This document shows positions 1-42,926 of a stretch of DNA of 42,926 bases, piece by piece. The stretch's first letter is position 1; each line of letters opens with the position of its first letter. Below the pieces are notes generated by a model. It searched no databases, was not told the origin of the DNA, and saw only the letters and a program-made list of their open reading frames with translations. The stretch is taken from the NCBI RefSeq assembly GCF_002162835.1, contig NZ_MAAX01000014.1, positions 1-42,926 of the forward strand, given 5' to 3'. The position numbers were made by a program, and so were the translations under genes. The DNA is from Nonlabens dokdonensis. GTDB taxonomy: Bacteria > Bacteroidota > Bacteroidia > Flavobacteriales > Flavobacteriaceae.

Positions 1-43
1 GACCTTTACTCATCTTATTCTTTTCGACTAGCTTCACTTTCAT
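1..43 (-). CDS. 5' end of a leftward gene, product unknown (partial)
   Basis: An ATG on the minus strand at 43-41 opens a frame that runs off the left edge of the window, beginning MKVKLVEKNKMSKG. Too little is present to name a family. The start is supported by a Bacteroidota-type -7 element (TAATTTTG on the minus strand, 55-48) only four bases upstream of the ATG, which would give an almost leaderless transcript. The gene would be divergent from the kynurenine gene cluster that begins at 150. Confidence 0.45.
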   Translation of the reverse strand, partial: MKVKLVEKNKMSKG

Positions 44-47
44 TTTG

Positions 48-55
48 CAAAATTA
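48..55 (-). promoter_or_regulatory. -7 promoter element of the leftward gene at 43
   Basis: The minus strand reads TAATTTTG, matching the Bacteroidota sigma-A -7 consensus TAnnTTTG, and ends four bases before the ATG. No convincing TTG at -33 was found. Inference from consensus only. Confidence 0.4.
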
Positions 56-149
56 CGATTTAACCCATTCTCGTTATGGATTATTCACAAAGCTTTACCA
101 TTTCATAACGCTATAGAATTTGTATTTTTAAACCAAATAAGAAAACATC

Positions 150-833
150 ATGAAAAAAGCTGTAATAGCCTTTATTTGCCTCGTATTTATAGCAAGCTGT
201 AAGAATGATCAAAAACCACTAGAAACAGTTCAAGTAAAAGAACTCACTACTGCTCAAAAAATCGCTGCCGAAGCTGGAATTGACAACTGGTCTGATATTG
301 AAGAGATCAAGTTCAGTTTTAATGTAGACAAAAATGGATCTACAGTAATGACTCGCCACTGGTCATGGAACCCTAATACAAATGCTGTACAGTTAATCGC
401 TCGAGAAGATACTGTAAATTATAATCGTAAAGCAACACTTGATAGCATTCAATTAAGTACAGATCGTGGTTTTATAAATGATATATACTGGTTACTACCA
501 GAATATAAATTGATATGGGATCAAGGAACTAGCATTACTGAGGAGAAATCTCAAGTTGCTCCTATTTCTAAGAACACCCTAGATAAAGTGACTATACTAT
601 ATACCGGCGATGGTGGCTATACTCCTGGCGATGCGTACGATATGTATTATGATAAAGACTATAAAGTTAGAGAATGGGCTTACCGCCGTCAGAATGATAC
701 AACTATAGGAATGGCGACTACGTTTGAAGATTTCAAAACTATAAAAGGATTGACATTTGCTACGACTCATAAAACTGCAGATGGATCCACTAATATTAAT
801 TTTACCGATATAGAAATTACTAAAAAGAAGTAA
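150..833 (+). CDS. DUF6503-like lipoprotein
   Basis: This 227-residue protein starts with a lipoprotein signal peptide: charged MKK, a hydrophobic stretch, then a lipobox ending in Cys17 (FIASC). The mature part resembles flavobacterial DUF6503 proteins, seen in the AQKIAAEAGIDNW opening and the following EEIKFSFNVD strand. No catalytic residues are evident and the function is unknown. Its TAA stop shares one base with the ATG of kynureninase, so the two are very probably co-transcribed and translationally coupled. Whether it has any role in kynurenine use is not shown by the sequence. Confidence is high that the gene is real and a lipoprotein, moderate for the family name. Confidence 0.8.
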   Translation: MKKAVIAFICLVFIASCKNDQKPLETVQVKELTTAQKIAAEAGIDNWSDIEEIKFSFNVDKNGSTVMTRHWSWNPNTNAVQLIAREDTVNYNRKATLDSIQLSTDRGFINDIYWLLPEYKLIWDQGTSITEEKSQVAPISKNTLDKVTILYTGDGGYTPGDAYDMYYDKDYKVREWAYRRQNDTTIGMATTFEDFKTIKGLTFATTHKTADGSTNINFTDIEITKKK

Positions 834-2095
834 TGAATTTTAAGACCGACCATAATTTTGCATTAGAATTAGATAAGAGTGATTCTTTATCTCGCTTTCG
901 CGTAAGCTTCCATATACCAAAACATACCGATGGCACAGACTCCATTTATTTATGTGGTAACTCCTTAGGTTTGCAACCACGCCAGACTAAAGAATTCTTA
1001 AATCAAGAACTAGAAGATTGGGCAAAACTTGGTGTAGAAGGCCACTTTCATGCTGAGAATCCTTGGATGCCTTATCATGAGTTTCTTACAGAGACAACCG
1101 CACAAGTTGTAGGCGCAAAACCGCACGAAGTGGTGATAATGAACACGCTTACCACAAACTTGCACTTAATGATGGTGAGCTTTTACCAACCGCAAGGCAA
1201 ACGCACTAAAATCATCATCGAGGCAGATGCTTTTCCTAGCGACCGCTATGCCGTTGCATCGCAAGTAAAATTTCATGGTCATGACGATAAAGAAAATATT
1301 ATCGAGTGGTCACCTAGAACTGGCGAGCATACACCAAGATTAGAAGATTTAGAATCAATACTTAAAGAACAAGGCGATACCATTGCTCTAATTATGGTAG
1401 GTGCTGTCAACTATTATACAGGTCAGTTTTTTGACTTAAAAAAAATTACAGAGTTAGGCCATGCTGCTGGAGCCATGGTAGGTTTTGACTGTGCGCATGG
1501 TGCTGGTAATGTAGACTTACAATTGCATAACTCTGGAGCCGACTTTGCCGTGTGGTGTACGTATAAGTACATGAATTCAGGTCCTGGTAGTTTAGGTGGT
1601 TGTTTTGTACATGAACGTCACGCAAACAATTCAGACTTACCAAGATTTACCGGTTGGTGGGGACACAATAAAGACACACGATTTAAAATGCGTGACGACT
1701 TTGAACCCATGCACGGTGCAGAAGGCTGGCAACTTTCCAATCCACCTATATTAAGTATGGTAGCCATAAGAGCAAGTTTAGATCTATTTGCTAAAGCAGG
1801 ATTTGATAACCTGAGACAGAAGTCCATCCAGCTAACTAACTATTTAGAATACCTCCTAAATGAATTAGATGGTGATCGCATTTCTATAATTACACCTAGC
1901 GATCCTAAAGATCGTGGTTGTCAATTATCCCTAGCTGTTAAAAATGCCGATAAGTCCTTATTTGAAGCCATTACGGCAAAAGGAGTCATTGCAGACTGGC
2001 GAGAACCTGATGTGATTCGTATCGCACCGGTGCCACTGTATAATAATTATGAGGATTGTTGGAGATTTGTGGAGGTGTTGAAGTCGGAATTATAA
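833..2095 (+). CDS. kynU: kynureninase
   Basis: This 420-residue PLP enzyme cleaves L-kynurenine to anthranilate and alanine, or 3-hydroxykynurenine to 3-hydroxyanthranilate and alanine. The PLP lysine is Lys245 in the CTYKYMNSGPGS motif, preceded by the FDCAHGAGN segment that holds the cofactor-binding aspartate. Length is normal for the family. It lies between a lipoprotein gene (1-nt overlap) and kynurenine 3-monooxygenase, so its main substrate here is probably 3-hydroxykynurenine. Residues 21-25 (RFRVS) are encoded by a decayed copy of the 16-bp palindrome found throughout the window (893-908, 14 of 16 bases). Confidence 0.95.
   Translation: MNFKTDHNFALELDKSDSLSRFRVSFHIPKHTDGTDSIYLCGNSLGLQPRQTKEFLNQELEDWAKLGVEGHFHAENPWMPYHEFLTETTAQVVGAKPHEVVIMNTLTTNLHLMMVSFYQPQGKRTKIIIEADAFPSDRYAVASQVKFHGHDDKENIIEWSPRTGEHTPRLEDLESILKEQGDTIALIMVGAVNYYTGQFFDLKKITELGHAAGAMVGFDCAHGAGNVDLQLHNSGADFAVWCTYKYMNSGPGSLGGCFVHERHANNSDLPRFTGWWGHNKDTRFKMRDDFEPMHGAEGWQLSNPPILSMVAIRASLDLFAKAGFDNLRQKSIQLTNYLEYLLNELDGDRISIITPSDPKDRGCQLSLAVKNADKSLFEAITAKGVIADWREPDVIRIAPVPLYNNYEDCWRFVEVLKSEL
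893..908. repeat. degenerate copy of the iterated 16-bp palindrome, inside kynU
   Basis: The sequence CGCTTTCGCGTAAGCT matches the consensus CGCTTTCGCGAAAGCG at 14 of 16 positions. It encodes residues R-F-R-V-S near the kynureninase N-terminus, in the same frame as the copies in rsmG and fbaA. It may be a decayed copy or a chance resemblance. Confidence 0.45.
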
Positions 2096-2117
2096 TAATT
2101 AGTTCTGTGAAATCGCA

Positions 2118-2181
2118 CTTCGACAGGCTGAGTGTGACACGAATCTTTGAAAATTAATATGTCAGTCTGAGCATGTCGAAG
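2118..2181. repeat. intergenic inverted repeat (REP-like hairpin)
   Basis: Two 22-nt arms (2118-2139 and 2160-2181) are imperfect reverse complements that share the CTTCGACA end, with most positions matching, around a 20-nt loop. It sits between kynU and kmo in the same direction. Similar CTTCGACA...TGTCGAAG intergenic elements are common in Flavobacteriia. There is no T-tract, so it is more likely a REP-like repeat or an RNA-stability hairpin than a terminator. Confidence 0.7.
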
Positions 2182-2210
2182 ACGATGTTCCAATAAATGA
2201 AACTTTCTTA

Positions 2211-3605
2211 ATGAATACAACCAATAAAAAAACAAATATCCTCATCACCGGCGCTGGGCTCTGTGGTTCACTGCTTGGACTGCGACTGGCACAACGAGGC
2301 TATCATGTAGATATACTTGAGAAACGACCAGACATGCGCAAAGCAGTTGTCGATGGTGGACGTTCTATCAACCTTGCACTGTCTGATCGTGGACTAGCTG
2401 GTTTAAAACTGGTAGGATTAGAAGAAAAAGTTCGCGAACTGTGTATTCCTATGCATGGTCGATTAATACATGATGTAGAAGGAAACACGTTTGCCTCTAA
2501 TTATAGCGGTCGTGATGGCGAATATATCAATTCTATTTCGCGTGAAGAGCTCAACAAGTTGTTACTCGATGAAGCCGATAAGTACGAAGATGTTCAAATA
2601 GACTTTGATGATGCTGTTACCGCAGTAGATTTAAAAAATGCCTCAGTCACCTACCACGATTCTGAAACTGATACTGAGAAAGAATGGAAAGCAGATATCG
2701 TTCTAGGAACTGACGGCGCTGGTTCTGTAGTACGCAAAGCGATGATGAAACAGCGAGACTTTTTGTTTTCGCATAGTATGAATTGGTTACCGCACGGTTA
2801 TAAAGAATTGAACATTCCGCCTACTGAAGATGGCAAATGGCGTATTGAGAAAAACTTTTTACACATCTGGCCACGTGGTGGTTTTATGTTGATTGCCTTA
2901 CCTAACCTAGATGGTAGTTTCACGCTTACCTTATTTATGCAATATGATGGTGATGGACCAGCATTCAACAAAATAAAAACAGACCAAGAAATAACAGAAT
3001 TCTTTACGACATACTTTAAGGACGTGATGGAACACATCCCAGACTTGGTGGAGCAATACCATACAAATCCAGCGCCACCGCTAGGAACCGTACGTTGTTC
3101 TCCATGGACTGCTTATGGCACAAGTCTGATCATGGGTGATGCCGCACATGCGATTGTACCATTTTATGGTCAAGGTATGAATGCGAGTTTTGAAGACGTA
3201 GTGGTTTTTGATGAGATGATTGATAAAAATGAAACTTGGTCAGACGCATTTCAAGCATTTTCTAAAATAAGAAAACCAGATGCTGATGCTATCGCAAATT
3301 TGGCTTTGGACAATTTTGTGGAGATGAGAGATAGCGTTGCAAATCCTAATTTCCAGTTGAAAAGGCAAATCGAGATGCGTTTAGAAGCAGCTTTCGCGAA
3401 AGCCGAATACCAATCTAAATACTCACTCGTAACTTTCCCTGAGGAAGGAATAAGCTATGAGACAGCCATGCTAAAAGGACGAGCGCAGGACAAAGCCATT
3501 TTATGGTTGCTAGAAAACGACCAAATAAAAGTAGACGACGATTTAAACGATTTATTAAAATCCATCCAGCAAAAGACCGAAGAGGTGTTGTGGCTGCGAG
3601 GATAA
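2211..3605 (+). CDS. kmo: kynurenine 3-monooxygenase
   Basis: This 464-residue flavoprotein hydroxylates L-kynurenine to 3-hydroxykynurenine with NADPH and O2. The N-terminus carries the FAD-binding dinucleotide fold (ILITGAGLCGSLLGLRLA), with a second FAD motif, GDAAHAIVPFYGQGMNASFED, in the C-terminal half. Length fits the family. It lies 115 nt after kynU, separated by an inverted repeat, and 14 nt before a RidA-family gene. Together these suggest a 3-hydroxyanthranilate-forming tryptophan route. A 14-bp core of the iterated palindrome (3390-3403) writes A-F-A-K-A near the C-terminus. Confidence 0.95.
   Translation: MNTTNKKTNILITGAGLCGSLLGLRLAQRGYHVDILEKRPDMRKAVVDGGRSINLALSDRGLAGLKLVGLEEKVRELCIPMHGRLIHDVEGNTFASNYSGRDGEYINSISREELNKLLLDEADKYEDVQIDFDDAVTAVDLKNASVTYHDSETDTEKEWKADIVLGTDGAGSVVRKAMMKQRDFLFSHSMNWLPHGYKELNIPPTEDGKWRIEKNFLHIWPRGGFMLIALPNLDGSFTLTLFMQYDGDGPAFNKIKTDQEITEFFTTYFKDVMEHIPDLVEQYHTNPAPPLGTVRCSPWTAYGTSLIMGDAAHAIVPFYGQGMNASFEDVVVFDEMIDKNETWSDAFQAFSKIRKPDADAIANLALDNFVEMRDSVANPNFQLKRQIEMRLEAAFAKAEYQSKYSLVTFPEEGISYETAMLKGRAQDKAILWLLENDQIKVDDDLNDLLKSIQQKTEEVLWLRG
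3390..3403. repeat. iterated palindrome, 14-bp core, inside kmo
   Basis: The sequence GCTTTCGCGAAAGC is the inner 14 bp of the 16-bp palindrome; both outer bases have changed. It is read in the frame giving A-F-A-K-A in a helical C-terminal part of the monooxygenase. Confidence 0.8.
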
Positions 3606-3619
3606 TTTAAAATAACAAC

Positions 3620-4024
3620 ATGGCAGTATTAAAAGACAAAGCAAAACCAAGAGGAAAATATCCACACATAAAGCGCGTGGGCGATTTTCTATTTGTATCA
3701 GGAACCAGCAGTCGTAGAAAAGACAACACTTTTGCAGGTGTAGAAGTGGACGAGATGGGAACGACTAATCTTGATATCAAAGCACAAACCACAGCAGTTC
3801 TAGAAAACATTGATGCTATCCTACAAACGGAAGGTGCTTCTATTAAAGATGTCGTAGATGTAACCACTTTTTTAGTAAACATGAATGATTTTGGCGGTTA
3901 TAATGAAACTTACGGTGAGTTTTTTGACTACGATGGACCTACCAGAACTACCGTTGCTGTGCATCAATTGCCACATCCGCATTTATTGATTGAAATCAAG
4001 GCGATGGCTTATAAGCCTGTATGA
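3620..4024 (+). CDS. 2-aminomuconate deaminase-like RidA-family protein
   Basis: This is a 134-residue RidA/YjgF-fold protein. Its closest remembered relatives are the 2-aminomuconate deaminases of the 2-nitrobenzoate and kynurenine pathways (NbaF/AmnD type): they share the [20 protein letters not shown] opening, the [12 protein letters not shown] loop, DVTTFLVNM, and the C-terminal [14 protein letters not shown]. Those enzymes deaminate 2-aminomuconate downstream of 3-hydroxyanthranilate. It is 14 nt after kmo, which supports a catabolic role over generic imine deamination. The intermediate genes (3-hydroxyanthranilate dioxygenase, ACMS decarboxylase, semialdehyde dehydrogenase) are not in the window. 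Confidence 0.82.
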
Positions 4025-4025
4025 T

Positions 4026-4508
4026 ATGGATTTCGAAAATATAAAAATCACGGAAATCTTAATATTTATCTTAGGAACTATAAGTACTTATTTACTTTGG
4101 AGAGTTCGACATCAAAAAGATAAAATTAAAGATATTGAAAATCAGTTATCTGTACAGAAGTACAACCTATACTCTAGTATTATACATCTTCTATTTGATA
4201 TAACCGCATCAGGAAAAATTACTAAAAAGATTTCTGAAAGAGACTTAGTTAAAAGACTTTTAGAAATAAAAAAAGATATGTTCGTATATGCACCTGATGA
4301 TGTTTTTAGACAATATAGTAAATGGACTCTTGAAATTACTAAAGATTCGAAATCGCTTGATCATATGACATTGTACTATGAATTATTAAAACTCATTCGA
4401 AAAGATATGGGTCATAGATATACAAAGCTAAGCTTCGATGAATTTATGATATTCTTTTTTCAAAGTGAAGCGGCTTACCTAGATTTTCAAGAAGAAAATA
4501 ATTTTTAA
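4026..4508 (+). CDS. hypothetical protein with N-terminal membrane anchor
   Basis: This 160-residue protein has no family I recognise. The start at 4026 (MDFENIKITEILIF) is preferred over an upstream in-frame ATG at 3990, which would overlap the preceding gene; the chosen start leaves one base after that gene's TGA. Residues about 8-24 form a single hydrophobic segment, followed by a charged stretch (HQKDKIKDIENQ) that may be coiled coil, then a soluble domain rich in Lys and Asp. The likely topology is one N-terminal membrane helix with a cytoplasmic domain. It appears to follow the kynurenine genes, but no functional link is visible. Confidence 0.6.
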   Translation: MDFENIKITEILIFILGTISTYLLWRVRHQKDKIKDIENQLSVQKYNLYSSIIHLLFDITASGKITKKISERDLVKRLLEIKKDMFVYAPDDVFRQYSKWTLEITKDSKSLDHMTLYYELLKLIRKDMGHRYTKLSFDEFMIFFFQSEAAYLDFQEENNF

Positions 4509-4621
4509 TACAAAAGATTACAAATGAATTTAATAGTTAAATTAAATACTATGTATTTGTTCAGTGTCGATTAGAGTTAAGATGAACTTTAGAATTTTTT
4601 TTCAGAAAATTGAATCATTAA

Positions 4622-5602
4622 ATGAACCGACGTAAATTCATCATTAAAAGCACACAAGCTGGAGTTGCTCTTTCTCTTGGGGCGACATTACTTGCTTGTG
4701 TGGAAAAACCGAAAAAAATAATGACTGATAAAAAACAACCTATTGCGATATGTACTTGGGCATTTGCAAATGCAAATAATGCAGCAGGAAAAGCTCTTGA
4801 TGAAGGGATGAATGCATTAGACGCAGCCATAAAAGGAGTTGCTGTAGAAGAAGAAAACCTTAAAAACACCACAGTAGGAAAAGGTGGCGCACCAGATCGA
4901 GAAGGAAATGTAACTCTTGACGCATGTGTCATGGATTCTAATGGAGATTGTGGTGCGGTAGTTTGTGTAGAAAATATTACAAATGTTGCCGCACTTGCAA
5001 AAATAGTGATGGAAGAAACTCCGCATGTGATGTTAGCGGCTGATGGAGCAGAGGAATTAGCCTATAAATATGGTTTTGAAAAAGAAGACTTGCTCACGGA
5101 TTCATCTGAAAAAGCGTATCGAGAATGGTTAAAAGACAGCGAATACAAACCTATTATCAACATTGAAAACCATGATACAATAGGAATGCTGTGTATGGAT
5201 CAAAACGGCGATATTGCTGGAGCATGTACTACCTCAGGACTTTCTTATAAAATGAAAGGCCGTGTAGGTGATTCTCCTATTATAGGTGCCGGATTATTTA
5301 TAGATAATGAAATAGGTGGCGCTGCAGCAACTGGAATGGGAGAAGAAATCATGAAAAATGTAGGTAGCTTTCTTATTGTCGAACTAATGCGGCAGGGAAA
5401 ATCTCCACAACAAGCTTGTGAAGAAGCATTGCAAAGAATTACCGTAAAAAATAAAAACATAGAAAACTTTCAAGTAGCCTATATTGCTATGAATAAAGCT
5501 GGTGAAACAGGAAGCTATTGCATCCATCCAGGTTTTGCTAGAATGGAGTATAAAAATTCTACGAATACAAGAATCGAATCTGCAGCGCATTTAAAAATAT
5601 AG
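4622..5602 (+). CDS. N4-(beta-N-acetylglucosaminyl)-L-asparaginase, exported lipoprotein
   Basis: This 326-residue N-terminal-nucleophile hydrolase belongs to the glycosylasparaginase family, which splits the GlcNAc-Asn bond of N-glycan remnants. The precursor is expected to self-cleave before Thr186 in NHDTIGM, making Thr186 the nucleophile. The substrate motif GRVGDSPIIGAG and the glycine-rich GGAAATGMGEE match the family. The N-terminus carries a twin-arginine motif (NRRKFIIK), a hydrophobic stretch and a lipobox at LLAC (Cys26), so it is probably exported folded and lipidated. A sugar transporter follows 37 nt downstream, consistent with glycan scavenging. A general isoaspartyl peptidase role is less likely given the HDTIGM context. 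Confidence 0.88.
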   Translation: MNRRKFIIKSTQAGVALSLGATLLACVEKPKKIMTDKKQPIAICTWAFANANNAAGKALDEGMNALDAAIKGVAVEEENLKNTTVGKGGAPDREGNVTLDACVMDSNGDCGAVVCVENITNVAALAKIVMEETPHVMLAADGAEELAYKYGFEKEDLLTDSSEKAYREWLKDSEYKPIINIENHDTIGMLCMDQNGDIAGACTTSGLSYKMKGRVGDSPIIGAGLFIDNEIGGAAATGMGEEIMKNVGSFLIVELMRQGKSPQQACEEALQRITVKNKNIENFQVAYIAMNKAGETGSYCIHPGFARMEYKNSTNTRIESAAHLKI

Positions 5603-5639
5603 TGATTGCTATAAATCAACCTACCAACAACCATCATTA

Positions 5640-6956
5640 ATGGAAACAAAAAAAAATTACACCACAGCCTTTATAATTATAACTGTTCTGTTCTTTTTAT
5701 GGGGTTTTATAACTGTACTTGTAGATAGTCTTGTCCCAAGGTTACGCGAGGTTTTTGAATTAAGTTATGGAATGATTGCATTTTTACAGTCGGCTTTTTT
5801 TGTGGCTTATTTTGTGTTTTCCATTCCAGCAGGTGGCTTAATCTCTAAAGTTGGATATCAAAGAGGTGTTGTTATAGGCCTAATCACTATGTCTGTAGGT
5901 TGTCTTTTATTTTATCCTGCCTCAGAGTTTCGTCTTTTTGGTGTATTTCTACTTGCCTTTTTTACTTTAGCCGGTGGAATTACCATTTTACAAGTAGCCG
6001 CAAATCCATATGTTGCTGTACTTGGACCGGAAGAAAAAGCAAGCAGCCGTCTTAACTTATCACAGGCATTTAATTCTTTTGGTGCCACCATTGCACCTTT
6101 AGTAGGTGCCGCTTACTTATTAAGCGATAAGATCTTAACTGGTGATGAAATAAATGCTTTGTCGACAGCAGAGAAAGATGCTTATTATATTCAAGAAGCA
6201 GCTGCTGTGCAATCTCCTTTTTTATTGTTTTCTTTTCTCATTTTTCTTTTAGGAATTACCTTCTTGTTTATTAAGCTGCCTAAGATCCTTGAAAGTGAAA
6301 ACACTGGAACTTATAAAAAAGCGTTAAGTAAAAAATCGGTTTGGTTAGGGATATTAGGAATCTTCTTCTATGTAGGTGCCGAGGTTACCATCGGTACGGC
6401 TGCTGTGACCTATTTTATGGAAATGAATCTTGATTCTATAATAAGAGAAACACCTGTCCTTAAGAATCTATCTTTTTCTATTATTGAACTATTCGGTGGT
6501 ACAACCACAGATATAGATGGCAAAGGAATCGTAGGTGCTTTTGTCACCTTTTACTGGTTAGGCGCAATGATAGGTCGTTTTATAGGTTCTTATCTAACTA
6601 AAATATTTAAACCTACTATCATCTTAACTGTATTTGGTCTCACAGCTGTTTCCTTAATTCTAGTAAGTGTTTCTACAACTGGATTAGTTTCCATGTGGTC
6701 GCTACTTGCCGTAGGACTTTTTAATTCCATCATGTTTCCAACCATTTTTACAACAACACTTGATGGACAAGGTGATTTAAAACCTAAAATTTCAGGATTG
6801 CTTTGTATGGCAATCGTAGGTGGTGGCGTGATCTTACCTATTTTCGGTTTTATCGTGGACTATTCTGGATTTAAAGTAGCGCTTACTATACTCACTCTTT
6901 GTTATGGATACATCGCTTATTTTGCTTATCGTAATCATTCAAGAGCTCAATTATAA
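5640..6956 (+). CDS. FucP/NagP-type sugar:H+ symporter (MFS)
   Basis: This 438-residue major facilitator protein of the fucose/glucose/N-acetylglucosamine symporter group has about twelve membrane segments. Recognisable features are the FFLWGFITVLVDSLVPRLRE first helix, the ILQVAANPYVAVLGP helix with its conserved Asn-Pro, and the NLSQAFNSFGATIAPLVGA helix. It follows the glycosylasparaginase gene by 37 nt, so the two are probably co-transcribed. GlcNAc or a GlcNAc-containing product is a plausible substrate, but specificity cannot be read from the sequence. The start at 5640 (METKKNYTTAF) fits the family. Confidence 0.88.
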   Translation: METKKNYTTAFIIITVLFFLWGFITVLVDSLVPRLREVFELSYGMIAFLQSAFFVAYFVFSIPAGGLISKVGYQRGVVIGLITMSVGCLLFYPASEFRLFGVFLLAFFTLAGGITILQVAANPYVAVLGPEEKASSRLNLSQAFNSFGATIAPLVGAAYLLSDKILTGDEINALSTAEKDAYYIQEAAAVQSPFLLFSFLIFLLGITFLFIKLPKILESENTGTYKKALSKKSVWLGILGIFFYVGAEVTIGTAAVTYFMEMNLDSIIRETPVLKNLSFSIIELFGGTTTDIDGKGIVGAFVTFYWLGAMIGRFIGSYLTKIFKPTIILTVFGLTAVSLILVSVSTTGLVSMWSLLAVGLFNSIMFPTIFTTTLDGQGDLKPKISGLLCMAIVGGGVILPIFGFIVDYSGFKVALTILTLCYGYIAYFAYRNHSRAQL

Positions 6957-7362
6957 ACAATCAGAATATAAATTTTCTGACTCTTCTGTTAGTTTGAATT
7001 TAAATTTGATTAATTCCGCTTTCGCGAAAGCGATATTCAAAACGTTTATAAGGCGATTATTAAGCCTATGGAGAAATTATAAGAAAATCGCAAACTTCCG
7101 AATAATTTATAATTCGACTAAAGATGATCTCTATTTTAACAGAACATATATCAACTCTAAGAGTGCTATTTTCAATATTTAAACTAAAGGTTCTACTAGC
7201 ATTTAAGACATAATCTTTGGTGGATTATAATTAATAAACTGAAAAGGCTTCACTGAATAAAGGAAGTTTTGATTGAAAGTAATGAGATTTGAAAATCATC
7301 TTATACTTTACAATTACATCAACACTGAATCAATTGTTGAGTACAGTATATTTTACACAAAT
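6957..7362. other. gene-free stretch
   Basis: About 400 nt lie between the sugar transporter and the nqr terminator. An open frame crossing it overlaps the transporter's 3' end, has no family likeness, and reads straight through the palindrome, so I do not call it a gene. Contents seen: a weak 6-bp stem right after the transporter stop (6961-6980, no T-tract), one perfect iterated palindrome at 7017-7032, and otherwise AT-rich sequence with no clear promoter. Confidence 0.5.
7017..7032. repeat. iterated palindrome CGCTTTCGCGAAAGCG, intergenic
   Basis: Perfect 16-bp copy, 60 bases after the sugar transporter stop codon, in DNA with no other feature. It has no loop and no T-tract, so it is not a terminator. 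Confidence 0.95.
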
Positions 7363-7396
7363 AAAAAAGCTCCATCTTAACAGTTGGAGCTTTTTT
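7363..7396. terminator. bidirectional intrinsic terminator closing the nqr operon
   Basis: A 12-bp stem (7363-7374 with 7385-7396), six GC-type and AT-type pairs plus six A-T pairs, encloses a 10-nt loop. An A-run on one side and a T-run on the other let it work in both directions. It lies 24 nt beyond the nqrF stop. Confidence 0.88.
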
Positions 7397-7420
7397 ATTT
7401 AAAATTAGAATTTGAAGAAA

Positions 7421-8722
7421 TCAACCTCCAAAATCATCAAAACGTATGTTTTCAGGATCTACACCAAAGTCTTCAGCCATTTTACCAACAGCGTTATTCA
7501 TTAACGGCGGACCACAGAAGTATACCTCAAGATCTTCAGGCGCGTCATGTTTTGTTAAATATTGGTCGATAACAACTTGGTGAATAAATCCTACAAATCC
7601 ATCACCAGACTCGTCGTTAATATCTTCTTTTACTTTCCAATTATCTTCTTCCATAGGCTCTGAAAGTGCCATAAAGAATTTGAAATTAGGAAATTCTCGT
7701 TCTAGTTCACGGAAGTGCTCGATATAGAACAACTCTCTTTTAGATCGACCACCGTACCAGTAAGTAACCTTACGATCTGTTTTCAAAGTCTTAAATAGCT
7801 CATATAAGTGAGAACGCATAGGTGCCATTCCTGCTCCACCACCTACATAAAGCATTTCTGCATCAGAGTGGTTAATAAAGAATTCACCATAAGGTCCAGA
7901 AACGACAACCTTGTCGCCTGGCTTCTGATTAAAGATATAAGAACTTGCGACACCAGGATTCACATCCATCCATCCATTCTTTGCTCTATCCCATGGCGGC
8001 GTAGCAATACGCACGTTTAACATGATCTCACGACCTTCAGCTGGGAAAGAGGCCATAGAATATGCTCTCTCTACTGTCTCCCCATTTTTCATCACAAGTG
8101 GCCATAAGTTGAACTTATCCCATTCTTCTTGGAATTTATCTGGAGTTTCATGTTCTTCTGGGTGAGCAGTGATATCCATATCTTCAAAACGAACTTCACA
8201 CTTAGGAATTTCAATTTGAATATAACCACCAGCTTCATAATGCATGTCTTCTGGAAGACGTACTACAAATTCTTTAATAAAAGAGGCTACGTTATAATTA
8301 CGCACTACTTCTGCTTCCCATTTTTTGATTCCAAATACCTCTTCAGGAATTTCGATTTTCATGTCTTGCTTTACCTTCACCTGGCAACCTAATCGCCATC
8401 CTTCGGCAATTTCTTTTCTAGTAAAATGAGGTTCTTCAGTAGGAAGAATTGTTCCTCCACCTTCAGCAACAATACATTTACATTGCACACAAGTTCCACC
8501 ACCACCACAAGCAGATGGTAAGAATAATTTGTTATCTCCTAGAGTACCCAGTAATGTACCACCAGATCCAGTTGTAATATCCTTTTCACCATTTACATTA
8601 ATTGTAACTGGTCCAGAAGGCAACAACTTAGACTTTGCTCCTAAAAGTAAGGAAACAAGAAGTAAAATAAGTGTAAGAAATATAACTACACTCGCTAATA
8701 TCGTAAATAAGTTAGAATCCAT
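7421..8722 (-). CDS. nqrF: Na+-translocating NADH:quinone reductase subunit F
   Basis: This is the NADH-oxidising subunit of Na+-NQR, 433 residues. Order of parts: one N-terminal membrane helix (about 5-28), a plant-type 2Fe-2S ferredoxin domain with Cys72, Cys78, Cys81 and Cys113 ([14 protein letters not shown] and LGCQV), an FAD-binding domain with RAYSMAS, and an NADH-binding domain with [13 protein letters not shown] and the FCGPPLMN ending. It passes electrons from NADH to the membrane subunits. It is the last gene of nqrABCDEF, 15 nt after nqrE, and is followed by a strong terminator. Confidence 0.97.
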
Positions 8723-8737
8723 ATTGATGTTTTCTTT

Positions 8738-9352
8738 TTAAATTTCTATTCCCATAAAACTCATGAAACCAAATGCCATAAGTCCAGTAATAATAAATGT
8801 AATTCCTAATCCACGTAATGGAGCAGGTACATTTGAATAAGTGATTTTTTCACGTATAGCAGCGATAGCAAGAATGGCTAGGAAGAAACCTATACCACTA
8901 CCTACACCATATACTGCAGACTCTCCTATACCAGAGAAATCTTTTTGTTGCATAAATAAAGATCCACCTAAAATGGCACAGTTTACAGCGATAAGTGGTA
9001 AGAATATACCCAAAGCTCCATATAAAGCCGGTGCAAATCTTTCAACAACCATTTCTACTAATTGTACCATACTTGCAATTACAGCAATGAACATGATAAA
9101 ACTTAAAAATGATAAATCAATGTTTGCATACTCTGCATCTAACCAAGTTAAAGCACCAGGCTTTAGTAAATACGTATCGAGTAACCAGTTAATAGGCACT
9201 GTAATTCCTAATACAAAAACCACAGCTGCACCTAAACCTACTGCTGTTTTAACAGATTTTGATACTGCTAGATAAGAACACATACCTAAGAAGTAGGCAA
9301 AAACCATGTTCTCTATGAAAATACTTTTAACGAAGAGATTAATTAAATCCAT
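8738..9352 (-). CDS. nqrE: Na+-translocating NADH:quinone reductase subunit E
   Basis: This 204-residue integral membrane subunit has six predicted helices. It shares the NqrD/NqrE fold, with the [15 protein letters not shown] segment near the N-terminus and [14 protein letters not shown] in the middle. The cysteines in these two half-repeats (Cys25-region and the VNCAIL cysteine) correspond to those that bind an iron centre between NqrD and NqrE. It is 17 nt after nqrD and 15 nt before nqrF. Length is close to the family norm. Confidence 0.96.
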
Positions 9353-9369
9353 GTTTTCTATTTCTTAGA

Positions 9370-10071
9370 TTAATTTTGTTCAATTAAAGTTCTGTTGCGG
9401 CTGCGCTGTATCCAAATAATGATACCAACTGTAATTAACGCCATAGGCGATAATAACATAAGACCATTATTTACATATCCTGCATCATAAAATGATTGAG
9501 GTATTACCTCCATACCAAGTAATTTACCTGCTCCTAATAATTCTCTAAAGAAAGCAACTAGAATTAAGATAAATGCATATCCTGCCGCATTACCTATACC
9601 ATCAAGAAATGATTTATACACACCATTTCCTAAAGCAAATGCCTCAAGACGTCCCATCACAATACAGTTAGTAATAATTAATCCTACAAAAACAGATAGT
9701 TCTTTAGAAACATCATAAGCGTAAGCTCTAAGAATTTGATCAACTAAAATTACTAACGCTGCTACAACCACTAATTGAACAATAATTCTAATCCTAGAAG
9801 GAATCAAATTACGCAACATTGAGATGATCATGTTAGAAAATGCCATTACCGCCATTACAGCTATGGACATTACGATAGCAGGTTTCAATTGCACTGTAAT
9901 TGCAAGTGCACTACAAATACCTAAAACTTGAACTGTAATTGGATTGTTGTCCGTAAAAGGATCAGCAAGTAGTTTTCTATTCTTCTTTCCTAAAAGACCT
10001 TCTCTCTCATCGGTGTCTGACAAGAAAAGAATCAAATCTTCTTTCTTATTAATATTTTTATTTTCAGCCAT
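9370..10071 (-). CDS. nqrD: Na+-translocating NADH:quinone reductase subunit D
   Basis: This 233-residue membrane subunit pairs with NqrE. The conserved part begins around residue 40 (DPFTDNNPITVQVLGICSALA) and includes the second iron-site cysteine in IITNCIVMGRLEAFA. The protein has roughly 25-30 more N-terminal residues than typical NqrD, and these are charged (MAENKNINKKEDLILFLSDT). No internal ATG, GTG or TTG offers a shorter start, so the extension appears genuine. The gap to nqrC is 40 nt, wider than elsewhere in the operon, and holds a copy of the iterated palindrome. Confidence 0.94.
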   Translation of the reverse strand: MAENKNINKKEDLILFLSDTDEREGLLGKKNRKLLADPFTDNNPITVQVLGICSALAITVQLKPAIVMSIAVMAVMAFSNMIISMLRNLIPSRIRIIVQLVVVAALVILVDQILRAYAYDVSKELSVFVGLIITNCIVMGRLEAFALGNGVYKSFLDGIGNAAGYAFILILVAFFRELLGAGKLLGMEVIPQSFYDAGYVNNGLMLLSPMALITVGIIIWIQRSRNRTLIEQN

Positions 10072-10088
10072 TACGGTTGGATTTATAT

Positions 10089-10104
10089 CGCTTTCGCGAA
10101 AGCG
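10089..10104. repeat. iterated palindrome, between nqrC and nqrD
   Basis: Perfect 16-bp copy in the 40-nt gap between nqrC and nqrD, inside an operon that must be read through. The other spacers of this operon are 2 to 17 nt, so the element accounts for most of the extra length. Confidence 0.95.
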
Positions 10105-10111
10105 GAACTAA

Positions 10112-10837
10112 TTAATTAGAAGCCACTTTTACGTTAGTATTATTTTTAAAATAAGGAAGGTAATTTATCAAACGCTCTGATATCATATCAGTAACTCCAT
10201 CACCAGTAATAGTAGCTCCAGAGATAGCATCTATTGCATTATCATCTTTGTTATCACCACCTTGATAACCTTTTGCTACAGATACTCCGATAAAATTACC
10301 AGCATCATCAAAGATTTTTTCGTCATCAAATCTCTTTCTGAACCAAGTTTGAGTAATTTCTGCACCTAAACCAGGAGTCTCTGCTTTATGATCAAACACA
10401 GCTCCTTTGATGGTATTCACATCATCTTTTAAAGCTATATAACCCCAAATTGCATCCCATAAACCTTTACCTCTCAAAGGAACGATATAGTACTTTGCTC
10501 CTTCAATATCAGCAACGTAAAGAGGAAAAGCTTGTTCTTCTACATCTTTCTTAAGTTCTTTTTTAAGATCAACGGTAAAAGCATCTACATCATTACGTTC
10601 TTGTCCTTTACTGTCTAGTGCTATACGCTCAACTATATATTTGTCAAACGGGATTTGAGCACTATCTCTTGCCACCTCGATACCTACGGTACCAAGAATG
10701 TTTTGCATCTTTTCATTCTTAACATTTTCTGCCTGCTCTGGCTGTAAAGCTGTCGCAGTTAACGCAAGAGCACTTGCCACTACTGCAATAAGTAGTACGA
10801 CAAATAAAAATGTATAAGCATTTGAATTTCTATCCAT
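10112..10837 (-). CDS. nqrC: Na+-translocating NADH:quinone reductase subunit C
   Basis: This 241-residue subunit has one N-terminal membrane helix (about 8-30) and a large domain on the far side of the membrane. The FMN attachment motif DAISGAT is present, so Thr209 should carry phosphoester-linked FMN put on by the ApbE transferase. It starts 2 nt after nqrB ends and is followed by a palindrome-bearing gap before nqrD. Upstream of the FMN site, the family motif ETPGLGAEI is also present. Confidence 0.96.
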   Translation of the reverse strand: MDRNSNAYTFLFVVLLIAVVASALALTATALQPEQAENVKNEKMQNILGTVGIEVARDSAQIPFDKYIVERIALDSKGQERNDVDAFTVDLKKELKKDVEEQAFPLYVADIEGAKYYIVPLRGKGLWDAIWGYIALKDDVNTIKGAVFDHKAETPGLGAEITQTWFRKRFDDEKIFDDAGNFIGVSVAKGYQGGDNKDDNAIDAISGATITGDGVTDMISERLINYLPYFKNNTNVKVASN

Positions 10838-10839
10838 TT

Positions 10840-12015
10840 CTAAGCTGTTTGAAGTTTTGCCTTAGCTTTTGCAAGGCGTTTTTTACGTTTTGATACATTT
10901 CCTTGAATCACGTAATGATCAATAGTAGGAGCAAATACGTTCATCAATAATATTGCTAACATGATTCCCTCTGGATATGCTGGATTGAATACTCGTATCA
11001 TAACACCAAAGAATCCACAAAGAAAACCATAGATCCATTTCCCTTTCATTGTTTGAGCGGCACTTACTGGGTCTGTAGCCATAAAGACAAGACCGAAGGC
11101 TAATCCTCCTACCACAAGATGCATATACCAGTCAAATTGCATTAAAGCATTCAAACCAAAAGCATTGAAAATCAATCCCATTACTGCCGCACCGGCAAAT
11201 CCACCTACTATAATTCTCCAACTTCCTACTTTAGTAAGCATTAAGACTGCTGCACCTATAAGCACAGCGATAGTTGAAGTCTCAGATACAGAACCTGGAA
11301 TAAAACCAGCTGCTGCGTCAAAAAAGCTATAAGCAACAGATTTACCTTGTGCAAGTGTTCCTAAAATCGTTTCTCCAGAAATGCTATCAGTTGCACCTTG
11401 ATGCACCCATATAGCGTTACCAGACATATATAAAGGGTATGCAAAGAATGCAAATGCACGTGCGGTAAGAGCTGGATTTAAAATATTCATTCCGGTACCA
11501 CCGAATGCCTCTTTACCAATTAATACAGCGAAAGCAACTGAGATCGCAAGCATCCATAATGGAATATCTACCGGAAAAATCATCGGTATTAAAAGCCCTG
11601 TAACTAAGTATCCCTCATTAACCTCATGACCTCTGTATATTGCAAAAATAAACTCGATCGTTAATCCCACTACATAACTTACAATAATTAAAGGCGTTAC
11701 TAAAATAGCACCTTCAATAAAAGCATCCCAAAAAGGAACATCAGTTACATTAGCTAGTCCCATTTCTTGATACAAGTATTGAGCACCTGTATTCCACATA
11801 CCAAAAAGTAGTGCTGGTATTAAAGCAAGTACAACTGTAATCATTGTACGCTTTAAATCCACCACATCTCTAATGTGGGCACCTTTTTTAGTGGTGTGAT
11901 TAGGAGTAAATAAAAAAGTGTCGAAAGCATTTATCGCTGGTGCAAATTTTTCAAATTTTTGCCCAGGTTCAAACGGCTTTCTCGCTTGGTCTAATTTGTT
12001 TCTAACCCATTTCAT
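10840..12015 (-). CDS. nqrB: Na+-translocating NADH:quinone reductase subunit B
   Basis: This 391-residue membrane subunit has about ten helices and carries riboflavin and a covalent FMN. It is a major part of the Na+ path and the quinone site. FMN should be attached at Thr216 in DSISGETILG. The residue before the threonine is Glu, where the usual ApbE recognition motif has Ala (SGAT). It lies between nqrA (3-nt gap) and nqrC (2-nt gap). Length is slightly below that of Vibrio NqrB. Confidence 0.96.
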   Translation of the reverse strand: MKWVRNKLDQARKPFEPGQKFEKFAPAINAFDTFLFTPNHTTKKGAHIRDVVDLKRTMITVVLALIPALLFGMWNTGAQYLYQEMGLANVTDVPFWDAFIEGAILVTPLIIVSYVVGLTIEFIFAIYRGHEVNEGYLVTGLLIPMIFPVDIPLWMLAISVAFAVLIGKEAFGGTGMNILNPALTARAFAFFAYPLYMSGNAIWVHQGATDSISGETILGTLAQGKSVAYSFFDAAAGFIPGSVSETSTIAVLIGAAVLMLTKVGSWRIIVGGFAGAAVMGLIFNAFGLNALMQFDWYMHLVVGGLAFGLVFMATDPVSAAQTMKGKWIYGFLCGFFGVMIRVFNPAYPEGIMLAILLMNVFAPTIDHYVIQGNVSKRKKRLAKAKAKLQTA

Positions 12016-12018
12016 AGT

Positions 12019-13362
12019 CTATCCTACTTCTGTTAACATTAAATCTAAACCTAGACGTATCACTTCTTGTGCCTCTAGTTTAGACGTATTAGTAAAATCA
12101 ATAAGAGCAAAATCTTCAGGAGCTACTTCATAAATCCCAAGATTTTCCATTCTTTCTATATTTCCTGCCATGCAAGCCTTGATAAGCTGTAATGGATAAA
12201 TATCCATAGGCATTACTTCTTCCATTTCACCAGTTACTACTAGTGCACGATCTTCACCATTTAAGTTGGTATCAACTTCTCTTTTACCTCCTAACAACTT
12301 AGAAAAAGAAGTTCCAGCGTTAGATGGCACCTTATTACGTGTAAACGGTAACCACCCTAGTAAAGCATACTCATTCCCTTCTGGAATAAGAGTAAGTGTA
12401 TTATGATAAAAATTCAAAAACTGGTTGTTTTCTAACTTATCACCAGTAAGCACATCTCCCGAGATGATTCTAGTATTATCTGTATCCACCTCACCGATTA
12501 TACTACTTACATTAGCACCTATAATCGTTTTGTAATATTGGCGATCAGCTTCTTTTGCATCTGTTCCTACTAGCGCAACAGTTCGTTCTGGTTTAAACTC
12601 ACCAGTTAGAAACAAGTTACCTATAATGGCAACATCTTCTGCACCTACTGTCCATACACGCTCTCCCATATTAATGGGATCTATCTTATGTATTTGAACG
12701 CCAGTATTCCCTGCAGGATGCGGTCCTTTTACAGTATGAACATCTGCATTTTTTACATCCTTTAAAGAAGAACCTTTACCTACGCAAAGGTGTACTTTTC
12801 CAGAGGTAAGCTTACTTAAAGCTGTAATACCTGCTTGAAACGCATCTTTCTTATCTGCAAGAAAAACTTCAGGATCACCAGCTAATGGAGCTGTTGCATA
12901 AGCAGATATAAAAATAGACTTAGGTGTATCCTCAGAACTGGCAATAACGCTATACGGACGCTGAATAATAAAAGGCCAGCATCCACCTTCTAGTAACAGT
13001 GATTTAATCTGATCTGCAGAGGCTGTAGCCACATCTACTTTGCCATGAGAAATCGCATCAGAATTTCCATCTGCTGTAATTTTCACTTCTAGTATACGTC
13101 TTTTGGCACCACGTAAAATTTCAGAAATCGTTCCACTTACAGGAGCTACAAATTTTACTTTTTCATCGTACTTTGAATAAAAAAGCGGTTCACCAGCTTT
13201 AACAGCCGCTCCTTCCTTAAGTATCAACTTAGGTACAACAGCGTGAAAATCAGCAGGTTTTATAGCATAAATGGAAGACTTTGAAGCTGTTACAATAGTA
13301 TTGCTAGCTTCTCCTTTGAGCTTAAGATCAAGCCCTTTTCTAATCTTAATGTCCTTTGACAT
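12019..13362 (-). CDS. nqrA: Na+-translocating NADH:quinone reductase subunit A
   Basis: This 447-residue peripheral cytoplasmic subunit is the first gene of the nqr operon and has the normal family length. Recognisable segments are the N-terminal IRKGLDLKLKG, the biotinyl-like AVVPKLILKEGAAVKAGEPL with KFVAPVSG, and HPAGNTGVQIHKIDPI. It associates with NqrB at the quinone site. A -7 element lies 33 nt upstream of the start, with a palindrome copy further out in the divergent intergenic region. Confidence 0.97.
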   Translation of the reverse strand: MSKDIKIRKGLDLKLKGEASNTIVTASKSSIYAIKPADFHAVVPKLILKEGAAVKAGEPLFYSKYDEKVKFVAPVSGTISEILRGAKRRILEVKITADGNSDAISHGKVDVATASADQIKSLLLEGGCWPFIIQRPYSVIASSEDTPKSIFISAYATAPLAGDPEVFLADKKDAFQAGITALSKLTSGKVHLCVGKGSSLKDVKNADVHTVKGPHPAGNTGVQIHKIDPINMGERVWTVGAEDVAIIGNLFLTGEFKPERTVALVGTDAKEADRQYYKTIIGANVSSIIGEVDTDNTRIISGDVLTGDKLENNQFLNFYHNTLTLIPEGNEYALLGWLPFTRNKVPSNAGTSFSKLLGGKREVDTNLNGEDRALVVTGEMEEVMPMDIYPLQLIKACMAGNIERMENLGIYEVAPEDFALIDFTNTSKLEAQEVIRLGLDLMLTEVG

Positions 13363-13395
13363 AGGATGTTATATTTAGTCTTTTATAAAAGTCTG

Positions 13396-13403
13396 CAAAT
13401 TTA
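13396..13403 (-). promoter_or_regulatory. -7 promoter element of the nqr operon
   Basis: The minus strand reads TAAATTTG followed by C, a full match to TAnnTTTG, 33 nt upstream of the nqrA ATG. No clear TTG was found at the -33 distance. Inference from consensus. Confidence 0.5.
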
Positions 13404-13480
13404 CGATATAATGATCTGAAATGTAACTTAAATAATTATTTAGACTCTCTCTAAATAGATCTTTTAATTAGTTTTGGCAC

Positions 13481-13496
13481 CGCTTTCGCGAAAGCG
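13481..13496. repeat. iterated palindrome, between divergent nqrA and the T9SS plug gene
   Basis: Perfect 16-bp copy in the divergent intergenic region, 50 nt before the ATG of the plug-domain gene. An in-frame upstream ATG would make a protein start reading L-S-R-K-R through this copy; that start is rejected because the signal peptide begins at 13546. Confidence 0.95.
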
Positions 13497-13545
13497 TAAT
13501 TATCAACTAACTTTAAGTTATATTTATCCTTTATTGCAATCCTAT

Positions 13546-14805
13546 ATGAAGTCGTATATTTTATTATCAATTACAGTTCTTTTTAGTTTTTTTTATGGCT
13601 ATTCTCAAACCATGGATGAGCTGGTTAACGATCCTGATTATATTAAATCGGTTACTTTTAACAAACCTCCAGAGAACATGCTTCCTATATTTACTTTAGG
13701 TGAAGGATTTGAAATAAGTTTTGACGATGTTATAGGCGACGAGGCTGATTATTACTACCAGTTTGAACATTATGACTACGACTGGAACCCTAGTCAATTA
13801 TTTAAAAATGAATTTTTACAAGGTATTGATGATATGCGCATATTTAATTATCGCAATTCCTTTACCACGATTCAACCTTATTCACATTACGATCTAAGAA
13901 TCCCAAATCAATTTACACAAGGATTTAAAGTAAGTGGCAATTACATGATACACATATATAATGATGATCGCGAGCTTGTGTTCTCAAGAAAGTTCATGGT
14001 ACTAGACGAGAAAGCTGTGGTAGGTGTAGAAATTAAAAGAGCTCGAGATCTACAGTTTGTAAATTCTCAACAGCGTGTTCAGTTCTTTGTAGATTCTGGA
14101 GAGATTAACTTCATAAATCCTAACGATCAGCTCAAAGTGGCTATCATTCAAAACAGTGATTTGAATACAGTTATTACAGATATAAAACCACAATTCAACC
14201 TAGGAAATAAACAAGTTTACAGATATGATGAAAAGACATCTTTCTGGGCCGGAAACGAATTTTTAAATTTTGAAAATCGAGACTTCAGATCACCTAATGT
14301 GAACATAGATTTTGTACGTAAGAAAGATCTTTATGAAGCCTACTTATTTGTTGACGGACCACGCAAAGATCTAGAATACACTTTTAACCCAGATATTAAC
14401 GGGAACTTTCTAGTCACCACTATTGATAATGAAGATAACGACGTCCAGGCAGAATATGTAAATATTCACTTTGCACTCGATACACAAGGAATTCAATTGC
14501 CACCAGATGCTCAAGTATACATTATGGGTAATTATAATGCATTCCAGCTACAGGAAGAAAATGAAGCTGTTTTTAATCCTAAATCTGGTAAATATGAAGC
14601 TATAATCTTATTAAAGCAAGGGTTTTACAACTACCGTTACCAAGTTATCTATGAAGACGGCACGCAAGACCCAGGTTTTATAAGCGGTAATAAATGGCAA
14701 ACAGAAAATCAATATTCGGTTCTTGCTTATTATAGAGAGTTAGGTGGTCGTTACGATCAACTAATAGGAATAGGAGAAGCAAACTCTCAGAATATTACGA
14801 ATTAA
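13546..14805 (+). CDS. type IX secretion system plug-domain protein (DUF5103)
   Basis: This 419-residue protein starts at 13546 with a clear Sec signal peptide (MKSYILLSITVLFSFFYGYSQ). An upstream in-frame ATG at 13474 would bury the signal. The mature part matches the DUF5103 family, renamed T9SS plug after the protein found closing the SprA translocon: DPDYIKSVTF, LGEGFEISFDD, the YYYQFEHYDYDWNPSQL segment, and a C-terminal beta-sandwich region starting near AQVYIMGNYN. It is expected to be periplasmic or outer-membrane associated. It is not clustered with other T9SS genes here; porT lies 10 kb away. Confidence 0.88.
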   Translation: MKSYILLSITVLFSFFYGYSQTMDELVNDPDYIKSVTFNKPPENMLPIFTLGEGFEISFDDVIGDEADYYYQFEHYDYDWNPSQLFKNEFLQGIDDMRIFNYRNSFTTIQPYSHYDLRIPNQFTQGFKVSGNYMIHIYNDDRELVFSRKFMVLDEKAVVGVEIKRARDLQFVNSQQRVQFFVDSGEINFINPNDQLKVAIIQNSDLNTVITDIKPQFNLGNKQVYRYDEKTSFWAGNEFLNFENRDFRSPNVNIDFVRKKDLYEAYLFVDGPRKDLEYTFNPDINGNFLVTTIDNEDNDVQAEYVNIHFALDTQGIQLPPDAQVYIMGNYNAFQLQEENEAVFNPKSGKYEAIILLKQGFYNYRYQVIYEDGTQDPGFISGNKWQTENQYSVLAYYRELGGRYDQLIGIGEANSQNITN

Positions 14806-14828
14806 TTCGAATGTTTCAATTAAATAAA

Positions 14829-14866
14829 AAAGATACTTAGAAATTATTTCAAAGTATCTTAATTTT
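14829..14866. terminator. bidirectional intrinsic terminator
   Basis: A 9-bp stem (14830-14838 with 14852-14860) encloses a 13-nt loop between two convergent genes. A-rich sequence lies on the left and AATTTTT on the right, so it can serve both the plug-domain gene and the small membrane gene. Confidence 0.7.
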
Positions 14867-15114
14867 TATAAATATGTCCATGACACTATCGCTATAATCA
14901 ATATCACAAAAGAAAATTGAACTATTAGAACATTTCTTTTTAGGTTTTTACGGTGATATATTAACATGCTCAAACCTGCAATAAACATTAGTCCATAAAA
15001 TATCATTCTGTTAACAAAAGTATCTACTAGAAAGTTAATTTCAAACAATGATATTCCTATTACTAGAATTAAAAAATATGCTAATGCGTGTCGGTTTCTT
15101 TTATCTAAAATCAT
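14866..15114 (-). CDS. small three-helix membrane protein, unknown
   Basis: This 82-residue protein starts MILDKRNRHALAYFLI. A start nine codons upstream would overlap the preceding gene and is less likely. Three hydrophobic segments (about 12-28, 34-50 and 63-80) are separated by short charged loops, including YHRKNLKRN. I recognise no family. It lies 11 nt after the cysteine-rich lipoprotein gene on the same strand, suggesting a two-gene unit. By analogy with many small gene pairs it could protect or help export its partner, but nothing in the sequence proves that. Confidence 0.6.
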   Translation of the reverse strand: MILDKRNRHALAYFLILVIGISLFEINFLVDTFVNRMIFYGLMFIAGLSMLIYHRKNLKRNVLIVQFSFVILIIAIVSWTYL

Positions 15115-15125
15115 AGTAAAAACTT

Positions 15126-15749
15126 TTAAGACGCCCCACATCTTTGATATTGTATGTCGCAGTCATCTACTTCAGATAAATACAAAGCGGTTATAACTCC
15201 ATAACAAACAACACCACCAAACAAAGTCAGATTTAATGCAGAACAACCAACAGCTTCTAAAGTGTAAGCTGCCGAAGCTTGCACTAAGCAATTTCTTCGT
15301 TCCCTATCACAAAAAGGGTCAGATTCTACTTGAGAATTATAATAACCAGTTTGATGTATTAAATCGACTAATTCTATCTCACTTATTTCCTTTATATTAT
15401 AGGTATCTTGAAGGTAATTTAAATCTTGTACAAATTCATTTTGAAAATTTATAAACTCCGATGTCGTTTCAAAACCAAGAGATTGACCTAATAATTCTAC
15501 ATCATCATTTTCTTCTGCAACTAACTGATTTAATAATTCCAAATTGTAATTCTTATTCAAAAGTCGATCGTTTTTTTCTATTAAACTAAGGAACCTCCCA
15601 TCATCTAATATGGCATTGGCGCTAATTTTGGAAATAAAATTTTGACTTTCTTCCGTTTGATAGTTTTCTATTCCTTCTTTTGAACAGGCATTTATTATAA
15701 AACATAAAATCAAAAGTATTATCGGAAAATATTTCTTTTTAATTCTCAT
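15126..15749 (-). CDS. lipoprotein with symmetric six-cysteine C-terminal domain, unknown
   Basis: This 207-residue protein has a lipoprotein signal ending at Cys22 (FIINAC). A helical, Glu/Asn-rich middle (about 30-140) follows. The last 61 residues contain Cys147, 154, 169, 182, 197 and 204, spaced 6-14-12-14-6, a mirror-symmetric pattern. The segment between them is hydrophobic and rich in Ala, Gly and Leu (LVQASAAY, LTLFGGVV), which suggests a helical hairpin closed by disulfides. Flavobacterial genomes hold other small secreted proteins with comparable Cys/Ala/Gly tails, but I know no function. The gene is AT-rich and heads a two-gene unit. Confidence 0.75.
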   Translation of the reverse strand: MRIKKKYFPIILLILCFIINACSKEGIENYQTEESQNFISKISANAILDDGRFLSLIEKNDRLLNKNYNLELLNQLVAEENDDVELLGQSLGFETTSEFINFQNEFVQDLNYLQDTYNIKEISEIELVDLIHQTGYYNSQVESDPFCDRERRNCLVQASAAYTLEAVGCSALNLTLFGGVVCYGVITALYLSEVDDCDIQYQRCGAS

Positions 15750-15944
15750 ACATAAAATTTTAAATGATTAATATTATTTTATCCTTGCAAAGATTTTTTA
15801 AATCAAAAAAAAAACGTTATTATCAAATAAATCATTATGTTTAACAGCATTTTATTCTTGATAAGCAAAAACTTTAAAATTTGTATAATTTAGTGTTTAG
15901 GATTCCAAACACCTTAATTACATTTATTTAACTGCTACAAATAA

Positions 15945-17144
15945 ATGAAACCTACCACCAGATCGCTTATTAAATATAGAGGTGAAGAATGTCTTAATTG
16001 CGGCACTCCACTCGACGTAGAAGACAAGTACTGCCATCAATGTGGACAGCTCAATTCTAAAAAGCAGCTTGCGCTCAAAGATTTCTTTGGAGAGTTCTTC
16101 TCTAACATCTTTTCTTATGACAGTCGTATCTGGCGTACGATTACACATCTATTATTCAAACCTGGTTTTGTAAGCAAGCAATTTATAAGTGGTAAAAGAT
16201 TAAGCTATGCAAATCCTTTTCGGTTTTTTCTAAGCGTTTGTATTGTGTTCTTTTTGATGGTACAAGCTCAAGAATTTTTTAGGTATTTTACCGAAGAACA
16301 AGTGGAAAAAGTACTGAATAAAAATGACGATCAGGAGGCAGAGGTCGATATAGAAAACGGTTTAATTTCTATAAAAATGCAAGATGACAAAGAAGAAATT
16401 ACACTCACAGACGAAGAATTAAAAGAGATAGAGAACAGCTCTTTTGCAGGTAAAATGGTAGCTAGCAAATTAAGAAAAGAGCAAGAAAGTAGATTAAAAA
16501 ACGATAGTCTTAAAACATCGGTAGCAAGCGCAACGAGCAAGAACACACTCCAGAAGATCTCACAAACAAAGCTAGACAGCCTTAGCACCACACAGCGCTT
16601 CTTTACGCAAACAGACTACTATTCAGATTTTTACGACGAGTATAAAATTGCTGATACTTCAACAGCTCTAGAAAAGATGGAACACCAAAACTCCAAATAC
16701 AATAGAGCCATTTATGATAAAGTAATTTTAATGAACAAAATAGGTGAAGATCCTTCCATTCTAGGAGACATTATCCTTCCTAAACTGCCCATTTTTCTAT
16801 TTCTATTTACTCCTATTTTAACTTTGTTCTTATGGCTACTTTATCTCAGAAGAGATTTTACTTATATGGAGCATTTGATTTTTGCCTTCAATACTTTGAC
16901 ATTTGTATTTCTAAGTATGATCTTATTATTTATTATTAAATGGATCACTTTAGGATATGTAAATCTAGCGCAGGTTTTCTTTTGGTTTATAGGACCTTTT
17001 TATTTCTACAAAGCTTTACGTAATTTTTACTCACAGAAGCGATTTAAAACAATCATTAAATTTTTATTAGTAAGTTTTATATTTGTTATAGGACTTATAA
17101 CAGGAATAAGTTTACTACTTTTGGTGGGTATAGCACTTTATTAG
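15945..17144 (+). CDS. DUF3667 membrane protein with N-terminal zinc ribbon
   Basis: This 399-residue protein matches the Bacteroidota DUF3667 family. The N-terminus has a zinc ribbon with Cys16, Cys19, Cys30 and Cys33 (CLNCG...CHQCG). The conserved block DSRIWRTITHLLFKPGFVSKQF follows, and then GKRLSYANPFRFFLSVCIVFF, the first membrane helix. A long charged region (about 110-265, with DDQEAEVDIENG and DKEEITLTDEE) separates this from four more C-terminal helices. The function is unknown. It ends 3 nt before apaG, so the two are likely co-transcribed. Confidence 0.88.
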   Translation: MKPTTRSLIKYRGEECLNCGTPLDVEDKYCHQCGQLNSKKQLALKDFFGEFFSNIFSYDSRIWRTITHLLFKPGFVSKQFISGKRLSYANPFRFFLSVCIVFFLMVQAQEFFRYFTEEQVEKVLNKNDDQEAEVDIENGLISIKMQDDKEEITLTDEELKEIENSSFAGKMVASKLRKEQESRLKNDSLKTSVASATSKNTLQKISQTKLDSLSTTQRFFTQTDYYSDFYDEYKIADTSTALEKMEHQNSKYNRAIYDKVILMNKIGEDPSILGDIILPKLPIFLFLFTPILTLFLWLLYLRRDFTYMEHLIFAFNTLTFVFLSMILLFIIKWITLGYVNLAQVFFWFIGPFYFYKALRNFYSQKRFKTIIKFLLVSFIFVIGLITGISLLLLVGIALY

Positions 17145-17147
17145 AAT

Positions 17148-17534
17148 ATGTTACAGCAAATTACAAGAGGTATTAAGATAACTGTTAAGACCAGTTTTGA
17201 AGGTACATTTTATAAAAATTATAAAATGCAATTTGCCTTTGCTTATACTATAACTATTGAAAATCAAAGTAAAGATTCTGTCCAGCTTACCTCTAGACAC
17301 TGGCGCATAAAAGATAGTTTGAGCCGCATAGAGCATGTAGATGGAGAAGGTGTTATAGGTAAAAAACCTGTTCTCAAGCCAGGAGATTCTCACACATATC
17401 AAAGCGGCTGTCTCTTGTCATCACCTTTTGGAAACATGAGCGGCTTTTACAATATGGTCAACTTTGCTACTTCTAATCAATTTAGAGTTGTTGTTCCTAC
17501 ATTTAAGTTGAGTGCTCCTTTTGCCTTGAATTGA
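17148..17534 (+). CDS. apaG: ApaG domain protein
   Basis: This 128-residue ApaG/DUF525 protein has an immunoglobulin-like fold. Diagnostic segments are TRGIKITVKTSFEG, the FAYTITIENQSKDSVQL strand pair, and SRHWRIKDSLSRIEHVDGEGVIGKKPVLKPG. The C-terminal SSPFGNMSGFYNMV is also typical. Its biochemical role is unsettled: ApaG has been linked to Co2+/Mg2+ phenotypes, and the domain occurs in some F-box proteins. It starts 3 nt after the DUF3667 gene. Confidence 0.93.
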   Translation: MLQQITRGIKITVKTSFEGTFYKNYKMQFAFAYTITIENQSKDSVQLTSRHWRIKDSLSRIEHVDGEGVIGKKPVLKPGDSHTYQSGCLLSSPFGNMSGFYNMVNFATSNQFRVVVPTFKLSAPFALN

Positions 17535-17546
17535 TTTTAAGGTTCT

Positions 17547-17562
17547 CGCTTTCGCGAAAGCG
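17547..17562. repeat. iterated palindrome, between apaG and pruA
   Basis: Perfect 16-bp copy, 12 nt after the apaG stop codon and 111 nt before the pruA start. Confidence 0.95.
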
Positions 17563-17673
17563 AGATAAAAACCAGCACCTATTTCTTATTAAGATTTCTT
17601 TACCATCTTCTCTATTAGGATACGATAGAATATTTGTAATTTCACACGCAAATTATAAATACAAATTACGATC

Positions 17674-19302
17674 ATGGGAAAAGGATTTTTCAAAGTTCCA
17701 GTTGCTGTAAATGAGCCTATTAAAACATATGCTCCAGGAACTGTAGAAAGAGACCAAGTGCTAGCAGCTTACAAAGAATTGTGGAATACTGACACTGAAG
17801 TACCTCTTTACATTAATGGAAAAGAAGTAAAAACTGGAGATACTGCTCCCATAAGACCACCACACGATCATAAACACATAGTAGGTAAATACCACAGAGG
17901 TAGTAAAAAAGAAGTACAAGAAGCTATTGAAACTGCTCTTGAAGCTCGCAAAAAATGGTCCCAAATGCCATGGGAACAAAGAGCTGGAATATTCTTGAAA
18001 GCTGCAGAGCTGGTTGCTGGACCATACCGCGCACGCATTAACGCGGCAACTATGATCAATCAATCTAAGACTATATTTCAGGCAGAAATCGATTCTGCTT
18101 GTGAGCTTGTGGATTTTTTAAGATTCAACGTGCAATACATGACAGAGATTTATGCAGAGCAGCCTGAATCTACCTCTGGCGCATGGAATAGATTAGAATA
18201 CCGTCCATTAGAAGGTTTTGTATACTGCATCTCTCCTTTTAACTTTACTGCCATTGCTGGCAACTTGCCATCTAGTGCAGCCTTAATGGGTAATGTTTGT
18301 GTATGGAAACCTAGTGACCATCAAATGTTAAGCGCTCAAGTCATTGTAGAAGTTTTTAAAGAAGCAGGTGTACCAGATGGTGTAATAAATATGGTTAACG
18401 CAGATCCTGTGATGATGACTGACGAAGTAATGTCACATCCAGATTTTGCTGGTGTGCATTTTACAGGCTCCACTTCTGTATTCAAAGGCCTGTGGACTAA
18501 AATAGGCGAAAACATCAACACCTATAAAACCTATCCTAAGATTGTAGGAGAAACTGGTGGTAAAGATTTTATCGTTGCTCATAGCAGCGCTATACCAGAG
18601 CAAGTAAGTACCGCTATAGTGAGAGGTGCATTTGAATTTCAAGGTCAAAAATGTAGCGCAGCTTCTAGAGCTTACATACCTAAGAGCATGTGGCCAGAAG
18701 TAGAGAAATTAATACGTCGTGACGTAGAGAGCTTTAAAATGGGATCTCCAGAGGACATGAGTAATTTTATCACTGCCGTAATTCATGAAGGCTCATTTGA
18801 TAAACTTGCAAAATATATTGACGGTGCAAAAAGCGACTCAAATGCAGACGTTGTAATAGGTGGTAATTACGATAAATCAAAAGGATGGTTTGTGGACCCT
18901 ACGGTTATCGTTACTACAGATCCTAAGTACGTAACTATGGAAACCGAATTGTTCGGCCCAGTAATTACTATTTACGTATATGAAGATGATCAATATGAAG
19001 AAATGCTTCACTTAGTCGATACCACAAGTGAGTACGCCTTAACAGGTGCTATTTTAGGTCAAGATCGCTATGCAGTGTCTCAAGCTACTACAGCATTAGA
19101 AAATTGCGCTGGTAACTTCTATATCAATGATAAATGTACTGGAGCAGTGGTAGGTCAACAACCTTTCGGTGGTGCACGTGCTTCAGGAACAAATGATAAA
19201 GCAGGTTCTAAATTGAACTTGTTGAGATGGGTTTCACCTCGTATGATTAAAGAAACTTTTGTAACACCTACAGATTACAGATATCCGTTTTTAGGAGAGT
19301 AA
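17674..19302 (+). CDS. pruA: L-glutamate gamma-semialdehyde (1-pyrroline-5-carboxylate) dehydrogenase
   Basis: This 542-residue NAD+-dependent aldehyde dehydrogenase of the PruA type oxidises glutamate semialdehyde to glutamate, the second step of proline degradation. The catalytic nucleophile is Cys327 in FQGQKCSAASRAY and the general base is Glu293 in VGETGGKDF. The C-terminal FGGARASGTNDKAGS and the N-terminal NGKEVKTGDTAPIRPP match the family's long form. No proline dehydrogenase is adjacent. It could be mistaken for an aminomuconate semialdehyde dehydrogenase because of the kynurenine genes, but its motifs are those of PruA. Confidence 0.94.
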   Translation: MGKGFFKVPVAVNEPIKTYAPGTVERDQVLAAYKELWNTDTEVPLYINGKEVKTGDTAPIRPPHDHKHIVGKYHRGSKKEVQEAIETALEARKKWSQMPWEQRAGIFLKAAELVAGPYRARINAATMINQSKTIFQAEIDSACELVDFLRFNVQYMTEIYAEQPESTSGAWNRLEYRPLEGFVYCISPFNFTAIAGNLPSSAALMGNVCVWKPSDHQMLSAQVIVEVFKEAGVPDGVINMVNADPVMMTDEVMSHPDFAGVHFTGSTSVFKGLWTKIGENINTYKTYPKIVGETGGKDFIVAHSSAIPEQVSTAIVRGAFEFQGQKCSAASRAYIPKSMWPEVEKLIRRDVESFKMGSPEDMSNFITAVIHEGSFDKLAKYIDGAKSDSNADVVIGGNYDKSKGWFVDPTVIVTTDPKYVTMETELFGPVITIYVYEDDQYEEMLHLVDTTSEYALTGAILGQDRYAVSQATTALENCAGNFYINDKCTGAVVGQQPFGGARASGTNDKAGSKLNLLRWVSPRMIKETFVTPTDYRYPFLGE

Positions 19303-19320
19303 TTATAGTTTATCATAATA

Positions 19321-19354
19321 AAAAAGCCACATCTATCGATGTGGCTTTTTTTTT
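19321..19354. terminator. bidirectional intrinsic terminator between pruA and rsmG
   Basis: A 13-bp stem (19321-19333 with 19338-19350), containing GCCACATC/GATGTGGC, has a 4-nt loop, an A-run on the left and a T-run on the right. It separates two convergent genes and serves both. Confidence 0.93.
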
Positions 19355-19358
19355 GTAG

Positions 19359-20000
19359 TTATAACGGTAAGTGTACTACCTTTTTGGTTTCAAAGAACGG
19401 ATCTTCAAAAACATCTTGCAGTTCATAAATAGTTGCCTTCGGAAAAGCTGCTAGTTCCTCAGTAAGATCGCCACCCTTAAGATAAAGAATTCCGTTTTTT
19501 AAAGTGTGAAAACTATCTTTCCTCACTTTATTCTTTACCCATCGTACAAAATCAGGCATATTAGTCACTGCTCGAGAGACTACAAAATCAAAGCGTCCTT
19601 TTACTTTTTCTGCACGACCATGCTCTGTAGTAACGTTTTCAAGACCCAATGCTTCTACAACGGCGTCTACAACTTTTATCTTTTTACCTATCGCATCGAT
19701 CAAGTGAAAACTTGTTTTAGGAAACATGATCGCAAGAGGTATTCCTGGAAAACCGCCACCAGTTCCTACGTCTAGCACTCTAGTCCCGCCACTTTTATTA
19801 GGTGCGCTTTCGCGAAAGCGTAATACAGTAACAATACCTAATGAATGTAAAATGTGTCTTGTATATAATTGATCGATATCTTTTCTAGAGATCACATTAA
19901 TTTGAGCATTCCATTCTTTGTACAAATCACCTAGTTTAGAAAATTGCTCTAATTGATGATCTGTGATATGCGGAAAATGTTCTTTTATGATTTGATGCAC
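19359..20000 (-). CDS. rsmG: 16S rRNA (guanine-N7)-methyltransferase RsmG
   Basis: This 213-residue SAM-dependent methyltransferase modifies G527 of 16S rRNA (E. coli numbering). The SAM motif RVLDVGTGGGFPGIPLAI and the later VSRAV segment are clear. Between the HSLGIV helix and the SAM motif there are about eight more residues than in E. coli RsmG. The R-F-R-E-S part of that stretch is written by a perfect copy of the 16-bp palindrome (19805-19820). The gene is divergent from an aminotransferase, with its own -7 element upstream. Confidence 0.95.
   Translation of the reverse strand: MHQIIKEHFPHITDHQLEQFSKLGDLYKEWNAQINVISRKDIDQLYTRHILHSLGIVTVLRFRESAPNKSGGTRVLDVGTGGGFPGIPLAIMFPKTSFHLIDAIGKKIKVVDAVVEALGLENVTTEHGRAEKVKGRFDFVVSRAVTNMPDFVRWVKNKVRKDSFHTLKNGILYLKGGDLTEELAAFPKATIYELQDVFEDPFFETKKVVHLPL
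19805..19820. repeat. iterated palindrome, inside rsmG
   Basis: Perfect 16-bp copy within a coding region. It is read on the minus strand as R-F-R-E-S in a loop that appears longer than in other RsmG proteins, just before the SAM-binding motif. Confidence 0.95.
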
Positions 20001-20016
20001 TGTTTTATAATTTGTG

Positions 20017-20024
20017 CAAAAATA
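20017..20024 (-). promoter_or_regulatory. -7 promoter element of rsmG
   Basis: The minus strand reads TATTTTTG, a full match to TAnnTTTG, 16 nt upstream of the rsmG ATG. It is arranged back to back with the aminotransferase promoter. Confidence 0.5.
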
Positions 20025-20049
20025 AAATATTAATTATCGACTAAGACGA

Positions 20050-20078
20050 TTGTTAATTCAAGTGTTATGATATTTTTG
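20050..20078 (+). promoter_or_regulatory. promoter of the aminotransferase gene
   Basis: A TTG at 20050-20052 and TATTTTTG at 20071-20078 are separated by 18 nt, fitting the Bacteroidota sigma-A pattern of TTG at -33 and TAnnTTTG at -7. The ATG lies 18 nt further on. Confidence 0.6.
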
Positions 20079-20096
20079 TAAAACAATACAACTATT

Positions 20097-21284
20097 ATGA
20101 ATTCTCAACTATCTGATCGCATCAATAACTTACCTACAAGTGCAACTCTAGCAATGGCCGCAAAGGCTCGCGAGCTAAGAGAGCAAGGTAAAGACATTAT
20201 AGGACTTAGTCTAGGAGAACCAGACTTTAACACGCCAGATTTTGTCAAAGAAGCTGCTATTAGAGCGATTAATGAGAATTATAACAGCTATACTCCAGTA
20301 GACGGTTATGTAGAATTAAAGGATGCCATTATCCATAAATTTAAAAGAGACAACAACCTGACCTACGATCGCAGTCAGATTGTAGTTTCTACAGGTGCCA
20401 AACAATCTATTGCAAATGTTGCAATGGTTTTATTAAACAAAGGAGATGAGTGTATTTTGCCAGCACCTTACTGGGTGAGCTATGCTGCTATTGTAGAACT
20501 TGCCGAAGGAACTCCAGTAGAAGTAAGAGCTGGCGTAGAGCAAAATTTTAAAATAACTCCAGAACAACTGAGAGCTGCCATCACGCCTAAAACTAAGATG
20601 ATGCTCTTCTCATCACCTAATAATCCTAGTGGTAGTTTATACAGTCAGGAAGAATTACAAGCCTTTGCAGATGTTCTTGCAGACTATCCGGATATCATTG
20701 TAGTAAGTGACGAAATTTATGAGCACATAAATTATGTGGGTAAACATGCCAGCATGGCTTCTATTCCATCTATGTACGATCGTACAGTAACAATTAATGG
20801 TGTGAGCAAAGCATTTGCAATGACAGGATGGCGAGTAGGATATATAGGCGCTCCTACATGGATTGCTAGAGCTTGTAACAAGATGCAAGGACAAATCACT
20901 AGCGGTACGAATTGTATCGCCCAACGAGCGGTTATCACAGCTTTAGAAGCACCAGTTTCAAAAATAAAGTACATGATCGATGCTTTTGCAGAGCGTCGTG
21001 ATTTAATTCTCCAACTTCTTTCTGAAATCGAAGGCTTTAAAACAGATTCTCCAGAAGGTGCTTTTTATGTGTTCCCAGATGTTTCGGCCTTTTTTGGAAA
21101 AACGATTAAAGGTCAAAAAATTGAAAATGCGACAGACTTTTCTTTACTCTTATTAGAAGAAGCGCTAGTCGCTACCGTTACTGGTGATGCCTTTGGCGCA
21201 CCTAATTGTATACGTATTTCTTATGCTGCTAGTACAGAGCAAATTAAAGAAGCGATGAAGAGGATTAAAGAGGTGCTTTCTTAA
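20097..21284 (+). CDS. aspartate-type (class I) PLP aminotransferase
   Basis: This 395-residue class I/II aminotransferase resembles the AspB/AspC-Ib group that moves amino groups between aspartate or related amino acids and 2-oxoglutarate. Lys238 in INGVSKAFAMTGWRVGY should hold PLP, with the upstream SSPNNPSG and VSDEIYEH motifs also present. The N-terminal LSLGEPDFNTP and C-terminal FGAPNCIRISYA are typical. Substrate preference (aspartate, prephenate or aromatic acids) cannot be fixed from sequence. It has its own promoter and terminator and appears monocistronic. Confidence 0.9.
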   Translation: MNSQLSDRINNLPTSATLAMAAKARELREQGKDIIGLSLGEPDFNTPDFVKEAAIRAINENYNSYTPVDGYVELKDAIIHKFKRDNNLTYDRSQIVVSTGAKQSIANVAMVLLNKGDECILPAPYWVSYAAIVELAEGTPVEVRAGVEQNFKITPEQLRAAITPKTKMMLFSSPNNPSGSLYSQEELQAFADVLADYPDIIVVSDEIYEHINYVGKHASMASIPSMYDRTVTINGVSKAFAMTGWRVGYIGAPTWIARACNKMQGQITSGTNCIAQRAVITALEAPVSKIKYMIDAFAERRDLILQLLSEIEGFKTDSPEGAFYVFPDVSAFFGKTIKGQKIENATDFSLLLLEEALVATVTGDAFGAPNCIRISYAASTEQIKEAMKRIKEVLS

Positions 21285-21305
21285 AAATATGAATCGATTT
21301 TACTC

Positions 21306-21337
21306 AAAAAGGGAAGCTTTATTAAGCTTCCCTTTTT
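21306..21337. terminator. bidirectional intrinsic terminator
   Basis: A 14-bp stem, with GGGAAGCTT/AAGCTTCCC flanked by A5 and T5, has a 4-nt loop (21320-21323). It lies between the aminotransferase and trkH, which converge. Confidence 0.93.
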
Positions 21338-21415
21338 AATGTTTATCATCCTATCAAACATAATCATATCACTTTTAATAATGTTATAGAACTTTATTCT
21401 TTCATCAACTGGCTA

Positions 21416-22912
21416 TCACCTATTCCTCCAAAAGAAAGGCGTCAATAATATCAATACGGTAAACAGCTCCAGTCTTCCTATCAACATCAAGAAACTACAC
21501 CACCATTTTCCTAAAGGTGGTAATCCAGCAAAATTATCTACAGGAGAAAGATTACCAAAGGCTGGCCCCACGTTTCCTAAGCTACTTAAAGCGCCACCTA
21601 TGGCAGTTTCAAAATCCAAACCTAATGCGGCAAGAACTGTCGCTCCTACAATAAATGAAAGCATATAGAGAATAAAGAAACCTAGCACATTAAATACAAT
21701 ACCGCTTTGTAAAGCACGACCATTATAGCGCACTGGCAAAATAGCATTAGGGTGCAGCGTTCTCTTAAACTCCATGATACCATTACGTATTAAGATTATA
21801 TGGCGCATAACCTTTACTCCACCAGAAGTAGATCCTGCACTACCTCCTAAAAAGAATAAACCAAAAAACATAATGGTTAAAAAAGGTGTCCACAACGTAT
21901 AATCTGCAGTGACAAAACCTGTTGTAGTTATTACTGCAAGTACTTGAAACGTACTGTGTCTAAATGCACTTTCAAACTCACCCAGCACCATAGGATGATT
22001 AATAGAAGAAACAGATGGATCTGCTTGAAAGTAAATTAACAGCCCGCCTATAATAGAAAATCCAAAAACAAAACTAGCATACCATTTAAACTCGGTATCT
22101 TTTAATATTTTAGAAAACCTGCCTTTAAAAGCAAAATAGCTCAAGACAAAGTTTGTTCCTGCAATAAACATAAAAATTACGATAATCCACTGGATTGCAG
22201 GATTATCATTCCAGAAAGCTGTACTTGCATTCTTAGTAGAAAAACCGCCAGTAGAAAGCGTACTCAACGCATGGTTAATCGCGTCAAACCAACCCATTCC
22301 AGCGATTTTAAGCAATAGTGTTTCTAATCCTGTGAAGCCTACATAGATCAACCAGAGCCTTTTAGCAGTGTCTGTAATACGAGGATGTAATTTATCGTTA
22401 CTAGGTCCTGGAGCTTCGGCGGCAAAAAGCTGCATTCCTCCTATTCCTAATAGAGGCAAGATTGCTACCGCAAGAACAATAATTCCCATTCCTCCTATCC
22501 AGTGCGTAAGACTACGCCAAAACAGAATACCTTTAGGCATGATCTCAATATCATTCATGATACTAGCTCCTGTCGTGGTAAATCCACTCATGGTTTCAAA
22601 AAAGGCATCTGTATAATTAGAAATTGCTCCTGTAAAAGTATAAGGCATAGTACCAGCAAAAGCCATAATTAACCAGCCTAACGTTACAATTAGGTAACCT
22701 TCTTTCTTACTTAATTCCTTAACATGCTTGCGTGTAAAGTACATAACAACGCCACCCAATGAGATAGCAACACCTGCGGCAGCAAGAATTTGCAACCCTT
22801 CACTTTCTCCATAAATAGCACTCACTACGGCAGATAGTGACATAAAACCACCATTAAAGACTAATAATAGTCCCATGATGTATACTATAATCTTATAATT
22901 GAGTCTAGTCAT
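21416..22912 (-). CDS. trkH: potassium uptake protein TrkH
   Basis: This 498-residue K+ transporter of the Trk/Ktr superfamily has four pore loops. Selectivity-filter glycines are seen in TTTGASI, STGGFSTKN, TTTGFVTAD and SLGNVGPAF. The second gate-type segment GGSAGSTSGGVKVMR is also present. It works with the regulatory ring protein TrkA. Its ATG shares one base with the trkA stop, so the two form a coupled operon with trkA first. Confidence 0.95.
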   Translation of the reverse strand: MTRLNYKIIVYIMGLLLVFNGGFMSLSAVVSAIYGESEGLQILAAAGVAISLGGVVMYFTRKHVKELSKKEGYLIVTLGWLIMAFAGTMPYTFTGAISNYTDAFFETMSGFTTTGASIMNDIEIMPKGILFWRSLTHWIGGMGIIVLAVAILPLLGIGGMQLFAAEAPGPSNDKLHPRITDTAKRLWLIYVGFTGLETLLLKIAGMGWFDAINHALSTLSTGGFSTKNASTAFWNDNPAIQWIIVIFMFIAGTNFVLSYFAFKGRFSKILKDTEFKWYASFVFGFSIIGGLLIYFQADPSVSSINHPMVLGEFESAFRHSTFQVLAVITTTGFVTADYTLWTPFLTIMFFGLFFLGGSAGSTSGGVKVMRHIILIRNGIMEFKRTLHPNAILPVRYNGRALQSGIVFNVLGFFILYMLSFIVGATVLAALGLDFETAIGGALSSLGNVGPAFGNLSPVDNFAGLPPLGKWWCSFLMLIGRLELFTVLILLTPFFWRNR

Positions 22913-24261
22913 TATAAGAAGAGTTTTTCTACTTTAGAAATAGATCGCGGTAAACAACATACTACTACTCGATCACCAGCTTGTATGGTAAAGCTTCCTA
23001 ATACTATATTTCCTTCTCCTTCTCTAATAACTCCACCTATAATGGCGCTTCTTGGGACTCCAGCATTTGCAACCGTTTTACCACAAACTTCACTCTCTGG
23101 TTTCACAATAAATTCCAGCAGCTCTGCATTCATGTTGTTCAGCTTTGTCATAGCGACTACCTCTCCTTTACGCACATATCTAAAGATATTATTTGCCGCC
23201 AGTAATTTTTTATTGATTAAAGTATCTATTCCTATACTATGCGATAACTGGAAGTAATCCATGTTCTCTACTAAAGAGATCGTCTTTTTAACGCTTTTAC
23301 TTTTTGCCATTAGGCAAGAAATAATATTAGTCTCACTATTGCCCGTTACTGCTATAAAGGCATCCATTTCATGAATGTTTTCTTCTTCTAATAACTCAAC
23401 ATTTCTACCATCACCGTTTAAAACAAGTACCTGAGGAAGTGAGTCTGCTAGATCAAAAGCTTTTTTGGCGTCTTTTTCAATAAGTTTCACGTTTACGCCA
23501 GCTTTGGAAAGCTGCATCGCGCTTTGCTTTCCTATGTTACTACCACCCAAAATCATGACGTTACGCATGACATGCTTAGTCTTTCCTGTAAGTTTATATA
23601 GTTCTTCAACGCCACCGGCCGTTGTAATAAAGTATACTTGATCACCTTCTTTAAACTGTGTATCTCCACGAGGTATCAAAGTGTATTGAGTACCAAAACG
23701 CTGTATAGCAATAGGCATAAAATGAATTCCAGGAAAAATTTCTCCTGCTTGTTGCACTGTTTTACCTACAAACTGAGCCGTGCGTTGCAAGTTTACACCT
23801 ACCATAGTTAGTGCTCCATCCTCAAACTCGTAACTGTCGTTAAATGCACTCTGATTGAGGAGTAATTCAATTTCCTTACTAGCCAGCGCTTCTGGAGATA
23901 TCAATTCATCTATCCCAAAGCCAGAAAATCCTATCGCATCTTGATGTTCAAGAAACTCTGTATTTGTAATACGTGCAATAGTACGTTTTGCCCCTAGTTG
24001 TTTTGCTAGTACAGAAATAGTAATGTTTGTGGTCTCGCTACTCGTTACCGCAATCACAAGATCTGCTTGATCTATGCGTGCATCTTGTAAAATTTTAATA
24101 GAGGTAGAATCACCACGCAACACCCTAATATCTAAGTGTGTATCAGCATAATGCAAGTTCTCCTGTATAGGATCAATGAGTGTAATATCTTGAGACTCGT
24201 AAGACAGCAATTTAGCAAGGTGAAAACCTACTTCTCCAGCTCCTGCAATAAGGATTTTCAT
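22912..24261 (-). CDS. trkA: Trk system potassium transporter regulatory subunit TrkA
   Basis: This 449-residue cytoplasmic protein consists of two RCK_N/RCK_C pairs. The two nucleotide-binding motifs are MKILIAGAGEVGFHLAKLL at the N-terminus and VMILGGSNIGKQSAMQLSKA in the middle. The start at 24261 is chosen because MKILIAGAGEVG is the family's usual beginning; an in-frame ATG eight codons upstream adds an unlikely leader. Ligand binding (NAD(H) or ATP) gates TrkH, encoded directly downstream with a 1-nt overlap. Confidence 0.95.
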   Translation of the reverse strand: MKILIAGAGEVGFHLAKLLSYESQDITLIDPIQENLHYADTHLDIRVLRGDSTSIKILQDARIDQADLVIAVTSSETTNITISVLAKQLGAKRTIARITNTEFLEHQDAIGFSGFGIDELISPEALASKEIELLLNQSAFNDSYEFEDGALTMVGVNLQRTAQFVGKTVQQAGEIFPGIHFMPIAIQRFGTQYTLIPRGDTQFKEGDQVYFITTAGGVEELYKLTGKTKHVMRNVMILGGSNIGKQSAMQLSKAGVNVKLIEKDAKKAFDLADSLPQVLVLNGDGRNVELLEEENIHEMDAFIAVTGNSETNIISCLMAKSKSVKKTISLVENMDYFQLSHSIGIDTLINKKLLAANNIFRYVRKGEVVAMTKLNNMNAELLEFIVKPESEVCGKTVANAGVPRSAIIGGVIREGEGNIVLGSFTIQAGDRVVVCCLPRSISKVEKLFL

Positions 24262-24282
24262 ATAATCGTTTGTGTAGTACTT

Positions 24283-24290
24283 CAAAGATA
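24283..24290 (-). promoter_or_regulatory. -7 promoter element of trkA-trkH
   Basis: The minus strand reads TATCTTTG, matching TAnnTTTG, 21 nt upstream of the preferred trkA start. It overlaps the longer alternative start at 24285, which argues against that start. Confidence 0.45.
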
Positions 24291-24352
24291 CTGGAATGGA
24301 GTCTATTTTATAAAAAATGTGAAGTTTTTAACGATTATGAGTGTGATAATCT

Positions 24353-24368
24353 CGCTTTCGCGAAAGCG
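24353..24368. repeat. iterated palindrome, between divergent trkA and ubiE
   Basis: Perfect 16-bp copy between two divergent promoters. It ends 28 nt before the ubiE -7 element. Confidence 0.95.
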
Positions 24369-24396
24369 GAATAGCAATAAGCTCAACGCTCTGCAT

Positions 24397-24404
24397 TATC
24401 TTTG
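24397..24404 (+). promoter_or_regulatory. -7 promoter element of ubiE
   Basis: The sequence TATCTTTG followed by C matches TAnnTTTG and lies 19 nt before the GTG at 24424. Because it is downstream of the ATGs at 24136 and 24337, it supports the GTG as the true start. Confidence 0.55.
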
Positions 24405-24423
24405 CTACTCTAAAATTAAGATT

Positions 24424-25158
24424 GTGTCAGAAGAAGTAAAGCCCTACAAAGAAGAAAATTCTGGAAAGAAAGAACAAGTCACAAAAATGTTTGACACTAT
24501 AAGTGGTGAATATGATGGCCTCAATAGAATGATTTCTTTGGGACTGGATCAAAAATGGCGGGACAACGTTGTTAAAATGGTAGCTGCTCAGGATCCTGAC
24601 GTTATTATGGATATTGCTACTGGTACTGGTGATCTGGTGATTAAAATGGCACAGCAAACTAATGCTTCAAAGCTTATAGGTCTAGATATTTCAAGCGGTA
24701 TGCTAGAAGTGGGAAAGATAAAAGTAAAGGAAGAAAATCTTGATAGCCGTATAGAAATGGTACTGGGCGATTCAGAAAACTTAAACTTTGATGATGCATC
24801 TATAGACGCCGTAACAGTATCTTATGGAGTGCGTAATTTTGAAGATCTAGAAAAGGGACTTTCTGAAATCTTAAGAGTGCTGAAACCTGGTGGTATTCTA
24901 GTAGTCCTAGAAACAAGTATCCCGACTAAGTTTCCTTTTAAACAAGGATATTATCTATACTCAGGATTGATAGTTCCTACTCTTGGTAAGCTTTTTTCAA
25001 AAGATAAAATCGCTTATGGCTATTTATCAAAGAGTGCTTCAAAGTTCCCTTACGGAGAACGCTTCAACAATATTTTAAAGAAAGTAGGGTTTAAAGAAGT
25101 AGAAAATGAATTACAATTTCATGGTGCATCTACCATTTATAAAGCAGTAAAAGCATAA
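24424..25158 (+). CDS. ubiE: demethylmenaquinone methyltransferase UbiE/MenG
   Basis: This 244-residue SAM-dependent C-methyltransferase carries out the last step of menaquinone synthesis. SAM motifs are VIMDIATGTGDLVIKMA and VTVSYGVRNFEDLEKGL, and the N-terminal MFDTISGEYDGLNRMISLG is diagnostic. The start is a GTG at 24424 (MSEEVKPYKEENSGKK). The open frame continues upstream, but that part would read L-S-R-K-R through the palindrome and then the divergent trkA region. Menaquinone is the substrate of the Na+-NQR encoded in this window. porT follows 1 nt downstream. Confidence 0.94.
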   Translation: MSEEVKPYKEENSGKKEQVTKMFDTISGEYDGLNRMISLGLDQKWRDNVVKMVAAQDPDVIMDIATGTGDLVIKMAQQTNASKLIGLDISSGMLEVGKIKVKEENLDSRIEMVLGDSENLNFDDASIDAVTVSYGVRNFEDLEKGLSEILRVLKPGGILVVLETSIPTKFPFKQGYYLYSGLIVPTLGKLFSKDKIAYGYLSKSASKFPYGERFNNILKKVGFKEVENELQFHGASTIYKAVKA

Positions 25159-25159
25159 T

Positions 25160-25861
25160 ATGAGACACATACTTGTCATCATAGTTGTAGTATTAGGATT
25201 TCAAACCGCTGGTGCTCAATTATTTTCAAAAGAAAAAATTAGAAATTTAGAAAACTTTGATCAAAAACGATTGACTTGGGGTTATTATCTAGGGTTTAAC
25301 TCTTATGATTACAAATTTGATTATGACGAGGTCACAGAAGATATCATCACAGAGACTACTGCAGGGTTTAATGTAGGACTAGTGGGCGATGTACGTTTAA
25401 ATGACTATTTTAATTTGAGACTAGAACCAGGAATTGTATTTGCCACTAGAAACCTGACTTTTCCAAATCCATCATTAATGACCGAGACCGAAAGGAACAG
25501 AGAAGTCACCTCTACTTACATCCATGTTCCTTTGCTTGTTAAATTCTCTACTAAAAGAAATAACAACTGGAAACCATTTGTAGTAGCAGGAGCTTCCTGG
25601 TCCAGCAATTTATCAAGTAATTCTGATAATCCTGATGATAACAGCGCTGGTCAATTTAGACAAACTGCAAATGTTTTTAATTATGAGCTAGGTATAGGAA
25701 TAGATCTATACTTGTTTTATTTTAAATTTTCTCCTTCCATTAGAGGTGTGTTTGCAATGGGTGACGAACTAGTGAGAGATGCAGACCCTAATAGCCCATG
25801 GACTGGAAATATTACCAGTATGCAATCTAGAGGAGTATTTATCAACTTTACTTTTCAGTAA
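25160..25861 (+). CDS. porT: PorT/SprT-like type IX secretion outer-membrane protein
   Basis: This 233-residue predicted outer-membrane beta-barrel has a cleavable signal peptide (MRHILVIIVVVLGFQTAGAQ). Its alternating strands and aromatic C-terminal end (VFINFTFQ) fit the PorT family required for T9SS function. Supporting segments are LTWGYYLGFNSYDYKFDY and YIHVPLLVKFSTKRNNNWKPFVVAG. The ubiE-porT adjacency is conserved in Bacteroidota. The 3' end overlaps the convergent RNA methyltransferase gene by 14 nt. Confidence 0.88.
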   Translation: MRHILVIIVVVLGFQTAGAQLFSKEKIRNLENFDQKRLTWGYYLGFNSYDYKFDYDEVTEDIITETTAGFNVGLVGDVRLNDYFNLRLEPGIVFATRNLTFPNPSLMTETERNREVTSTYIHVPLLVKFSTKRNNNWKPFVVAGASWSSNLSSNSDNPDDNSAGQFRQTANVFNYELGIGIDLYLFYFKFSPSIRGVFAMGDELVRDADPNSPWTGNITSMQSRGVFINFTFQ

Positions 25862-26585
25862 TTGTAGTAGTACGCAACCATTCTCCTAAAATAAGAGAAG
25901 TAGCTGTAGCGACATTTAAACTCTCTGTTTTCTGAATGGTACCGTATTGAGGGATACTTATAGCTTTACCTAATTTTTGAATCTCATTGCTTATTCCGTG
26001 AGACTCATTTCCCATGATAATTATCGCATCTTGAGGTAAGGTCGTTTCATATACATTTTCACCATCCATGGCCGTGACAAAAATAGGCAGCGACGTATTA
26101 TTAAGGAATGTAGCTAATTCTGTATAATGAATTTGTACCCTTGATAAAGACGCCATGCTGGCTTGTACACACTTTGTATTATACATATCTACTGTTTCTT
26201 CACTACAAATAATGTGCTGTATATTAAACCAGTCTGCTAATCGGATGATGGTACCTAAATTTCCTGGATCCTTAACATCATCTAGGACTAAAATCTTACC
26301 TTGGTCTGGAATATCGGTTTTAGGAATCATTTTAAAAACTGCTAAATAACCTGGCGCCGTGGTGTAATTTGAAATGTTATTCATTTCCTTAACACTTATT
26401 ACCTCTGGATCAAAATCGTCGAGTTTATGATTACCTTCTGTGACTAGTAAAACTTCTGTATAAATCCCAGAATTGATCAACTCTCTAATGGATTTGTAAC
26501 CTTCGACTACAAAAAGCTGGTGCTCTTCTCGATATTTTTTTCTGCTTAGAGATTTGATAAGCTTTAACTTGCTTTTTGTAATCAT
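25848..26585 (-). CDS. TrmH/SpoU-family RNA 2'-O-methyltransferase
   Basis: This 245-residue SPOUT methyltransferase has an N-terminal substrate-binding domain (residues about 1-95, opening with LIKSLSRKKYREEHQLFVVEG) and a C-terminal knotted SAM domain. The SPOUT motifs are VLDDVKDPGNLGTIIRLADWF, IIIMGNESHGIS and SLNVATATSLILGEW. The target could be rRNA or tRNA ribose and cannot be fixed by sequence. The gene is convergent with porT and divergent from tamL, with only 28 nt between the start codons. Confidence 0.92.
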   Translation of the reverse strand: MITKSKLKLIKSLSRKKYREEHQLFVVEGYKSIRELINSGIYTEVLLVTEGNHKLDDFDPEVISVKEMNNISNYTTAPGYLAVFKMIPKTDIPDQGKILVLDDVKDPGNLGTIIRLADWFNIQHIICSEETVDMYNTKCVQASMASLSRVQIHYTELATFLNNTSLPIFVTAMDGENVYETTLPQDAIIIMGNESHGISNEIQKLGKAISIPQYGTIQKTESLNVATATSLILGEWLRTTTITEK

Positions 26586-26594
26586 TTATAATCG

Positions 26595-26602
26595 TATTTT
26601 TG
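26595..26602 (+). promoter_or_regulatory. -7 promoter element of tamL
   Basis: TATTTTTG matches TAnnTTTG and lies 11 nt before the ATG at 26614; a TTG lies 16 nt upstream at 26576-26578. It is downstream of the longer alternative start at 26554. Confidence 0.5.
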
Positions 26603-26613
26603 AATATTGTACT

Positions 26614-29166
26614 ATGGAAAAAACAGGACTTCATGCAAAAATAGGATTAATTATCTTGCTTATAATTCTATTAGTTTCTTGCAGTGCTATCAAGCGAGTG
26701 CCTGATGGTAAAAAACTTTTAACTAAAAATACTATTCTTGTCGATAGTGCCGCTCCTATAGATCCTAGAGTGCAAACTTTACCTACTCTTCAACCTAATC
26801 AGAAGCTTCTCAACATACCATTAAGACTTCATATTTACAACCTCGCTAGACCTAATCGTGATTCTATTTATTTAAAATGGATGCAAGAAAATCCAGAAGG
26901 TCTAAAAAGAAGAAACGCTATACTTTCTGAAAAACAGACTATAGCTTTCGGGCAGGGATTAGTTAACTTTAATAAATGGCTCAAGAGAACCGGAGAACCA
27001 CCTAGTCTAATTGATAAGGTGGCAATTGACAAATCAAAAGAAAAACTTAGAGCTTGGTACTGGAATCAAGGATGGTTCAACACAAAAGTAGATCACAATA
27101 TTATAGACAGTGATAGACCTAAAAGAGCTAAAGTTGAATACCTAGTAGATCGCGGGCAGCCCTATAAAATAGATAGTATTTCAACTCAAATAGCGACACC
27201 TGTAATAGATTCCTTGTATCAATTAGTCAAGTCAGAAAGTATTTTAAAAAAAGGAGAGCAATATTTTACTCCAGATATCAATGCAGAGAGAGACCGTTTA
27301 AATTCTCATTTCAGAAATCACGGAGCTTTCTATATGGAAAAAGACAATATTAGATTTGAAGGTGATACGGTAAACACAAATCAAAAAGCAAATATTACTT
27401 TAATTATTAAAGACCGAGAGTTCAAAATTGCAGACTCCACTTATAGCATCCCTTATAAAATTCATAAAATAAGTGAAGTTAATATTATTCCAGATTATCA
27501 AAATGCAAGTAGCACTCAAAGACCAGACACGCTCAAATATGAGGATTATAATATCCTAAGATTTGGTAAACGCAAATACAAAAGAGCCTCGCTTACTGAT
27601 GCCATTTTCTTCCATAAAGGAGATATTTACAGAGATATAGATAGGGATAGAACCTATCGCAGAATTACAGAATTACAAAGTTTTCTCTATCCTACTATTA
27701 ACTATGTGGTAGATCCTAGAGATACTACAGGTACAAATCTTATTGCCAATGTATTACTTACTTCAAAGAAAAAATTTGAATTCACTTATGGAGTAGAGAC
27801 CACTCATAGTAATATTCAAGCAATAGGTGTAGGTTTAAATACGTCTTTATTAATAAGAAACTTATTTAGAGGTAGCGAGCTGCTCGACATATCCTTTAGA
27901 GGAAATATAGGAGCTAGCACTAATGCAGCAAATGGAGACACTAGGTTCTTTGATCTTCAAGAACTAGGAGCAGATGCTCGATTGAGTTTTCCAAGGTTAT
28001 TCTTACCATTTGATGTAGATAATTTAATCCCCAAATACATGTCTCCTTCTACTAACTTCTCAGTAGGTTACTTTAGTCAGACTAATATAGGACTGGATAA
28101 ACAGAGTTTAAATGGAGCATTAACCTATAACTGGAGACAGACTGCGATTAAAAGCACTCGTGTAGACTTAGTTAACGCTCAGTACGTACGCAACCTAGAT
28201 CCCGGAAACTTTTTCAATGTTTACCAAAGTAGTTATAGTAGTGTAAACGATGTAGCGAGAGATTTAAATATTAATAACCCTACCTATGTAAATGAGGATG
28301 GCAACTTAAGCATCCCGACAGGAACAAACACCTTTATTAATGATGCTATTGCAGGCAATCTAGGAGCTACACCAGATCAACGGGAGACCTTAAGAAACGT
28401 GCGCGAACGACGCGACAGACTTTCACAAAACAATCTTATCATTTCATCAAGCTATAACTGGACACGTAATAATCGAGAAGGAATTTATGATGATGATTTT
28501 TCTAGATTTAATTTCAGAATAGAGTCTGCAGGAAATGTGCTTTCAGGAATATCCAGCTTAGTAGGGATCGATAAAAATAGTAATAACAGGCGTCGTGTTT
28601 TTGGAGTAGAATATAGTCAGTATATAAAAACTGAAATCGACTACATAAAACACTGGCAGTATGTAAATAATCATGTGTTTGCTATAAGAGCATTTGGTGG
28701 CATTGCAATTCCCTATGGAAACTCAGATAACATACCGTTCATTAGATCATTCTTTGCTGGTGGCCCTAACGACAACCGCGCCTGGCAGGCTTATGAATTA
28801 GGACCAGGAAAAACAGGTGGTTTAAATGATTTTAATGAAGCAAATATGAAACTAGCTTTTAATGCAGAGTATAGATTCCCTATATCTGGTGCATTTAAAG
28901 GAGCTGTATTTGCAGACGTAGGTAATATTTACAATGTACTTGACAGCGAGGATGATCCCGACGCAATTTTTGATGGAATAGAAGATCTGGAATTTCTTGC
29001 TTTAGGAACAGGTGCTGGATTGAGGTACGACTTTGGATTCTTTGTTTTAAGATTTGATATGGGATTTAAAACCTATAATCCCGCCTTAGAAGAAGGTAGA
29101 AGATGGTTTAAAGAATTTAAAATCTCTAGATCTGTTCTTAATGTAGGTATTAATTATCCTTTTTAA
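26614..29166 (+). CDS. tamL: TamL-like BamA/TamA-family outer-membrane lipoprotein
   Basis: This 850-residue Omp85-superfamily protein starts with a lipoprotein signal (LLIILLVSC), the feature that distinguishes Bacteroidota TamL from TamA. The start at 26614 is preferred because it places the signal at the N-terminus and follows a -7 element. The N-terminal half contains POTRA-like repeats (e.g. YKIDSISTQI, YKIHKISEVNI). The C-terminal 400 residues form the barrel, with the conserved IPFIRSFFAGGPNDNRAW loop and a terminal Phe (NVGINYPF). It should act with a TamB-like partner in envelope assembly; none is adjacent. Confidence 0.88.
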   Translation: MEKTGLHAKIGLIILLIILLVSCSAIKRVPDGKKLLTKNTILVDSAAPIDPRVQTLPTLQPNQKLLNIPLRLHIYNLARPNRDSIYLKWMQENPEGLKRRNAILSEKQTIAFGQGLVNFNKWLKRTGEPPSLIDKVAIDKSKEKLRAWYWNQGWFNTKVDHNIIDSDRPKRAKVEYLVDRGQPYKIDSISTQIATPVIDSLYQLVKSESILKKGEQYFTPDINAERDRLNSHFRNHGAFYMEKDNIRFEGDTVNTNQKANITLIIKDREFKIADSTYSIPYKIHKISEVNIIPDYQNASSTQRPDTLKYEDYNILRFGKRKYKRASLTDAIFFHKGDIYRDIDRDRTYRRITELQSFLYPTINYVVDPRDTTGTNLIANVLLTSKKKFEFTYGVETTHSNIQAIGVGLNTSLLIRNLFRGSELLDISFRGNIGASTNAANGDTRFFDLQELGADARLSFPRLFLPFDVDNLIPKYMSPSTNFSVGYFSQTNIGLDKQSLNGALTYNWRQTAIKSTRVDLVNAQYVRNLDPGNFFNVYQSSYSSVNDVARDLNINNPTYVNEDGNLSIPTGTNTFINDAIAGNLGATPDQRETLRNVRERRDRLSQNNLIISSSYNWTRNNREGIYDDDFSRFNFRIESAGNVLSGISSLVGIDKNSNNRRRVFGVEYSQYIKTEIDYIKHWQYVNNHVFAIRAFGGIAIPYGNSDNIPFIRSFFAGGPNDNRAWQAYELGPGKTGGLNDFNEANMKLAFNAEYRFPISGAFKGAVFADVGNIYNVLDSEDDPDAIFDGIEDLEFLALGTGAGLRYDFGFFVLRFDMGFKTYNPALEEGRRWFKEFKISRSVLNVGINYPF

Positions 29167-29195
29167 TATCCTTAAGGTAGGCATTAAATTTTGCT

Positions 29196-29203
29196 TATTT
29201 TTG
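29196..29203 (+). promoter_or_regulatory. -7 promoter element of fbaA
   Basis: TATTTTTG followed by C matches TAnnTTTG, 20 nt before the ATG at 29224. It overlaps the alternative upstream start at 29191, which supports the shorter gene. Confidence 0.5.
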
Positions 29204-29223
29204 CCTGTATAAGATTAAAAATT

Positions 29224-30291
29224 ATGAGTCACAATATAAAACCAGGAGTTGCTACCGGCGACCAAGTTCAAGAGATTTTCAATCATGCCAAAGCTAATGG
29301 CTATGCGTTACCAGCGGTAAACGTTGTTGGTTCTAACACTGTAAACGCGGTAATGGAAACAGCTGCAGAGTTAAATTCTCCAGTGATTATTCAATATTCT
29401 AACGGAGGATCTGTTTTTAACGCAGGAAAAGGATTGAGTAATGATAATCAACGAGCGGCGATCTTAGGTGGTATTGCAGGTGCTGAGCATGTTCATAGGT
29501 TAGCCGAAGCTTATGGAGCAAGTGTTATCCTACATACTGACCACTGTGCCAAAAAATTACTTCCTTGGATTGATGGTTTATTAGATGCTAGTGAAGCACG
29601 CTTTCGCGAAAGCGGTAAAAGTTTATATTCTTCTCACATGATCGATCTTAGTGAGGAGCCGTTAGAAGAGAATATTGAAATTTGTAAAAGATACCTAGAA
29701 AGAATGTCCAAAATGGATATGACTCTAGAAATTGAATTAGGAATAACTGGTGGAGAAGAAGATGGTGTTGACAATAGTGATGTAGATGAGTCTAAGTTGT
29801 ACACGCAACCAGAAGAAGTAGCGTATGCTTATGAAGAGCTTAAAAAAGTTAGTGATAAGTTTACTATCGCTGCAGCCTTTGGTAACGTACATGGTGTTTA
29901 TAAACCAGGTAACGTAAAACTTACTCCTAAAATTTTAAAGAATTCTCAAGAGTATATTTCAAAAAAATATAACGTAGAGCACAACCACATAGATTTTGTA
30001 TTTCACGGTGGTTCAGGATCTACTCTAGAAGAAATTAGAGAGGCTATAGGTTATGGAGTAGTAAAAATGAATATCGATACTGATCTTCAATGGGCTTTTG
30101 CAAATGGTATCAAGACCTATATGGATGACAATAATGACTTTTTATTATCACAAATAGGAAATCCTACAGGAGCAGACTCACCTAATAAAAAATACTACGA
30201 TCCTCGTAAATGGTTGCGTGTAGGAGAAGAGTCTTTTAAAGCAAGATTAAAACAAGCTTTTGAAGATTTAAACAACATCAATACTTTATAA
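29224..30291 (+). CDS. fbaA: class II fructose-bisphosphate aldolase
   Basis: This 355-residue zinc aldolase interconverts fructose 1,6-bisphosphate with glyceraldehyde 3-phosphate and dihydroxyacetone phosphate. Zinc and active-site motifs are ILHTDHCAKK, EIELGITGGEEDGVDNS, FGNVHGVYKPG and FHGGSGS. The start at 29224 (MSHNIKPGVATGDQV) matches the family; the frame's earlier ATG overlaps the promoter. Residues R-F-R-E-S, in the loop before GKSLYSSHMIDLSEE, come from a perfect palindrome copy (29599-29614). Compared with E. coli FbaA this replaces residues without changing length. Confidence 0.96.
   Translation: MSHNIKPGVATGDQVQEIFNHAKANGYALPAVNVVGSNTVNAVMETAAELNSPVIIQYSNGGSVFNAGKGLSNDNQRAAILGGIAGAEHVHRLAEAYGASVILHTDHCAKKLLPWIDGLLDASEARFRESGKSLYSSHMIDLSEEPLEENIEICKRYLERMSKMDMTLEIELGITGGEEDGVDNSDVDESKLYTQPEEVAYAYEELKKVSDKFTIAAAFGNVHGVYKPGNVKLTPKILKNSQEYISKKYNVEHNHIDFVFHGGSGSTLEEIREAIGYGVVKMNIDTDLQWAFANGIKTYMDDNNDFLLSQIGNPTGADSPNKKYYDPRKWLRVGEESFKARLKQAFEDLNNINTL
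29599..29614. repeat. iterated palindrome, inside fbaA
   Basis: Perfect 16-bp copy read as R-F-R-E-S in the aldolase. It aligns without a gap to a variable segment of E. coli FbaA. Confidence 0.95.
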
Positions 30292-30301
30292 ATTAACCCT
30301 G

Positions 30302-30335
30302 GCATTTAAATGTTCTATCGTTTAAATGCTTTTTT
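30302..30335 (+). terminator. intrinsic terminator between fbaA and accD, possible attenuator
   Basis: A 9-bp stem (GCATTTAAA at 30302-30310 with TTTAAATGC at 30321-30329) has a 10-nt loop and a T6 run. It ends 12 nt before the accD start at 30348, which leaves no room for an accD promoter after it. Confidence 0.75.
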
Positions 30336-30347
30336 ATGGAAAACGAT

Positions 30348-31211
30348 ATGGCTTGGTTTAAGAGAGATAAGAAAGGAATTACCACACCTACTGAAGCAAA
30401 GAAGGACACGCCTAAAGGTTTATGGTATAAATCACCTACTGGAAAAATAGTAGACTCAGAGCAGCTTAAAAACAACTTTTATGTTAGTCCAGAAGATGGG
30501 TACCATGTAAGAATAGGTAGTGCTGAGTATTTTGAAATATTATTTGACGATAATAAATACAAAGAACTTAATGCTAATATGGTATCTAAAGATCCATTGA
30601 AATTTGAGGATACTAAAAAGTACACAGATCGTGTAGATGCTGCTCAAAAGAAAACAGGACTCAAGGATGCTGTGCGCACCGCCGTAGGAAAATCTGCTGG
30701 AAACGACCTTGTTGTAGCCTGTATGGATTTTGCATTTATCGGAGGCTCTATGGGAAGTGTGGTAGGAGAAAAAATAGCTCGTGCTGCAGACTATTCTTTG
30801 AAGAATAATATTCCTTTCATGATAATTTCTAAATCTGGAGGAGCGCGTATGATGGAGGCTGCATTATCCTTAATGCAACTCGCTAAGACAAGTTCTAAAT
30901 TAGCACAATTAAGTGACGCTGGTATTCCTTACATTTCATTGTGTACAGACCCTACCACTGGAGGAACAACTGCATCTTTTGCTATGTTAGGAGATATCAA
31001 CATAGGTGAGCCGGGAGCTTTAATTGCTTTTGCAGGACCACGCGTTGTAAGAGACACAACAGGTAAAGAACTTCCAGAAGGCTTTCAAACGGCAGAGTTT
31101 TTACTTGAAAAAGGGTTCTTAGACTTTATCTGTCCTAGACATGAATTGAAAAAGAAAGTGAATCTTTACCTCAACTTAATATTAAATAGAAAAGTAGAAG
31201 TAGTCGCTTAA
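30348..31211 (+). CDS. accD: acetyl-CoA carboxylase carboxyltransferase subunit beta, zinc ribbon degenerate
   Basis: This 287-residue beta subunit of the carboxyltransferase transfers CO2 from biotin to acetyl-CoA for malonyl-CoA synthesis. The catalytic crotonase-like core is intact ([57 protein letters not shown]). The N-terminal zinc ribbon of E. coli AccD has four cysteines, but here the matching positions read YKSPTGK and VSPEDGYH with none left. The start at 30348 ([10 protein letters not shown]) matches the family. A terminator-like hairpin ends 12 nt upstream, so expression may involve read-through from fbaA. Confidence 0.94.
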
Positions 31212-31231
31212 ACAAGTTATAATAACAGTAT

Positions 31232-31270
31232 AAACCGCTTTCAAGTCTCTTGATTTGAAAGCGGTTTTTT
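31232..31270 (+). terminator. intrinsic terminator after accD
   Basis: A 13-bp stem (31232-31244 with 31255-31267) has a 10-nt loop and a T6 run. Its arms contain CCGCTTTC and GAAAGCGG, the same half-sites as the iterated palindrome but pulled apart by the loop. Confidence 0.92.
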
Positions 31271-31342
31271 ATTGATCAATATCAGCTCACATTTTAACCA
31301 TAAATTAATAATGGACAGGCCTTCATTTAGTTAAATTAAAGC

Positions 31343-31777
31343 ATGAAATTTTCTTTACTTGTTTTATTCTCAATTATTTCACTCATGACATCTTCTCAAA
31401 CTCTTGAAAAACATCGCTGGGAAAACAGGATTCTACTAGTGATAAGTGAAGAAAATAATTCTAATGAAGAGTATTCTAATCAATTGCAAGTTATCAACGA
31501 TTCTTTTGAAGGCTACACAGAGCGTAAATTAATAGTATATACAGTTTTACCAGATAAATATAGACTTCTTGACATTACGACAAATCAAGAAGCAAATTGG
31601 ATTAAAAATTCTAAGCTCTATTCTACTTACAATAAAAATAAGAAACCTTTTAAAGTAGTTCTCATCGGTCTTGATGGTAGTGTAAAAGAAGAACGCAATG
31701 CAGCGATCAACTCAGAAGAACTGTTTGCAATAATTGACGGGATGCCTATGAGAAGAAGCGAGTTGAATCGTAAGTAG
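31343..31777 (+). CDS. DUF4174 secreted protein
   Basis: This 144-residue protein begins with a Sec signal peptide (MKFSLLVLFSIISLMTSSQ). The mature domain matches DUF4174: WENRILLVISEE near the start, a YTERKLIVYTV strand, KVVLIGLDGSVKEE, and the diagnostic C-terminal IDGMPMRRSEL. The fold is thought to be thioredoxin-like, but no CxxC is present, so redox activity is unlikely. It is probably periplasmic. It has its own transcription unit between accD and the YpdA-like reductase. Confidence 0.87.
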   Translation: MKFSLLVLFSIISLMTSSQTLEKHRWENRILLVISEENNSNEEYSNQLQVINDSFEGYTERKLIVYTVLPDKYRLLDITTNQEANWIKNSKLYSTYNKNKKPFKVVLIGLDGSVKEERNAAINSEELFAIIDGMPMRRSELNRK

Positions 31778-31832
31778 TAAATCTAGTTCAAGCATTAATC
31801 TTTCCTTAAGAGCTTAATTACAAGCCGGTAAT

Positions 31833-31840
31833 TACCTTTG
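31833..31840 (+). promoter_or_regulatory. -7 promoter element of the YpdA-like gene
   Basis: TACCTTTG matches TAnnTTTG and ends six bases before the ATG at 31847, implying a leader of at most a few bases. It overlaps a possible TTG start at 31838, arguing against that start. Confidence 0.5.
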
Positions 31841-31846
31841 TGGTCA

Positions 31847-32830
31847 ATGAAAAATTCAAAACTATTTGACGTAATTATTATAGGTGCTGGACCTATAGGT
31901 ATCAATTGTGCACTACAAGCAAAGAAGAACGGTCTTTCATATTTAGTGATAGAAAAAGGTCCTTTGGTAAACTCTCTTTACAATTATCCTGCAAACATGC
32001 AATTTTTCTCTACTAGTGAAAAATTAGAATTAGATAGTATTCCTTTTATATCTAAAGAAGCAAAACCCAGCAAACAAGAAGCTTTAGAATACTACCGCAG
32101 GATCGCTACCTCAAATAGTCTACAAATTAACCTTTTTGAAAAGGTCATAGCTATTGATAAGTTGAAAAACTTTAAGATCCAAACTGATAAAAATCAGTAC
32201 CACTCTAAGAATATTATTATTGCTACAGGCTTTTATGATATCCCTAATAAAATGAACATCAAGGGAGAAAGCTTGAATAAGGTAACACACTATTATGATG
32301 ATCCTCATCTTTATGCATTTCAAAATGTAGCTGTTATAGGAGCAAGTAATAGTGCCGTAGATGCAGCTTTAGAAATTTATCGCAAAGGTGGTAATGTAAC
32401 TATGATCATAAGAGGATCATCTATAGGAGAACGAGTAAAATACTGGGTAAAACCAGATATAGAAAACCGCATTAAAGAAGGCTCCATAAAAGCTTGCTTC
32501 AATAGTGAAATAAAAGAAATCTTAGAGGAGCATATCATCATAAAGACTTCAAATAAAGTACAGAAAATACCAAATGACTTTGTAGTTGCACTGACTGGCT
32601 ATCAACCTAATTTCACTTTTTTAGAGAAAATAGGCATAAAATTAGAAGGTGATAAAAGAATTCCAAGTTATAATTCTGAAACGATGGAAACTAATGTTGA
32701 TGGCGTCTTTCTAGCAGGTGTGATATGCGGTGGACAAGAAACTCATAAATGGTTTATTGAAAATAGTCGCGTGCATGCTAGTCAAGCTATAGAAACTATA
32801 GTTGAGAGATCTAAAAAGACAGCTTTTTAA
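31847..32830 (+). CDS. ypdA: YpdA-family putative bacillithiol disulfide reductase
   Basis: This 327-residue flavoprotein resembles thioredoxin reductase but lacks its CxxC. It has an N-terminal FAD site (VIIIGAGPIGINCALQAKK), a central NADPH site (VAVIGASNSAVDAALEI) and the YpdA-typical NMQFFSTSEKLELD and C-terminal GGQETHKWFIENSR. In Firmicutes YpdA (Bdr) reduces bacillithiol disulfide with NADPH, and many Bacteroidota also make bacillithiol. No bacillithiol synthesis gene is in the window. It converges on the DUF1801 gene with three bases between the stops. Confidence 0.88.
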   Translation: MKNSKLFDVIIIGAGPIGINCALQAKKNGLSYLVIEKGPLVNSLYNYPANMQFFSTSEKLELDSIPFISKEAKPSKQEALEYYRRIATSNSLQINLFEKVIAIDKLKNFKIQTDKNQYHSKNIIIATGFYDIPNKMNIKGESLNKVTHYYDDPHLYAFQNVAVIGASNSAVDAALEIYRKGGNVTMIIRGSSIGERVKYWVKPDIENRIKEGSIKACFNSEIKEILEEHIIIKTSNKVQKIPNDFVVALTGYQPNFTFLEKIGIKLEGDKRIPSYNSETMETNVDGVFLAGVICGGQETHKWFIENSRVHASQAIETIVERSKKTAF

Positions 32831-32833
32831 ATA

Positions 32834-33244
32834 CTAGGGATAGCGCTCTTTATTAATGCGCACACTTTCTTCTAATACTTCTTGTAATAGATCTTCACTA
32901 ATATCACTCAGTTTATTGATATAAATACATGATTTGCCCAGCTTGACTTTGCCTAATTCTGCCTTTTTCTTATCTAACTCTTCATTATAAGCCGTTGCAT
33001 AAATACTGATGTTTTTTGATCTAGGCGCAAAACCTATAATAAAAAAGTCACCTTCTCTACCAGTATCATATTTGTAATGGTACTCACCTACTCCTATCAT
33101 GTTACCCCACAATCGCGCTTTTTCACCCATTACATCTTCCATTATTTCAAGAAGTCGAAAACAATCTGCTCTTTTTTGTTGGGGTTCCACTGTTTGTAAA
33201 TAGTCTTCTACAGATTCATCGCTTGGTTGTGTTTTATTTGCCAT
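32834..33244 (-). CDS. DUF1801 domain protein
   Basis: This 136-residue protein matches the DUF1801 (YdhG-like) family: SVEDYLQTVEPQQKRADCFRLLEIM at the start, LWGNMIGVGEYHYKYDTGREGDFFIIGFAPRS-type strands in the middle (long motif at residues about 45-77), and GKSCIYINKLSDI near the end. The function is unknown; it is cytosolic with no signal or membrane segment. The stop lies three bases from that of the convergent reductase gene. Confidence 0.88.
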   Translation of the reverse strand: MANKTQPSDESVEDYLQTVEPQQKRADCFRLLEIMEDVMGEKARLWGNMIGVGEYHYKYDTGREGDFFIIGFAPRSKNISIYATAYNEELDKKKAELGKVKLGKSCIYINKLSDISEDLLQEVLEESVRINKERYP

Positions 33245-33302
33245 TTTTTAAATTTGTCAAGGTTCAAGGTATCAGTATAAACTCTAGGAATCGTTAGTTT
33301 CT

Positions 33303-33318
33303 CGCTTTCGCGAAAGCG
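33303..33318. repeat. iterated palindrome, upstream of the DUF1801 gene
   Basis: Perfect 16-bp copy in the 85-nt gap between two minus-strand genes, 11 nt past the membrane ferredoxin stop and 58 nt before the DUF1801 start. Confidence 0.95.
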
Positions 33319-33329
33319 AAACACTTATC

Positions 33330-34958
33330 CTACTTATTCTTATTTAATAATTCCATCAAATCAACATCGTTTCCTAGAAGTATTTCGGTAGGGTTGATAC
33401 GTCCATCTTCTGGACCATTCTCGAGTTTAAGAACTCCACGTGGGCAAACAGCACTACAAATTCCACAACCTACACAACTGGACCTGATGATGTTCTCCCC
33501 TTTTTGAGCATAAGCTCTCACGTCAATTCCCATCTCGCAATAAGTAGAACAATTACCGCAAGAAATACATTGCCCACCATTAGTTGTAATTCTAAAGCGC
33601 GATTTAAAACGTTGTACTAGTCCTAAATATGCCGCCAGCGGACAACCAAAACGACACCATACTCTGTTTCCAAAAATAGGATAGAATCCAGTACCTATTA
33701 CTCCTGCAAACCAAGCGCCTATCAATAAACTATACGCGTCTTTAATCCACTCTGCAGGAATCCCTATCAATGAAGAGGCTCCTGTGAAATAACAATACAA
33801 AACCACCAAAGTCATTACTAGAGAGAAAACTAAAACAGAATGCACGAGCCATCTTTCTAACTGCCATGCGATCAGTTTTTTACTAGAATGCTGACGGTAG
33901 GGATCTCCTAGAGTTTCGGCTAGTCCACCACAGCCACAAACCCAACTACAGTACCATCGTTTACCAAAAAAATAAACCATTACTGGAACAACAATTAAAG
34001 TCAGGGCAATTCCCCAAGCCAATATGAAAATTCCAATAGCACCACTTTCCATAAGACTATTCAAATTCCAAGAAAAGAAAAAATCATAATCTAAAGGAAA
34101 TGCATTTTTAAAATCATATCCAGGCATACTTAAACTGGTCATGATTTCTGGTATAAGAAACGCAAAAACAATCTGAAAAAACAATACAGATGTTGTTCTA
34201 AGGACTTGGTATTTATTATGACGGTATTTGATATACATTCTAACTGCCATGACTAGCATGATCACACAATATAAAAATCCATACACAAACCACTGGCTGG
34301 CTTCTCCTCCATTGAGCGCTTTACTTATAGGGTCAACAATAAAGGTCCAGTTCACCACATAGTCTGCATAGAAATATAACAGCAGGTAAAAACTAACCAG
34401 ATATACAAATACTAGCCAGGCAATCCAGCCGCGATTAGTAGATGGCGAGTGATAGATACCGTTGTTCTTTATTCCTGCACGACCTAGCAACTGTAGTTGA
34501 GGTAATATGTACAGCAAGGCTCCTAGAATCCCTAAACCGAAAGTTAATAACCACATCAAGCCCTTATTTTCGACTATGAAACCAGTCCCGGCAACTTTAG
34601 CCAGAGAAAAGCTCATCGCTCTAAATTCTTTAGTGTTCACACGATACTGATATTGCTGTCCCTTTGCTTCCCAATTTTTCTCAGCATTATATTTTTCAAT
34701 GAGCGCATTAAAATGATCGTTATTCTTTTTTAAAGCTCCTCTTACATTACTTGAGAAAGTAAAGATGTTCATAGTCTCATCTATAACGACCGCGTCATTT
34801 AATTCCTTTTTCAAGAATTCATTTTCGATTCCTTTAGAATCCATGAAGTTATTAATATCCTCAGTGGTGAGATTAAAAGATCCTGCAAAAATAGAACCGG
34901 TAAAAATAGCTAGACCTATGAGGAAAATAACTAATCCTATGTTATGTAATGCTTTCAT
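33330..34958 (-). CDS. NosR/NapH-like membrane 4Fe-4S protein
   Basis: This 542-residue protein has one N-terminal membrane helix (about 8-28), an exported-looking domain (about 30-110), and six or more further helices. The conserved cysteine motifs of the NosR/NapH/CcoG group, YCSWVCGCGG and WCRFGCPLAAYLG, follow. A C-terminal di-cluster ferredoxin domain holds two CxxCxxCxxxC sets (CISCGNCSTYC and CVGCGICSAVCPRG). It should move electrons through the membrane. The partner is probably the FAD oxidoreductase encoded 30 nt upstream. No nos or nap genes are nearby, so the electron acceptor is unknown. Confidence 0.85.
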   Translation of the reverse strand: MKALHNIGLVIFLIGLAIFTGSIFAGSFNLTTEDINNFMDSKGIENEFLKKELNDAVVIDETMNIFTFSSNVRGALKKNNDHFNALIEKYNAEKNWEAKGQQYQYRVNTKEFRAMSFSLAKVAGTGFIVENKGLMWLLTFGLGILGALLYILPQLQLLGRAGIKNNGIYHSPSTNRGWIAWLVFVYLVSFYLLLYFYADYVVNWTFIVDPISKALNGGEASQWFVYGFLYCVIMLVMAVRMYIKYRHNKYQVLRTTSVLFFQIVFAFLIPEIMTSLSMPGYDFKNAFPLDYDFFFSWNLNSLMESGAIGIFILAWGIALTLIVVPVMVYFFGKRWYCSWVCGCGGLAETLGDPYRQHSSKKLIAWQLERWLVHSVLVFSLVMTLVVLYCYFTGASSLIGIPAEWIKDAYSLLIGAWFAGVIGTGFYPIFGNRVWCRFGCPLAAYLGLVQRFKSRFRITTNGGQCISCGNCSTYCEMGIDVRAYAQKGENIIRSSCVGCGICSAVCPRGVLKLENGPEDGRINPTEILLGNDVDLMELLNKNK

Positions 34959-34988
34959 AAAGCTTGTTGTTCTTAAGGTTGTAAATGA

Positions 34989-36329
34989 TTATGCAAAAAT
35001 GCGTTTCCAGCTTTTTTTCTTAGGATTAATTTGTTTACCGCGTTGCTGATTATAATGTGAGATGATGGCATCTTCATAATCTTTATAAAACTCTGGATCA
35101 AAATTAGCATCCTTGAGGTACTTCATGACCTCATCTACTTTTCTGCCTTCAGTAAGCCAGCGGTCAAAAATCTCATGACGCATACGTACTCCAAAGGTGT
35201 TTATTCCTAAAAACTCTTCCGTATCCTTATGGTAAGCAATCGTGACACAAATACTTTCACTATCGTGTCTCCAGTGAAAATGTTCCTCAAATTCTGGTTT
35301 ATTTCTACCACTTACCCAACCGTAAGTTTGATACTCTACATCTATAAACTTAGCACTATTGAACCAGTGCCCTGGATTATATTCCATAGGGTTACCACAA
35401 ATAGTTTGTGCAAGCACTTCTCCCATCATGCGTCCTGTGTACCAGACTGCCTCAATAGGTCGTCTTCTACCTATCGCTTCACGTTGCTCTGCACAATCAC
35501 CTATGGCATAAATATCGTTCACGCTCGTTTCTAGCATTCGGTTCACTTTGACTCCTTTACCCAATTCAATATCAGAATCTTTAAGGAAACTTATATTAGG
35601 TGTAACTCCTGCAGTAAGACCTACGACGTCGCATTCTATAATTTCACCAGTTTCTTTGATCTTTACGGCTTTGCATCTCCCATTTTCATCATCTATAATT
35701 TCCTCAAGATTTGTGCTTAACCTTAGGTCTATTCCATTTGCAAGAATCTCTTCATTCACCAGCGCGCTTTCACCAGCCGGTAAAACACCATTCCAGAAAC
35801 TGTCTTCTCTTACTAAAAAGGTTACAGGAATATGTCGTGAGTGCAACATTTCTGCCATCTCGATTCCTATCAATCCGCCACCTACAATTACGGCTCGTTT
35901 ACAAACTTCATTATTAGGTGCGTTTTGTTCTAATTTTTCAAGATCTTGTTTGTGATATAATCCTTGTACACCTTCTAGATCTTGTCCTGGCCAGCCAAAT
36001 TTATTAGGAACACTACCAGTTGCGATAATTAATTTATCAAAATCCATCGTCTCTCCATTTTTAAAATGAAGTTGTTTATCTGTTCCAGAAACTTTTTCTA
36101 CCCAAGCATTTTTTAATTCGATTCTATTTTTCTTCCAGAACCAGTCTTCATAAGGTTGGGTATGCTCAAATTTCATATGCCCCATGTACACGTACATGAG
36201 GGCTGTACGTGAAAAAAAATAATCGGTCTCGCCAGAAACTATAGTAATACGTTTATCAGAATTTTTTCTAATGTGTCTCGCAGCAGTAACACCAGCGATC
36301 CCATTACCTATAATGACTATATGTTCCAT
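34989..36329 (-). CDS. NAD(P)/FAD-dependent oxidoreductase
   Basis: This 446-residue flavoprotein resembles the NirB N-terminal and rubredoxin-reductase type. FAD site: HIVIIGNGIAGVTAARHIR. NAD(P)H site: RAVIVGGGLIGIEMAEML. The second FAD motif is DIYAIGDCAEQRE. The C-terminal 120 residues, with WRHDSESICVTIAYHKD and a basic tail (KKKSWKRIFA), are not part of the basic fold. It is the first gene of a two-gene unit with the membrane ferredoxin protein, which suggests that it feeds NAD(P)H electrons into it. Confidence 0.88.
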   Translation of the reverse strand: MEHIVIIGNGIAGVTAARHIRKNSDKRITIVSGETDYFFSRTALMYVYMGHMKFEHTQPYEDWFWKKNRIELKNAWVEKVSGTDKQLHFKNGETMDFDKLIIATGSVPNKFGWPGQDLEGVQGLYHKQDLEKLEQNAPNNEVCKRAVIVGGGLIGIEMAEMLHSRHIPVTFLVREDSFWNGVLPAGESALVNEEILANGIDLRLSTNLEEIIDDENGRCKAVKIKETGEIIECDVVGLTAGVTPNISFLKDSDIELGKGVKVNRMLETSVNDIYAIGDCAEQREAIGRRRPIEAVWYTGRMMGEVLAQTICGNPMEYNPGHWFNSAKFIDVEYQTYGWVSGRNKPEFEEHFHWRHDSESICVTIAYHKDTEEFLGINTFGVRMRHEIFDRWLTEGRKVDEVMKYLKDANFDPEFYKDYEDAIISHYNQQRGKQINPKKKSWKRIFA

Positions 36330-36707
36330 GGAGTTAAGATTAATGAATTATCTATTGACAAATGAACTGATTTTTGACTCAAAAGCAAAGGTGAATACAT
36401 CATCTATTCCTATACATTATTCCCTTAGGTTATCTTATTTCTCAAACCAGCTACCACAAGTATAAACATAATGGTTCACATTATAAGCAGTAAGGAGTTG
36501 ATATGTGTTCCGCTTTCGCGAAAGCGAGTACTATAAAAACACCTCTATACTGAAACAAACTGGCAAGACAATTGCTCGTTATATACCAAACCGTTAAAAC
36601 AAACATCAAATTGAGCAAATTTGATTAGTTTTATGAATCAGATAAGTTGACCTCCATGTTTCTTAAAAATAGCTGATTTGCAATTCAATTCTTCTACCCA
36701 TAAATCA
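36330..36707. other. gene-free divergent intergenic region
   Basis: About 380 nt lie between the divergent FAD oxidoreductase and GH113-like genes. I see one perfect iterated palindrome (36511-36526) and otherwise AT-rich sequence. No full TAnnTTTG element, hairpin with T-tract or RNA gene was recognised. Promoters for both genes must be here. Confidence 0.5.
36511..36526. repeat. iterated palindrome, divergent intergenic region
   Basis: Perfect 16-bp copy, about midway between two divergent genes (182 nt and 181 nt from the two start codons). Confidence 0.95.
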
Positions 36708-37751
36708 ATGAATAAAATCCTTTTTCTACTACTTGCAATGATCTTGACTTCTTGCAACTCGCAAAATAAAGAAGTTGCTAAAAATCAAAAGATAGAAGCT
36801 GTTCCTAATCTATCAAAAATCAAAGGCATCACTCTTGTAGCAACAAGAGACTCTATTGATTACAATGCTATTTCTCCTATTAAAAAATACAACGCAAATT
36901 ATGCCGCCATAATTCCTTATGCATGGATGAGAAGCCTAGAAGAACCTCAAGTAAATTATGAAGAAAAAAGAGGCTGGTGGGGCGAGAAGCCACATGGTGT
37001 TGCAGTAACAAGTCAATTGATGAAAGCGCAAAAAATAAATGTGCTTCTTAAACCACAAATATGGATAGGTCGTGGTGCCTATACAGGGAATATTAAATTG
37101 AACGATGAAGCCGCTTGGAAAACTCTAGAAGATAGCTACACTGATTATATCATGAGATTTGCTCATATCGCCGCTCAAGAAAATATAAGTATCTTTTGTA
37201 TAGGTACAGAATTAGATTCCTTTGTAAAATCTAGACCAGAGTATTGGTCTAAACTAATTCAAGAAATTCGTAAAATTTACAAAGGTAAATTAACCTATGC
37301 GGGAAACTGGAATAGTTATAAATATGTATCCTTTTGGGATGAGTTGGATTATATAGGAGTAGATGCTTATTTCCCAGTAAGTGAAGAAAAAACACCAACT
37401 ATAGCGACTATTAAAGCCTCTTGGAAAAAATGGAAGTTAGAATTAAGCACGCTTTCGCGAAAGCTGAACAAACAAATTCTATTTACAGAATACGGTTATA
37501 TAAGCGCAGATTTTGCTGGTCTTGAACCTTGGAAAAACGCAGGTGAAGATCGAGCCATAAATGAGGAAGCACAAAGTATTTTGTTTCAAGGACTCTATGA
37601 TGCTGTGTGGAATGAAAAATGGATGGCAGGCGGCTTTATCTGGAAACACCATGCAGAAAAAAGCAGACGTCGTGGCTACGAAAAGCGGTTCACTCCACAA
37701 GGTAAAAAAGCACAGCAAACGGTTACTAAAGCATATCTTAAATCAAGTTAG
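36708..37751 (+). CDS. GH113-like glycoside hydrolase lipoprotein
   Basis: This 347-residue lipoprotein (lipobox ILTSC) has a TIM-barrel hydrolase resembling family GH113 (beta-mannanase-like). Candidate acid/base is Glu168 in IGTELDSF and candidate nucleophile Glu261 in LFTEYGY. Supporting segments are INVLLKPQIWIGRGAYTG, LDYIGVDAYFP and a C-terminal GGFIWKHH. The start at 36708 puts the signal peptide at the N-terminus; an upstream ATG adds ten polar residues. A 15-of-16 palindrome copy writes L-S-R-K-L just before the nucleophile strand. An M1 peptidase follows 42 nt later. The substrate is not established. Confidence 0.72.
   Translation: MNKILFLLLAMILTSCNSQNKEVAKNQKIEAVPNLSKIKGITLVATRDSIDYNAISPIKKYNANYAAIIPYAWMRSLEEPQVNYEEKRGWWGEKPHGVAVTSQLMKAQKINVLLKPQIWIGRGAYTGNIKLNDEAAWKTLEDSYTDYIMRFAHIAAQENISIFCIGTELDSFVKSRPEYWSKLIQEIRKIYKGKLTYAGNWNSYKYVSFWDELDYIGVDAYFPVSEEKTPTIATIKASWKKWKLELSTLSRKLNKQILFTEYGYISADFAGLEPWKNAGEDRAINEEAQSILFQGLYDAVWNEKWMAGGFIWKHHAEKSRRRGYEKRFTPQGKKAQQTVTKAYLKSS
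37450..37465. repeat. iterated palindrome, 15 of 16 bases, inside the GH113-like gene
   Basis: CGCTTTCGCGAAAGCT differs from the consensus at the last base only. It is read as L-S-R-K-L on a surface segment ahead of the strand that carries the presumed nucleophile. Confidence 0.85.
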
Positions 37752-37793
37752 TGGCAATAGACTTCTCCTACCACCAATAAATAAAATTAAAAA

Positions 37794-39458
37794 ATGAAGA
37801 AATTCCATATTTTCCTTTTCATATTAACTGTTTTCACATCCATTCAGTTTACCGAAGCTCAACTCCTACAGAATAAACAAGAATTTACTAGACAAGATTC
37901 TCTAAGAGGTTCCATCACTCCAGAACGTGTCTGGTGGAATCTAATACGCTATGATCTTGATGTTATGGTAGAGCCAGAAAAGAAATTTATTTCAGGCTCT
38001 AATACGGTAACTTATGAGGTGCTGGAATCGCAGCAAGTTATGCAAATCGATCTTCAAGAACCTATGAAGATCAATAAAGTATTAGCTGATAACAAAGAGC
38101 TATCGGTGACTAGAGAAGGAAATGCTCACTTTATAACTCTAGAAAAAAAACAAAAGCCAGGCGCAAAAAACAGCATCCAGATATTTTTTGAGGGAAATCC
38201 ACGACAGGCAAAAAATGCACCATGGGACGGCGGTTTTTCTTGGAAGAAAGATAGCAATGGCAAACATTTTATAGCTACTTCTAATCAAGGTTTAGGTGCT
38301 AGCGTATGGTGGCCTTGTAAGGATCATATGTACGACGAGCCAGAAACTGGAATGACCATCGCTATAACTATACCGCAAGGATTAACCGCAGTTGCAAATG
38401 GTCGTTTAACAGATGAATCTTCTAAAGACGACGGAACCAAAACTTTTGTATGGCTGGTAGAAAACCCTATAAACAACTATGGTGTAAATATCAACATAGG
38501 TGATTATGCAAATTTCTCTGAGGTTTATGAAGGAGAAAATGGACCTCTAGATATGAATTACTATGTTCTTAAAGACAACCTAGAAAAAGCCAAGGTACAC
38601 TTCAAAGATGCACCTAAAATGATGAAGGCTTTTGAGCACTGGTTCGGTCCATATCCTTTTTATGAAGATAGTTTTAAACTAGTAGAAGTTCCTTATTTAG
38701 GAATGGAGCACCAAAGCTCAGTTACTTATGGTAACAAATATGTAAAAGGCTATTTAGGCAATGATCTTTCTGGTAGCGGTTGGGGTTTAAAATTTGATTT
38801 TATCATCATTCATGAAGCAGGACACGAGTGGTTTGCTAACAATATTACTAATAAAGATATTGCTGACATGTGGATCCATGAAAGCTTCACAGCCTATTCT
38901 GAAAGTTTATTTTTAGACTATTATTACGGTAAAGAAGCTAGTTCTGCATATGTTATTGGGACACGTCGCAGTATTAGAAATGACCGACCTCTTATAGGAC
39001 AGTACGATGTAAATCACGAAGGTTCCGGCGACATGTATTACAAAGGCGCAAATCTTTTACACACCTTAAGAAAAATCACGAATGACGATGAGAAATGGAG
39101 AGAGATTTTGCGTGGTCTTAATTCAGAGTTTTATCACCAAACAGTCACTACTGCACAAATAGAAAATTATATTGCTGATAAAATGGGACTTGATCTTCAA
39201 CCGGTTTTTGATCAATACCTAAGAGATGTGCGAATTCCAGTTTTAGAGTATGCCTTAATTAAAAATAAAATGCAGTACAGATGGTCTAATGTGGTAGATA
39301 ATTTTGAGATGCCAATTCAAATCCTGATCGATGGAGAAAAAAAATGGATCACACCTACCACTACAATTCAAAAGCTGAAGTTACCTTCTAAGGAATCAGA
39401 ATTTGATATTATTGAAGATTTTTATGTGGAGTATGATAGGCAGAACAAATTAGATTAA
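37794..39458 (+). CDS. M1-family zinc metallopeptidase, secreted
   Basis: This 554-residue aminopeptidase-N-like protein has a Sec signal peptide (MKKFHIFLFILTVFTSIQFTEAQ). The zinc site is His340, His344 and Glu363 (HEAGHEWF and IHESF), with Glu341 catalytic. The substrate motif, GMEHQSSVTYG in place of GAMEN, is typical of bacterial M1 relatives acting outside the cytoplasm. It lacks the long C-terminal helical domain of E. coli PepN. The 3' end overlaps the convergent epimerase gene by 9 nt. Confidence 0.9.
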   Translation: MKKFHIFLFILTVFTSIQFTEAQLLQNKQEFTRQDSLRGSITPERVWWNLIRYDLDVMVEPEKKFISGSNTVTYEVLESQQVMQIDLQEPMKINKVLADNKELSVTREGNAHFITLEKKQKPGAKNSIQIFFEGNPRQAKNAPWDGGFSWKKDSNGKHFIATSNQGLGASVWWPCKDHMYDEPETGMTIAITIPQGLTAVANGRLTDESSKDDGTKTFVWLVENPINNYGVNINIGDYANFSEVYEGENGPLDMNYYVLKDNLEKAKVHFKDAPKMMKAFEHWFGPYPFYEDSFKLVEVPYLGMEHQSSVTYGNKYVKGYLGNDLSGSGWGLKFDFIIIHEAGHEWFANNITNKDIADMWIHESFTAYSESLFLDYYYGKEASSAYVIGTRRSIRNDRPLIGQYDVNHEGSGDMYYKGANLLHTLRKITNDDEKWREILRGLNSEFYHQTVTTAQIENYIADKMGLDLQPVFDQYLRDVRIPVLEYALIKNKMQYRWSNVVDNFEMPIQILIDGEKKWITPTTTIQKLKLPSKESEFDIIEDFYVEYDRQNKLD

Positions 39459-40340
39459 CTCCTTCATACATTCCTCAACCGTTTTATATTCAAACTCAAA
39501 ACCAGCATCCAGCAATCGCTGCGGATACACATACCTGCTTTTTAGCAGCAATTCGGTTTCTGTTTTTATGATGGCACTAGCCAATTCAAGTAACCAGACT
39601 GGTTGCGAAATACCTATAGGAACACTTAATTGTTTCCGCAAATCACGCATAAAATCTTTGTTGGTTTTAGGATTTGGCGCTGTGATATTTACAGATCCAG
39701 ATAATTTAGAGTTAATCAAAAAATCTATGGCTTTACAAAAATCATGAATATGGAGCCAGCTTATAAATTGGTCGCCACGACCTTGCTTGCCGCCCATTCC
39801 TAATCTTGTGATGGTTTTTAATTTTGGAAAAGCGCCACCATTTTTACCTAGAACAATAGAAGTACGCAGTGCAATTTTACGCACATCTGGTATTTCAGTT
39901 GCGTAAAATTCTTTCTCCCATGATTTGGCAATATTCATAGAAAAATCATCTCCTATCACGCCAGTTTCTTCTGTATTTATAGTCGTTTCAGCATGTACAT
40001 AAATAGTTGCTGTACTAGCATTAAGAAATACTTTTGGCTTTTGATTAGCTTGTTCCATGGCACGATTCAATACGCGTGTACTGTCAATACGTGAGTTTAA
40101 AATCGCTGCTTTATTCTCACCGGTATAACGACAGTCTACTGATTTTCCCGCTAGATTGATTAACACCTCAGCATCTTCTAGATGCTTAGTCCATTCTCCA
40201 AGATCTTTACCGTTCCAGTAAGTGGTGTCTTTGTTCCGCTTTCGCGAAAGCGAGATCACAACAAACCCTTTTGCCTCAAAATAACCTTTAAGAGCATTTC
40301 CTAAAAAGCCGGTTCCACCAGCGATAACGATCTTTTTCAT
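39450..40340 (-). CDS. TIGR01777-family NAD(P)-dependent epimerase (DUF1731)
   Basis: This 296-residue SDR-type protein starts at 40340 (MKKIVIAGGTGFLGNALKGYF). A longer frame would overlap the upstream gene by 55 nt, whereas this start gives a 4-nt ATGA overlap. Motifs: GGTGFLG for NAD(P), VLINLAGKSVDCRYT, FLNASTATIYVH, and the C-terminal DUF1731 part (LSVPIGISQPVWLLEL). No substrate is known for the family. A perfect palindrome copy encodes L-S-R-K-R just after the first beta-strand pair. It is the last gene of the GbsR-regulated cluster. Confidence 0.9.
   Translation of the reverse strand: MKKIVIAGGTGFLGNALKGYFEAKGFVVISLSRKRNKDTTYWNGKDLGEWTKHLEDAEVLINLAGKSVDCRYTGENKAAILNSRIDSTRVLNRAMEQANQKPKVFLNASTATIYVHAETTINTEETGVIGDDFSMNIAKSWEKEFYATEIPDVRKIALRTSIVLGKNGGAFPKLKTITRLGMGGKQGRGDQFISWLHIHDFCKAIDFLINSKLSGSVNITAPNPKTNKDFMRDLRKQLSVPIGISQPVWLLELASAIIKTETELLLKSRYVYPQRLLDAGFEFEYKTVEECMKELI
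40237..40252. repeat. iterated palindrome, inside the epimerase gene
   Basis: Perfect 16-bp copy read as L-S-R-K-R near residue 30, where related epimerases also have a basic loop following VxxLxR. Confidence 0.95.
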
Positions 40341-41164
40341 GAGAATGTGATTATGATGATACCTAAAACAACGGTGCGAAAAGATAACCAAGACACTGTA
40401 GGCAGATAACCGAGATTCATATTACCGCAGCGGCGTAAATGTTCTAATAACATGATTCCCACCACAACCATAAAGTAGACTAGAAACACGATTCCGGAAA
40501 AGTCAAAAAACGAATTCAAAAATAGTAAAGGCAATAATATAATTCCTCCAAGAGTGGAAACGGCACTCATGTTTCCTAGATAATCCCAACTGTTTTTACG
40601 AGACCAAAGTAAAATCATTGTTCCTTGCCAGACTACCTGACCAAAACAGATTATATATTCTACAAACCATGGTGTTGTAAAACCAAAATAGCTGGTGATG
40701 TGACTTGTGTAAGAGTTGAGCACCAAACCTGTAAACAAAGCCGTAAACACGATAAATAACGTGCGATAAAAGTAGTTGAAATCTGGCTCGCAAACTCTAT
40801 CTTCTGCTGGGCTAGGTGCGTTTCCTGCAATGACTTTTCTATTATAGGTAATGAATTTATAGAGTTGTTTTAAAGGAAGATAAATCAGCGGAAACTGCAA
40901 CGGCTTTTTGATCCAGTTTTTGCCTTGAGCAAATATTTCTATCATAGAATCCAGACCGTACATTGTTTTTCCAGTAACGGTATCGTGAAGAGCAACCTCG
41001 TTTTGCGCACGATGCATATCGATCGTACAAGTCAGCTCCTCGCCTACTATTTGGTATGGAGTTATAGATTCTTTATCTAACATGTTGAACTTCTTAAATG
41101 TCTTGCCATAAATGTTGCACATGGGGCAATTCTGGTCGATGAGTAATTTGTGGTTTGCGATCAT
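40337..41164 (-). CDS. DCC-domain (DUF393) membrane protein
   Basis: This 275-residue protein has an N-terminal thioredoxin-like DCC domain (about 1-115) with a CPMC motif at residues 13-16 (LIDQNCPMCNIY). About five membrane helices follow (from about residue 133, YFYRTLFIVFTALFTGLVL, onward). The DCC domain is proposed to do thiol-disulfide chemistry; the fused membrane part has no known role. Its stop overlaps the epimerase start by 4 nt, so both are translated together. Confidence 0.82.
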   Translation of the reverse strand: MIANHKLLIDQNCPMCNIYGKTFKKFNMLDKESITPYQIVGEELTCTIDMHRAQNEVALHDTVTGKTMYGLDSMIEIFAQGKNWIKKPLQFPLIYLPLKQLYKFITYNRKVIAGNAPSPAEDRVCEPDFNYFYRTLFIVFTALFTGLVLNSYTSHITSYFGFTTPWFVEYIICFGQVVWQGTMILLWSRKNSWDYLGNMSAVSTLGGIILLPLLFLNSFFDFSGIVFLVYFMVVVGIMLLEHLRRCGNMNLGYLPTVSWLSFRTVVLGIIIITFS

Positions 41165-41232
41165 GGTATTAGAATTTAATTAATTAGGACAAGAAACGTT
41201 AGCTGTTCATGTGGCTTATACTTGGGATATTC

Positions 41233-41568
41233 TTAAGTATTAATTGGTGGCTTACATCTATAGGTGCTGTAAATGGAAAAGAAAAATAGAATGATTGCCA
41301 TCAATAAGCCTATCACAAAGAGTCCTGTTTTTAAATGAATGCCAATTGTAAAAATGAGACAACACGCTACGATAGATCCAATGAAATGTATAATGCTTAA
41401 CTGTTTGATTTCTTTCTTGTAATTATTATTAAAAATCATAACTAGGCTCATTCCTACTTGAATAAATCCATGAATTACAAAACCTAAAAAACTGTATACA
41501 GGATCAATAATTATTGTAAGTACCCAAATCAATAGAAGCAACACATTAAGGTTAAATAGGTTTTTCAT
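41233..41568 (-). CDS. small four-helix membrane protein, unknown
   Basis: This 111-residue hydrophobic protein has four predicted membrane helices (about 5-22, 26-46, 57-76 and 80-100) and a short cysteine-containing tail (YRCKPPINT). I recognise no family. It lies 56 nt after the GbsR-type regulator, with a copy of that regulator's presumed operator 17 nt before its ATG. It is therefore likely a direct regulatory target. The DCC gene follows 68 nt downstream. Confidence 0.65.
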   Translation of the reverse strand: MKNLFNLNVLLLLIWVLTIIIDPVYSFLGFVIHGFIQVGMSLVMIFNNNYKKEIKQLSIIHFIGSIVACCLIFTIGIHLKTGLFVIGLLMAIILFFFSIYSTYRCKPPINT

Positions 41569-41585
41569 AATTTATATTTTTAGAA

Positions 41586-41605
41586 CTTTCAATAAAAACT
41601 GAAAG
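41586..41605. promoter_or_regulatory. operator 2 of the GbsR-type regulator
   Basis: CTTTCAATAAAAACTGAAAG is an imperfect palindrome sharing its outer arms (CTTTCA...TGAAAG) with operator 1 at 42159-42178; 16 of 20 positions are identical. It lies 17 nt upstream of the small membrane protein start. Confidence 0.7.
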
Positions 41606-41617
41606 TTTAATTCAAAT

Positions 41618-41653
41618 AAAAAAGCTATGAGATCGCTTTGATCAGCTTTTTCA
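41618..41653 (-). terminator. weak terminator-like hairpin overlapping the regulator's stop codon
   Basis: On the minus strand AAAAAGCT pairs with AGCTTTTTT around a loop of about 17 nt that contains the last codons and stop of the regulator. The stem is mostly A-T, so termination would be partial at best. Confidence 0.35.
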
Positions 41654-42131
41654 TATAATTGTTACTATTTATTTTAGTCATTAAGTTGGTTAAGTTTTCC
41701 ATCTGACTTACAAAGTCTGATAGGTCAGAAAGTAAGGTTTGAAAATGTTCTATTTCTTCTTTGTTTCCTTCAAATTTAGCAGCTTTTAATTCATTAAGTA
41801 AACGTCTTACTGGCTCCAGCTCTCTTCTTTTACGCTCTTCCATAATGTTTTGAGCAATAGAATGTACATCATGAAGTGCTATAAAAAACTCTTTGCGTTC
41901 GCCTAGAACGGTTTCCTTTCTTACCAGCCTCCAGTTGATCAACTCACGTACGTTGGTATTTACATTACCTCTAGAAAGTTGTACTTCTTTCATGATCTCG
42001 TCCGTACTTAATCCATCAGGATGAGAAAGCAGCAGTGCATGGATTTGCGCCATGGACTTAGATATTCCCCAAGAGCTCCCTAAAGAACCCCAAGCCTGAA
42101 TAAATTTTGATCTACCTTCTTCTAATTTCAT
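41625..42131 (-). CDS. GbsR/MarR-type transcriptional regulator
   Basis: This 168-residue DNA-binding protein has a winged helix-turn-helix (residues about 25-85: SMAQIHALLLSHPDGLSTDE, then SRGNVNTNVRELINWRLVRK) and a C-terminal helical dimerisation part (about 95-168). It matches the GbsR group, whose Bacillus member responds to choline. Two copies of a 20-bp palindrome flank the gene. One overlaps the presumed -33 element of its own promoter, which fits autorepression. The ligand is unknown. Confidence 0.85.
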   Translation of the reverse strand: MKLEEGRSKFIQAWGSLGSSWGISKSMAQIHALLLSHPDGLSTDEIMKEVQLSRGNVNTNVRELINWRLVRKETVLGERKEFFIALHDVHSIAQNIMEERKRRELEPVRRLLNELKAAKFEGNKEEIEHFQTLLSDLSDFVSQMENLTNLMTKINSNNYMKKLIKAIS

Positions 42132-42135
42132 ACGT

Positions 42136-42165
42136 CAAATATACAACTACTTTTTAACCTTTCAA
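42136..42165 (-). promoter_or_regulatory. promoter of the GbsR-type regulator, near leaderless
   Basis: On the minus strand, TTG at 42165-42163 and TATATTTG at 42143-42136 are 19 nt apart, matching the Bacteroidota -33/-7 pattern. The -7 ends four bases before the ATG. The TTG lies inside operator 1. Confidence 0.6.
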
Positions 42166-42178
42166 TAATTATTGAAAG
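42159..42178. promoter_or_regulatory. operator 1 of the GbsR-type regulator
   Basis: CTTTCAATAATTATTGAAAG is a perfect 20-bp palindrome, 27 nt upstream of the regulator start and covering its presumed -33 element. A related element lies before the downstream membrane gene. Confidence 0.78.
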
Positions 42179-42234
42179 TTTTGTACTAATTATGATCAAT
42201 TTTCATGTAAGAGCTTAAAGTTTATATTTAATTC

Positions 42235-42250
42235 CGCTTTCGCGAAAGCG
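42235..42250. repeat. iterated palindrome, divergent intergenic region
   Basis: Perfect 16-bp copy, here extended to a 22-bp palindrome by flanking TTC and GAA. It lies 28 nt before the HD phosphohydrolase start. Confidence 0.95.
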
Positions 42251-42278
42251 GAACAGAAAAGCTTCCTATTTTTACCCA

Positions 42279-42926
42279 ATGACCCAACAACAAATCATAG
42301 ATAAAACGGTAGAATTTGTAAAAGACAAATTAAAAGATGCTGAAGGTGGACACGACTGGTTCCACATAGAACGTGTATGGAAAAATGCCAAATTGATCGC
42401 GCAAAACGAAAAGTGCGATCGTGCCATCGTAGAATTAGGCGCACTTTTACACGATATAGCCGACTCTAAATTTCACGATGGTGATGAAACCGTTGGCCCA
42501 AAAGTAGCACGAGAGTTTCTGGAATCTCTTGAAGTTCCAGAAGATCTAATTCTCCATGTAGAAAATATCATTAAGTACATTTCTTATAAAGGTGGTCATC
42601 AAAGCAAAGATTTTACCAGCATAGAACTGCACGTAGTTCAAGATGCTGATAGACTGGATGCGATAGGTGCTATAGGAATTGCTCGTACTTTTAATTATGG
42701 AGGTTTTAAAAACAGAGCTATTTATGATCCTGAGATTGCTCCAGATTTAAACATGACTAAAGAACAGTACAAAAACAGCACTGCGCCCACTATCAATCAT
42801 TTTTATGAGAAACTGCTATTGCTCAAAGATTTAATGAATACTGAAACTGGGAAGAAAATTGCACAGCAACGTCACTACTTTATGCAGGACTTTTTAGATC
42901 AGTTTTATGCCGAGTGGAATGGTGAG
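42279..42926 (+). CDS. HD-domain phosphohydrolase (3' partial)
   Basis: The frame from the ATG at 42279 stays open for 216 codons to the window edge with no stop. The protein is an HD-superfamily metal-dependent phosphohydrolase of the YedJ type: metal ligands are His25 (GGHDWFHIERV), His58-Asp59 (LLHDIADSKF) and the later Asp in VQDADRLDAIGAIG. The family averages about 215-220 residues, so nearly all of it is here. A near-consensus -7 (TATTTTTA, 42267-42274) ends four bases before the ATG. The substrate is not known. Confidence 0.88.
   Translation, partial: MTQQQIIDKTVEFVKDKLKDAEGGHDWFHIERVWKNAKLIAQNEKCDRAIVELGALLHDIADSKFHDGDETVGPKVAREFLESLEVPEDLILHVENIIKYISYKGGHQSKDFTSIELHVVQDADRLDAIGAIGIARTFNYGGFKNRAIYDPEIAPDLNMTKEQYKNSTAPTINHFYEKLLLLKDLMNTETGKKIAQQRHYFMQDFLDQFYAEWNGE

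Follow-up and report, generated by a model that had tools for sequence, protein, structure and literature searches.

A 16-bp palindrome iterated throughout Nonlabens genomes as a candidate recognition mark on the cell's own DNA

What role might be played by a 16-bp perfect palindrome that recurs along a bacterial chromosome beside genes of no common type? The question is raised by a window of 42,926 nucleotides (the whole stretch of DNA analysed) from Nonlabens dokdonensis, in which 11 perfect copies and three near copies of the palindrome were located. The perfect copies all lie where an initial annotation of the window had placed them, while the near copies that it reported at 893, 3390 and 37450 were found at 893, 3389 and 37450, with two, two and one mismatches, respectively. 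Dinucleotide shuffles of the window yield 0.01 matches at ≤2 mismatches, in line with the annotation's view that the repeat is beyond chance. The features of the window are given below; gene names were read by eye from translations, with NqrA alone backed by a search.

7017..7032, no strand, perfect palindrome; intergenic, with convergent genes on either side
10089..10104, no strand, perfect palindrome; between two open frames of an nqr cluster, in a gap of 40 bp; of 8 syntenic relatives, 7 perfect and 1 with 2 mismatches
13481..13496, no strand, perfect palindrome; divergent intergenic; among 8 relatives, 4 perfect, 3 with one mismatch and 1 absent
17547..17562, no strand, perfect palindrome; co-directional intergenic; among 8 relatives, 6 perfect and 2 absent
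19805..19820, no strand, perfect palindrome; within an rsmG-like gene, read in frame as RFRES; among 8 relatives, 1 perfect and 7 with one mismatch
24353..24368, no strand, perfect palindrome; divergent intergenic; among 7 alignable relatives, 4 perfect, 2 split (G005 and G010, by an insert of ~43 bp) and 1 absent
29599..29614, no strand, perfect palindrome; within fba (class II fructose-bisphosphate aldolase); compared with other genera, a product of substitution
33303..33318, no strand, perfect palindrome; co-directional intergenic; among 4 alignable relatives, 3 perfect and 1 absent
36511..36526, no strand, perfect palindrome; divergent intergenic; among 3 alignable relatives, 1 perfect and 2 absent
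40237..40252, no strand, perfect palindrome; within an epimerase/SDR-like gene, read in frame as LSRKR; perfect in the 1 alignable relative
42235..42250, no strand, perfect palindrome; upstream of a regulator-like gene
10059..10134, no strand, one instance of the whole element; 16-bp core with ~30 bp of flank on either side, the flank bias being an average over many sites and not a property of this one
37450..37465, no strand, near copy; 1 mismatch, at the outermost base
3389..3404, no strand, near copy; 2 mismatches; G007, G013 and G010 have a perfect copy at this position, so that this one is probably decayed
893..908, no strand, near copy; 2 mismatches; within a kynureninase-like gene

The source genome holds 602 copies in 3,038,145 bases, compared with 0 for the reversed control, so that the many hundreds of sites extrapolated by the initial annotation are indeed present and the count is far from expectation. 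On a related chromosome (G004), 63 perfect copies were counted in 300 kb, whereas 40 random palindromes built from permuted half-sites gave 0 matches when 0 or 1 mismatch was allowed and 0.075 per palindrome when 2 were. Nor is the palindrome restricted to this region: each of the other 22 Nonlabens species sampled is rich in it (180-737 copies), and on the chromosome of one of the genomes (G014) sites were found in 19 of 20 stretches spread round it, with no trend along the chromosome as judged by eye. Among 378 genomes drawn from the family, two from other genera were rich (630 copies in Dokdonia and 153 in the other) and the rest held 0-13, limiting richness to three genera among those sampled. 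A tree of fba did not decide whether these three genera form one clade. No iterated palindrome of their own was seen in other genera (10 genera, 40 kb each).

The 16-mer is the core of a wider symmetric element of ~76 bp. The core is constrained over 14-22 bp and is bordered on each side by ~30 bp of symmetrically biased flank, the left flank being C-poor and the right flank G-poor as averages over many sites. Copies with one mismatch number 68 compared with 258 perfect ones, and all 73 occurrences of TTTCGCGAAA in G004 fall within the 14-mer. Other short palindromic repeats are occasionally located inside the element. A directional half-site, in which the flank follows the intact arm, was considered and dropped: once copies carrying repeat inserts were removed, 21 half-sites gave C 0.129 and G 0.100 (P 0.23), and a one-sided functional unit was not supported. 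A hairpin of the whole element, in RNA or DNA, was also rejected, as arm complementarity exceeded expectation only across the first 3-4 positions; folding was no better than that of shuffles in three of four stretches, the fourth giving a z of -2.2. A weak rhythm of ~6 bp was seen in the flanks, on which no claim is made.

Eight of the 11 perfect copies in the window are intergenic, those at 19805, 29599 and 40237 being coding according to a simple gene caller. This preponderance, pointed out in the initial annotation, holds in the window but is not general: over all 13 stretches 77 of 166 sites are coding (38/63 in G004 and 8/23 in G250). Intergenic DNA is several-fold enriched in sites; none of the convergent, divergent or co-directional classes of gap is preferred, nor, as had been remarked, is any type of gene. 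An intrinsic terminator was rejected because of the 77 intragenic sites and because only 12 of 89 intergenic sites lie in convergent gaps, which make up the same share of intergenic DNA; the lack of a T-tract had been recognised earlier. The intragenic sites and the absence of a favoured orientation class likewise dispose of a promoter role. With a density of about one site per 5 kb, spacing is more even than chance, two of 124 gaps being shorter than 1 kb (null mean 22.9). The evenness is significant in seven of eight regions (in G017 it is not), yet the gaps are not regular in length (CV 0.65 in G004).

Positions are mostly kept between species. Comparison of the 11 perfect window sites with eight relatives gave 56 alignable comparisons, of which 33 were perfect, 13 had 1-2 mismatches, two were split and eight lacked the site. 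The fba gene is equal in length in 21 genomes of other genera and its copy therefore arose by substitutions; a permissive position of the site was seen for fba only. DNA unshared between genomes holds three sites in 43.9 kb, compared with 64 in 345.8 kb (P 0.039). Identity near sites is raised in three of seven genome pairs (G000 with G002, G007 and G010), all three resting on one common stretch of G000; it is not raised in the other four, and in two pairs (G010-G013 and G005-G010) it is lower. The sites of G005 look decayed. The picture in phages is mixed: one isolated pair of Nonlabens phages has 0 sites (P 0.0009 for one at host density), but some phage-like contigs carry sites. Of 30 viral contigs with matches, 17 show the clade's GC and biased flanks and look like clade phages or prophages bearing genuine elements; among the contigs scanned, two have genes for phage portal, head, tape-measure or integrase proteins. 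The observation of an iterated, genome-wide palindrome is thus confirmed, while the wider element of ~76 bp, the even spacing, the conserved positions and the origin by substitution had all escaped the initial annotation.

Hundreds of copies, evenly spread and conserved in position, have the appearance of a mark by which the cell's own DNA is recognised. On the combined comparisons, it is proposed tentatively that the palindrome may be the core of a self-recognition mark acting in the manner of a DNA-uptake sequence, within a transformation system that has no pili. It could conceivably represent the first DNA self-recognition (uptake) signal of Bacteroidota, with a palindromic core between symmetric biased flanks, a two-fold receptor and independence of pili, and brought in Nonlabens and Dokdonia to a density of about one per 5 kb, a proposal put forward with some doubt. 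In literature searches the letters of the 16-mer and 14-mer were not found and matches to the 10-mer were apparently unrelated among the matches listed; among those listed for keywords, nothing concerned this repeat and no uptake sequence was reported in Bacteroidota. The pilus-free transformation machinery of Riemerella includes ComEC, DprA and a DUF5689 protein at the cell surface with a partner in the outer membrane. A two-fold receptor of such machinery would bind the mark on free DNA and would prefer DNA of the same clade, and repeated import and recombination of marked alleles could then spread, space and preserve the sites.

An uptake role is suggested by the hundreds of clade-limited copies with none in the reversed control, by their even spacing, conserved positions and the substitution-made fba copy, and by intergenic enrichment despite the many coding sites, which resembles known uptake sequences. 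It is further suggested by the scarcity of sites in unshared DNA together with their absence from the isolated phage pair, and by the raised near-site identity in three of seven pairs. Candidate genes are also present: a ComEC family match without stops is present in 23 of 23 Nonlabens (as a 467-aa frame in the fragmentary G012) and DUF5689 in 22 of 23. Uptake by a type IV pilus was not supported, its ATPase (T2SSE) being above cut-off in only two of 12 Nonlabens and in neither G250 nor G234. In the DUS of Neisseria and the USS of Pasteurellaceae, too, hundreds of clade-specific copies are evenly spaced at conserved positions, many of them in genes yet with intergenic DNA enriched, and fewer are found in lineage-specific DNA. 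The part of PMC1939737 available places 65% of uptake sequences within reading frames in H. influenzae and 35% in N. gonorrhoeae, with a non-coding excess, and the available part of PMC2397512 describes Neisseria uptake sequences as strongly conserved, located at permissive positions of core DNA and missing from genes gained recently.

Differences from these systems and several further findings speak against uptake. The Nonlabens element is longer, palindromic and bordered by symmetric 30-bp flanks, while known uptake sequences are non-palindromic (PMC1939737, in part), and a symmetric core with such flanks would point more readily to an intracellular protein that acts as a dimer. DUS and USS also differ in that the pilus ATPase is not above cut-off in most of the 12 Nonlabens and that the element occurs in some phage-like contigs; the latter lowers both the uptake reading and that of a Bacteroidota signal. 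The DUF5689 gene is just as frequent in genera that are not rich in sites (19 of 20 genomes), and in G005 ComEC and DUF5689 are retained with open frames, so that loss of these competence genes does not account for its decayed-looking sites. Near-site identity is not elevated in four of the seven pairs, and two pairs have lower identity there; according to part of PMC2397512, regions with uptake sequences in Neisseria are themselves slightly less conserved. One-mismatch copies are fewer than expected of a tolerant receptor, and uptake sequences are less even than a role in compaction would need, as stated in part of PMC1939737.

A chromosome-organising site is almost as likely as an uptake mark, and the two, both rightly named as options by the initial annotation, are not separable in this analysis. 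Here a clade-specific dimeric protein (of the nucleoid, topoisomerase or loop-anchor kind rather than a second ParB) may bind the palindrome with ~30 bp on each side, and selection would keep about one site per 5 kb so as to give the chromosome, together with its resident prophages, its shape. Perfect two-fold symmetry extending into the flanks, even spacing, the occupation of nearly every G014 stretch, mostly conserved positions and indifference to gap orientation are consistent with such a site, and its standing is raised by the sites on integrase-bearing phage-like contigs. It is weakened by the lack of a trend along the chromosome and by spacing that is even but irregular. No reader protein was found for the element. 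In 20 of the 23 Nonlabens, and likewise in other genera, ParB_N has a single match; the remaining three genomes have four extra ones between them, proteins of 602-616 aa, so that no clade-wide additional ParB/Noc was recovered in the 23 genomes. The consensus of parS/Noc sites has TTTC...GAAA arms, and the palindrome of Nonlabens resembles it in these arms and in length; it differs in its ~600 sites, in an arm spacing that is off by 2 bp and in the lack of a clade-wide paralogue.

The remaining explanations are far less probable. A Chi-type recombination hotspot mark, read in double-strand-break repair and working from both sides by virtue of its palindromy, is improbable. Chi sites are short and oriented, which the Nonlabens element is not, and a Chi role leaves the symmetric 30-bp flanks and the even spacing unexplained; in its favour are the near-site identity raised in some pairs, the lack of gene preference and a similar chromosomal density (1008 Chi in about 4.64 Mb of E. 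coli, as given in part of PMC1939737). Slighter still is the probability of a REP- or MITE-like repeat that propagates itself through a transposase, an option left open by the initial annotation and now largely refuted. REP/BIME units, which are associated with RAYT, likewise number several hundred and are palindromic and interspersed, and other short palindromic repeats are sometimes lodged in the element. The Nonlabens element, however, is also found within genes, is evenly spaced at mostly conserved positions, had one copy built by substitution without change of length (in the one gene examined) and needs no Y1/RAYT transposase, a family with no match in site-rich G004, G019, G022 and G234. 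An equally slim prospect is a HIP1-like motif arising from a methyltransferase and repair bias, for HIP1 (GCGATCGC) of cyanobacteria is also a highly iterated palindrome of disputed role but is an octamer with a methyltransferase for company (HIPs track methyltransferases in the available part of PMC4390886), whereas the constrained 14-22 bp and flanks here far exceed a methyltransferase site, every TTTCGCGAAA of G004 lies within the longer core, and the spacing is even.

Few bacterial groups are known to have marks as dense as this one, and where such marks have been understood a major process came to light (DNA uptake, recombination control or chromosome layout). As the mark is long, symmetric and easy to synthesise, its reader should be obtainable with a single bait, and the species with apparently decayed sites (G005) offers a natural comparison. 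If the palindrome is a chromosome-organising site, it would represent a new system of this kind. If it is an uptake signal, it would provide a handle on the pilus-free passage of DNA across the outer membrane of Flavobacteriales, which is currently unsolved, as well as a practical route to transforming these marine bacteria.

The initial annotation had reported 11 perfect and three near copies of a 16-bp palindrome in the window, and all were confirmed, with one near-copy coordinate being one base off; a shuffled window gave 0.01 matches. It had also extrapolated many hundreds of sites per chromosome, and 602 copies were found in the genome to which the window belongs (214 contigs totalling 3.04 Mb), where a reversed control sequence gave none. 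Twenty evenly spread stretches of 20 kb each from a related chromosome (G014) contained 82 copies, present in 19 of the 20 stretches, with no trend along the chromosome visible by eye among those sampled. In the count in related genera that had been suggested, all 22 other Nonlabens species sampled have 180 to 737 copies, and one of 36 genomes outside the genus has any (namely, four). A family-wide draw of 378 genomes gave at least one match in 46; Nonlabens, a presumed Dokdonia genome (G250, 630 copies) and a genome of a third genus (G234, 153 copies) are rich, with all the remaining having 13 or fewer. In a scan of named genomes, most of the matches listed came from Nonlabens and Dokdonia, and unrelated organisms had one copy each. 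No analogous iterated palindrome was seen in 40 kb from each of 10 other genera. At least two more interspersed short repeat families occur in many copies in several Nonlabens genomes (G000:C19, approximately 28198-28230 and 31880-31946, L411). Within 1-300000 of G004:C4, units resembling AAGCTACACGATCCAGCAG occur some 20-24 times, perhaps representing a repetitive protein gene.

Averaged over 373 distinct sites, including foreign single-hit records among stretches L016-L119, G is depleted on the right of the palindrome and, by symmetry, C on the left, to about 30 bp and no farther. On the right flank, A is preferred at +2, +6, +9 and +12, T at +4, C at +14 and +15, and either A or C at +3 and +5, the flank bias being seen at coding and intergenic sites alike. 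Complementarity between the arms exceeds expectation at the first 3-4 positions only, and thus the flanks are not a stem. Nonlabens copies that deviate at one or two positions do so mainly at the outermost base (55 of 94 mismatches), with one of the 94 at positions 4-5 from the end. Near copies in genome G022 (L361-L370) mostly carry outermost-base changes only (32 versus 11 perfect), and for this reason the 14-mer is considered the common form there, a dialect. In Dokdonia, T or TA often follows the core, by symmetry. Palindromes split by other short repeats (CCTGCCTGCCGGCAGGCAGG and CCCGATAGCTATCGGG are examples), which seem to land within them, were observed at orthologues of window site 24353 in G005 and G010 and at Dokdonia and Nonlabens loci.

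When a simple and crude in-house gene caller was applied to 13 stretches, 77 of their 166 sites were classed as intragenic (G004, 38 of 63; G250, 8 of 23). The 89 intergenic sites (hand-summed) comprise 56 between co-directional, 21 between divergent and 12 between convergent genes, close to the shares of intergenic DNA in these classes (66%, 21% and 13%, respectively). Genic sites use all three frames, reading AFAKA (45 of 77), RFRES (17) or LSRKR (15). Inter-site gaps are more even than chance: two of 124 gaps pooled over seven stretches are shorter than 1 kb, against a null of 22.9 and a lowest value of 10 in 1,000 simulations. The coefficient of variation of gaps is 0.65 in G004 and 0.59 in G250, and evenness is individually significant in seven of eight regions, the exception being G017.

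The window was aligned to the syntenic stretch of eight relatives (64-94% identity per piece). For its 11 perfect sites, 56 of 88 comparisons were alignable, and by hand count 33 are perfect, 13 have one or two mismatches, two are split by an insert and eight are absent; with diverged flanks, a positional match denotes the same gap, not necessarily the same base. In fba (class II fructose-bisphosphate aldolase), the site takes the place of a stretch of equal length found in the 21 readable genomes of other genera, including G250 and G234, a 22nd being unreadable. Sites are sparser in DNA unshared with other syntenic stretches (three in 43.9 kb) than in shared DNA (64 in 345.8 kb). In G005 (L351-L360, L190-L192), there are 22 perfect copies and, among the near copies, 12 with a damaged core and 10 altered in the outer base only, whereas core-damaged, outer-only and perfect copies number 4, 10 and 63 in G004 and 13, 16 and 90 in G014; this contrast is blurred by G250 (9, 4 and 23) and G022 (7, 32 and 11, mainly its outer-base dialect). 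The sites of G005 look decayed, and this is possibly a lineage that has lost their reader.

Sites can also be carried by the clade's phages. A copy is present in 41 stretches located on 30 viral contigs, and on 17 of these contigs the values are as in genuine elements (GC at most 0.46; left-C plus right-G at most 0.12), among them one phage with portal, head and tape-measure genes and another with an integrase and a tail gene. Nonlabens phage P12024S has no site at up to three mismatches, and the perfect 16-mer was not found in its relative P12024L.

Phage-like contigs with the palindrome and biased flanks (portal/head/tape measure; integrase)
L150, 1-14185
L137, 1-13414
L125, 1-14038

We tentatively suggest, by analogy, that the palindrome works like a DNA-uptake mark; the wording is 'works like' and not 'is' because two defining features of uptake sequences were tested for and not found. 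This reading is placed slightly ahead because biased import of marked DNA would be expected to give sites that form at the expense of a protein, persist in shared DNA and are scarcer in new DNA. The statistics reported in PMC1939737 and PMC2397512 for the uptake sequences of Neisseria and Pasteurellaceae (DUS/USS) resemble those of the Nonlabens palindrome. Flavobacteriales are reported to transform without pili, using a system that includes a DUF5689 protein at the surface, and one of them is reported to prefer its own DNA. Nonlabens possesses ComEC and a DUF5689 gene, and a long open frame lies directly upstream of the latter at 27 of 29 loci read, the other two being one locus at the end of a contig and one with a fused frame. 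Against uptake, 19 of 20 genomes from genera that are not site-rich also have the DUF5689 gene, and G005 retains intact ComEC and DUF5689. Palindromic symmetry and phage carriage likewise count against it, and confidence was lowered because phage-like contigs carry sites.

These two properties, together with the even spacing, fit an architectural mark organising the chromosome, for which no candidate protein was found; it is almost as likely and is ranked a close second. Other roles were not supported: type IV pilus uptake (T4P ATPase not over the cut-off in 10 of 12 Nonlabens), a clade-specific ParB/Noc (no extra ParB clade-wide), a REP/RAYT repeat (Y1 transposase without a match in four site-rich genomes) and a terminator (intergenic classes and genic sites over the 13 stretches are not terminator-like). 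The two Nonlabens of 12 with a T2SS/T4P-type ATPase over the cut-off are G004 (C4:336408-337520) and G007 (C8:126205-127296).

The surroundings of sporadic copies in seven other genera were fetched, and several of these copies show identical mutual distances and near identical flanks. Four copies were observed in a heavy-metal efflux island of another genus (L201 1-20000, also L202-L208; frames read by eye in one stretch). At G033:C18:76088-76363, a 616-aa ParB-domain protein was noted close to the first palindrome in a cluster of four, G033 being otherwise without them; similar proteins of 602-616 aa occur in three Nonlabens genomes. Sporadic clusters in other genera look like DNA exported from the site-rich clade together with its sites and, as clusters matching in spacing and nearly so in flanks are found in several genera, the palindrome can be used to trace such exports.
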